Positions 1 through 64,000 of a stretch of 64,000 bases of DNA are shown here, piece after piece; position 1 is the first letter of the stretch; every line of letters starts with the position of its first letter. Origin of the DNA: Absidia repens (lineage: Eukaryota > Mucoromycota > Mucoromycetes > Mucorales > Cunninghamellaceae); assembly GCA_002105175.1 (NCBI GenBank), contig MCGE01000020.1, positions 62,001 through 126,000 on the forward strand. Reading direction: 5' to 3'. Position numbers and translations under genes: made by a program. The notes beneath the pieces were generated by a model. The model had not been told where the DNA came from. It saw nothing but the letters and a program-made list of their open reading frames with translations, and did no database searches.

Positions 1-1157
1 TCACGAGATGCCGATACGATTTTATCCCCAGATGGTAAGAAACAAACGGATGAAACGCTATGATCATGCCCATACAATGTCTTGATGCACTTGTAGTCAT
101 TGTTCACGTCCCACACTTTAATTGTCAAGTCCGCAGAGCAGGAAACTATAAATTATCATACAAATAAAGCAGTAGAGTCATTAGATCAACGTAATCTATG
201 CACTATACATATAATATTTAGGTCTTACCAAGATAGTTTCCTTTAGGGTCAAAAGCCAAATCTTGAACAGCCTTGGTATGGCCCTTAAGAGTGCATTCAA
301 AATCACCAGATTCGTAATCCCAAATTTTGATAGTGGTATCTTCAGACGCAGAGGCCAATACTTGATAAACGGGATGGAATTCGACACGAGTAATAGGATT
401 GCGGTGACCTGTCAGACTATGTTGTTCTGGCGGTCGTGGAATCCAATCCCCTGAGCTTGTTTGCTTTCGTACAGGTGCATTGTTCAGTTCTTCTTGCATT
501 TGTGCAGTCTTGGTTTCCAATTCCATAATCTATCAAAGAGAGATGACGGAAATTTAGTATATATCAAGGTTTCAAAAAAGAAAATTATCAATATAGTGAT
601 TTACCTTTTTTTGTAGTCTAATAACGGAAGTCCACTTTTTTTCCAACAGACCAGCATATTTTTGCTTGGGATCAGGTACAAAGTCGCTAATGTGTGTTTC
701 ATTCTTGAGCATGGCAAAAGATTCAGAGAAGCCACTTGCACTTAAATAGTCTAGAATAGCTTTGTGTCTACATAAAAATAAAAAAAATAGAAAAATTAAT
801 AATGTGATAAAATGAGTAAAAACCATCCCCTTGAAGTTTCATCATGAGCATCCTTTGACTGTTTGCTTTACTGATAAACAAGAGAAGTAATAAGAGGAAC
901 GATAGCAAGTTGTCGTTTCAAGTAGTTACATCATCCTGTTAAAGCAAGTTAACCAGTCTTTTCCACCAAAGATTGTCTTTGATGAAGAATTCCCTCTCCC
1001 TCTCCCCCTTTTTTTTGTCTTATTCGCGCTTTTTTCTTTTTGCCACCCATCATAAAAACACCACATATTTGCCCCATCTGAAATACAGCCTTTTTTTTTT
1101 TTTTTATTGAAACACTTACAGTTCTTCCTTTTGCCTTTCAGAAAGAATGCTTGTCAT
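1..1157 (-). CDS. PAC1: LIS1/PAC1 (NudF) dynein regulator, 3' part outside the window
   Basis: Exons complement(<1..145, 229..529, 605..767, 1120..1157); the first exon is only 38 nt and all junctions are GT-AG and in frame. LIS1/PAC1 is a dynein-dynactin regulator used in nuclear migration. The N-terminus begins [13 protein letters not shown] and runs into a LisH dimerisation motif (about residues 7-40), then the family hallmark [16 protein letters not shown] and a short coiled coil. WD40 repeats follow: [48 protein letters not shown], and a third ending [12 protein letters not shown]. The remaining repeats lie beyond base 1. Assignment rests on the LisH-coiled-coil-WD40 order plus the [12 protein letters not shown] signature. 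It is divergent from the carnitine carrier gene. Confidence 0.95.
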
Positions 1158-1740
1158 TGTTAAGATGATATGTAAAATATAAATAAAACAATAAAATAAT
1201 AATAATAAATAAAGAAGGAAAAAGAAAAAAAAAGCTTGGGTGAACGAAAAAAAAAAAAAAGAAAAAGAAGGTTGGCCAAAATTTTTCTTTCCCCTTTGAC
1301 AAATTCCTCCCTGCTTCAACGATTTCGCACCCCGCCAGTCTCTTTCATCTCAAAAAATCAATGATGGTGAAATACAAAAAGTAGTGTGGAGAGATTTTTC
1401 TTTTTCCTTTGTCCAACGTTGGAATAGTTTCTTGGTCAAAGAAAAAAAAAAGGGGTTCTTTTTTTTTTTTTTTTTTTTGATGGATTGATCCAAGAAGCAG
1501 TCAAGATGGGATGACAGCAAAAGCACGTGGCCATTGGTGATTGCAATTGAGGAGAAAGGCGGGAAAAGGAAAAAAAATCAAGTCCAGATGAATTTGAGAT
1601 GACAACGAGAAAATCCAAATTCATATGTCGCAAATCCCCGCCCTAAACTCTTAATTTTTTTAGTTTAACTTTTTTCCTTTCCCCCTCTTTTTCCTTTCTT
1701 CTTCTTTTTTCCTCTTTGTCTTTTTTATATATACACAACC
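1158..1740. promoter_or_regulatory. divergent intergenic promoter region, PAC1 / carnitine carrier
   Basis: 583 bp with no supported gene. It holds several A or T runs (about 1091-1105, 1247-1260, 1461-1478) and a C/T-rich tract at about 1670-1727 just before the carrier start, which is the usual promoter appearance in this window. A CACGTG lies at 1525-1530. No TATA box is certain. Confidence 0.5.
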
Positions 1741-2911
1741 ATGTCTGCCGAATTGAAAACCGAAGCTCCCATCAAGCTTGAAAAGGCTGCCTCTTCTACT
1801 GCCCAATCCGTTAAATCCTTCTTGTCTGGTGGTAGGTCTTCTTTCATGATTAGTTCATCTCCTTATAAAGCTCAAGTTTGACTCACCTTTTTCGTTTATC
1901 ATAGGATTTGGTGGTATGGCTGCTGTGTTGGTTGGGTAAGCTGAAATACAATCCGGTTGGAGTTAGGGGAAACGGAAAACATAGTAGCTAGTTTACTAAT
2001 TCTATTTTTATTTAGTCAACCTTTCGATCTTGTCAAGGTCCGTCTTCAAACCACCGAAGGTGTTTACAAAGGAACCGGCGATTGTTTCAAACAAATTATC
2101 AAGAACGATGGTGTTTTAGGTCTTTACCGTGGTATGGCTACTCCTCTGGCCAGTATTACTCCTATCTTCGCAGTTAGTTTCTTCGTAAGTACAATGGAAG
2201 AGGACTTATAAAAGAAAAGGAACCTTTCTTTTCTGAGTACGTGATGTTTGACAACCAACGTTTTGTTTTCTTCACTAGTCATACGATCTTGGTAAGAAGA
2301 TTGTCACGGGTATCCGATCGGATAAGACTGAACGACCTTTGTCTTTGGCTGAAATCACTGCTGCCGGTGCATTTTCCGCTGTGCCCACAACCTTATTCAT
2401 GGCTCCTTCCGAACGTATTAAGGTGTTGATGCAAATTCAAGGACAAGGTGGTGAACAAAAGTACAAGGGACCTTTGGATGTGGTGCGTCAATTATACAAG
2501 GAAGGTGGTGTTCGCTCAATCTTCCGTGGTACTGGTGCTACTTTATTGCGTGATTCTCCTGGTTCCGCTGCCTACTTCTTGGCCTATGAACTCATCAAGA
2601 AGGGTCTGACGCCTGAAGGTACCAAGCCTGATCAATTGAGCTTGGGATCAGTTATCTTTGCTGGTGGTATGGCTGGTGTAGCCATGTGGTCTATCGCTAT
2701 TCCCCCTGATGTCATCAAGTCTCGTCTCCAATCCGCTCCTGCTGGTACTTATAGTGGTATGATGGACTGTTTACAAAAGACTATCAAGGTGGATGGTCCT
2801 CGTGCTCTCTTCAAGGGCTTTGGTCCCGCTGTGCTCCGTGCTTTCCCCGCTAATGCTGCCACTTTTGTTGGTGTGGAATACTCTTTGAAGGCCATGAACA
2901 TGGTGTTTTAA
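1741..2911 (+). CDS. CRC1: mitochondrial carnitine/acylcarnitine carrier (SLC25A20 type)
   Basis: Exons 1741..1831, 1905..1935, 2016..2184, 2279..2911; 307 aa, the usual mitochondrial-carrier length. Family role: exchanges acylcarnitine for carnitine across the inner mitochondrial membrane. Three tandem carrier repeats are visible, each with its PX[DE]XX[KR] signature: [22 protein letters not shown] and [10 protein letters not shown]. The stretches [30 protein letters not shown] and [20 protein letters not shown] closely follow animal CAC ([45 protein letters not shown]), which favours this over other SLC25 members. Its 3' neighbour, 438 bp away on the same strand, is carnitine acetyltransferase, the enzyme that makes its substrate. 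The start follows a C/T-rich tract. Confidence 0.93.
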
Positions 2912-3349
2912 ATATAGTTAGTGTAGTTTTCATTGTGCTTTTTTTTATATGTTAGATTCTTTATCCCCATCATTTATCCATTCTATATGCTATAGACATA
3001 TTTCTTGTTTATTTTAGTTTAGTTTAGTTTTTGCGTTTTTTACATTGTTGAATAAAAAAGGAATTGTTTTATATTTGTTACTATAAAGAAATGTTTAAGT
3101 GTTTGACTTTTTTCGTCTCAGGGCCCAAATTTTAGCCTTTTACGGTGCCTCCCCCAATGACAGCCACCATCTGAACCAAACCGTGACCCTACGGCCCCTC
3201 TGATAGGACATGTGTTTTAAAAATCCGCAAATCACCAGAAAATACCGGTATAAAACTTCTAGTCCCCAGATTATTTTTCATTTTTTATTTCTTTCTTTTT
3301 TCTTTATTTCTTTTTTTTTATTCCATTTATATATCCCACTCTTTTGACT
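2912..3349. promoter_or_regulatory. intergenic: carrier 3' end and acetyltransferase promoter
   Basis: 438 bp without a gene. It contains a repeated TTTAGTT tract (about 3015-3030), a likely poly(A) signal (TTGAATAAAAAAGG near 3048-3060) for the carrier gene, and a C/T-rich tract just upstream of 3350 that probably belongs to the acetyltransferase promoter. Confidence 0.5.
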
Positions 3350-5946
3350 ATGTCTTCTCTTCGTTTATTAAAGCTTAGAAACTTGAACAATGCATCAGCC
3401 AAGTCTGCTACTTTATTGACCAGAGTAAGTGATCTGGTATTGATGACTTTTTTCTGAAACGCACTTTTGGCTAACGATCTACCCTTCTCTCCCCCAATTT
3501 TTTTTTTGTTGCCTTCTATTTAGAACATCTCCAACATGACATCTCGTCGTATGGCCACAGCTGCTCAAGCTCAACCCAAGACTCCTATTGATGCTAATGC
3601 CACTGGTCCCATGTTGCGATTCCAAAACAACTTGCCCAAATTACCTGTTCCCGCCCTCCAAGGTACTTTACAAAAATACCTCAACAGTGTCCGTCCCTTA
3701 TTGAGCGATGAAGACTACAAACAAACCGAACAACTTGTCAAGGACTTCGAAGCTCCTGGTGGACTTGGTCCCAAACTTCAAGAACGCCTTGTCGCTCGTG
3801 CCAATAATCCTGATATCGTCAACTGGTTGGAAGACTGGTGGTTGGATCAAGGTTATATGGGTTACCGGGACCCTGTGGTGATCTATGTCAGCTATTTCTT
3901 CTACTACAAGGATGATAAGCTTCGCAAGTTGCCTGCCACTCGTGCTGCTGCCATCACCACGGCTGCTTTGGAATTCAAGCAACAAATTGTTAGGTAAGTA
4001 TATAAATAGAGATGACAAATATTAAACCCGAAAAAAGGAGACCTTGGGCAAGGGGGGGAAGCGGGAAGGCTTTTTTTTGGTTATGTGCTGTATACGGTAA
4101 AGATTAACAAAACAACTCTTTTTTTTTTTACTCTTTATTATTATCATTCTTTCAATAGTCAAACTCTCGAACCTGAATATGCCAAGGGTGAACCTATGTG
4201 TATGGATTCCTACAAATACATGTTCAACAACTGTCGTATGCCCAAGAAACCCTCTGACTATGAAGCCATCTATGATCCTTCCAAACACAGCCACATTATC
4301 GCCATTCGTAAGAATAAGTTTTACGCCATCGACACTATCCATGATGGTCAACAATTATCCACCAGTGAATTGGAACAACAATTCCAACGTGTGATTGATT
4401 TGGCTGGTGAAGAAAAGGGCGCTGCTATTGGTGCTTTGACAGCGGAGAATCGTGATACTTGGACGGATGTAAGTTTCTTTTTTTTTTTTTTTTAGTCATG
4501 ATCAAAAAAAAGGGGGGCAGGGAATTTGCGGGGTTATCATTTATGTTTACATAAAGCAATATCAGTTTCGGCTGGTCGATGATGTCGTTGTGTGGGGTCA
4601 TGGGTGCACAAAAGAAAAAATTATTACCAATACTCACAATTAAATTTTTTTATCTTTTATCTTTTTTATCTAGAGTCGGGAATTGTTATTGGCCGCTAAC
4701 CCCAACAACAAAAATCTTTTGAATCAAATTGAATCCTCCTCATTTGTGGTCTGTTTGGATGACAATACTCCTGTGACTCGTGATGAAGGTGTTCGGGATT
4801 GCTGGCACGGTGATGGTCGTAACCGCTTCTATGATAAACCTCTTCAATTCATTGTCTTTGATAACGGCAAGGCTGGATTCATGGGTGAAGTAAGTATATA
4901 TATATATAGAGTTTAACTGACAAATGCCTCTTATGGAAAAATGCTCATCTTTTTTTTATATCATTTAGCATTCTTGTATGGACGGTACCGCCACTTGCCG
5001 TTTGAATGAATATGTCTGTGAAGGGTAAAGAATAGCGATTCTAAAAAGAAACATAAGAATGGGGGGGGAGAATGAAACATTAACGCTCACTCTCGCATTT
5101 CCCTTATTATTATTATTTAGATTGAAGAACAAGACTGTGAACCATGGCCCTGAAAACATCCGAAACACTATCCCTCAACCCACTGAACTCAAATTCCAGT
5201 TGGACACCAAGGCGGAACAAGCTGTGCAATCGGCTGAAACCAACTTTGACCAATTGATTGCCAAGAATGAAATGACGGTGTTGGCTTATCAAGGCTATGG
5301 CAAGAACTTGATTAAGAAATTCAAATCATCTCCTGATGGCTTCACTCAAATGATCATCCAATTGGCTTATTACAAGATGTTCGGTGTGTCCCGTCCCACC
5401 TACGAATCAGCCCAAACCCGGAAATTCCAACGTGGCCGTACCGAAACCGCACGCAGTGTGACCACCGAATCTGTGGCTTTTGTCAAGGCAATGGAAGATC
5501 CTTATGCTACTAATGAAGAAAAGGTTGGTCTCTTCCGCAAGGCATTGAAGGCTCAAGGTGCCTATATGGCTGACTGTGTCAGTGGTCACGGTGCCGATCG
5601 TCACTTGTTTGGTCTCAAGAACTCGTTGCAAGCCAATGAAGAAGCCGCTCTTTTCAAGGATCCCGCTTATGCTTACTCCTCCCATTGGTATCTCTCCACT
5701 TCTCAATTGTCCTCAGAAAACTTTGATGGTTACGGTTGGGGTCCCGTGGTGGGTGATGGTTTTGGCTGTGCCTACATGATCAAGAACAATGCCCTTCAAT
5801 TCAACATTGCCAGTTTGAAGGATTTGGAAGTCCACGGAAAGAAATTCCCCAACGGAACTCACCACTTTAAGCAAGCCCTCGAAGATGCGGCCAACGATTT
5901 ACGGGAATTGGTGGAATCTGAAATAACCTCTGAAGCCAAGTTGTAG
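3350..5946 (+). CDS. CAT2: carnitine O-acetyltransferase, mitochondrial/peroxisomal
   Basis: Exons 3350..3424, 3524..3993, 4159..4468, 4674..4889, 4969..5024, 5121..5946; 650 aa. Transfers acetyl groups between CoA and carnitine. The choline/carnitine acyltransferase fold spans most of the protein; catalytic His358 sits in GEHSCMDGTAT and is the first codon of exon 5. Other family motifs are LPKLPVPALQGTLQKYL, YGKNLIKKFKSSPDGFTQMI and TYESAQTRKFQRGRTE. Residues 1-29 are basic and hydroxylated (MSSLRLLKLRNLNNASAKS) like a mitochondrial presequence, and the C-terminus is AKL, a peroxisomal PTS1. In-frame Met30 and Met35 lie at the start of exon 2. Yeast Cat2 also carries both signals. Function is clear; dual targeting is inferred. 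Confidence 0.96.
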
Positions 5947-7206
5947 AATACTTCTTTTTAGTTTAGTTATTTATTTTGTATATAATGATATATAGATTTT
6001 ATGTCTCTCCTTTATTACTGTTATTTGTTTTATTTTGATCAGTTTGATTTGCTTTATTTTGAAATAAAAAAAAAACCCCCTTTTGATTCACATCATTCAT
6101 GCGTTATATACTATGTTGTCTTTTTGGTTTTGGTTCGGTTTGGAAAAAAGTGAAAAATGGATGAAATTAGATTGGACATGGTGCAGTTCAGCAGGAACGA
6201 ATTTTTTCTTTGGGTGTTTGGGTCTTACGGAAAATCCAAAATATATCTCTTTTACTTGACATATAATACGTTTGACCGTGTATTTTGATAGTAAAGCTGA
6301 CAAAACGGAACAAAGGTACGTGGCTGAGGTGTTTCTTGTTTTGTTTTTGTTTTTGTTTTATAAAAAAAAAAAAAAAACGCCATACATAGGCATTTGAAGT
6401 TGGCTGATTTTGACTGAGGAATCGATGAATAGCAACAGCAAGTCGGTCATTTCACAGGGTACAGTGATAAAGACCTTTACACCTCCCCAAAAAAGGAATG
6501 ATGCGTTGGTAAACAAAATGCTTTTTTTCTATGCATCCTTCAGTGTCTTTTTTTTCATACATCCACCACCACCATTTTTTAAAACCATTCAAGAAATCCA
6601 TCTGAGCGTAACCTTTTAGAAACGAAGTACAGTGCAGTAAATGGAGCGTTGAGCACGACGGTTGCGAAGTTGTCTCATTCCTAATCCTTTTTCTTTTGCA
6701 CATACACATCAGCCTTTTTTTTCATTCTATACCCGCAAGCAGTGTACAGCGTGGATATACCCATCTAATAAACAAACTAAACGGATGAGAGATGGCGTAA
6801 AAGCTAACAGACAAGACGATTTTTATTCCAATGTACTATAACAAATAAACTATATAGACGAAGTTAATAAAACTATAATATATATCTAAATGTGAGGCAA
6901 TTGGGGATGTGCTTGGATTAGTTTGGAGGGCGTGTGGGGTTATTTTGATGTGGCGTAAGTCAGTCAATCAATGAGGGTAAATTCCTAGGGTGAATAATAG
7001 GCTATTCTACAATGAAGGGATTGACTAAACTATGACAGATTACTCCGCTTTGTCTGCAAAAGCATCAAGAGGAGAGAAGAGTCGTGCTTTTATTGTTGAA
7101 TGGTGGCGTTGATTGTTAAATATATATATATATTTATATAAAGGTACTTTTGTATTCTACCAAAAAAAAACCCACATCAAGAGAGACGAAAAAGAACAAT
7201 TGTAAT
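5947..7206. other. gene-free A/T-rich intergenic stretch
   Basis: No reading frame here has a recognisable domain or plausible exon chain. The first 130 bp probably hold the acetyltransferase 3' UTR (AATAAA near 6062). The rest has homopolymers (A15 near 6361-6376), (TA)n near 7121-7140, and short phrases such as GGCTATTCTACAATGA that recur loosely upstream of repeat copy B (about 21975-22090). Confidence 0.5.
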
Positions 7207-8225
7207 CCCGCCCACGTGAATATTTAATTGCCCCGATTTTTTATTTTTTTAGCTCTCTTTCCTTCCTCTTTTTTTTTCTTCCCTTAATCTTCACGATTGT
7301 GGCTCCTGTGAGGTCATGGTGGACTTAGGTTAGTGTCAGGACTAGTTTAAAAGCGTTTTCAGAACAGGGATTACAAGAGGCATGGGGAAACGATTCCATT
7401 TTGGATTCAGGATGTAGACCCACCAATAGATGACTCTTTGGAGCTTTGATTAGTTTTGGATAGTGTTAGTTTGTCTGTGGTTTGTATCTATATCTAAATA
7501 AAATATGTTTCTTTTTACTTGCTTCAATGAAAACCGTCCCATAAGTCTCTCTCATGTCTTGTGCAAAATAGATCTCTCTTTTGCTACCATTACCCTTTTT
7601 TATTAGTGCTAACCGTTGTTGTGCTTTAATAAAAGACATCTACTTACAGTATTTCTCACGTCCTTTTTACCATGTACAAGATATTAGATAACTTTTTTCC
7701 ATTTGCTCCTTTAGATTAGTGTTGTCCGCTCGACGGATCTCCCATTAGTTTCACTCAATCTACCATATAGATCCTTCCATTATATCTCTTGTATGATATG
7801 ACACCCTCTCGTCTTCAGTTTTAATATCTTCAACGAACTCCCCTCTTCATTTTTAGTGTCCCCCACTAAGCTTCAATAAAAATATGCCCCTTTTAACAAT
7901 GCATTCTCTGACCCATCGTATAAATGAACAATGTTGATATGGTAGTTGTTTTGTGAGCATCCTATCAAACACTTAGTTCCTGGTTTACCCATTATGACTA
8001 CTTTTCACCCTAACTAGGAGCTGGTTGACAGTCTTCGGTCACTTTACAATCAAACATGAGCTATATTACTGCTCGACCAATCATATATATAAAATTTAGG
8101 TCGTGCTGTGTTTGTAGATTACTTAGTATGAAACGTGTTCCTTGTCCCCCTCTACCATTCATATGAGTATCAACCTAGCCTGCGGCATCAGCGTTCCCGT
8201 CCCTAAATTGGACATACCACTATAT
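7207..8225 (+). repeat. dispersed element, copy A (full length)
   Basis: Element with the same order of blocks as four others in the window: CCCGCCCACGTG (7207-7218), a pyrimidine tract (about 7240-7285), a core at 7340-7412 including AAGCGTTTTCAG and CATGGGGAAA (7381), and AATAAAATATG at 7497. A diverged 3' tail has further AATAAA motifs at about 7628 and 7875, the phrase GAGCATCCTATCAAACACTTAGT (about 7957-7979) and CAACCTAGCCTGCGGC near 8171-8187. The core is more divergent here than in B, C and D (GAGG for GATG, CGATTC for CCCTTT). It codes for no recognisable protein. It could be an RNA gene, a micropeptide gene or a non-autonomous mobile element. Confidence 0.8.
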
Positions 8226-8908
8226 TCATCCTTCTCGCGTGTGTGTGTGTGTGTGTGTGTGTTTTTTTTTTTTCTCATTCTGCATGTCGTACAATACTAA
8301 TAATAAAAACAAGCCCAAACTAAAGTCATAGGGTAGGAATCAGAAGGGAATTTTGTGTGGAGCAAAATAGAAAAAAAAAAACGCAGCAAATTGTACAGTG
8401 AATAAATATATCATGTCAATGAAAATATAAACAGCCGTCTTATGAAATTGGGTGGATTTTAAAAACTCTACCAGAGGAATCATAGAGGAGACACTAGTTC
8501 AATCATATTTAATAAAGATAACAAAAACAAATACATGACAATCACATCATTTGAAGAAAATAAATGGACATGTAGTCGCTGAAGAATTCAAGACATGGAT
8601 TTCAAAGTACATACAATTTATTATATATTTGGTGTTTGTGTGTAGGGGTTTTGAGTAGGGGAAGGAAGAAAGTATACATACAGAGATAATGGGCCGAGAG
8701 AGGAGGGGAAACACTATACAACAGTTTAAAAAATGGAGGTGGGGTAGGGGAATGGAAAGGGAAAACATAAAAAAAAAGAGAGAGAAGGAAAGTAATATAA
8801 TAGGTGCAGTGGAAGGGGAATACATACAGAAAATAATTAAATAAAAAAACTACTATATAAGATATATATATATGTGTGTGTAAAAAAAAGGGGGGAAGAT
8901 AGGAGATA
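8226..8908. other. intergenic stretch with a (GT)n microsatellite
   Basis: A (GT)n microsatellite is at 8239-8261, followed by T12. The rest is A/T-rich and holds the probable 3' UTR of the bHLH gene on the minus strand. No gene is supported. Confidence 0.55.
8239..8261. repeat. (GT)n microsatellite
   Basis: About eleven GT units followed by a T run, at the right edge of repeat copy A. Confidence 0.95.
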
Positions 8909-10281
8909 CTAATTTGCTTGTTTGACACCATTGTATTGCTCCAGAATAAGTTCCAGTTCTTTGACGCGCTGTTGATATAAGTTGACTTCTTGTTGTAAAA
9001 GCCGGATATGGTCCACCGATTTCCGTAAGATGGCGCCCTTATTTGGTTTATTGTTGTTGCTGTTGCCATTGCCACCAGTAGGCGATGATGACGGTGAGCT
9101 ATTGCTGTTTGCATTGGTGATTTCTTCCAACATGGCCTCTGGCAATAAACAGCCTAATTCATGGATTCTGTCATTGATATTTTCGCGGCGTCTACGTTCC
9201 ACTATCAAAAAAAAAAAAAAAAAAAAATAGAGGTCAGGCAATGGTCACACAAGCAGGTTAAAAAAGAGTAAACGACAGTGGGGTAAAAACAACATAACAA
9301 CAAAGACAAAGATAATATAAAGTAAAAAAAAAAATATATACATACCAGCATTGTGAGATTCCCGTCGCCGTCTTCTTTTTTCCATCATTGCTTGTAGGCT
9401 TTTGTTTGGTACCAGAGACAGAGAGAGAAATATAAAAAAGATGAAACAATAGATGTGATTAGTTCCTGAGGATAGATAACTCTAACACTCTCTTTTTCCT
9501 TTCCATTTCATTTCACGCCGATTGCTTCTTGTCTTTTCACTTACTTGACTTGCATGGCATAATCGTCTTCTGCACTTTGAGGTAAATCGGTTATTTGCTG
9601 CTGTTGATGGGCTGGTAACGCCATGTTGAGATGAGCTTGCTGTGCAGTATTGGTGGGTGAATTCATTGGCGAACGACTGTTGAGATGAAATTCGTACCCG
9701 ATATTTGCAGGAGCCGACATAGGAAACCCAGATGAAACAGAGGATGGTGATGACGATGAAGGATAACCATGATAAAGTGAAGATTGTTGCTGTGAATAAT
9801 TCGATAGAAGCTGTTGTTGCTGTTGCTGCTGCTGTTGTTGTTGCTGATGTGTTTTGGTATTATTGCTTTCATTCATCATTTGATTGTACTGCTTGCTTCC
9901 TGCGGCAAGCATGGAGTGTCGTTGTTGTCGCTGAGGGTGATGATGAATGTCCATTGGGCCGACAAATCCTGATCCTCCACCACCACCGCCGCTAGTTGTG
10001 TTTGGAGAAGTGCCGAAGTTATCATAGATGCTAGAGTCACCGCCCATGGATGTCAAAGAATAGTCAGACGGCGACTCTTCATACATTGGTAGAGCATGAA
10101 TCAATTTCCTCTTTCCAAACGATGCCTGGTAATCGATATCGTCCATATCCTGTAGCGTAGTTGACATTGGTGAGATGAAGTTTTGTGAGAAAGTATCAGC
10201 ATAGTCGATAGGACTGTCTTCCATGGTAACGTTTCCGGTATTCCATTGGTTGTTATTACTATTGTTGTTTGTGGTGCTCAT
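8909..10281 (-). CDS. bHLH-leucine zipper transcription factor (MiT/TFE- or Rtg3-like)
   Basis: Exons complement(8909..9201, 9346..9398, 9545..10281); 360 aa. The N-terminal 245 residues are low complexity (Asn-rich start, Gly run, a run of 12 Gln, Ser-rich), as in activation regions. The basic region spans exons 2-3: [27 protein letters not shown] is covered in pieces, with His261, Glu265 and Arg269 in the H-E-R positions that predict CACGTG binding. Helix 2 ([20 protein letters not shown]) runs into a heptad-leucine zipper. [13 protein letters not shown] and NKGAIL resemble MITF/TFEB (IERRRRFNINDRI, NKGTIL); yeast Rtg3 is another candidate. Which ortholog it is cannot be settled by reading alone. 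Confidence 0.88.
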
Positions 10282-11184
10282 GTTGAATTTGAATTGCTGT
10301 TATATAAAGATCAAGTAACTGTCGAGGTTTTGTTGGTGAAATTGTAGTTCAGTATGTTGTCGAGTTAAGCAATTGAAGTGTTAAACTGATGGGATGATAT
10401 TCCATAAAAGGATAAAGTAATAATAGATAAGAGTATAAATAGCGAAAGTGAAAAAAAGAGAGAAAGAGAAAAGAAAAACTTTGCAAAGTTGAAAAAACCA
10501 ACTTATAAAAACGATTCAGGCCAAGAAAATAGAAAAAGACATATGCTGCGGCGGGGTTTCAAGTTCGCATGAGCACTGATTGGTTCGATGACACACCACA
10601 ATGATGGTTCAGGATGTGTGAAAAAAGTAGAAGGTAGTATAAAATTAAAATTATCAATCTAAAAAAGGACACGATAACGTATGATAGATCAAATGAGACC
10701 TTCAATAAAGCAGGCACAGTCAGTTTTCCTTTTTCCGTCGTACCACTATATGATGTGTACATGTTTGAACTGAAAGGGGGGTAATGATAAGGGGTGGCCT
10801 GTGCTCCATCATGATTTACAAATGACTACTATAGGCCAACATATATCACACTGTCCACTATTTATTTTTAATAGTTACTACCACTCTTTACAAAATAATG
10901 ATGATTATCCCGAGGTTGACGTTTTTTGCCGTACATACATAGCAACAGTTTTGATAAAAATAAGTCTGCTGAGCCAGGTTTTTTTTTTCAGATGATGCTA
11001 TCCCATGAGTTTTTGCTACCATTAAAAAACTCACCAACCGCATGAACAAAGCGTATTCAGGCACACAAACTTGATGAATTTCTTGCGAAGAAAAGTTCAA
11101 CGATTGGCCATATCTTACCCCAAATCATGTGTCACTGCACCAAAAAAAAGGAAGAAATGAATTGACATATAAATTCGTATTAGC

Positions 11185-11226
<42 letters not shown>

Positions 11227-12297
11227 GCTCAACTTGCATAATAAACCCAGCTCCACCATGTCCATATTCTTATCCTCGAAATCATCATCATCATCATCAT
11301 CATATCATTCTTTTCTATTTCCATATAGAAGTGCCACATTAGTAATTCTGTCATATATACAATAAAACATCATCTTCCTTTTTATAATAATCGAAATATG
11401 ATGACCGATTTAAGGTTTATGCTACCAGATTGAATCGCCGCACTGATCACTCTACGATACATTCTCTTTACAGAAATGCATTCCTATATAATACAAGGAA
11501 GTAGGCACGTATCATGTCATGTCAGTATAACCAATGAAAATAATAATAATAAATATGCGTTTGCATTCGAATATTTCAATGATAGTCCCATTATAAACAT
11601 ATTGCTAATCAATAGGTGACGAAGAAAAATAAATTACTATAATAGTTCACGTTTTACAACTTGTCAGTTTCATCAACCAAGTTTTTTGCTTTATCATATT
11701 GCATGAGATAACCGCAGAAATATAGTAACCTTTTTCTTCTTTATTCATATCGCTTTTTGCTCGTCGTCATTATGATCACTTGCTTAAGCCACACGAGTAA
11801 TACCGAAAAAAAAAGGATGAGACAAAAAGGTACCAAAACGCATCGTGAGGATATTTCATGCAAAGATAAAACAGCATATGAAATCATATCGGTTTCACCT
11901 TTTCACCAATTGTTCGTTTTAGATACTATTGACTATATATATTTAAATTGTATTATAGATTCACTTATATCGTACCATGACTATCAAAGTTTAACTTGAG
12001 TGACGATACATACTGTAAGCCACGATCCTATAAACACACACACACATATATATATATATATAAACGGTGTTACAAATCGATATAGAAACCATGTCACGGT
12101 GCCTTTTTTTTTTCAAGAATGATGAATGGTTGGTCGTACAAATGATGATAAAAAAATAATTTTTTATTCGATGAAAAAAAAGACTGAAATAATCTAACGT
12201 GTGGAATATAATGAATACTAAATACTAAGGAAAGAAGGTCAAGTCTAGTGAATAAGTTGTTGTCCTGTAAAATCCATGAGGTTAAGAGCTGGCCAAA
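10282..12297. other. gene-free intergenic stretch with T37 tract
   Basis: About 2 kb with no supported gene. The first several hundred bases are presumably the bHLH promoter. A run of 37 T lies at 11189-11225, a (TCA)n stretch at about 11282-11303, and (CA)n/(TA)n at about 12033-12061. The end holds the probable 3' UTR of the kinase gene. Confidence 0.5.
11189..11225. repeat. T37 homopolymer
   Basis: An uninterrupted run of about 37 T. Length is prone to sequencing and assembly error. Confidence 0.9.
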
Positions 12298-14386
<2,089 letters not shown>

Positions 14387-14910
14387 AGCAGTGTGAGTTC
14401 AAGTGACGTGGAGGAGAAAGATATGTAGGATGAGTTGTTCAGGAAGGAAGGGAAGAGGGTAGTGTAGGAAGAGAAATGAGGAAGTGTGGGGTTGCGGGGT
14501 GAACAAATCAAAGACAAAATGGAGAGAAAGAGAAAGAGAGGGGAAGTACTTATGGAGAGTGAGTAATACAAAGACGTCGAGCAACAAATCCAAGTTTAAG
14601 AAGAACAGTGGAAAATTCATAAATAGAAAAAGGGGATGCAAGAATATATTCCCAACAGATAGAAATAATAAAAAGGAAAAGAAAAATAAAGAAAAAGGGA
14701 ATCGAAAAAAAAAAAAAAAAATAGAAAAAAAGCCTTTGCCCGTCTGCCGTATTTCAAATGCCGACAGTGGTAGTGGAAAATTTTATTTTTTTTGGACGTC
14801 ATTTGGCGGCTCAGAAAATTGTTTGAGGTCGAGATTTCCCATTTTTCCTTCTTTCTTTTTTAGATTACTTCTACTACTCTTTTTTTTATATACATATATT
14901 TTTTTAAACA
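14387..14910. promoter_or_regulatory. divergent promoter, S6K-like kinase / PP2A scaffold
   Basis: 524 bp between two divergent starts. Purine-rich (GAGAAAG) on the kinase side, T-rich (CTTCTTTCTTTTTTAG, 14859-14874) just before the PP2A subunit. No conserved operator is recognised. Confidence 0.5.
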
Positions 14911-17440
14911 ATGGAAATCGATACTAATACGCCTCCTGAATTTATGGATGAAGATCCTATCGCCACCACTACCTCAAATATGGAAGATAACGACTTGTAT
15001 TCTATCGCTGTTTTGATTAGCGAACTCAAACACGAAGATATTCAATTCAGACTGAACTCTATCAGCAAATTATCCATCATCACAGACGCACTTGGTCCTG
15101 AAAGAACAAGAGTGGAACTCGTCCCCTTCTTACAAGGTAAAACGTCATCACAGTTTACAAATGATACGCGCCAGGGTGGTATCACTCATACTTTTTTTTA
15201 TCTATCATTTTACTTGTTTGGTTAGAGCTAATCGATGACGACGACGAAGTTCTCTTGGTGCTTGCTCAAGAACTGGGTCACCTCTCCGAGGCGGTTGGTG
15301 GTGCTCAATATGCTCATGTCCTACTTCCTCTTCTTGAAAACATGGCTGCTGTCGAAGATGCTTCTGTTAGAGAAAAGGTAAAAAATAAAATTTGGTGCAA
15401 GATGATGATGATAAAAAGTAGGGAGAGAGAAAGCAAACAATAACAAAGGTACTCATGAACATATTGCTCTTTCTCTTTCTTCTTCTTTCCTATAGTCTGT
15501 CAACTCCCTTTGTGAAATTGCCACTATTTTATCGGAACAGCAGTTGATGGAACACTATATGCCTTTACTGAAACGATTGGTCTTGGGCGAATGGTTTACT
15601 TGTCGTACATCAGCAACCGGTCTCTTTGCCACTATTTACACGAAACTCTCCAAAGAATTGCAGGACGAACTGAAAGCGTACGGACAAACATTATTGAAGC
15701 TGATGAAAATATAGGTTTTACTTACTAACGTGTTATTATCTTCGTTTTATTTTTAGTATGTTCAAGCACCTCGTTGAAGACGATAGCCCCATGGTCCGAC
15801 GTGCGGCTGCTAAAGCTTTGGGTGTAAGTGTATATATATATATATGTGTGTGTGTGTATGGATTAATATCAAACAAGGCAAACTGTATAGTAACCTACAA
15901 ACCCCACTTCCAATAGAACTTTGCAACTCAAGTTTCAAACGAAGATGTCTTTACCACGGTGCTACCTTTATTCCAAACGCTATCTGAAGATGACCAAGAC
16001 TCAGTGCGACTACTTGCAGTTGAAAACTTTACTCCCTTTGCCGCATTTTTCACCAACGAACAAAAAACTGAACAACTTCTTCCTATATTCAAGCGTTTGG
16101 CTGAAGATAAGGCCTGGCGTGTTCGCTATATGATTGCATCCAATTATGTAGAGGTAAAACAGAAAACAAAGCAAAAAACGAAAGGTTAATGATAATGGGT
16201 ATTGATAGGGGAAACCCCACTCCTTTTTTAATGTTACAGATTTCTCAAGCTTTTGGTGAATCTCTAGTGGAAGAATACTTCACCTCAGCATTTATCAGTT
16301 TGCTCAAAGACAATGAAGGTGAAGTGCGAACTGCAGCTGCAAGCCAACTCCCTGGATATGCCCAATTGGTGGATAAATCTGTCATTTTGGAAAAGCTGTT
16401 ACCATGTGTCCGTGATCTGGCGGTGGATGAAAACCAATATGCTCGTGCTGCTCTTGCAAAAGATATTAGTGGTTTAGCTCCTATTGTTGGCCAACAAGCG
16501 TAAGTGATTGGCGATTTCAGAAAAATAACTCTACATCTCAGAAGTACTGACGTTCTTTGCTGGTAGTACGATGGATTACCTTTTACCTACCTTCTTGCAA
16601 CAATTGACTGACGAATTTCCCGATGTGCGGTTGAATGTGATTTCCAATTTAGATGTCATTAACAAAGGTAAAACCAAAAGCACAATGGGGGAGGGGAAGA
16701 AGAAAAAGAGAATGATCACTGATGATGGTGAGGACTTTTTTTTTTTTTGTGGTGTATAAGCTATTGGGGTAGAAAGGTTGTCTCAGGCCCTTCTTCCAGC
16801 AATTGTTGAACTGTCAGAAGACAAGCAATGGCGTATTCGTTTGGCTATCATTGAATATATTCCTCTATTGGCAAAACAATTCGGACCTGCCTTTTTTGAA
16901 GCCAAGTTGTTGGATCTGTGTATGTCTTGGCTCCGGGATCTCGTCTTCTCTATTCGTGAAGCTGCCACCATCAATCTTCAGAAACTGACGGGCGTCTTTG
17001 GTGCGGAATGGGCTAAATCTGTGATTATCCCTCGTGTACTGAAAATGACCATGGACGAAAACTACTTGCATAGAATGACAACACTATTTGCCTTGACAGT
17101 AAATGATATTAATATACATGCGTATATGTGTGTGTGTGTCTGATTGAATATTAATCTCTTTTATTATTCACTTACTTAGGCCATGGCTGAAACATTATCA
17201 GTAGAAGTCATCCGTGAAGACGTTTTGCCTACGGTGATTAGCTTATCCAATGATCCTATTCCAAATATTCGATTCAACGTAGCGAAGTCATTGGAAGCTT
17301 TGATACCCTTATTGAAGAACAATGAATCAACATTTGGATTATATGAAAGTACCGTCAAGCCTGCGTTGGAAAAATTAAGCGAAGATGTGGATGGTGATGT
17401 CAAGTTCTTCGCTTGTCGGGCCCTGGAAAGTACCCAATAG
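14911..17440 (+). CDS. TPD3: PP2A regulatory scaffold subunit A (PR65/Tpd3)
   Basis: Exons 14911..15136, 15226..15377, 15496..15677, 15757..15823, 15917..16153, 16240..16499, 16567..16667, 16761..17098, 17180..17440; 607 aa, near the family length of about 590-635. The protein is a chain of HEAT repeats (for example [94 protein letters not shown]). It scaffolds the PP2A catalytic and B subunits in cytoplasm and nucleus. [20 protein letters not shown] is nearly identical to animal PR65. The exon 3 donor (GC|GTACGG, 15678) is weak, but it is the only join that keeps the frame before an in-frame TAG. Divergent from the S6K-like kinase. Confidence 0.95.
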
Positions 17441-18421
17441 CTATGATTCTTTGACAGTGTTTTGGGCTGGTTGGGTTTTATACAATGGTGGATATCTTCT
17501 TATACTTCTTTGGGTTAGGCTGTATTGATTATGTCTTCTTTTTTACCTTTATCATTAGTTATTTTTATTATATTCCTTGATATTCTCTCTCCCTCTCTCT
17601 TTTTCTCCCTCAACCCCTCTTTTTTTACAAGTTGTACTTCAATAAAAAAAAAACCAATGACAAAAACATTTTGATGACTACGGTGGTGGTGTTTTACAGT
17701 GATGTGTTGGGATACCTTTTTTGTGAGGGTGAGAGTTATGATGTCAGTGGTGGCTGTTGTGAAGGATATGGAAGGAAATCAACATTTATCTTGTCTGCTT
17801 ATATGTATAAATAGATAGTGAGCTAAAAAGAACATGCTAGATACGTTTACAAACGTGAAAAATGCAAAGGTCCGGAGTTAGATATACTTTACATATGAAA
17901 GTGTGGTCCTCATTTTTTACAGGATTCTAAGTTTGCTGGGTTGTTGTAGTAAACGTTGTGAACAAGAAAAAAGAGAAAGCAAGCTGGCACACACGTTTTA
18001 TTTGAGTGTAAAAAAGGGTCAAGCGTAAATATGATCATTGCTGTCAGATTTGCCGTCTATGTCTATTTTTTTTATGCACATGCAATACTGTGTAACACAT
18101 TCGTCCAACTCTACAGTAGTTTTATACGAATCAAAATGAAAAATCGTTCATCAGACAAAGGTACAAAGATAAGTAGTATGAAGTAAAACAAGGAAGTCTT
18201 TATTTCAAAACAATAAAATATGTAACAATGAAGTATCACTAAAGCTACACTGCTACTAATGCTAAAGTAGGACCACACCAAAGCTAAAAGCAGCATCAAT
18301 GAGTTCATATCATACTAGGCCCTATGTCCCATCAGAGTGAGGAACCATTAAATCCGGCATAAGAGCCATTCAAGGTATCAACATAAACAAAAAAGACCAA
18401 CAACAACAACAACAACAACAA

Positions 18422-18472
<51 letters not shown>

Positions 18473-19390
18473 GAGTAACAAAAAAAAACAAAAAATCAAG
18501 AATTGACGCAGATCATCATCATCATTACCAACCCTTTCCATGTAGCTTATCAGACGCATTACCCAATTCATCCTATAATCGGCAATAACCAGTTGATAAG
18601 GAATAGGTTCCACATATCAGGCATTTTGGCATGACTAGGTGCTGGATCCAGTTTCGTGCTCCCAGTAAGGATAGCAATATTGATTTTTTTTGTTATTGTT
18701 GATGATGTTTCCATAGACGAAAGAAAGTCACTGTTGATCTTGCGGCGACAAAATCACAACAACACTATTCCCATCATGTGTAAAAAAAAAACCAACTTTG
18801 AAGGATTTCCCAGAGATATTTGACCCGCTTGTTGTTGTGACAGTACTTAGCTTGACCTTCTACCGTTCTCCTAAAATAAAATAAAAAGTATAGACAAGTT
18901 GTCGCCTAGGTGTGATCTCCTTAGCATGTTTCGTTAGTGACCATTTTCCAGTATCAATATGAGCTATTGCGATGACGGTCAAAGTTGTATATGGACTAGT
19001 AATAAAAAAAAAAAAAAAAAAAAAAGTGAGTATAGGCAATAGGCTTAAACCCGGTTCACAGCAATAAGGGATCTCGGTCAGCCTTATTCCTATTCTTTTA
19101 TCTTTCGATTATTATTCTATTTGTTGTCATTATCACCGTGGGTGTCGTGTGTATTTTGTTGTTATTTTGATCGGAAGAGATATGGAGAAAAGGAAAGGAG
19201 GAAAAAAAAAGGGGGAAAGTGGGAGAGTTCCATTGGTTGCCCCAAACTTCATTGGTGGCGGAGAAAATAAAATCCAAAATAAAAAGTATTCCACTAGAAC
19301 CGCGACGATCTTTTTTTTTTTTTTTTTTTTTTTCCTTTCCCTTTGTTTTTTTATCTGACGATTCTTACTTTGGGATACACCTATATTCTT
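17441..19390. other. gene-free intergenic stretch with (CAA)n-A49 tract
   Basis: About 1.95 kb with no supported gene. The start holds the PP2A-subunit 3' UTR. A (CAA)n run at about 18397-18422 leads straight into 49 A (18423-18471), another A22 lies at 19004-19025, and T19 at about 19312-19333 is part of the MAP-kinase promoter. Confidence 0.5.
18397..18471. repeat. (CAA)n followed by A49
   Basis: About eight CAA units run directly into 49 uninterrupted A, the longest homopolymer in the window. It could be a simple-repeat expansion or the 3' tail of a retroposed sequence; no element body was recognised to its left. Confidence 0.9.
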
Positions 19391-21487
<2,097 letters not shown>

Positions 21488-22440
21488 ATAGTTAGTATAG
21501 TTTTAGTAATTAGTGGTAATGTTTTCTCCCTCAGTCACATACTCCCCCTCCCTTTTCCTTTATCTTTGATTTTTTCTATTGTGATTGTCTTTAGCACCAT
21601 TTTACCTTCATTTGATTCCTTTTTAATAAAGCATTTTGATCACATTGTGTATATCCATTTTACAAACACTTCTATTTGATTTGATTTGGTCTTCTTTTTG
21701 GTTTTTGCGGATTAATGGGTTTTGTATTATGGTATAATAACATATAGTATAATTGTGGGGAGAGTGGTGATCTGTTTCTGGACCTCAGATGTTAGAGGGG
21801 GTCATGGACATGAATCTCTTTTATGTCGACTAAAAAGACAATAAGATATGTGGTAAATTGTCGAAGGCATTAATTGAAGTCACATAAAATGATTTTATTG
21901 TAGGGTCAACATCATGTAAGATAACTAAAAGGATTAGCAATTTTATATCGGGAACCAACCTGCTCTACAGTGGATGGGCTAAACTATTTTACAATGAATG
22001 ATGGAACTATTCTACCGCGGAGCGAGGGACTACTGTATGTACGGCGTGCGCCAAACTATTGTATAGTGTGTGAAAAAACTAACCCATAGTAAAGAGGAAG
22101 TGCAAAGTAATTGTATCAGTTGCATCATGCCAAGAGAGAAGAACCATGTGCTACCAGTATTGAATGATGGAGTTATTTTAATCAATAAAGGGACTGTCTC
22201 TTTTATGCCGCTATGGAATAATTTTGATTGTTGTAAGAAAAATAAAATAAAACGGTGAACTATCGTGTTGAAAAAAAGAAAGGAAGAACCATGCTGCTCT
22301 TGATAGCGACAGCTGTAAAAAGAAGAGAAGAGAACCACCATGTTGACGATGTTGTATGTTGTGTGGTTAAGGTTTCCTGTTCGTACCCACCAGAGAAAGT
22401 GGCAAGCCAACCTCCAAAAAAAATAACCCCCCTTTCAAAT
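21488..22440. other. gene-free intergenic stretch upstream of repeat copy B
   Basis: The MAP-kinase 3' UTR is probably at the start (AATAAA near 21625). Phrases such as GGGCTAAACTATTTTACAATGA and GCCAAACTATTGTATAGTG recur between 21970 and 22075 and loosely in the stretch before copy A (about 7000). No gene is supported. Confidence 0.5.
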
Positions 22441-23310
22441 CCCGCCCACGTGAAACTTTAAATTACTCCCATTTTTTTCCTCTCGCTCTTTCTTTTCATT
22501 TTCTTTTTTTCCATTCCTTTCTTCTTCACTATTGTAACACCTTCGACGTTGTGGTTACATTAGATGTGCGTTAGGACTAGTTTAGAAGCGTTTTCAGATC
22601 AGGGATTACAACATGCATGGGAAACCCTTTCATTTTGGATATAGGATCTGGACATCATTAGCTGACTTTTTGGAGCCCCCATCAGCTTACTTTAGTGTTA
22701 GCTTTATCCATAGCTTATATTTACGTCTGAATAAAAGATACCTTTGTTTTACTTGCTTTAATGAAGAATGCCTTATTAATCTTCTTCATGTTTTGAACAA
22801 TTGATCTCTTTTTCAAGGATGCCCTATTAGATTAGTATACGTTTCAATAAAAGGTTTCGCTTTTGTCTTTCTCATGCATTGTGCTGTACGTAAAGAATTT
22901 TAACTTTGTTTTGCAATGGACCCTTTAGATTATTATTGATAATTTTTAGTCCTAAATAAGAATACATCCCGTCCCTACCATCACCCTCAAACTACCTCCA
23001 TTAGATCCCTCGTTAGAGTGAAACCTGTGCCCTTAGTTTAGTATATACCAAACTATGCTTCAATAAAATTGTCCATATTGTTAACTATCTTCTGACTTGA
23101 CAAAATTTCATAAAAAACCAGAAGTCATTATTGTGGTTATCTTGTGCATATCCTATCAAACACCTGCTTTCTAACTTTACCCACTACAATTTCGGAGGTC
23201 CTGGTTCGCGATTACGTTATATGAAATGTGACATTATGCTCATGCGACCATTCAAATTAATCAACCTAGGCTCTGCAGCCAGAGTATTGCAATAATCTCT
23301 GCTAGAGTGG
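22441..23310 (+). repeat. dispersed element, copy B (full length)
   Basis: Blocks in order: CCCGCCCACGTG (22441-22452, identical to copy A) with a TTTAAAT beside it, a pyrimidine tract (about 22478-22530), core 22574-22646 with AAGCGTTTTCAG and CATGGGAAACCCTTTCATT, and AATAAAAG at 22729. Tail AATAAA motifs are at about 22845 and 23057, ATATCCTATCAAACACCT at about 23146, and CAACCTAGGCTCTGCAGCC at about 23263. CACGTG to CATGGG is 168 bp, exactly as in copy A. One G is missing from the GGGG of copies A, D and E. Confidence 0.85.
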
Positions 23311-23962
23311 CCATATTATATATTTATATCCAGGTCTTGTTTTCATTGCGTATTGGATAATAAAAGAAAAAGAAAAATGCATACAACCCCAAATAGAAGC
23401 TAGTTGGGTCACAAGGGAACTAACCACAAAACTTAGAAATGGCAGAGTCACCTAATACCATCCTATCAAAACCATACTTCAGCAAACACTTGTGTATGTT
23501 GTCTACTACTTCTAGACTAAATACAGCTGTTTTTATTATACCAGTCCGGCTTTTTCTAATTGGAAAAGAAAAAAAGATGTTCGATAAATCTCTTGTTCTT
23601 AACCTCTATCTAACCAACAACGCCTTTACAAAGAAGACCCATTTAATATAAAATATAGTTTGTAGAGAGTTGCATCTTTTGTATGATCCACTTCAAGCAA
23701 TATCATCCACCCACGGACTCTGAGCACATATAGAAAACTCCGTTCAAAAAAAAAAAAAAAAAAAAAAAAAAAGACGTTTGCAATCATAATAGATAGTGTA
23801 AAAATGAGATTTTTTATTGACAAAATATAATGATATAATGATGAAGATATATACAAACAAAAACAAAATAATAATTGATATCACACTAACTAAAAGAATC
23901 CCAACACTAAAGAAAAAGAAGAGAGAGCCTTGCATGATGATCCTAGTTTTTTTTTTTTTTTT
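23311..23962. other. intergenic stretch after copy B, including A27 tract
   Basis: A/T-rich, with A27 at about 23746-23772 and T19 at 23947-23964 at the 3' end of the VPS9 gene. No gene is supported. Confidence 0.5.
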
Positions 23963-26900
23963 TTATCTCGACACGTGTCCATCGCCTTCACCCACGACAT
24001 CCCCATCCAGTTTTTGTAACCCCAACAAAAACTCTCCCAAACCTTCCTGAGAGTGATTCAAGTCCTTCGGTCGTCCGTACATAAAAGAAGAAGAAGAGGA
24101 AGAGGAAGAGCGTGTGTCAAGACAAAAGGATGATGAGCGACGTCCTAATCCACCATTGTCAAAAGATAACAATCGATCCGTAACATGGATGATTTGGGGT
24201 GGTTGCTGCGGCAAGTTGTTGATGAGTGGTTGAAGCTGTGGAGCAGTTGATTTTGCTGGGGAATGAAGATGTTGAATCATTGATCTCTTGCCCATTGTCA
24301 ATCGGGAATGTGGCTGGCTCGCATTATTCAAAGCATTCAAAGATGGTTCACGGTACAGTAGGTTGGGTAGGTCAGGTATTGTGAAGTGACATAACGTGTT
24401 TGATGATAGTATAGTAGTTGGTCTGGATGATTCAGACTTCGGTAAACTATCGTAAGCCGCCATAGCACAGTTTGACGTTGGTTCCAATTGAGCGGCTGTG
24501 GTATCCTGGTGTTTTGGTGAAGTTGTAGAACATTGATAATGTTGATGGTGGTAATTGTGACGTTGATGTTGTTGTTGTTTGATAGTATTTGCCACTAGTG
24601 GTGCAGGAGGGATATCATCCACTTGTAATGTCATTGAATTTGAATTCGAAATGATTGGTGTAGTTGCTGAAAAAATTGGCCGCGTGCCCCCTAAAGCAAA
24701 TTTCGGTGGAGTTATTGGCTTCATATTGTGTGCGCGATAACAACTTGGCTGAGTAAATTGTTGTTGTTGACTGTTGTGGATGACTTCGACATTATGACAA
24801 TAAGAAGGACGTTGCTGCTGATGCTGCCGCTGTGGTTGGTCGTGCTGAGAAGTGTCAATGGTTGCAATGAGGTCTGAAGATAATTTGCTAATATCATTGT
24901 CATACAATATCCAATCGTAAGAGTGGTCTGTAGTTGGTTGAACTTCGTCGACCCCTTGGACATATATCTCAGAGCAATTTTTGGGTGTGTATGAGTGACG
25001 GTGATAATTTGGGGTACTAATCATGCCCATATAATCGTCCTCTTTGCAGCTGTCACTTGATGATGAGGATGATGACGACGATGATGGGGATGATTGACGT
25101 TGTTGTTGTTTTTGTTGGCGTTGTTGCTGATGCGTCTGATCATTGGAGATACATGGTGGTCCTACACTTTGTGATTTTCGATGAAGCAATCCTGCAGTAG
25201 GTCGTTGTAAATTGCCATGCCTGATATTCAATGACGATAGCGAAGACGAAGATGGTAATGCAGATGGTGGTTTTGATGCTTGTGCTGGCTTGTAGGAAGA
25301 TACTTGGAACGCTTCGGTGGTTGAATAATGGTTATACACTGGTGAGTGCTGTGATATGCTGAGAGTTGGAGAAGCCAACGGAGAAACAGGAGATGTGGAT
25401 TTAGATCGAAGATTCTGTGATTGTAATGAAAGAGAGGCTGATGATACTGTGCTGGTTGGTGATGTGTAGTCTGTTGAGGTTATCTTCAGTAAAGAGCGGT
25501 CAGTTTTCAAAAAACTAACCGCCGTTTTCAAGGTCGCTAATGCAAATCTAGTTCAATTGGGTGAATCATATGAGTCAAACATGTCAGTTTTTTGCTGATT
25601 TATTTCGCTTACCCATGTTCTGGTCGTTCCATTTGTGATAATCGGAAGTGTTCAACATAAAAGACCAAGCTTGCCATACGGGATATGCGAGAATGAACAA
25701 TAACATAAGCCAGTAGTGGGATCATTTCATCTGTAGTAACATGAGAACCTAGACCCCCCGCCAATAATCACGTTAGTCAGGTTTTTTCGTTTAGTATACT
25801 CATTGTGCATATTACCATTGTAATTTGTTCTATTGTTGGTTTCTTTGACATAATCATCCACAGCAGCCGAGATCAGATCCAAGGTAGCTTTGATGCAAGC
25901 TATCTTCTCCAATGGTGTAAAGGCCAAATCATTCGATGCAGAGATATTTGTAGATGTTGCATTGTTCATGTTGTAGGTGGTATAGATTGGTGTATCAGAA
26001 GTAGCATCAGTTCTTCGTAAACAAGCAATAGCTTGGTCAAAACAAGATAAGGGCATTTCCGAGATTGGAGAGCTGACGCCATATTTCTGTAAAGTGATGT
26101 TGTCCTTGGAGTACCATTCGCAAATAGAATTGATATAGTTGTCTTTTGATTGAAGAATTGATCGCAATGATTGCACCCAAATTTTTTCATGGAGGAGCCC
26201 CATTACGACACTACATAAGGGATAATTAGTATGGTTAGTATAACAAAGCTAGACACACATGATGTTTATGAAAATATCATACTTTTCAACCAATTCCAAG
26301 AAATGTTCGTGTTCTGCTTGAATCCGACATGTATCACGTATCAGTTTGTTCCTTTGTAGAATTGTCTATTTTAGTATAGTAAAAAGCACGGTTCGCTGGA
26401 AGTGAGTCATAAGAATAGCGGGGATAGAGTCTTGTTCTCTTACCATATATGCCTTGGTATAAATATGCTGGATCTTTTCTACTGTATAATTGCTGAATCC
26501 ACGAATGTAAACATAGGTGACCACGAATTCCTGCACAGCTGACTGTAATTCAACCAATGATTCCGCATTTTCCGCAAAGAAATTGAGGAAGTTCAAGTCA
26601 CTGTAGTATAAGAAGAGTGATTAGGTTGGAATAGTTTCATTATGTTTTATTATTTTGACTGACCTTTTCGAGTTGCGACAGGTGGGAATATTGATTGTGT
26701 TTCGTCTTTTCTGATAAAGCTATAAAAATAATAAAAAGTCATCAGTCATTTTATCGTAGAAAAAGGATTATCATACAGCTACTTACCAAAGGTTCGCCTT
26801 CGAGTGGAAGTTGGATCATATAAACGCGAATTTTTTTGTCATCGATATAAACCGAGTCTTCCGATATGATATGCACAGTTCGTTGCTCCTTGAAGCCTAT

Positions 26901-27492
26901 ACCATATTGTTCGTGAATCATATTAATCCAAATCACAACTGTCTTTTTGATCTTACCAGAAACAGTAGATAATATTAGCTGTTCGATTTTTATCACCTTT
27001 CCATTAACAGCTTCATATTGCCCACAAAAAAACGGAGAGGCATTGTAGCAGTGTGTTTCTATGAAAGAAAAAGAAAATAAAACGAAAAAAAGAAGAAAGG
27101 TTAGCAAATATACAATGACGGAGAAGCAAATACTACATACCAACAAAAGACCTTGTCAAACAATGGTCCTCCAAATATCTTGAGTGAGGTATACAAACAA
27201 GAGTGGAGTGGGTGAAAATAGCGTCGAAATGGTCCCGAAGGTAAACATAAAAACGGTTGTCTTCTAATTCTTCAGGAACCAAAGAAGATGTAGGTAAAGA
27301 GACAGATAGTGGTCGAACGGAGGATGACATTGAAGAAGCTGGTGTAAGATTAAGCGACGTTTGACGTTGTGCCATGTAATCCAAAGTTGGGGTAGCTTGA
27401 TCTATCAGAGAAGTGGAGAAATTGCTATTGTTCTGAATGTTGTGTAGCGTTGAGATTCCATTTTTTGACAAAGAAGGCGAAGAGAAGGTCAT
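23963..27492 (-). CDS. VPS9-domain protein, putative Rab5-family GEF
   Basis: Exons complement(23963..25547, 25613..25748, 25816..26210, 26283..26365, 26444..26600, 26664..26719, 26787..27058, 27141..27492); about 1011 aa. The VPS9 catalytic region is near residues 420-500: FTPLEKIACIKATLDLISAAV, then VTTDEMIPLLAYVIVHSRI, MASLVFYVEHFRL and FALATLKTAVSFL. The Asp/Glu and Tyr of DEMIPLLAYVI are the conserved Rab-contact positions of the family. VPS9 proteins load GTP on Rab5/Rab21 at early endosomes. The N-terminus (about 1-115) is Ser/Thr-rich. The C-terminal 500 residues are Ser/Gln/His-rich with no recognised domain. It is too divergent to assign to yeast Vps9, Muk1 or animal VARP. It shares a 581-bp promoter region with the arrestin. 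Confidence 0.82.
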
Positions 27493-28073
27493 GCACCAAG
27501 AGGGTATGTTTCTTGTTTGATGGTATATTGGATTTTTAATATAAAAAGAAGAGAGAAAAAGAAATAAAAAAGTGAGTCAAGCCAAATAAATAAACCAGAA
27601 AAAAAGAGAAAAAAAAAAGGGGTGAGAAGGGGTGGTGTAGCCGAGCATGACTTGCGGTACTTGAAATACATAGGTATTTTCATTTTTTATTTTTGAACAA
27701 ACATATCAAACAAACCAGGTGTGAAATGATATATATCTTTCTTACTAATTGATTGAAACGCTATGGACCCTTTGATAGATCATTCTTATTTTAAAGTTAG
27801 TGGCTCAATAAACAAGAATCAACAAGTTTGCATTTGGTCCGTTGTGTTCGATTAGGGTTGCACACGCTCACACTCTAAAACAAGCCCTGGCGGCGAAATT
27901 ATGAGTGGATAATTTTTTATTTTTCGGAAGTTGACGCTCTTTCCTTTTTCTTCTACCATTTTTTTTATTTTTTATTTTATGTTACCACCCTTTTAACACA
28001 ATTACCTACGTTATATACCAAAGTACACAAATACGACCTCGTCTATATTCTTCTCTTGTTGTCCACACAAGTC
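27493..28073. promoter_or_regulatory. divergent promoter, VPS9 protein / arrestin
   Basis: 581 bp between two divergent starts. It has purine-rich sequence by the VPS9 gene and a C/T-rich tract (about 27930-27980) by the arrestin gene. No operator is recognised. Confidence 0.5.
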
Positions 28074-30122
28074 ATGTTAGGTATTAACAAATCCTCAAAG
28101 ACCATCGACATCAAACTAGCGGAGGAAAAGTACTACTTCCCTGGCCAACCGATCAAAGGTAGGTAACATTTATCAATCATTGAGTTCTTCTTATCGACTT
28201 ACACTTTTTTATGTACTATTTTCCAATATAATTCACTTTAGGCTTTGTCAATGTTCAACCCAAAAACTATACCAAGACCAACCACATTACTCTTAAATTT
28301 ACCGGTGAAGTAGCCCTATCTCTGAAAGAAAAGGACGCCATCTGCTTATTCCAACAAACCAAGGTGATCAACGTGGCATCCAATGATGAACGACAACTAA
28401 AGCCAGTGATAATGGAACCCAAGTTACATAGCTTTCCTTTTGAATTTGTGGTACCTGGCGATATTCAAGTTCCAAGTACAATGGAGGTAAGTGCGTGTGC
28501 GCGGTCTTTTTAATAATGGATGATCCCGTTGTGATGATTTTTATTTAACCCACCGTCTATTATTTGTTAGTTTAACAAGAAAGTTCGGATCCGATATACA
28601 CTCTCAGCAGTACATGACAAGCCGATGGTTCCAGAATCACTATGCCCAAAAGCAGAATACCCCGTACATATCCTGGAATTCATTGACACCAATGATACAA
28701 AGTACAGAATTCCTCAGGACAAGATCTCGAAAATGTTTTTACCTATCTCCAATCCTGTGAATCCTTGTAGTATTCGTGCTTCTTTGCCACGTTATGGTTT
28801 CACTCGGGGTATGTATGAAAAAACACACAAGGAAAAAGTGATATGCATGGTTGTGCTTGGTGCTGCACATGGTCCCTCTTACCCCCCTCTTGTTTATTTA
28901 CTGATCTTCTGTTTTCATCTGCTTCTGTGCATGTTTTTATTATTACTAGGTGACATTGTGCCTCTCTCTTTGATCATTCACCACTTTGAACCATTTGTCC
29001 TTCCTCAAGCTATTGACATCAGTTTGATCCGAACTGTGGAAATCCGAAATAGCAAGTAAGTCTCTTTTTTGGGAGGACGATATACACGCTTGCTATACCA
29101 AGTTTGCTTATTTTATACCTTGAAATGCATATGATCATTATAGAAACACCCAAGTCAAAGAAGATATACTCAAATCAACAACATGTGATATCGAAATCAA
29201 AGACACACCACATTATTCACAAGCCCTCAAACGCCAACTCTTGATTCCAACGTCGACACCTCCATCCATCAACTTCAGAAACGATATGCTACAAATACAA
29301 TACAAAGTCCGCATCAGCACTCAACTCACCATGCCATCACCAAATCAACCTCAACGAGAACAGAAGACATGTAATGTGGATATTCCCATTGTTGTTGGCA
29401 CATGGCCACGCGCAGCTATTCCAATCGATGACGACGATGACGACGATGACTATCAAGATGATTCCATAATGGAAGATACTGACTTTATTGATATCACTGA
29501 CAGCATTTCTGGTTCTGAGAGCAACTATCAGCATGGCGATGATCGAAACAGCAGCGCCATTCATTTTTCACAGCAGCAACTGGACAGACTCCGTAGTACA
29601 TCAACCACTGAATCGTCATCCGCAAATTCATCATCTTCCACCATCAAACTGATCGCGAAATCATCATCATCATTACCATCACCTCCACATGCTGAAGCTA
29701 CTATCACTACCGCCACCACCAACAACAACGATGTGATATGTCGATCTGACTCCTTGGCATCAAAGGCATCCAGCAAATCATATTCATCTTATTCGTCCTA
29801 CCGGTCTAATCAATCTTGGGAAACCTCATCAGCTTCTTTATCGCGAAACACATCCCTCAGCACCAACATATCACTTCCCGATTCATGCAAAACGACTTCC
29901 GCCATTGCTGCTGCCAAAACGCCATCCTCTTCAGCATCGTCACCTGAAACCATCCTAATGACAGCCTCACCCAGTTGTTTCAGCACTGCCACCAACATCA
30001 ACAATAAAAATAACAACAAATATGTGTCACCATTCTCTCAGCATCGCGGGTCCGATCCTACCGGCATGGCAACGCACTCCCCAATTCAGCAGCGACATTC
30101 TTTTTACGACCAAGAACGACGC

Positions 30123-30153
<31 letters not shown>

Positions 30154-30710
30154 ATCCAGTGCTTGTCGGGCCTTCTCCATCGAAATACCGAAAACACCAA
30201 TCGGCCATTTTCCCATCATCCAACTCCACCATAACGCCTACTACATCAGCATATCATCAACACTGTCGCTCATCATCTATGTCATCCTCCTTCTATGAAC
30301 AGTGCTCATCATCTTCATTCTCATTGGCCAGTTGTAGATCCGTGCCGGTACCACCACCCGTACAGTTACTATCACCCACCTCCACCGATACTATATTATT
30401 ACAGCCGGTTGGTGATGATGATGATGATGGACGCCACCATGATAATGAGGTAAAAACGGTCATCGGGAACAAAAAGGAACATGCAGCTATTGGGTCAACA
30501 ACTCAACCGTCACCTTACGATGAACGAACTCAGGATCAACATCGACATCATTTGGATTTGGATTTGGAACTGGATGAAGAAGAAGAGGACGACGATGATG
30601 ATGATGAAGACGATGACGAGGACGACTTTTTGACAATTGTGAGGCGGAAGCAAGAACAGACACTTTTGGAAGAAAGGACCCGGCTGCATATGGCTGAAAT
30701 GAAAATCTAG
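28074..30710 (+). CDS. arrestin-domain protein (alpha-arrestin-like) with long acidic/Ser-rich tail
   Basis: Exons 28074..28158, 28242..28486, 28571..28808, 28950..29055, 29144..30710; 746 aa. The first 300 residues form the two arrestin beta domains: KLAEEKYYFPGQPIKGFV, ITLKFTGEVALSL, HSFPFEFVVPGDIQVPSTMEF, VRIRYTLSAV, RGDIVPLSLIIHH and MLQIQYKVRISTQL ending IPIVVGTWPRA. Arrestins of this kind adapt ubiquitin ligases to plasma-membrane cargo. The tail is disordered: Asp runs, Ser-rich blocks, a run of about 9 Gln, and a final acidic stretch before a basic/helical end. I saw no clear PPxY motif, so recruitment of an Rsp5-type ligase is not shown. Confidence 0.85.
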
Positions 30711-31146
30711 AATGAGCAACCTCGGCACCATCACCATCACCCCCTTCTTTTCTTACTTGTTAGTTTTACTCTTTTTATTTATTTAGTTTATTTATCTTAC
30801 TCTCTTTTATTCTACTACTATTATATTATTTATACCCTCTGTACCTCATCATCTATTTAGTATTACTTTATATATCCCCTTCACCTATCCTTTTCTTTTT
30901 TTTTTTCTTTTTTTTTTTTTTACTTTTAGATTGCTTATTATTAGTGTTATTATTTTTTATTTATATTATAAAAACTGTTGACAATAAAAAATATTTGATT
31001 CCAAACAAAGCTGTATGTAGTGTATTGATGAATGTGTGTGATAACAAAACATTTGTTTTAGTCTTTCCTTTTTTTTTTTTTTTTTCTTCTTTTTTTTTTT
31101 TTGGATGTGAGAAAATGAACATCAATAAACAATGCCAGATAGCATA
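30711..31146. other. convergent intergenic region, arrestin / second carnitine acyltransferase
   Basis: 436 bp between two 3' ends, very T-rich, with an AATAAA near 30984 for the arrestin and a minus-strand TTATTG near 31120. No gene is supported. Confidence 0.55.
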
Positions 31147-31634
31147 TCATAATTTTGACCTATCTTTAGACCAAAGTTCTGTGTAGAGAATTCGTTCAAT
31201 GGTGGCGCGAATATCTTCGAGTGTTTCTGATACAACCTCTGCGAATTTTTGAGCCGAGAGCGTTTCTTGTCCTTTTTTGGTTTCAATACCCATTGTGATA
31301 AAATCAGGAGATATCATATAATTAATTCCGTAGCCTTGCTTGAATGGTGTCCCAAATCCAGAACCTTGTGTTTTTTTATTGTACATCAGTGCCGAAGTAG
31401 ACAACCGCCAAGTTTGGGAAGTTGTAAAAACCGGATCTGTAAAAATAGGATGCAGCAAAGGTGTTCTCTGTTGCCCAGGGAGGCCATCGGCATCGGCCAT
31501 CACATGGTCTTGGTTTAATAATTGCAGTACAGAAAGATGACGATCACATCCTTGACCTTGACTTGCTAACTGAGAATATTTCCTATGTGCAGCGACTGCC
31601 TTGAGTAGCATATCATAAGCAGCCTACGCCCAAC

Positions 31635-31667
<33 letters not shown>

Positions 31668-33490
31668 GGAGATTGAATATATAAAACTTTTTGCATAATT
31701 TTTTTTTCCAGGTACCTGGTCAGACGTATGAGGATCATCAAATTTTTCCACAAATTGTTTGCTTTCCATACTACAACTCCGTATAGTCTCCGTGCGACCC
31801 CAAAAAAATTTACGAGTGGATGCGGTTTCATAGGTAGCGGTAATGATGCGGTGAACACGGTAATAAGCCAATTGAAGCACGATCTGCATAAACGAATCGG
31901 GCGGCATTTTGCCGATACGTTTGATCCATTCGGAGCCATACCCACGAAAGTGATGATTACAGGGATCTGATTCGTCACCGAGAATGGTGGCTGCTTCTTG
32001 TGCCTGTTTCAAGTAATCCTCCATGACCGAGTCCGTGGTCCATAGCAAGTGTTCCATGAGAGGCGATGAGGGAGGACCGACAGGGGCACGCGCACCTGAA
32101 AGCCATGCTGGCTTTGTTTCACCTGCTTGTAAGCAAGTTTCTTTTTCAAAGAGTAAACTATAGACCATAAACCCAACCATCGCAGCGTCAGAAGGCGTAT
32201 GCTCACCCATGACCGTACCCTGGCCGTTATTTTCAATAATTAACGAAATCGTCTTGTCAAACCATCGATTATGGCCATGTCCCCGATTTTGTGGGCCGCA
32301 AAATCCTGTTTTGCTCCAGTTGACAGGACCTGAGCCTTGCGTATAGTCATCCAGGCACAAAACGTATAAGGCTGTTTCAATATCCGATAAACTTTGTCGG
32401 TTGCCCACTGGGTCCAGGGTTAATAAATGATTTCTTGCAACTGCCCAATGATCCCGATCCCATGAAGTCAATAAAGAAATAGGTTTTTGAGCATTCACTT
32501 GGTTGGATGCATGGGAAGCAATGGCCAAAAGAGCTCTTTTTTTTTTTTTTTTTTTTTTAGAAAACAAAAAACGGAGTTTGAATATATTTAGGTGATAGGG
32601 CAAGGAAAAGGGGGGGGGGGACAAATCTTACTTTTCCACTTCAGAGACATGAATTTGTTGTTTTTTTCCATCAATAAATTCAAAAACTTGTAATTTATAC
32701 AACTGATCACAAGCCATGACGATGACATGCGTTATATCTGCTAATTCTTTTTGCACTATCGCATCACAGTGGGCTTGCGGAATACGACAAAGGCCAAAAA
32801 ATCGACGACACTGCTCCATACATAGTGGTTGGCCTTGTACCATATCCACTGGGATTGTCTCACTATAGTCAAAAAATAAAGGGGGGAGTCAGGTTTTTTT
32901 TTTTTTTTTTTTTTTTTGGGATTGTTTTTTTTTTTGGATGGAAGTGGGATATAATTATCATACTTCTCAAGGCGCTGAATATATTTGCAGGCGGCATCGA
33001 TACAGCTGGCCCCCATGTGGATTTGAAAATAAGAAAACTGGCCTTCGGGAAGTCCTTGACTATCATTTTGAAGTAATTCTTTTGGATGTGCTTTGGTCTC
33101 TTTGGCTAGAATAAACCAATTACTATTGATCATCAGTGGTTTACGTTGTTCAAGGTACGCTTTTGTTGAAAAAAAAAAAAAAAGTTGACGGTTAGCGGAG
33201 TTTGTGATGGAATTTTTTTTTTTTTGAGTGCCTATACCTTTTTTCATCCAAAAATTATCTTCGAGCCAATTATGAGGGCTTTGGTTGTCAATATCAATCA
33301 ATCTTTGTTGCAATGATGCAGCCAAGGTGCTATTCATAAAATCATGAACTATTTTTTTGCTTTTTTCATGCTCCTCTGCCGTTTGATAAGGAAGTAGAGA
33401 GTGCAAATAGAGGGAGCATGTTGATTTCAAGGAAGGTACAGGCAAACGTGGAAGAGTAGACTGGAAACCAAATGTTGGTGGTGTGGCCAT
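31147..33490 (-). CDS. peroxisomal carnitine acyltransferase (SKL-terminated paralog)
   Basis: Exons complement(31147..31623, 31716..32535, 32632..32862, 32964..33159, 33238..33490); 658 aa. It has the choline/carnitine acyltransferase fold with catalytic His339 in TVMGEHTPSDAAMV, LPRLPVPSLKSTCSLYL near the start, ETIPVDMVQGQPLCMEQ, CLDDYTQGSG, FMQIVLQLAYYR and TYETASTRKFFWGRTE. The C-terminus is RSKL, a strong PTS1, and no mitochondrial presequence precedes LPRLPVP, so it is probably a peroxisome-only enzyme. Acyl-chain preference (acetyl or medium-chain) is not decided by what I can read. The acceptor of exon 4 (32536-32537) follows 22 A, an odd 3' splice site, yet it is the only join that keeps the family alignment. 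Confidence 0.92.
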
Positions 33491-34590
33491 TTTATTAATA
33501 TTATTATTATTATTTGGTAAAAAGAAAATTTTTTAGAAGGATAACTTGGTATAAATACCTCAAGATTAATGTGAGGAAACAGAGGGTATTGTTTGATGTG
33601 TTATCATACCGAATTCGGGCCTTCTTTATCATATGCTTTTGTATCGTTTTCTTCTTAAAAAAGGCCTTTTTTACCTGATCCATCACGTTGCAGCTTATCG
33701 TAAATATCGACATTTCAATTTGATAGAAATAATTGTTTCGCTTTTGGATTTGTGGGGTATTATGGAACATAGAACTTCGAATCTATGAATAATATCTATG
33801 AATAATACCTAAAGACTTGTATTTGAGAAGATTTTGACTGATTAACCACTTTAATAGCTAACCGAAATTTTCAAAATGAGGTTTTCAGAAGTCCAGTACA
33901 GATTCTTCTTTTACGTTATTCTTTGGGGTATAATGTATAATTGGAATGCACATCTTCTTGTTAAAGAACATCATGATTATCAAAACTGTTTTAAAGCCCG
34001 CCTTCTTTGCATGAATTTTCCCCCAAAAAAAATTCATATATGTCATGATGATTCAGTTTTCAATTTAATATAGAGTATTTATTTACTATCGTATACCAAG
34101 TACCTTAATATTGACTCATATGATATGGCTTTAGCAACTTAAACTTTATTTGAAGTCAATGTAATATCAAAGGTATGATATTGAATGTGTATAATGGCTT
34201 GATGCTCGGGACTGGGATCAGCGTTAAGTTATACGATGAATCAGGAACATGTTTGAGACCCTATGTATTGCTAAAAAAGATAAGGTTAAACGAACCTTAT
34301 GCAAAACGGGTCATTGTCATTTTCTGTATTTTCGAATTTTGAGGAAATGTTTATTTTGGTCCAATTTATTTATTTAGACGTGAAAATGACAGTTGCAGTT
34401 ACGGGTTCGATTTAATTTGTGACTAGTTCACTGTCAACGGGTGCCGATATTTTGTTTATACCTTTCAAATTTTCACAGCCCTCCCCTCTGACAATGTAGA
34501 GATACTTCTTGGCTTTGGACATGGCACCTTTTTTCTGGGTGGGGACTTGATGGTACCAACACGTGAAGGGGAAAAAATAGCATTTAAAAA
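33491..34590. other. gene-free intergenic stretch before copy C
   Basis: About 1.1 kb, A/T-rich, probably including the acyltransferase promoter. A CACGTG lies at 34560-34565, just upstream of copy C. No coding region or tRNA fold is supported. Confidence 0.5.
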
Positions 34591-35640
34591 CCCGCTCAGG
34601 TGATGGTTTTTTTTTTATTTACACCCTCTTTTTTTCGCTCTCTCTTTTTTTTCCTCTTCTTTTTTTTCTCCCCATTCGACTTCCATGAGGTTATGTTGGA
34701 CTTAGATTAGTGTCAAGCCTAGTTTAGAAGCGTTTTCAGCTCAGGGGTTACAAGATGCATGGAGAAACCCTTTCATTTTGGATCTAGGATTTTGGGATGA
34801 CCATTAGTTGGCTTTTTGGAGCCTTCATTGGTTTAGGCTAGTACTAGTTTGTCCATGGTTTTTAATTATTTTTGAATAAAATATATCTCTTTTACTTATC
34901 TCAATGAAACATTTCCCATAAATCTCCCTCATGTCTTGTGCAATAGATCACTTTTTACCATTGTCTGTTAGATGTATTGTTATAATTCAATATAGGATAC
35001 CTTCTGGTCTTTCTCCTTCCTGTGTAGTATATTAGGCCCGTTTTCCTTTAGTTTAGTGTCGACCATTATTCAAATTTCACATAAATATCCTTCAATCTTC
35101 CTCCAATAGATCTTTTCATCAAATCCTTTGTTGCAATAAACCCTTCGTCTTTAGTTTTAGTATCAATTAGTGTCTACCAATATACTTCAATAAAATGGTT
35201 CCTTTTTACTGGTCAACTTCTGACACACAATGTAGTTAGTAATACCGCTGGTATAGCTGTTTTGTGGGTGTCATCCCAAGTGCTTTCACACTAAGTGCAT
35301 TCTTTTCTCGTTTACCAGTTATGATCACTTCTTTCTTGTTAGAAAGTCCCAGGAACTAGTTGGTAATGTTAGATTACTTACTATCGAAGATAGCCGTATT
35401 CATTATTGGCCAATCTTGCAAATGATATCTTGGACGTATATAGCTGACGCTATAGAGCATTTTACATTTCTTTCTAGCATATTTATGGCCAATTCCAGAG
35501 ACCTAGCGACCATTTTTGACTGTTCTAGGTCACTTAATATGAAACGCAGCGCTATCCCCGCTCTACCATTTATATTTATCAACTGAGGCTGTACCGCCAG
35601 TTTAACGTTCGCTGAACTGAAAGTATTCTATACACCCGCC
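34591..35640 (+). repeat. dispersed element, copy C (full length)
   Basis: Promoter-side block CCCGCTCAGGTG (34591-34602), where the CACGTG has decayed to CAGGTG. A pyrimidine tract (about 34620-34675) follows, then ATGAGGTTATGTTGGACTTA, core 34716-34790 with AAGCGTTTTCAG and CATGGAGAAACCCTTTCATT, GGCTTTTTGGAGCC, and AATAAAATAT at 34873. Tail: CTCATGTCTTGTGCAATAG (about 34929), AATAAA near 35143 and 35187, TTACCAGTTATGATCACTTC (about 35311), CACTTAATATGAAACG and CAACTGAGGCTGTACCGCC (about 35579). It is the longest copy and closest to D in the core. Confidence 0.85.
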
Positions 35641-36114
35641 TTGTTATTTATTTATGGTACTTGTTTTTTTTATAGTTATTTTAAATGCGATAAATGAAGC
35701 CCAAGCTGAAGCTAGATAACTAAGTGGCCAATTTTTATGGTGTAAGCTTGTGGGGATTGCTGCCTAATTTCATGAAAAATCACACTTCAACTACTTCTTG
35801 AGGTACCCTATACAGTACGCAGAGTATATCAATTTTTTGGAATCGAATATAAAACATTGCAACAATAAAGGCTTATTTTACATTCTTGATAAACTGCACC
35901 ATGTCTCTATTTTTTGGTGGGGTCTTTGGAGTTACCGCCAATTGATTTTTATTGACCTTTGGAGATACTTCTATTATTTTTATTAATATTGGGAGGCGGC
36001 ATAATTTAAACTACCGCTTTTTTTTTTTTTTTTTTTTTTGGCTCTCTTGTTTTTCTGTGTGTTTTTTTATTTGTATTTTTTTCTTCGGCAACTTCCGTTT
36101 TATAAAATATTTGA
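35641..36114. promoter_or_regulatory. intergenic: rhomboid gene promoter side
   Basis: 474 bp, A/T-rich with T23 at about 36018-36039. The stretch just before 36115 is T-rich like other promoters here. No gene is supported. Confidence 0.5.
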
Positions 36115-37329
36115 ATGGAAGGCGCACCGCAGAACACGAACCAACAAGGTCAACAATGGACTTCAAGCAGAGATAGAGCTGGTGAAGCCACGCGCATGTT
36201 TGTGACCCACATTCGACACTACTTCAATTCTTTGCCTCTGATATCAGTGCTCACGATTATTATACCCCTATTTGCCAACTTATTGGATGTTATCACCTTT
36301 ATTGGACCCACACACAACACATTTATCTATGAATGGTTTTATCTTTCCCAAACCAAGATCATATATCATTTGCAAGGTAGAAACGGCATGATCGAAATCC
36401 TCCGATTGTTTGATGGAGCGTCACTTAATGATCCTTCCCTATTCCTGCTTTTATTTTATTAGTATATCGTTTGATCTTCTATCCCTTGGTACACGTAAAC
36501 GTCACATCACTGTTAACCAACTTGCTCTTACTGATTCCATACATCTCGGCACACGAACGCAAAAAAGGATCTGTATGTCTTTTACATGAATTGCTTTGTC
36601 TCTTCACTCTTTTGCCAGCTATCATGTATATAGTCGTCATCGTCCTTATAACATCCGTGCTTGATATGTCTGGTGTTTTCATGGGTGTTGCTGCTTGCTC
36701 GGGCTTATCGACTTGGACAGTGGCACTCTCTTTATGGACTATGTTGGATGAGGACGCTAGAGGTGAAGCTACAACCCATAGGTAACCACGTATATATTTA
36801 TTATTGTGCTGCATGATGATCATCAACTTCTCGCTCATGATTATTACTCATAGCTTATTTGGTGTCATTCCTCTGCCGCCCAAATCTATCCCATTCCTTA
36901 TTATTGCATTTTACTTCTTCTTGGTCCCTGATTCTTCTTTGATCCTTCACTTGTGTGCGGCTTCCGTTGCCTACTTCTGTAAGTTCGTTAGGGAAGGATA
37001 AAGACTGCGACACCCATAAAATTTAGTTACTTACTTTATTTTTTTGACTTTGGTAATATACTATAGACTTTCACCATCGACTTCCTTCTGTTCTGGAGCC
37101 AACGAATGAAAAGTGTCGGCATTTCGAGAATCATCGATGGACCAAATTGTTATCGAATCATCCGAAATTCATCAGCGTGGATACATCAGCTCATAGCGGT
37201 AGCTACCTGCCAGTGACATCGAATGGGGTGGGCAATGGCTCTACAACATCTTATACACAACAATCTACATCGTCAGCGAGCGCAACTACCAACTTTCCAG
37301 GACAAGGATATACCTTATCGGAAGACTGA
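36115..37329 (+). CDS. rhomboid-family membrane protein (Rbd2-like)
   Basis: Exons 36115..36376, 36463..36781, 36854..36978, 37067..37329; 322 aa. About six hydrophobic segments are visible. The rhomboid layout is present: FYPLVHVNVTSLLTNLLLLIP (helix 2-type motif with the usual His and Asn), a serine motif GLSTW with Ser170 where most family members have GASGW or GASAW, and His226 in ILHLCAASVAYFYF as the second catalytic residue. The hydrophilic C-terminus (about 240-322) is Ser/Thr-rich. Rbd2-type rhomboids are Golgi/endosomal intramembrane proteases in yeasts. Protease activity here is inferred from the Ser-His pair. Confidence 0.82.
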
Positions 37330-37901
37330 TGGAAGCAACGAGGTGTTTTTGGAGACATACCTTCTCTTCACTATTATCATACTAGCCATTTGTGTATATG
37401 ACTACTTTTTGTTGGTTTTAGTTGAATAGTTAACATTTATGCCCCTTTGTACTTTATTAGTTGTGTTGTTGATTTTTAGTCTTACTCTATTGGTTGAATA
37501 AAAAAAAATCATTCTTAAACCATATATATGTCACTCAAATTGCGCGTCGGCTTCAATTTTATTTTACATGCATAAATGTATAGGTGAAATTTAACGCTGG
37601 GGTCAACTCTTGTTCCGTGTCTTGACGCCACTGGATCAGGAATTTGTAGCCAATAGTAGGTGATGATGATGCAACTATCAAAGAATAAACTTGGATTTTT
37701 CAAGTGGGTGTGTAGACGAAATGGGTGGAACTCACGCATGAATCAAAATCATTAGCATAAGGCATTATTTTCCCTCCACAATACAGTTGCTCTGAGGTAA
37801 TGCGGGGTGTGAAATACAAAGCACCTTTTTTTTTAATTTTTTTCACCGCGCTTTGAACACTATTTTTATTTTTATTTTATTTTTTCCATAAAAACATCAA
37901 T
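37330..37901. other. intergenic: rhomboid 3' end and Eaf7 promoter
   Basis: 572 bp without a gene. An AATAAA near 37497 is the probable rhomboid poly(A) signal, and a T-rich tract (about 37827-37887) precedes the Eaf7 start. Confidence 0.5.
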
Positions 37902-38910
37902 ATGCCGGATATCAAGATCGAATCTAGGGAACACTCACTACCATCAGTCACAACACCATCCAGTGAAGGTACAGGCTCTTCAGTGGAGTGGGATGCTGCC
38001 ATGGAACTTGCTTTATTAAACGCTATTGCCAATTGCAAACCTGTGGGTAAGCGATCAATATAACAAAATAGAAAAACTAAAGGAAAGCCTTACTCACTTT
38101 GACAATATGCCCCAATCACTTGCTCACACAGGCGTACATAAACACTTTCGTATCATGTGTGTTCAAAGACAATTCAACGAAAATAGCCCATCACCATGCA
38201 GCATTCGTGAAATTTGGGATAGACTCGGTGAATACTACGGAATGAACGCTTTGGATGAACTGGTAAATACGCACGTTATTATATTATTTATAGTTTTCTG
38301 GGAGAGTATACTGATAAGTCCAATAATTATATATTATTTGTTGACGTTATAGGAAGAAGAGGACAAAGAAGAGGAAGAGGAAGAAGAGCAACAACACGGA
38401 GATGACCGACACCGCGAATTCTCTTTACCATCAACCTACGACAATGACCAAGTAATGTCTGACCACCGGCAGGACGATACGACTCGAGAAAATTCGCCGG
38501 CCATTGAAAGACCGCCATCTAGACGAACCAGAACTAGCAGACGAGACGTGTCACCGGCGGTAACAGAATCTTCAGTGGCTTCGACACCAGAACCAGATGA
38601 AGGTAAGTGGATGACGATGATTGGGTCCTAAAGTCCTGCTTTATGATTGGTTTAGAAAACTCACCCAACAACACTTTTCTTTTTGGATATAGGAAAAGCA
38701 ACACCAACATCAACATCATCAACATCAAGACGAACTGGACGAAGCAGCACACGAAAATCCGAAGCAGGAACACCAGAGCCTGGTACAACTCGGGGAAGTG
38801 GATCATCATCATCAGCAGCAGCCAGCAACCGACGATCCAATCGGGCAACTTCCTCCTCTTCAAGAAGCACACCAACAACTACTACTCGTCGACAAAGTAA
38901 ACGGAAATGA
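37902..38910 (+). CDS. EAF7: Eaf7/MRGBP family subunit of the NuA4 acetyltransferase complex
   Basis: Exons 37902..38046, 38132..38262, 38353..38602, 38693..38910; 247 aa. The CT20/Eaf7 domain is in residues 29-95: VEWDAAMELALLNAIANCKPVG, HKHFRIMCVQRQFNE, and SIREIWDRLGEYYGMNALDELE. These match human MRGBP ([42 protein letters not shown]). A Glu-rich stretch and a basic, Ser/Thr/Arg-rich tail ending KRK follow, which suits a chromatin protein. Family role: NuA4 histone acetyltransferase subunit, in yeast within the Eaf5/7/3 module. Confidence 0.92.
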
Positions 38911-39342
38911 AAAAAAAAAATTGATAAACATGTGAATCAGTCAACAAATGGGGTACAAGCAAATTCGAATACGAACACCGAATCCAAACTCAATATTCCC
39001 ATCCAGCCACCCACTCACAACAATCACTACCCCTCACTCTTTTTTCTCTTTGGGCCCTTTCTCCTCCTCCCCCCCTTTCGTCGCTCCACCCCTGGTTCTG
39101 ACTTTTTGCTGGAAAAAATCACCTTTTTATTTTACCAACCTATCATATTGCATCTTCCCCCTTCCTCCCCTTTTATTGATTAGAAGCGCCGCTTTGAATA
39201 AATTTTTTTTCTTTCTTTTTTTTTTTTTTTTTGCCTTCGATTTTATTATCTTGCCCCTCTTTTTTATTATTATTCCTTCTTTCTTTCTTATCTTTTCATT
39301 TTTTTTTCTTTTTGCCCAAATACCAAAAAAAAAAAAAAAAAG
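38911..39342. promoter_or_regulatory. desaturase promoter and leader
   Basis: 432 bp without a gene, strongly C/T-rich from about 39010 to 39310. The leader ends with 17 A and a G directly before the ATG (39325-39342), an A-rich start context. Confidence 0.55.
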
Positions 39343-40710
39343 ATGGCTACCAAGCGAAATGTCCCAACCGATGCTGACCCTACCAAGGAAGAAGGTCCTG
39401 TCATTGACGAAGCTATCGAACGTGGTTGGGAAATCCCTGACTTCACCATCAAAGAAATCCGGGATGCCATTCCTGCTCACTGTTTCCGCCGTGATACTTT
39501 CCGGTCCTTCACTTATGTATTCCATGATGTGGCTATTATCCTCGCTTTAGGTTATGCTGCTACTTTCATTGATACTCTGTCATCCACTCCTGCTCGTCTC
39601 GCTTTATGGCCTCTTTACTGGATTGCTCAAGGTATTGTTGGTACTGGAGTCTGGGTTATTGGTCATGAATGTGGCCATCAAGCTTTCAGCCCTTCAAAGG
39701 TAAATATATACAGATATAAAAAAGAAATCGTGTGCTGCAGCGCTGTCATTGGATCATTTTACTGACTTTTACCCCTGGATTTTTGTTTGTGTTTTTTTTT
39801 TTTTTCCTTACGCCCATAGGCTATTAATAATGGTGTGGGTATGGTGCTTCACTCTCTTTTACTTGTCCCTTACCACTCTTGGAGATTCTCCCACTCTCGC
39901 CATCATAAAGCCACTGGACATATGACAAAGGATCAGGTAATTTATTTTATTTATATAGTTTCAAATATACATTGGTTCACTCATCCTTTATTGATCCTTA
40001 TACAGGTTTTCGTCCCTCATACCCGTAAAGCCATTGGCTTACCTGCTCGTGATGTTGATCCTGAAGGTGATGGACCCCACTCTGCTCTTGATGAAACTCC
40101 TATTGCTATGTTATACAGCATGTTCCTGATGTTTGTGTTTGGCTGGCCTTTGTATTTGTTCACCAACGTCACCGGTCAACCTTACCCCGGCTGGGCTTCC
40201 CACTTCAACCCTTACTGTGATATCTTTGATAAGAACCAAAGATCAGATGTATACCAATCTGTTTTGGGTTTGTTTGTTACTTTTGGTTTGTTAACATACG
40301 CTGGTCAAGTGTTTGGTTCTTTGGCTATGATCAAGTACTATGTGATTCCTTATCTTTTTGTGAACTTTTGGTTGGTGTTGATCACTTATCTTCAACACAC
40401 TGACCCCACTTTGCCCCATTACCGTGAAAATGTCTGGAATTTCCAACGTGGTGCTGCTTTGACCGTTGACCGCTCTTACGGTGCTATCTTGAACTACTTC
40501 CATCATCATATTTCCGACACTCACGTTGCCCATCACTTCTTCTCCACCATGCCTCATTATCACGCTGAAGAAGCTACTGTACATATCAAGAAGGCCCTTG
40601 GAAAGCATTACAAGTATGATCCTACTCCTATTCCTCAAGCCCTTTACAAATCTTGGAAGGCCTGTCGCTATGTTGAAGATGATGGTGATGTTGTCTTTTT
40701 CAAAAACTAG
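39343..40710 (+). CDS. membrane fatty-acid desaturase, delta-12 (FAD2) type
   Basis: Exons 39343..39699, 39820..39936, 40006..40710; 392 aa. The three histidine boxes of membrane di-iron desaturases are complete: HECGH (108-112), HSRHH (144-148) and HVAHH (331-335). The N-terminal phrase GWEIPDFTIKEIRDAIPAHCF and the motif YFHHHISDTHVAHH are typical of fungal and plant FAD2/FAD3 enzymes, which place a double bond at carbon 12 (or 15) of C18 acyl chains in the ER. Four or more hydrophobic segments separate the boxes, and no cytochrome b5 domain is present. Delta-12 is preferred from overall likeness to Mucorales delta-12 enzymes, but omega-3 activity is not excluded. Confidence 0.92.
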
Positions 40711-41056
40711 ATATATATTATCCCCCCCTTACACCTCCTCCTCCCCTTTACATCCCTCTTCTATCCTCCCTTTTGTTTGTATTCGCTTTTTATTTTTTAT
40801 TTATTCTTTTAGAAAGTCTTATCATCCTCATTACCATTTTACATAGCTTTTACTTTATATTGATTTCAAAAAGAATCACTCATATCATTTTTTTTATTTA
40901 TAAAACATATCTTTGTCTCATTTTTTATTGATGTCTTGTCAAATTGTCATGTTTGTCTGTGTGTGGGCAGAGGTCTTCATTTTTTAAATATCCGCTCGCC
41001 CTTTTTTTTTTTTGCCCTTTTTCCGTTGCCCCCCTTCATCTCTTCATTTTGTTTAT
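40711..41056. other. intergenic: desaturase 3' UTR and cofactor E promoter
   Basis: 346 bp without a gene. It is very C/T-rich after the stop, with a T12 run at about 41001-41012 ahead of the cofactor E start. Confidence 0.5.
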
Positions 41057-43360
41057 ATGTCAATTATCCCAGATGCAATTAAATAGATACCCGCATTCAA
41101 GTGGGTGAAGACAGGGCTACGATACGTTACATTGGTGAGGTGGCGGGCTCCTCTGGTCAATGGCTAGGTGTGGAATGGGACAATGATACTCGAGGGAAAC
41201 ATGACGGATCTCATAAAGGAACCCATTATTTTACGTGTCGGTAGGTACATCCTTGAGATGGAGATGGTGGCATGATTATACTTAACTTTTTTTCTTGCTT
41301 TTTTCGTAACTAGGTCTGAAACTTCCGGGTCATTTATTCGCTATCATGCCAAAAAGGTGCTTACTGGTCGATCTTTCCTAGATGCGCTTGTGATGAAATA
41401 CATTGCTGAAGCCGAAGTTTCCTCTTCCAAAGACGCTGGGGCCCTTTACCTTTCTGGAAAAGAAGTCGAAAATGTTGGCTTTGACAAGATTCAAAAAGAA
41501 CAAAGGTAGGTAGGGATAGAGAAGATCCAAGTATTCGTTTCAAGCTTGTGATTTGGAACACTCACCTTTTGAGTATATGCTTTTTTATAGTCAGCTCAGT
41601 GATTTGAAGGTGGTTGGACTCTCTGACATGACCATTGTCACTGACGGGCAAGACCAAGTCATCTCAAAGGCCAATTTGTGTAAGTGCTTGATAATATGGA
41701 AAGAAATTGGACGGTGTTATCATTGATACGATTGCTTTTTTGCTTTGTTAGCCATAGAAGACCTGGACTTGTCGAAGAATCTCATCAATGACTGGACTAC
41801 CGTGGCAAGCATCACTTCTCAATTACCATGTCTATCCATGCTCCGTTTAAAGTAAGTATCGGTGTATGTCATGACTGCCGTGTTTACAGTCGAAAGCAAG
41901 ACACTCACCTCTTCCTTTTTTTATGTATCTATGGATTTTAGTCATATCCGCCTTCTTCCTCCTAGCGATACATTACTGAATTCAACGACACCCTCGCCAT
42001 TCCAACATTTGAAAACGCTGGTATTATGCAACACACACATCACTTGGAATCAAATCCTGCAACTTGAACCTCTACTGCTCCATCTGGAAGATCTTCAACT
42101 AAGTGGCAATGGCATCAAGGAATTGAACCGCCCACTGACTCGTCTCAAGAAACTCAGATGTATCAATCTCGAGGACAACTGTATTCAAAACTGGGACCAA
42201 GTTGATCACCTAGGTTTATTGCCCAAGTAAGTCATCAGAGGGGAAAGATGGGGCGTTGTCTTCTTCATCAATGCCACTTGAATACTAATCTACTGATCTA
42301 TTTTTCACATCCAAAAAAAAAAAGTTTAGAGACGCTTTTCCTCAATGGAAATCAAATACCATCCATTACCCCCACACCAAACACTTTCAACAAACTGGCT
42401 GTTTTACGTGTGGATCGTAATCAATTACATCACTGGCATAGTTTTGATATTTTGGATCGATTGCCCGCCCTTGTCAAACTGCGCTGCCATGAAAACCCTC
42501 TCTTTAAAGGTAAGTATACTAGGAAAAAGCATGAACATTTAGTTTGTTATATGTATATATAACTGTATGGGCTTTTTTTTTCGTTATATAGATTTACACG
42601 TGGAAGAAACAGCAGCTCAACTGGTAGGACGAATTCATGGTCTTACCACTTTGAATGGAAATACGGTAAGTTTCAAAATAGTTAAAAAGAGGCACAACGA
42701 ACTGGGTGCTGATAAGGGACCTTTTTTTTTTTTATTTTTTTTTCCAAAGATATCTGACCGCGAACGGATTGATTTGGAACGGTTTTATTTGAAGCTTTGC
42801 ACTCGGGATGGAGACACACATGACACGATTGCTACAAAGAATCCACGGTTTTCGGATCTTTGCCGAGGTAAGAGAAAAAATGATGCAATGGATAGTGAAT
42901 AACGATGATTATAGTCTCTAATTCGATCTTTATTATTATTATTATTATAGTACACGGTGAACCGGATATTGGGCAAGGAAAAAATACAGTGGGAATGACG
43001 ACCACAACCACGTTGAATCAACGGCTAATGACCATTACCCTATCACACCTTCCATTGACTTCGGAACAAGACTTGCTACAAAGGCATCAAAACAATGATT
43101 TACCTCCACCCACCCACACGTTGACCAAGCGTGTGCTTGCAACAATGATTGTTCGAAGTCTTCGGCATGTGATTCAAAAACTGTTTGGTATACCAGCTTC
43201 TCGGCAACATTTGTATTTATTACAGCAGCAGTTACCATCATCACAGGATCACGGTGAGCTCCAGTCATCTACTGTCATCATGGATATTTCGGACGATTTA
43301 CGGGACCTGAAATATTACAGTATAGCTCAAGGCGATCAAATTGTTGTTTTGGACTTTTAG
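41057..43360 (+). CDS. tubulin-folding cofactor E (TBCE/Pac2), apparent frameshift near the start
   Basis: Exons 41057..41240, 41314..41505, 41591..41679, 41752..41851, 41942..42226, 42325..42509, 42592..42665, 42750..42867, 42951..43360. An N-terminal CAP-Gly domain (IRYIGEVAGSSGQWLGVEWDN, RGKHDGSHKGTHYF, GSFIR) is followed by leucine-rich repeats (LDLSKNLINDW, LQLSGNGIKEL, LFLNGNQIPSI) and a C-terminal ubiquitin-like region ending GDQIVVLDF. This is the cofactor E order; the protein works in alpha/beta-tubulin dimer assembly. The likely N-terminus MSIIPDAIK (41057-41083) aligns with human MSDTLTADVIG but runs into TAG at 41084. The CAP-Gly frame starts at 41086 without an ATG, so one base is missing or two are extra. 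Sequence error, a mutation, or a start I cannot see are all possible. Confidence 0.85.
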
Positions 43361-44039
43361 CTTGTAGTATATAGTTTAGTGTTGTATTACCTTTTTCTCC
43401 TTTTTTTTTTTTTTTTTTTTTTGTTACAAACATATGCATTAAATAAAATACCATTCTCAAGGATTATTATACGAAATGTATATATACTAGTGATAGAATC
43501 TTCTTTTTCTGATATAAAAGAACAAAATCCATGTGTTTGATTTTATATACATATATGTTTTTACTATTTATTTGTTAATGATTGATTGGCTAGTATTTGA
43601 TTAGTATTTAAAGGGGGAAGGCTGTACATGGACTGGTGACAGATAAAATGAATGCGCATATGTTGGGTTTTTATGTAGTTGTTTTTTCATTATACTTATA
43701 CACAATAAAAATAATGAGCTGGATATGTACAGTACAGTATAGTGTGTCTAGTCTAGTGGTGTCTATGTTGTAGGAAAGGTCTTGATTGATAGATATGTGT
43801 GATAGAAGAGGGAAAAAAGTCACCTTAATTTCAAATGACATAGTACTACCTATCAATCGCTCAGTCTCTTGGAAAAAGGGAGAGACGGATAACGCATAGA
43901 TGATGGAACAACCTTGGGTCAATGATGGACAAGGTGGAGGACACATTGAAAAAAAAAAAAAAAAAAAAAACCCTCCCCTGTTTTATTATGACAGCGTGCG
44001 AACGAAAAAGCAGGCGAAAATGCTCTACAGTATGTACTG
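43361..44039. other. gene-free stretch between cofactor E and copy D
   Basis: 679 bp. The cofactor E poly(A) signal is near 43441-43446. There are T20 and A21 runs (about 43403-43422 and 43950-43970). A 16-bp near-perfect inverted repeat, TACAGTATGTACTGTA, lies at about 44026-44041. No gene is supported. Confidence 0.5.
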
Positions 44040-44868
44040 TAAAGTGCAGCAGCAGCTATCTTCGCGACGCAACCTAGGCTCAGTAATATGACTAATCTAT
44101 AAATTACAATTGATACTACATGATGTAGGACTGTCAATCAGTCACTTGGTGCTTGAGCTTTATCGGGCGAGAAAGGAAGAAGTGATTATCATGGGGTGTG
44201 AACTAGAACGTAGGTATTTGATAGAACACTCATAAAATGACTGCAATAAAGGCTTTACTCATTATATAATGGGTCAGAGAATGGATAATCAAAAAGCAAT
44301 AGTTTATTTGTAAGAATATGATACATACTGAACTAAGAGCGGGAGGAGTTCATTGTAAAAAGGGATCTATTGGTGGTAACATGGAAGAGGCCAGCTGGTG
44401 AGGGGGAATCTGATGAATGGTCAACACTAATCTAAAGGAACATTTGTAGAAAAAGAAAGAAGAAGAAAAGAAATCTAATATATTCATTGAAGCATGGCAA
44501 TGGCAAATGTAAGAAGACATCTATTACACAGTACAGTACATAACATTAAAAAAACTAACGAGGTTTGTAAAAAGAAACATATTTTATTCACATATAGATA
44601 CACACTATGAACAAACTAGTATTAAACTAAGCTAATGAAGGCCTCCAAAAAGCCAACTAAGGACGGTTCCAAAATCTTAGATCCAAAATGAAAGGGTTTC
44701 CCCATGCATCTTGTAATCCCTGAGCCGAAAACGCTTCTAAACTAGTCCTGACACTGATCTACGTCCAGCGTAACCTCATTGAAGTGGAACGTTGAAGAGA
44801 AAAAAAAGAAAAGAGAGTGCGAAAAAATTAAAAATCAGGAGCAAATAAAAACTCCACGTGTGCGGGTT
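44040..44868 (-). repeat. dispersed element, copy D (full length, minus strand)
   Basis: Read on the minus strand: CCCGCACACGTG (44865 to 44854), a pyrimidine tract (about 44817-44790), ATGAGGTTACGCTGGACGTA, core 44747 to 44677 with AAGCGTTTTCGG and CATGGGGAAACCCTTTCATT, GGCTTTTTGGAGGCC, and AATAAAATATG from 44588. The tail keeps GTGTTCTATCAAATACCT (about 44229 to 44212) and GAGCCTAGGTTGCGTCGC (about 44077 to 44060). CATGGG to AATAAA is 116 bp, as in copies A and C. Its inverted orientation rules out simple tandem spread. Confidence 0.85.
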
Positions 44869-45736
44869 TTTAAATCTCTCCATTGTCTCTGTGGACACAA
44901 AAAGGTGAACGGCCCCTCCTTTTTTTTTTTTTTTTTTTTTTTACAACCATCAGCACCATTCAACATCGGCTTCACCATTGTCCTCTTCTATTTTTTTTTT
45001 ATGCGAACCCATCTCCACAGATTAGCATAAGTAGCATGCTGGTTCTCTCTCTCTCTTTTTTTTTCGCTGTAACTGCCACTATCCAGTACCGGTGATAGGT
45101 TGGGTTTCTCCTTTTTTTCGACTACAACTTCCACAAATCAACATCGGGGTGAGGGTGGGGGGTGTGGGAAGTACCTAGGCATGTGTATTATGGATAGATT
45201 GGGGGTGTTGAAAACAGATACGTCGTGAGACGGCGGCCTTGTCCGCAATAAACAAACATCAGCAACATTCTTGATTTCCTAGTTATATTTTTGACAACAC
45301 ACTCTATTCATTTAGCCTAGTAGTACTATAGCAGTATTGTTTTTTTGTTTTTAAATAAAGAAAACTGTATTTTACGCATGCGTAACGCTATTATTTATTA
45401 TTTATTAATTTAGTTGATGTTATTATTTTTTTTTTTTTGTGGATGGACAGGTGGATCAGGTCGATTTGGTTATAAGATAAGGAAATGGATCTTGATAGGT
45501 TGGAATATTGTGGATTGAATCAAAGGAGGGATGCATTATCTTAATAAATTGGATGTGATCTATTGGGCGGGGAGGAAAAAGGACATCCAGCCGGATGATT
45601 GATAGGGTGATGACGATACAAATAAAGATAAATCGATCCTTTTAGATAATGACAAAGTGCTACATGAATAGATAAAGTTTTATTTATAGCATTAAAAAAA
45701 AGGGGGTACGATAAAGCGAGGAGTTGGGGTATATAA
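44869..45736. other. gene-free stretch right of copy D
   Basis: 868 bp with T21 at about 44921-44941 and other short T runs, and the 3' UTR of the minus-strand gene at the end. No coding region is supported. Confidence 0.5.
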
Positions 45737-46658
45737 TCAAAATTCTTCCATAATTTTGTAAGGATTGCCAGGATTGATAGTGACGTTCTCAACCTCTAAT
45801 AGTAATTGGGTAGTAGTAGTAGTAGTAGTCGTCGTAGCCATTGTCGAATTTGGTGGACGGGGTAATGATGATGAGGTATAAACATGGCATTCCACAAACA
45901 AAGGGAATTGCTGAAACAATTCTTCCATATCTTGGGTGATCAAGGGTTGACCATCCTCTAAAGAATGATACGTATAAACATGGCCGGTGCGAATTTTAAT
46001 CATTATTTTATCCAGGCCTTTTCGCTGCCATGAAGAACTGGATGATTTCATTTTGTTGAGGATATCTTCAGCAACTAATTCCACATGGTCTTGTAATATC
46101 GGTAATCGTTGATCAACAACAATAGACCTGTCTTGTTCATCAGAATCGTATGCATCTTCATCATCAGTTTCCATCATCATCGTAGTGCTCGGCAGAGGTT
46201 GACAATACAGCTTGTTGGCCAGCCATTCTTCAAATATTCGAGAAATACTTGAACCTGCTTTTGTGTTTGTATTTCCCAACATTGGAAGCTGAATTATTAT
46301 TATTTTTTAAAAAAAAAAAAAAGAGTCTGTGTTAGAGAATTCCGGGGGAATTAAAAAAAAATCAGGCACCTACCGATATAAAGCGATTTCCGCCATCCAT
46401 GAAATAAGTATTTTTTGAAAAAGTAGATTGAGGATCCGACTCCATTGCATGCTGAAAAAAGGACATTGATAAGGATGAAGAAGATCGTCTAGAGCATGGA
46501 TCTTGAAGGGCAGGGGTATGGATATCATGGGTTAATGGTGGTATAGACATTGAACTCATTGTGCGTCCTGTTGACATAGACATGGAACTATCTTCGTCAT
46601 CATCGTCAGAATATGAAGAGATATACATCATATCAAATTGTAAGGTAGGAGATTTCAT
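45737..46658 (-). CDS. protein of unknown function, 278 aa
   Basis: Exons complement(45737..46288, 46374..46658), joined GT-AG in phase 0. I do not recognise a family. The N-terminal third is Ser/Met/Asp-rich (SSYSDDDDEDSSMSMSTGRT). Past the intron comes an ordered-looking segment: ISRIFEEWLANKLYCQPLP, an acidic patch (ETDDEDAYDSDEQD), LPILQDHVELVAEDILNKM, GLDKIMIKIRTGHVYTYHSL and DMEELFQQFPLFVECHVYTS. A poly-Thr run (9 residues from a (TAC/GTA)n tract near 45811-45832) and LLLEVENVTINPGNPYKIMEEF end the protein. There is no signal peptide or membrane segment. Continuity across the intron and the ordered second half argue for a real gene. Confidence 0.65.
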
Positions 46659-47935
46659 TGTAACTGGGTGTGGATAATGATGCAGATCGGCTAAGTGTTA
46701 GTCTAAAAAAAAGGAAAAGGAAAAAAAAAACAAAGAGGAGAGAGGAAGAAAAAAAGGATAAAAATTTTGAATTTATATAGATTTGAGACAAGTGATGTTG
46801 ATACTATCCTAATTGCTATACTGAGGCTATCATATAACATGATTAGTTTATTATGAATTTAAACTTTAAGGATGAACCGAAGCTGTATAAAAGTAGAAGC
46901 TTCCTAATATGGCAACCCTCTTTTTTTTTGTTGTTGGGTGGAGGGGTATCAAAAACTGAAAGGGGAAGATCCTCTCCTCTGATAATATACATTGCTTGTT
47001 TTTCCTTTCATGCATATTGAAACGCCGCCGTAACCATAGCCATATATGTTCTTTATCTTTTTTTTCCCTCTCTTGTCACGCACATTTTAGCCATGTGAGC
47101 CTATCGATTACAACAACAACAACAAAAAGGGAGTGGCATGGGGTTTATCTTTCCCTAATATTTCTTTTTTTATAATAAAAAGTTTACTAAAGCCCCAAAT
47201 TGTTGGAGCCCATTTTTTATTTATGAGAAACCCTTCAATAATGTCATCATCTAAAAAAAAAAGAAGGACCGATTTCAATTATGAATATGATTTATGTATC
47301 AATACCCATTTGAAAGGATGACGGTCTAATCAAAAAAGATCGATTGAAATGATACTTGCGTAACATCATCATCATAGATCCTGTGACCTTGGTACACATC
47401 ATCCGTGTTTTCTTTTTTCTTTTTTTTTTTTGCTCTTCTGGTATGTTCTTCGCTGAAAGGAACCATGTCAATAAAGCTGAGGGACTATCTTTATCTACAG
47501 CATAAGATTCCTTCTATGACATAACCCGCGCAACTTCCTCAGTATCAAATTCAGGGACCAAAACAAACACATATCATAATCATAACCATAAAAAAATGAA
47601 ATCATATAAATATGTCATATACAGAATTACAAAATAACGAGAGACCCTCCCCCCTTTTTTTTCCCTGTTTCCCCTCTTTCTCTATATTTTTGTGCTAGGA
47701 ATTTCAAAAGTATGTGATACGTAGTACAGATGTGCCATGAAGAACTTTTTTTTATTTTGTAAAAAATATGGTAACAGTGTGGGCAGGTAGATAAAAGTAA
47801 ACTATATCAAATAATAAAAACTATCGTTACAGTATAAAACAATAAAATGAAGGATGGGAGAGGAGGGGTATATTCAAACTAAGACAAATAAAGGGAATGT
47901 GTGAGAGTGTAAGCGTAAGAGGGGACCACAAGAGT
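46659..47935. other. gene-free intergenic stretch
   Basis: About 1.28 kb, A/T-rich, with (CAA)n at about 47110-47126 and several short T runs. Nothing here reads as an exon chain, a repeat copy or a tRNA. Confidence 0.5.
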
Positions 47936-48592
47936 TTATTTCGATAGCCCACCCCCAGTAGTAAAAAGAAGCACACAGGTAATCACTATGAGAGAGCCAC
48001 AACCTTTATATACCGTGAAACCTATCGAGTGATGAGAAAAAGCTGAGTAAGTTCTTCGTTTCTTTTTTTGCAAAAAGCCCCATACTGTATTCCTTATTTT
48101 GTATATATAGATATACTTACATTGAGCAGAATCAGAAGAGCAATACCACGCATGGCTTAAACCGTAAACAATGACAGCGCGGAGCCCTTGCAGGATACCA
48201 GTTGCCACCTATCAAAATAATCAGATTAGAAAAACAAAAGAAAGTGCGTGAGAATTTTAAAGGATGATAGTCCATGTGACTTGAGTATCATTCTCTCTAT
48301 TTTTTTTTTTTATTATGAAGATAACTTACACTTCCTGTTCGATCAATCAATTCATAGTAGTTCCAAGAATGGGTCCCATTAGCAATCGTTATCATTAAAT
48401 ACATGGCCCAGACCGTTTCCTTGGATGCATTCTTGATATGGAGTAGCTGATCGTAGCGGGGCAAAGTATAAACAGAGATCCAAATCAATGATATCACTGT
48501 GGAATACATTCCAATGTAACAACAAATCCTTGCTGGCAAAGGTGGTGGTGATTGTTTTGATAGCACATAGTCCGAATACACATAAATACAAG
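47936..48592 (-). CDS. C-terminal part of a multi-pass membrane protein, 5' end not found
   Basis: Exons complement(47936..48021, 48121..48208, 48330..48592) join GT-AG in frame. From the acceptor at 48593 the product reads CIYVYSDYVLSKQSPPPLPA, then hydrophobic segments YIGMYSTVISLIWISVYTL, AMYLMITIANGT, ILQGLRAVIVYGLSHAWYC and GSLIVITCVLLFTTGGGLSK, with a Cys-rich loop WYCSSDSAQCF. I do not recognise the family. The 48592 boundary looks like a true 3' splice site (TTTTTTGTATAG), which implies an upstream exon, but what lies directly upstream is a Dabb-like ORF ending 34 bp away. The first in-frame ATG is in YIGMYS and would give about 115 aa. It may be a truncated gene or one with an unseen 5' exon. 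Confidence 0.5.
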
Positions 48593-48625
48593 CTATACAA
48601 AAAAGGAAATTAGAACGTTAGAGAA

Positions 48626-48933
48626 TCATCTGTATTCATAGCCTTTGCTTCGGTCAGTGAAGGTCTTTCCAGCAGAGGCACTCTTGATTTCAGGAATGGT
48701 GTTCTTGAGGGCAGTTACGTCTACCAAAGCTTGTTGCTTGATTTCTTCAGATACCTCAGGCTTGAATTTGGCGATAACTAGAAAAGCAAAGAACGAGAGA
48801 GAGAGAGAATGTGTGTGTGTGTGTGTGTGTGTAAGTGAAGAAAATGGGGTGAGTTAGATTTTTAAGCAAGTCAACTCAGAATATCAACCCATGAAATATT
48901 GCTTGCATACATACCAATGTGAACGATAGTCAT
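48626..48933 (-). CDS. truncated stress-responsive A/B barrel (Dabb) domain ORF
   Basis: Exons complement(48626..48777, 48915..48933); 56 aa. MTIVHIVIAKFKPEVSEE, ALVDVTALKNTIPEIKSASAG and KTFTDRSKGYEYR match the first half of a Dabb domain (usual length about 95-100 residues: beta strand, two helices, then the [FN]xDRSKGY strand). The TGA comes directly after SKGY, where the family continues with the remaining strands and a helix. No GT donor lies between the last Dabb codon and the stop. The start is 441 bp from the divergent E2 gene. It is either a true mini-protein or a gene that lost its 3' half. Confidence 0.55.
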
Positions 48934-49374
48934 GTTGCGAGAATTGATAGAAGATGGGGGGAAAAGAAAAAGGTTAGAAAGCTCTCCGCGTTTTTTTATT
49001 ATTATTTTTTGTTGGCTGACCTGGTTCGCTGGGTTTAAAGTCCCGGATTTCGCTATTTTTGAAAACAACAATTCGAGCAAACTGCACTAAGCGTCTAGCA
49101 GTTTAATACCTAATTACATAAATAGTTAAATATATATCAAACATATATTCTTATGTAATTGCTTAACACGCGGTTATTTGTTGGTCTCAATCAAAAAGTG
49201 ACCATTATGCTCCCACCTTGTTCTGGGTAGCGGTTTTTTAAATCCCGCACGGCATTTTTTATTTTATTTTTGGGACTATGAGCCCCTTTGCACTTTCTTA
49301 TTTCCTCACCAAATTTTTCTTTCTACCCAATCCTGATTTAGACTAGATCCCTCAACTTTCCTTCTCATTCATAA
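48934..49374. promoter_or_regulatory. divergent promoter, Dabb ORF / ubiquitin E2
   Basis: 441 bp without a supported exon. It contains AAATCCCGCACGG (49230-49242), reminiscent of the CCCGC start of the repeat family but with no CACGTG. A C/T-rich tract leads to the E2 start. Confidence 0.45.
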
Positions 49375-50834
49375 ATGCCACCCTCTTACAACCTGAAAAA
49401 TTCTGGTAAGCGATTGAACTCCTTTTTATTATTACAATAGTTACACTCACCACCAATTAACATAGCTGTGAAGCGGATATTGCAGGAGGCAAAGGAATTA
49501 GCAAATGAACAAACGTGCGAATACGAAGCCCATCCCCTAGAGGTAATGTCCCCGTCTCCCACTACCATCAATACACTTGTCATTATCTCTTAAATCCTCG
49601 CTCCTAAAATCTCTCTTTTTATTTTTTTAGGACAATATCTTTGAATGGCATTTTACCGTTATTGGCCCTGATGACACCGACTTTGAAGGCGGAAGGTAAG
49701 TCATGCCTGCCTAATAATACTGGAGGCACTCTCTTACTCACTTACCTTATTTCACGCTCACACACACTCTATTTTAGATACCATGGACGCATTCTATTAC
49801 CGGCCGAATACCCTTTCAAGCCACCCCATTTGATATTTTTAACGGTAAAATCGAAATACAGACAAACAAACACACGACAAAGATATATGGATTGTAATAC
49901 TCTTTTTACTAGCCCAATGGTCGATTTGAACTCAATGCCAAAGTGTGCCTCAGTATTACTGATCATCATCCTGAATTTTGGCAACCAGCATGGGGAAGTA
50001 AGTGCATACTGGGGGTGGGATAAGGGTATTTAATGGTGATGATCTGAGTAATAGTATTATTATTATTTTGACCGATAGTACGGACAGTGCTGCTTGCGGT
50101 GATGGGATTCTTTCCTACTAGCGCACAAGGGGCTGTGGGAGGACTGGACTATCCAAAAGAAGAACGTCAAAAACTGGCCAAGCTGTAAGTACTACTACAA
50201 ATATATATATATATATATATATATACCTATGTGTGTGTGCGTGTGTGTCTCAAGGAGGAAGGGCAAGTGAGTTTTTTTTTGTTTTTGTTTTTTAATCACG
50301 TCATTGGATTTTGTTTGTTGTAGATCGAAAAATTGGAAATGCACAGTCTGTCAAGTGAAGAACGATGATTTTATTATGCCCGGAGACGACACAACCAATC
50401 GACCACCTGTTCACACCAATGAAGAATTACCTGCATTCACATTCACAACGGCAACTTCAGAGAATACTTCGTCATCATCATCGTCCGACATTAAGGACAC
50501 ATCATCGTCATTGTCCGGATCAGGAACCGACGGGGCACCACCATCAGCCGTGACTAAGCCTGATGATACAACAACAGCAACATCTCCTTTATCGTCCTCA
50601 CCAATCTCTTTGACAACAAACACAGCCTCATCAGAAGCTTCTTCATCAAGACGAAGAGGCAATATTTCACCGCAACACGCAATACCGTCATCATCAAGGT
50701 CAGCATCAACATCAGCATCATCGTCAACACCTCAACCGATATCTCCACATCCGGGTCCACCAGCATGGTTAGATGCATTGATTGGCGCCTGTGTTATGGT
50801 ACTATTGTATATGTTATATCAAAAGTACATGTGA
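49375..50834 (+). CDS. tail-anchored ubiquitin-conjugating enzyme E2 (UBE2J1/Ubc6 type)
   Basis: Exons 49375..49405, 49466..49542, 49631..49695, 49778..49844, 49913..49997, 50079..50184, 50324..50834; 313 aa. The UBC fold begins NSAVKRILQEAKEL, with FEWHFTVIGPDDTDFEGGRYHG, YPFKPPHLIFLTPNGRFE and catalytic Cys92 in NAKVCLSITDHHPEFWQPAWG. The long SITDHHPEFWQPAW phrase and the absence of a standard HPN motif are typical of the UBE2J subfamily. Residues 170-285 are Ser/Thr-rich linker; the end, PPAWLDALIGACVMVLLYMLYQKYM when joined, is a single C-terminal membrane anchor. Family role: ER-associated degradation. Confidence 0.95.
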
Positions 50835-51402
50835 TTGAAAAGCACGGTCGACAACCTATATATCCCCCTTCCCCTCCCTCCCGCCCCCTGTATTTAGTCT
50901 CAATATTTTATTTTATTTAATTCAACATTAGTATTACATAGTCTAATTTTAGATCGTTTTTTTAATATTGCTTTTCAGTACTATGATGCTATGATGAAAT
51001 AAACGTATCCTGCATATAGGATTTTTTTTTTACATATGGTTTTTTTTTTGTTTTTTTTTTTTTTGACATGATGAAATGAAAAGGGGGTGTTGGTTTTGCT
51101 ATGCTGGATATATGATGCAGGTTAAAAACGGTGTTGGTCATGCTGGTGATGGGGTAGATAATACGTGCACCACATGTGCCGCACTTTTTATTTTATTTTA
51201 CATTCTGTGTTTATATACCAAAATCAAAACAGTAAAGAGTGGATAGTGTTGACTTTTCTTTTTAGTGACGATATAAGCTCAGGAAAAATGGCTATATACC
51301 TCCATCATCGCGACTTTTTTTTTCATTCCTTTCATCTCTTTTCTTTTTATCTGTCTTCCCTTCCTTCCTTTTTTTTTTTTTTCTTCTAGCAAAAACAACG
51401 AA
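50835..51402. other. intergenic: E2 3' UTR and upstream region of the small ORF
   Basis: 568 bp without a larger gene. It has AATAAA near 50998 and T runs near 51020-51062. A pyrimidine tract ends TTCTTCTAG at about 51381-51389, which resembles a 3' splice site and could mark a 5' UTR intron of the next ORF. Confidence 0.5.
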
Positions 51403-51606
51403 ATGATTCTCTCTCATCCATATAAAAACATGGCTACAGCAATCCATACCTTGATTTTTACTGTCATCCTCTTGTTGGTCATAGCCCCTCTACCAAATGC
51501 TCTTGTTTTTGATGCCGATTTAATAAGTAACCCCTTGATTCATGATGTACGGGCTATTCATCCTATCAGACGAAGACTCTCCAATCCGCTTTCCTTTAAG
51601 AAGTAA
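51403..51606 (+). CDS. small secreted-peptide candidate, 67 aa
   Basis: A single-exon ORF. From Met1 or the better-placed Met10 (AACATGGCT) it reads MATAIHTLIFTVILLLVIAP, a hydrophobic segment with LPNALVF after it that looks like a signal peptide, and then about 35 residues: DADLISNPLIHDVRAIHPI, a basic RRRLSN and a final SFKK. There are no Cys residues, so it is not a defensin-like peptide. It follows a long C/T tract of the kind seen before real genes here and has an AATAAA about 215 bp downstream (near 51820). No homolog is recognised. It could encode a secreted or membrane-anchored small protein, or be a chance ORF. Confidence 0.4.
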   Translation: MILSHPYKNMATAIHTLIFTVILLLVIAPLPNALVFDADLISNPLIHDVRAIHPIRRRLSNPLSFKK

Positions 51607-51911
51607 AAAATGAAGGCACTACATATACAACGCTAGCTATTCTTCCAACCCCACAAATATCAGAATCTTATTTACATAGTCAAATCATCATCATCTTCTT
51701 CTTCATACACGTATATATTTTGTCATCCCACGTACCCACATCATGATCGACACCCATTCACATAGTTAGTCAATATACTCTCACACATCATCATTAAATA
51801 GCACATTCAAATTGTAAATAAAAAACTTAAACCGAATATATATATAAAACAGAGATGGTTGGGGTAAAAGGAATATTTTATTTCAAAAGAATGGGGAATT
51901 TTGTGTTGTCA
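51607..51911. other. convergent intergenic region, small ORF / HECT ligase
   Basis: 305 bp, A/T-rich, holding the probable 3' UTRs of both flanking genes (AATAAA near 51820). Nothing else is seen. Confidence 0.5.
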
Positions 51912-53717
51912 CTAACTAAGCTCAAATCCGGTATTTGAGTGAATTGCTAATAGGAATAATAAGAAACATAGGAAATAAAATTAGTAGGCGATATCATGAT
52001 TGATTTGAGCTAGGATATTTGTACTGACCATAATGCAATTTTTCACGGAGTAGTGATTTCTTGGTATACGCTACAATGATGTAACGAAAAAAGGGGAGGG
52101 GGTCAGTATCTCTGTGAATGTCTGTAATTTCATGTTTATTATCTTCCTTACCAGGCAACTTGAGTAGATTGAAACTAAATAAAAAGAGAAAAAAAGGCCA
52201 AAATGCATTAGTTTGAAATATTTCCCGCTATTTTTTTTTTTTTTTTTTTGTGATCTTACCATGTCGAACTACTTGGCAATCGACCTAATTTGTCACTGTT
52301 TGTGTTCAATTTTAACATGGCCCGCACCAAACCCATTCCTTCAATCGATTGTTCATTCGGTGATATCATACGGATAGTAAAAGGAGGTTCCAAATAACTA
52401 AAACCGCCTAAAGGGGGCTAAGATTCCCCCCGAAAAGTATTGGAATATTGCATGAATGATAAATAATAAAAAATAATATTTCAGTCCCCGACTCTTTTAT
52501 TTACTTTTCACGATTACCTTGGGACAGCTGGTGACAAATTTCAGGAACGCCCGTTTTTCATCCGAAGAAAATTCTTGCACAATTTGCCATAGTAACTTGA
52601 TGATTGGATGTTGATCAAAGTAGCCATTTTGGTATTGTGTGTGTCGTCGAAGGTCTGGAATATCTACATAAAGAAGAAACATAAAGTTGTGAATCGACTT
52701 GTCCAAGGTTTGTAACTTTTTTTTTTTTTTTTGGTTACCAAAGTCCACATCTTCGCCCGATATCACTCTATCGTCAAAAAAATAATCATAAAAAAAGGTT
52801 CTCTAGCCTTTCCCCTCACTCCCTCAAAAAAAGAACCCCTCCCAGCAAATATGAGTTTGTATACCTTTGCAACTCGGGAGGTGAGAATACCTTGATCCAG
52901 TCTGCAGATATCATGGAGCGAAAGCCTTGAATGAATGCTTTCGTTTGATCCCGAGCACGTTGATTCAATTTGTAGTCTGCCATCAAATAAACATATTCCA
53001 GCTTGTTTTCATTCGTCACACCAATATTCTGTCCATGCTACAATAGAATAAAACAAAAGTTTTCGTTGGTTATCGTGATGATGAGAGAGGCTGTGCCACG
53101 ATAACTTACATATTTCAATTCTGTCGTTGTCACAGAATCTAATGTCCTTTCGTCCGTTGCAAAACTCAAGCCCAGATCTTCCACATTCCCTTTTCCAAAT
53201 AAATAAATCATATTAATAATAAAATAGTAAGAGTCAATCATATAGAGAAAATAACAATGGTATACTATATCTGTTTTTATATATACCTTCATAATGCTTT
53301 AAAAAGATCAAGTTTCGCCATACATCTTCATCCAGTTCTTGTAATGCTTCCAAAAACACATTTCTTCCCAAAATTTTGGCCAACAGGAACACTGCAAATT
53401 GACAGTCGAGTAGTATTCCTTCGTAGATGGCCTTTCCAATCATCTATATATAATGCATGATTCAATCAATCAATCATAAAATGTTTAGTACGACATAATG
53501 AGATCAAATTCCAATTCCTAATCATCACTGCGCTTTATACCTTGCCAACAAATTCAAAAAGGTGGATATAATTTGAGCCCATCAGAGGAGAAGTGGTTGC
53601 AGGATAAAACAAATTTGTCTTGGAGGTGCAGGAGAACAATCCATACTTTGGTTCGAATACTTCAGATATCAATAGTGTCACAAAATCTAAACACACACAC
53701 ACATACGCAGCCCGCCA

Positions 53718-53750
<33 letters not shown>

Positions 53751-56377
53751 CGATGAGAATCCTTTCTATTCAGTTCATATCATACAGATGTTTACCTTTG
53801 AATGGCCCTCCTTGATCAATACCAGCTTCTTCCACTCCAAGCTCGTTGACAAAAGTGACCCGTATCCGACCTTTCAGGACTTCATTGGAAAGTCGAGAGA
53901 GTGCCCTGAATCCATCCTCCAGAACATGTTGGCGGCGAATAAAGATAGACTGTGTTGCTGACGTGTACATATTGGAGGCTCTATCGAGGTGAATCCCGTC
54001 CCGGAATATGTGTAGCCTGGTGGTGAAAGGAATGGTGTGAGGCATCAGTTGCAAAATACGCATGGGAACCACATCGCCTTGTCGTACTTGAGCCAGAAAT
54101 TGGGTTGCTTCAGGAGGATTGTTGTCTTTAGAGAAAGGGCTACTAAACACAAGTCGTAAGAGCGATTGTTTGCTCATCATAGGATCAGATACTAGCAACC
54201 AATGATCAGGCGGACAAAAAGGATGGCGATTGTCTAGGTCGTAGAGTTGTAATAAAAGTCGCTTTGCTGCTTGGAACGAGTGCAATGTATTGGAATGATG
54301 GGCGCCGTTTGACTGCAAGTGGTTGGTATTGGTAGTAGTTGATTGTTGTACAAGCGCAAAGTAAAAGGTGTTCAAGAATTGGCCAAGATCCAGTAAATCC
54401 GAGAGTGCAAATGGTGTTTCTTTTTGAAAGATATCGATGTCGTCCAGTGTACTAAAATAATATAGTATAATAAAGATTAAAAATCCTGTCATCATTTGGT
54501 TTCGTAGAGCACATAACTACTCCCCTCTTTTTTTTTTTTTTTTTTTTTTTTGTCAAAACTTACAGGAAAACCAGAGAACAAGCTTCACAAAACACCTTTA
54601 GTACATCAATCAAGGGTTCCTTTTCAATATCTGAAGCATTTTTCCTTGCCGCATCAAGATAGATTGTCATGTTACCCGAAGGTCCAAAATGATTCATCAC
54701 GAGCCACAGTTGGGACATCAAACCAGGAGTAAAGGCGATCCGAGCAAGTATGATTTTTCTTTGTTGAGTAAAAAGAGCGCCAAGTTGAGAGTACATTGAA
54801 AACATCAGTTGTGTGTTCATCGAAAATTCGGCCATATCCTTGCTGTTGATGACGGTTGGTACACTGTTGGTGTTGCCGCTGTTGTCAGTTCCTACCCCTG
54901 CTGCGCCTGATGCATTCGCCCCAGTGTCGATCTTCTTTTTCCCAGATAAAAACCGTCGGGTATTCAGTGTCATTTTGTTGATTTTCAATGAAGGGGACAA
55001 AGAGGAAGGTGCGGCAAATTTCAAAATAGGTTCCAGTAGCTGATCCATAAAACATCTTGACCAAAGCGTGGCAATTTGATCCTGAATCACTAATTCATAG
55101 ACGGCGGCGTCGATTTGGTCACCCCAGGGACAACAAGACCATTTGAAGATGGGATGATAGTGAGTGTAAGGAGATCGCTGGCGGTCCGAGTAAAAAGGTG
55201 TTGCCAATGAAATGAGGTGCATGACAATATCCATCAAATGATACGCTACTTCCCGTTCTTGATGATCCATGAATTTTTCCTGGTAAAGGTCCACAACGTT
55301 CGCCATCAAAAATAAGTATCCGTTGCCGCCCACCACCGCCACTGACTTGCCATCAGCATCATCATCATTGTTGTTGGTATTGTTTTTTGTCACCAAGGGA
55401 TGGATGGCTCCAAGGGTCCATTTCCGTAAGCGATCTAGCACCATCGTGGAGAGAAATTGTGATAAAAGAGGCACCGTCAATAAATGGTTCCAGATGTATG
55501 TCGCTGCCTTGGTCAGTTCCGTCGTATCACCAGCGTTTTCCAATGGAAATAAAAGAATCCTCGTCACTGTGGTGAGCCATAGCTTGATCCCATTCATCAT
55601 CTTTGTGTTTTCCTTGTCCAATGGTTTGCCGCGCTGTTTGCTTCGATTTTCCAGTTTGACGAGTCGTTCCACACGCTGCACACAAGCATCACGAAGCAAG
55701 CCACCGTTTGGATCGTCTCCACCACCGTCGAAAAAACTATCGAGTGTTGATTGTAGAATACAAAGAGCGGTTGTCGTAATGTCGTTCTTTTCCAAGGCAT
55801 AGTTGTGGTTCAATGGATGTCGTACAGGTTTGTAAGAGCTGGGATTCAGATAAAGCAATAGTGTGGTGAGTTCAGGTCCAGTCAAGTAGAGTTGGCGGTC
55901 TAAGAGATGGTTCGAGTTGTCGTTTGTACATATTCGAAGTAGGCATTGCTTCATAACAAGTCCAATAAAATCCATGGTCTTTCGACGATAGCGCTTGTCC
56001 ATGAGTAGGGTATAAAAAGGCACTTGTGTGGAAGAAGATTGATCAAGGGAACATTTTGCACCAATTCGTTTACAGAGGAAGGTCAAACGAACTGGTCCAG
56101 GGGCTTGGCGTCGGCTAAAGAGGCAATATTGTCCAACCATTCGATAGACATCCATCAAAATCGCTGAGCTAGTGTCGTTGTCCAAATACTGGCTATCCCA
56201 CCAGGTCCATAACTGTTCATGCTGAGGTTGTTGGCGCCACCAGCGTTGAATGAGCAAAGCAGCCTGTGTCTGTTTTTCAGCGGTCTGTTTTTCAAGCCGC
56301 TCCCGTTCCCGTTTCTGCCGTTCTGTACGAGTTTTTTCAACAAATGACTTTTTTCCTTCATCAATCGGTGTAAACAT
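51912..56377 (-). CDS. HUL5: HECT-type ubiquitin E3 ligase (Hul5/UBE3C-like)
   Basis: Exons complement(51912..51946, 52029..52070, 52152..52174, 52260..52417, 52518..52663, 52739..52767, 52865..53037, 53110..53189, 53287..53443, 53541..53686, 53796..54451, 54564..56377); 1152 aa, near UBE3C length (1083). The N-terminus is a charged helix and an IQ-like motif (QAALLIQRWWRQQ), as in UBE3B/UBE3C. The HECT domain starts about residue 770: VTFVNELGVEEAGIDQGGPFKDF, LFEFVGKMIGKAIYEGILLD, DLGLSFATDE, AFIQGFRSMI, FLKFVTSCPKPPLGGFSY and LPSSSTCFNLLKLPAY. Catalytic Cys1120 has its codon split by an intron at 52259. The end, LREKLHYAIHSNTGFELS, closes the domain exactly. In the family this ligase acts with the proteasome to extend ubiquitin chains. 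Confidence 0.94.
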
Positions 56378-56769
56378 GAGTGAAGAAATTGGAAAAAAAG
56401 AAGAGAGCGAGCGAGACTCAATCCAGGTTTATCCACGAGGGGTAATTTCAAAGCCAGCATTCCCTGTGTGCGGGTATGCTGAAGTTCAGCACTGTGCAAA
56501 CTGTTTGAAACACTATCGCAAAGTTGTTGTTTTTTTCTGACTATATAAAATATTATAGCTTTATTCTATCGAGTGTATTGTGAGACTTTATTTGATTTCT
56601 AAGCGATAGGGGCACTAGTGTGGCGAAAATAGATTACAAATGGCATGATTTGGGTAGCCTTTTTTTCAGATTACAAATCCAGACTTTTTGTATTTAAACC
56701 CCCCTCTCCCTTTTTTTCTTCATTTCTTTTTCATTTCCTTTTAATTTTATATCATACTCTTATATTATT
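56378..56769. promoter_or_regulatory. divergent promoter, HECT ligase / old yellow enzyme
   Basis: 392 bp between two divergent starts. A C/T-rich tract (about 56697-56745) precedes the old yellow enzyme. No gene or operator is recognised. Confidence 0.5.
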
Positions 56770-58051
56770 ATGACTGTCTCAAATAACTCAGCAAAAGCAC
56801 TCTTTCAACCAATCCAAGTGGGCTCAAAGTTACTCCAAAACCGCATAGTACTGGCACCGCTTACACGGACTCGTGCTGATGTCAGTGGGGTTCCTAATCA
56901 ACTTGTCGCGGACTACTACAGTCAGCGTGCTACTCCTGGTACACTGCTTATTGCCGAGGCTACTGCGATATCTTCCAAAGTTGGTAAGCCCAAGGGCGCC
57001 CCTGGTATATACAATCAAGACCAAGTAAATGGGTGGAAACGTGTGGTTGATGAGGTCCATTCAAAGCAAGCTGCGATTTATCTACAACTTTGGCATACTG
57101 GTCGTACCTTTAGTCCTCGCGATGACTCTACTCCTGTTGTATCAGCGTCTGATATCCCTATCCCAGGCCTCGATCCTACTGGAAAACCCTACCCAACTCC
57201 CAAGGCTCTCACTATTCCAGAAATCAAAGCTACTGTGGTGGATTTTGCCAATGCTGCCAGAAATGCCATCGAAGCAGGATTTGACGGTAATGAAATCAAA
57301 AATGGGAGGCAGTTTTTGCTCATACTGACAAAAAAAAATTGTATCTTGTGTGTGTATAGGCGTCGAAATTCATGGTGCTAATGGCTACTTGATTGATCAA
57401 TTCAACAATACAAGCAGCAATCAACGATCAGATATTTACGGTGGGACAGTTGAAAACCGAGCACGATTTGCCTTGGAAGTAGTGGACGCTGTGGTGGAGG
57501 CCATTGGTGCCGAACGTACCGGTATTCGATTCTCGCCTTACTATGGATTTCAAGGCATGCATGATGTGGATCCCTTGACTACGTGGTCTTATTTGACTCA
57601 ATCATTACAGTCTCGTCACCCCAACTTGTCATTCCTCCACTTCATTGAACCCCGTACCAATATTCGAACAGATGACGAAGTGGTTGCTGATGTCACTGAA
57701 TCTCTTGAATCCTTCAGATCTATTTGGAAAGGTCCTTTTATCTCAGGTAAATTATATGATACTCTCTCGTTTAAAAAGATAAATATATATACTCATCCAT
57801 TGACTTTCTTTTATTTTATTTCAGCGGGAGGCTACTCCTTTGACCCAAAAATTGCCTTTGATGTTGCTGAACAATCTCCAAACAACCTAGTAGCATTCGG
57901 TAGATCGTACATAAGCAATCCAGACATTGTTGATAGACTACGAAATGGCTATCCCCTACATCCTTATGACCGCAAGACATTCTACACACCTGGTGCCGTG
58001 GGATATACTGATTATCCTGTTTATGCGGAAGACAATCAATCCTCTTTATAG
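56770..58051 (+). CDS. old yellow enzyme family FMN oxidoreductase (NADPH dehydrogenase)
   Basis: Exons 56770..57286, 57360..57746, 57825..58051; 376 aa, the standard length for a single TIM-barrel ene-reductase. ALFQPIQVGSKLLQNRIVLAPLTRTRAD is the FMN-binding start, covered in part, then YLQLWHTGR and GFDGVEIHGANGYLIDQF. His177 and Asn180 of HGANGY are the substrate-binding pair and Tyr182 follows. RSDIYGGTVENRARFALEVV and the C-terminal FGRSYISNPDIVDRLRNG (phosphate-binding arginine) complete the fold. It reduces activated C=C bonds with NADPH; the physiological substrate cannot be told from sequence. The classical fungal OYE group fits best. Confidence 0.93.
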
Positions 58052-58257
58052 ATTATAGTATTAATTTTACAATTCATGTGGTTTTAGATTTATTGTATTA
58101 TATTTATATTTTATTTTTATGAATTAAACCCTCTAATGCTTTACTGGAGTTTTGGGGAAACTTCGATTTACAGAGCTACTGGGTATCAGCGGGGAGGGGT
58201 GGTTTTTTTGAACTGTCGGTTTGATGGGCCTGGATGAAGGGTTGACTCATTCACACT
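58052..58257. other. old yellow enzyme 3' UTR side
   Basis: 206 bp between the stop and repeat copy E, including an ATGAATTAAACC stretch near 58118. No gene is seen. Confidence 0.45.
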
Positions 58258-58610
58258 CCGCCCACGTGCTGGTATGTTTGTATCCTCCTTATCCTCTCTC
58301 TTTATTTTGTTTTTTTTCTTTTTTTTTTCGCCACTAAAGTTTCAATCAAGTGGTGGTAAACTTGGATTAGTATTAGAACGTGAATCAAGGGTATTTTGTA
58401 AATGCAATGAAAACATCATGGGGAAATCCTTTCATTTTGGATTCGTGATTTGGCGCTGCCAATAGAATAGCCTATATCTTAAAATAGTATCAATAGCTCA
58501 GTTCAGTGCTAATTTGCCATAGTATATACAATATCCATATCTGAATAAAATATGCCTTGTATTTTTTACCATGTATACCTCTTATGTGTTTAAATTGTCT
58601 CGTTGAATTG
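58258..58610 (+). repeat. dispersed element, copy E (divergent, short)
   Basis: CCGCCCACGTG (58258-58268), a pyrimidine tract (about 58286-58329), CTTGGATTAGTATTAGAACG (58361-58380, the counterpart of CTTAGATTAGTGTCA in copy C), the box CATGGGGAAATCCTTTCATTTTGG from 58417, and ATCTGAATAAAATATG near 58539-58554. The AAGCGTTTTCAG block is lost (GTGAATCAAGGGTATTTTG instead) and no long 3' tail is found. That CACGTG, the CATGGGG box and AATAAA remain in order while the rest has drifted is the best evidence that these three blocks are the constrained parts. Confidence 0.7.
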
Positions 58611-59239
58611 GCGTATGAAAAAAATGGCTGCATATGTGTGTGTTCAAAAAAAAAAAAAAAAAAAAAAAAAAGTTGAGTATTAAGCGGCGTTGCTTAGCCA
58701 TTGTTTCGATATCTTGTCTAATGAGTCCTCTACCAAGGTGTTGTTCGTCATTTGTTGGTCCGTCATGCCGTCCGACATTCATCGCATCTCAAGAAAATAT
58801 TCAACACTATCAAGGAAGAAATCATTCACTATATCTTTTATCGTGCCAAAGATATTCGCGCTTGTGATGGTTTTTATATATATATATACATATTAATACT
58901 GTAACATGGTCCTCTTTTGCTACCAATACCTTTTTTATCGATTGTGTTAAAGCTGAGCCAAATAAAAAACAAATCAAGAATATTATCCCCACTACTTTCT
59001 CTCCACACCATGTAATCATTTTTGTCAACAATAGCTAAAGATCCTTTCCACAAACGCATACACGCACATATCCTGCACCTTTGTCACGCCCGATCAAAAC
59101 TTATGATAATGCAACCTTTTGTGGATACAATGAGATAACATTGTTTTTATTATCCATATCAATACAAAACATAATTATACTCTACTGTCAATTAAAATAA
59201 TATAAAATAAAAAATACTACACTAAAATTCTAATCTACC
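58611..59239. other. intergenic stretch between copy E and NAD synthetase
   Basis: 629 bp with A24 at about 58647-58671. The 3' UTR of the NAD synthetase gene lies at the right end. A minus-strand reading near 58675-58782 is discussed under rejected items. Confidence 0.45.
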
Positions 59240-61932
59240 CTAGTCTATATCATTGATGTTGTTACTTTCTTCCAGTTTGGCTAGACTTTGATCGATCCGG
59301 TTAAATTGCCATTTCCATGATGCGTTGTATAAGAAGGGTCGTAAATCAAATCGATTATCATCAGTACTGTATGCTTCTGCATGGTAAGCGGGTGTCATCG
59401 TTGTCATTTTGTGTCGATTGATAGAATAATAGAAGAAGAATCGCTTCACCTTGGTTGCCACCTATATATACATATATATATATATAAGCAAATAGGTCAG
59501 TCATAACCCCTTCACATACACACACTCTTTTTTTTCCCCTTACCTCTGATGGTTTCAATTTTTCACCCCATTCATGTACCAATTTTGAGAACATGGCAAA
59601 AGGACCACAGCGTTCCACCTTTCGTAGTCGACCATATTGAGTAAGTTCATCATACGTCATACCCATATCGGCTTCATCAGATTGGACATAGTCTTGGGTG
59701 ATAGGTTCCAATTCCGCAGTAGGTGTGGCATCCAAGAACGATTCCAAGATAGGCATATCAAACGTATGCTGAGCGTAGCCGATAAATCCCTTCAAATCAC
59801 GTTTGCTAATGCCACCAATAGGATTGACGTCCGCACTGCTACAGTCATATTTTGTGAGATAGCCACGTAAACTTTCATCCACATTGGCACTGCCGAGGAC
59901 CAAAAGCCCACCCTGAATCGATCGACACCAAGGAAGCAGTTGAGCAAACATGTAAGCCAGCAACATTCGCAAGCGAGCTTGAATGTTTTGCAGAGCCAGA
60001 TTTTCAGTCACCGATCCACCATGAGCCTTGAATTTTGGAACACGACCCGTCACCATAGAAAATAAGGATTGGACCGCCTTGACCACTGTGTCCATATTGA
60101 GATCTGTATGATAGCTACCAATAGTGTCGGCAAGATCCTTGGCGCGTTGTCGAGTTTCATTGCTGGAGTTTTCAGTGCCCATATAGCATGTGTAAAAGAT
60201 GCGGTTGGCAAATTCACGAGGATCTGATGGTACATAATTCGTAAGGTCGTCGTTGTCATCAGCGTTTCTACCACCAAGGGCTAGACGGCGAGCATCTTGA
60301 ATGACCTGTTGATTTCCTTCTTGCGCCTCTTTCACTACCAATCGACACATGGAAGCCACAATCACCGCAGTCGCACAGCTGTCAATCCCACCGCTGAGAG
60401 GTAAGAAGTATCCCGCCGTCTTCGATCGTCGTAAGTAGTCCCATAACCAGCATGCAGGACCCAAGGCAATTTCTTCTTCTGGTGTATGATAAAACGGGGC
60501 TTTAGGAATGGATGCATGAAGGTGGATATTGTCGTCCCGGTTGTTGCTGACAGATTCGTTGATATCGACGCGTTCATAGGATTCAGAGGCACTAGCCTGA
60601 ATACTGCGACTTGACACACTGGCACGGAAGGATCGGATATCTTCAAGATCTACTGTTGCTGTCACTACTTCCTATAAATAAAATATAGATAAAATAAACA
60701 GTTATTAGAAACCAAGATAGCGCTGAAAAAAATAAATAAATTATGAAGTAGCGAACTTACCACATCCCGAAGTGAGAACTGAGATCCTTGCGCAACAATA
60801 TCACCGTTTAAAACAATCATAGCACATCCATCGTAGTATAACCGATCACCATCACACCCTTGCTGATTGGAATATAAATAAAGTCCACCAACCTAATGTA
60901 AAGCAATGTAATGCTGATCAGTAAGATCCCTCTATCCCTTCTTCGGGCTTTCCATTTACCTTCAATGTAGCAGATTTCATGAGTTCAACCCGAAGGTTCA
61001 ATTTTCGCAGTTCATGATGACTTCCGCTGCTATTGGTAAAGATTTCGACACCATCTAAACCCATGCCAATATGAGGACTATCAGGAAAGGAAAAAAAAAA
61101 AGAAATAAGTAATCCAGGTCACTAAAATCTATGTTCGCATATCGTATATATTTGTGTCATTCTTACCTTTGTGGAGTAAAGAGTTCTTCACAAGTTTCGC
61201 AACCAAAGCAAGTGTCCAAAGTACTGATAACCGCATCGCCAATAGGTACTTGCTGCTGTTGAGTAATGTTTTGAATCATACGAGGAAGATAATACTTTTC
61301 CACCTTTCTTGGAATCCAGGGAGTGAAGAAGCGTAATTCGCGATAGTTTCCATCATTTGCCAGATGAATTTTCGGACGGATCAATGCAATCTTGCGATCA
61401 GCAATAATCACGCGACAATTGTATTTGACCGACTTGTGCATAACCGGCCTACACATAGATGATATTTCATAAGTAAAACACACCTGTTTACGAGTATTTC
61501 CTTTTTGGTTGGCACTTACATTCCAATATCCAATATCATATCCTTAGCTTCTTCACTTTGTAAAATAGACGCCAAGACTTCCCAAGAGTGCAAGTAAGTG
61601 TCCCCTTCCAAGAAATGATCTTGACACCCATAACCACTATAATAAAATAATAGCCCATTGAATATCTTTTTCCTTCAATAAAAGTAGAGCAATATTATTA
61701 CTTACGTAATTTCGAGTTCGGGACCAACACGGAGTTTGGCACCACGTTCTTTTGCAATGCGGATACTTTCGAGAATACGTTCCAAATTGCCTTCAAAATC
61801 CAAAGCCCATTGATTTAACGAACATGTCGCAACAGTTATCCTAAAAACAAATCCAGAGAACAAAAAAAAAGTTAAATAATAGTTCAATATAAAGTATTGA
61901 TTGCCGGAGACATTTACGTACAAGTGACCCAT
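59240..61932 (-). CDS. QNS1: glutamine-dependent NAD+ synthetase
   Basis: Exons complement(59240..59461, 59544..60671, 60761..60892, 60960..61077, 61167..61448, 61520..61636, 61706..61840, 61922..61932); 714 aa. The first exon is only 11 nt (ATGGGTCACTT). The N-terminal nitrilase-like glutaminase domain has its triad: Glu45 in [15 protein letters not shown], Lys114 in [14 protein letters not shown] and Cys174 in [11 protein letters not shown]. The C-terminal synthetase domain has the PP-loop [17 protein letters not shown], then [38 protein letters not shown] and [12 protein letters not shown]. It makes NAD from deamido-NAD using glutamine ammonia and ATP, the last step of de novo and Preiss-Handler synthesis. 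Divergent from the LIM gene. Confidence 0.96.
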
Positions 61933-62394
61933 ATTTTGCCTAATATTCTATTGTTCAATAAAACAAGAGAGTCAAAAAAAAAATTGGGTAGAAAAAAAAT
62001 AGATGATGGGTCTTTTTAAAAGTCCGTCGAAAGTGCAAAAGGTCGAAAACAGGCTTTTTTTTTGCCCTGGTGGGTCGTCCGTCTCCGTAGAATAAACATG
62101 AATATGAAACCAATAAAAACATAATAAATATGGTTAGCCAAGATCAGATGATAACACCCGTTGTATTTTTATTGTTGTTCTTTTTCCTTAAAGAACAACA
62201 AGACAAAGGGCTGCTTTTGTTGTTTTTGACCGCAGCTACCAAATTTGGAGATTGTTATGTCTTCGCCAGAAAGAAATAAAGGGGGATCTTTTTTTTTTTT
62301 TTTTTTTTAGTTTCTTTCTTTCTTATTTTTTTCATCAATCTTTATTTTTTTCTTCCTCGTCTTCCTACATTTATACAACAACGATAAAATCAAA
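61933..62394. promoter_or_regulatory. divergent promoter, NAD synthetase / LIM protein
   Basis: 462 bp with T18 at 62288-62309 and a C/T-rich tract to the LIM gene start. No gene is supported. Confidence 0.5.
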
Positions 62395-64000
62395 ATGGGT
62401 TACTGTAATCGATGCGGCGATATTATCAACAACAGTAAATGTCGAAAGTGTGGTGGAAAACCTGTCGGTAAGTCAAACACGTCAAAATGGGTGGGAATTG
62501 AACGCAAACATTCAACCCTGCTTTTTTTTTGTTTCAATAGAATCTATAGCAAAGGGTGCTGTTGACTCCAAGTCATCTATCGTTGACCGCTGGCAGAACC
62601 AGTAAGTATGGTTCTCTTTTTTCACTTGAAGAGATCTCATTATGTGTTCTGAATTACTCAAACTTTTTTCGTGTTGTTTAACAGGTACGCCAACAGCATT
62701 CTCTCTGGACCTAATCCAGCTGGCACTACTAGTACACCAATTGGAAAACGAAGCTCTGTCGCAAACTTTACTTCAAGTTATAGAGCACAGTCGCCGCCAG
62801 TCTCTGTGCAACCAAAAACATGTATTTTATGCCATAAGGCCGTACCTCTTGGAACTCAGCTGGGAAAGAATGATTACTGCCATGACTGTCGAGCAAAAAT
62901 ATCTGATAACAAATCAACAAACCGAACAGCAAAACCAATGGAATCTACGCAAGCTGAGTGGTAATAGATTTAGAATTGTATAAATTATCATGTCAACTAA
63001 TTCCCCTTTTCCCATATTTGTTTGTTTGTTTATAGCGCGACTTGCTCTCAACCTGTTGGTCCTGATCAACCAAAAGTACAGCGTCAAGGTCGGACATGGC
63101 ACAAGGACTGTATCAGATGTAGCGTTTGCTCAAACCCTCTATCTAATCCCACAGCTTTGGATTTGGATGGATCTTCTAGGTGTGTCCCATGTCAAACAAC
63201 AAACAAAAGAATAAGTCCTCTTCAACAATCACCAACATCACCGACATCTACTATCAATAGTAGTATTGGCTCTGCAAGTCGGTTTAGTCCTATTCCGCGC
63301 TCCATCCGAAATGATATTTATGGCAGTACAACCAGCAGTAGCACTTATGATGGTGATTCGACCGTTTCATCAAGAAGAAAATCATTGACTGGTATTTCCT
63401 CTAATGCAAGACCTCGACTGGACTCTCAACTCTTCCAACAATATCAGAAATCAGTCAACCAGCAGCTTCAGCAACCTTCATCGCCTCCATCTACCGGCAT
63501 CAGTAATATCTCTTCAATCCGCCCATTAGCATCTCAATCATCCTCACCATCACTCTCTTCTTATATGGACAAGCCACGAATGAAAATGTCATCATCCACT
63601 ACTACCACTACAACAGCACCACCAAAACAAAATTTGAAGCAACGAAGGTCATCACTAACTCCGGACAAACCTTCCTCATCTAGCAAAAAGACCTGCCGAA
63701 AGTGTATGCAAGTATTGCGTGGCCCTCGAGTGCGTCTGCCTACACCCAATGGGGATACTTGGTACTATCATTATGACTGTCTCACCTGTGCTGCTTGTGG
63801 TGATCATTTTACAGAATCCGAATTTGTTGGTGATGGCAAGGATGTCTTCCATTTGCATTGTCGGGCACCTTCACCAGCTACATCATCTACTCCACCGCCA
63901 TTATCCCCCACAACATCCTCCTCACCTGATGCCATATCACCATCCACTTCACCTATTCCTGCTGCCTCCCAATCATCCACGACACAACCTCATCTCAGAC
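62395..64000 (+). CDS. LIM-domain protein, 3' end outside the window
   Basis: Exons 62395..62467, 62541..62601, 62685..62960, 63036..>64000. A short N-terminal zinc ribbon (MGYCNRCGDIINNSKCRKCGG) leads to a single CILCHKAVPLGTQL-CHDC pair. A LIM domain follows: CATCSQPVGPDQPKVQRQGRTWHKDCIRCSVC is covered in part, then CVPCQ. After about 150 Ser/Thr/Pro-rich residues a second LIM starts: CRKCMQVLRGPRV, YHYDCLTCAACGDHF, and FHLHC. LIM proteins bind protein partners rather than DNA; fungal ones act in polarity, actin and Rho signalling. No catalytic domain is visible before the window ends, so a Rho-GAP or similar C-terminal domain cannot be excluded. Confidence 0.85.

Follow-up and report, generated by a model that had tools for sequence, protein, structure and literature searches.

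A dispersed family of Absidia repens best filed with the DINE-1/HINE-like non-autonomous Helitrons

Introduction

Several families of rolling-circle transposons with short noncoding forms have been described. For example, the DINE-1/HINE elements of Drosophila and mites are non-autonomous Helentrons with a defined core and an insertion preference for TT (PMC4067079). Another example is FoHeli, a Helitron2 of Fusarium oxysporum with hairpins, non-canonical ends and short derivatives (PMC5148889). In Mucor griseocyanus, Helitrons have been reported as the main category of transposable elements (PMC7011435), and passages of PMC11258239 mention a Helitron/Maverick transposon of Phycomyces, with nothing closer. 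The family analysed here, from Absidia repens, is not described in the titles or abstract openings of the literature searched; subscription papers lie mostly beyond that scope, so the family may have been published.

The Absidia family resembles DINE-1/HINE in its very high copy number, its noncoding nature, its defined core and the tandem repeats of some copies, as well as in a stem-loop near an end and a Rep-helicase partner with common ends; however, its young subfamily B1 inserts directly 3' of (A/G)ATAAA and not in TT, and the host is a fungus (PMC4067079). With FoHeli it has in common Rep-helicase elements in the range of about 5-11 kb, non-canonical hairpin ends, short non-autonomous forms and a T/A-rich insertion site. 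On the other hand, FoHeli1/2 start with TCAG, end in ATTTT and insert after TNAT, whereas the Absidia ends differ, and the asymmetric terminal inverted repeat of FoHeli was not found in the Absidia family by a search whose systematic scope excludes short repeats (PMC5148889). Rep and PIF1 helicase domains and a hairpin near one end are also features of Helitron1, but the Absidia family has neither 5'-TC nor 3'-CTRR and its target is not A|T (features as given in PMC5148889); its ends are CGCTC... and ...TTAA, and a canonical Helitron1 was rejected in either reading direction.

The reading preferred here, to which a probability of about 0.83 is given, is that the family consists of non-autonomous and decayed copies of a rolling-circle, Helitron2-like Helitron lineage, best filed as a DINE-1/HINE-like non-autonomous Helitron family. 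The dispersed unit would thus be explained together with autonomous relatives in the same genome, as a DINE-1-like load in a fungus. Two of its features are testable: the link between AATAAA and the insertion sites of young copies, and the better preservation of the core in old ones. A repeat annotator would mask the family, and a transposon specialist would probably find the result useful rather than startling.

Copies in the window

The window, that is, the whole stretch of 64,000 nucleotides that was analysed, had been credited by an initial annotation with five copies of a dispersed unit, and an nhmmer core profile recovered all five at their places and on their strands, with no sixth copy at E 1e-3. 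The block order and the drifting flanks claimed for them were likewise recovered with core and full-length profiles. Across the family, 118 copies sort into two subfamilies, A (89) and B (27), with 2 unclear. Copy 5 is a member of B and is devoid of GACTAGTTTAGAAGCGTTTTCAG, which corrects the uniform list of blocks given initially, and copy 1 carries CATGGGGAAACGATTCC where ...ACCCTTTC had been expected. The unit limits held in part: the real units are larger than first described, several copies being extended by a left arm of about 0.6 kb in the opposite orientation, and copy 5 starts at about 58,128, versus 58,258 in the initial annotation. The features are the following (window positions; the core matches are those of the nhmmer core profile, on the strand of the feature).

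6590..7190, minus strand: copy 1, left arm of type LA1, divergent from the core, with an AATAAA-like module (left-arm profile, of which this arm is a seed, so that its own score is circular; outer limit approximate)
7189..8302, plus strand: copy 1, core and right arm, subfamily A (core profile; full-length profile, with copy 1 as seed); core match 7197-7511
22426..23350, plus strand: copy 2, core and right arm, subfamily A (core and full-length profiles); core match 22431-22743
23345..23597, minus strand: copy 2, degraded Helitron terminal region pointing at the core (BLASTN of B1; profile)
34571..35708, plus strand: copy 3, core and right arm, subfamily A, with a left arm of the other type, LA2 (profiles); core match 34581-34889
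43708..44883, minus strand: copy 4, core and right arm, subfamily A (core and full-length profiles); core match 44876-44574
58097..58345, plus strand: copy 5, Helitron terminal region directly upstream of the core, terminus at about 58128 (B1-only profile; wider limits from a profile including copy 5)
58240..58642, plus strand: copy 5, core and short right arm, subfamily B (core profile); core match 58249-58557

Abundance and anatomy of the family

What had been noticed as five copies amounts to thousands when the core is searched in its own genome. The 47.4-Mb genome contains 4,751 matches to the core 23-mer ATGGGGAAACCCTTTCATTTTGG at up to three mismatches, balanced by strand (2,352 and 2,399), against 0 for the reversed control; locally, this pattern recovers 20 of the 22 hits of the profile and makes no false hit in 264 kb. 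The exact 21-mer CTAGTTTAGAAGCGTTTTCAG is found 157 times, versus 0 for its reversed control. An estimate of about 3,800 copies genome-wide comes from the core profile, which found 16 copies in a sample of 20 10-kb pieces spaced along seven of the larger contigs. This abundance is far beyond chance. Viral contigs gave 0 matches, and contigs of other genomes gave two single 21-mer matches, both in prokaryote MAGs, where about 0.5 would be expected by our own estimate. In protein comparisons, the best matches with a name came from Rhizopus and Absidia, at 66-71%. Cores are spread over 10-kb bins more evenly than expected by chance (21 cores in 26 bins; dispersion index 0.40, P 0.003), also in the sample pieces alone (0.47, P 0.03).

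The start of most copies falls no more than about 10 nt from a common boundary near CCCGCCCACGTG. The pyrimidine tract follows, then the core, then modules of about 100 nt that bear AATAAA, and the profile matches stop anywhere between about 400 and 1,140 positions. In many copies a left arm lies on the opposite strand, across CACGTG from the core. Among 28 copies whose upstream sequence extends for 700 nt or more, 10 have an inverted match to the AATAAA module of the core model there, with E up to 1 (three of the ten weaker than 0.01), against 0 of 60 control stretches; the left-arm profile matches 19 of the 28, ten of these being its own seeds and several others weak. A second left-arm type, LA2, is carried by copy 3 and its relatives. 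The 3' part of the left arm is homologous to the right arm, the LA1 model matching 98 of 116 right arms at E 0.05 and 41 at 1e-5. This common 3' module looked like a terminal inverted repeat; nevertheless, a long-TIR element was rejected, as the B copies that were read have no such left arm.

The young subfamily B1

Six B copies are closely related (support 0.999), and the three close B copies with flanks (L121, L123 and L125) have a common unit of about 1 kb, here called B1, which carries the core between constant ends. A genome search with B1 returned 30 places including L121, with consistent limits, two of which (C35 and C51) may be one duplicated stretch. The flanks of L121 are found joined without B1 at C78, C67, C2 and C9 (two of these empty sites were read), and B1 in L121 interrupts a repeat that is whole elsewhere. 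The host sequence around it (L121:33-478 and 1565-1810) is repetitive too, with dispersed copies of about 90-93% identity at many places.

The insertion point of B1 is immediately 3' of (A/G)ATAAA, in most cases AATAAA. Among twelve left ends, nine of them picked because the match reached, or was expected near, the end, the left flank closes with ATAAA in all twelve and with AATAAA in 11, followed by CGCTCTGGCGCTCC or a near variant; the GATAAA at L121 is host sequence, as the empty site shows. At the right ends the sequence is ...TTTTTAATATATTAA or a close variant, the continuation varies, and TAAA-like letters follow in part of 11 right junctions, where target duplication is inconsistent. 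A hairpin lies near both ends of the L125 copy (-10.2 kcal/mol for the left 40 nt and -11.3 kcal/mol for the right 80 nt, with RNA parameters and no shuffle control), and a BLASTN self comparison of L121 gave no inverted repeats at E 0.001, repeats of 12-16 nt being beyond its systematic scope. With up to two mismatches, the left-end pattern has 412 copies genome-wide and the right-end pattern 59, the controls giving 0 and 1, respectively. A B1 copy at L128/L129 (C11:241913-243070) apparently lies inside the AATAAA module of another family member, as judged by eye from the flanks.

Coding Helitron parents

The ends of B1 are common to units of about 6.8 kb that encode Helitron Rep and PIF1 helicase domains. 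On C1, the positions of left ends (among the first 100 listed) and right ends mark units of about 6.78 kb:

C1:788071-794847: unit 1, tandem, both end patterns, Rep and PIF1
C1:794843-801612: unit 2, tandem, both end patterns, Rep and PIF1
C1, about 801608-808387: unit 3, tandem, left end, no right end among those listed, Rep and PIF1
C1:2212598-2219380: unit 4, the parent discussed below, both end patterns, Rep and PIF1

Rep (Helitron_like_N, PF14214) and PIF1 (PF05970) occur together in seven loci, which are these four units and one each on C27, C67 and C51; on each of the latter three both fall in an open frame of identical length (1,111 aa on C27, 1,271 aa on C67 and 1,188 aa on C51). In the C1 units, the matches to both domains are on the strand opposite to the left-end orientation. 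Units 1 to 3 (C1:788071-808387) stand head-to-tail, and the first two have an AATAAA in common at their junction, as expected if the end of one element is the target of the next.

Within the first 1.1 kb of unit 4 lie the core, a terminal hairpin and a tandem array of four repeats of about 118 nt that carry the palindrome GCCCCTTGGGGC; this piece is 90% identical to B1 over 593 aligned positions (B1 81-665), and the last 1.05 kb match the right end of B1. The core lies 0.5-0.9 kb from the end of the unit (end piece L146 559-887, E 1.3e-32; block ATGGGGAAACCC at L146:745), and thus between the terminal hairpin with its palindromic tandem repeats and the Rep/helicase stretch, in this one parent, which was read at its ends. 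In the short B1 derivatives the gene is gone while the core and the two ends are retained, and we infer from these alignments that B1 arose from this Helitron by internal deletion. The initial annotation had named a full-length coding parent transposon explaining the pieces as something that would refute its proposal, and unit 4 is such a parent. Its third candidate, a non-autonomous mobile element, is supported by the ends in common with Rep-helicase Helitrons, by the empty sites and by the core inside the coding parent.

The proposed mechanism is that Rep would nick the ends and replicate the short forms in trans, by a rolling-circle process. In active lineages the core would be kept because of cis-acting signals, presumably the promoter-like CACGTG and the pyrimidine tract and possibly a site of Rep recognition, and the inserted copies would then decay.

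Helitron ends beside older copies

An end profile built from B1 only matches next to copy 5 (58125-58257, E 7.7e-6), L124 and L010, with 0 matches in the reversed control. At copy 2, BLASTN of B1 detects a Helitron end adjoining the core (window 23404-23490, E 1e-6), which reaches 2.7e-23 with a profile that includes, circularly, the copy 2 sequence. Weaker ends appear beside L003 and L016 in the last round, whose profile already contained hits of earlier rounds, and near L122 there is a faint one (2.4e-4, with a profile partly built from the sequences it finds); none was recognised with the end profiles and BLASTN beside copies 1, 3 and 4. The end faces the core from its far side in A and from its near side in B, and the core is therefore inverted relative to the Helitron end between the two subfamilies. 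A scan for Helitron-type hairpins near the copies gave 7 matches in 303 kb, only that at L016 being convincing, against 0 in the reversed control. At L016:9135-9196, the hairpin pairing of this old Helitron-like end has been kept through two-sided changes (GCTCC/GGAGC to GCTTC/GAAGC).

These results bear on an unlikely alternative that still carries some weight, in which the A/B core is an independent older dispersed family, either a mobile element or a noncoding gene, and one Helitron lineage captured a B-type copy and carries it as B1. The A family could indeed be an older dispersed unit captured by a Helitron: the 4,751 core matches compare with 412 left ends (the latter counted with a stricter pattern), the same core is adjoined by different left arms, LA1 and LA2, and among the A cores with at least 1.4 kb downstream a Helitron end was found in 4 of 28, strong only in L010, leaving 24 of 28 with no recognisable one. 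However, the old ends of A copies would be hard to recognise in any case, a Helitron end also lies by the core in copy 5 and L124, which are B and not B1, and in L010, which is A, and the core is held by the coding parent and not by short forms alone.

Conservation of the core

The tree of subfamily A is star-like, with a terminal branch length of 14.06 and an internal one of 1.36. In 57 A copies, mean substitutions are 0.066 in the 70-nt core versus 0.143 in the next 106 columns (Wilcoxon 1.8e-10), and 47 copies are free of indels in the core versus 11 in the adjacent stretch. For these rate comparisons, copies retrieved by exact core match were excluded (they were kept in the tree), and many of the remaining copies had been chosen for likeness to copies 1, 3 or 5. 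The window and the spaced sample together contribute 20 A copies. Their divergence is 0.06-0.09 in the core, rising to 0.15-0.19 over the following 100 columns, and 15 of them are indel-free in the core versus 1 in its neighbour. The closest scored genome matches of copy 1 have 82% identity over 320-370 nt (40 of 3,334 candidates scored). Given the star-like tree and these matches of copy 1, the better-kept core of A is an oddity. Simple neutral decay after one burst does not predict it, which speaks against the preferred reading.

Selection on each inserted copy should also show in young copies, which is the basis for comparing those of B1 type. Among four B1-type sequences, 30 of 552 core comparisons differ (0.054), against 32/657 (0.049) in the terminal region, 35/615 (0.057) in the next stretch and 77/858 (0.090) in the tail; among six young copies, 37/1,035 differ in the core (0.036) and 29/445 (0.065), 76/1,455 (0.052) and 83/705 (0.118) in its neighbours, all these pairwise comparisons being mutually dependent. 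The contrast between core and flank is thus clear in old A copies and weak in young ones, and the A pattern is therefore read as constraint along active Helitron lineages. The initial claim of selection on short parts rather than recent transposition stands as far as old A cores are kept better than their flanks, and fails in that one subfamily has transposed recently, with little contrast in its young copies.

A further alternative, which is very improbable, is that of a multi-copy noncoding RNA or DNA regulatory element whose copies are each selected for a host function, perhaps as a boundary of convergent genes. The slower core of A, in substitutions and indels and over a star-like tree, would agree with it, as would the somewhat lower core value of the six young copies; on the contrary, the core of the four B1-type sequences is close to the terminal region and the next stretch and lower than the tail only, and the mobility and the coding parent speak for a transposon. 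No base-pair covariation was found either. RNAalifold gave an empty structure for 118 copies on one strand, and the linked sites of this alignment reflect the A/B split and nearly vanish within A, where one site pair exceeds the mean null maximum of 20 shuffles (24.3 vs 23.7), with 65% standard pairs. Rfam gave 0 matches in the window at gathering scores and, below them, three chance-like matches in copy 3. The structured RNA proposed initially has accordingly been discarded.

Genomic location

Coding stretches were delimited by hexamer composition, with a model that had learned from long frames of this DNA, and are not gene calls. None of 21 cores overlaps them; the upstream neighbour is on the strand of the core in 16 of 21 cases and the downstream neighbour on the opposite one in 15 of 19. 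Eleven of 19 cores lie between convergent genes, versus 943 of 4,000 random noncoding placements (unweighted by piece length). A core is present in 10 of 11 convergent gaps that measure 1,300 bp or more and in 0 of 10 under 1,000 bp; at 1,500 bp or more, the share of occupied gaps is 7 of 12 for tandem and 1 of 6 for divergent neighbours. This location fits insertion near gene 3' ends and loss elsewhere. A preference for AATAAA-like sites, together with loss of promoter-near insertions, may have left the copies in 3' and convergent intergenic space.

A boundary function would be favoured by the occupation of the long convergent gaps and by the under-dispersed counts per 10 kb; however, long tandem gaps also hold copies, and the gap length follows simply from insertion. 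It is also quite improbable, if less so than a host function independent of transposition, that a Helitron aiming at AATAAA polyadenylation-signal-like motifs put thousands of divergent-promoter units in gene 3' ends, where old copies were kept by per-copy constraint on the core of about 70 nt and now bound convergent genes. Finally, the initially proposed micropeptide gene family, suggested by a frame that stays open for about 40 codons from position 160 of the A consensus onwards, is already contradicted and can be given virtually no credence, since the best frame is open and in length in 21/89 A copies and 0/27 B copies, with no clear codon-position pattern.

Other transposon classes

A MITE was rejected, on B1 only, as terminal inverted repeats with a fixed target duplication were not found in the self comparison of L121 and at the junctions read. 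A solo LTR or LINE origin was also rejected, the reverse transcriptase RVT_1 having 0 matches in the four C1 units among the 150 matches listed (150 of 213 candidates scored). Genome-wide, those RVT_1 matches number at least 150, many in long open frames, and the genome is thus rich in seemingly intact retrotransposons.
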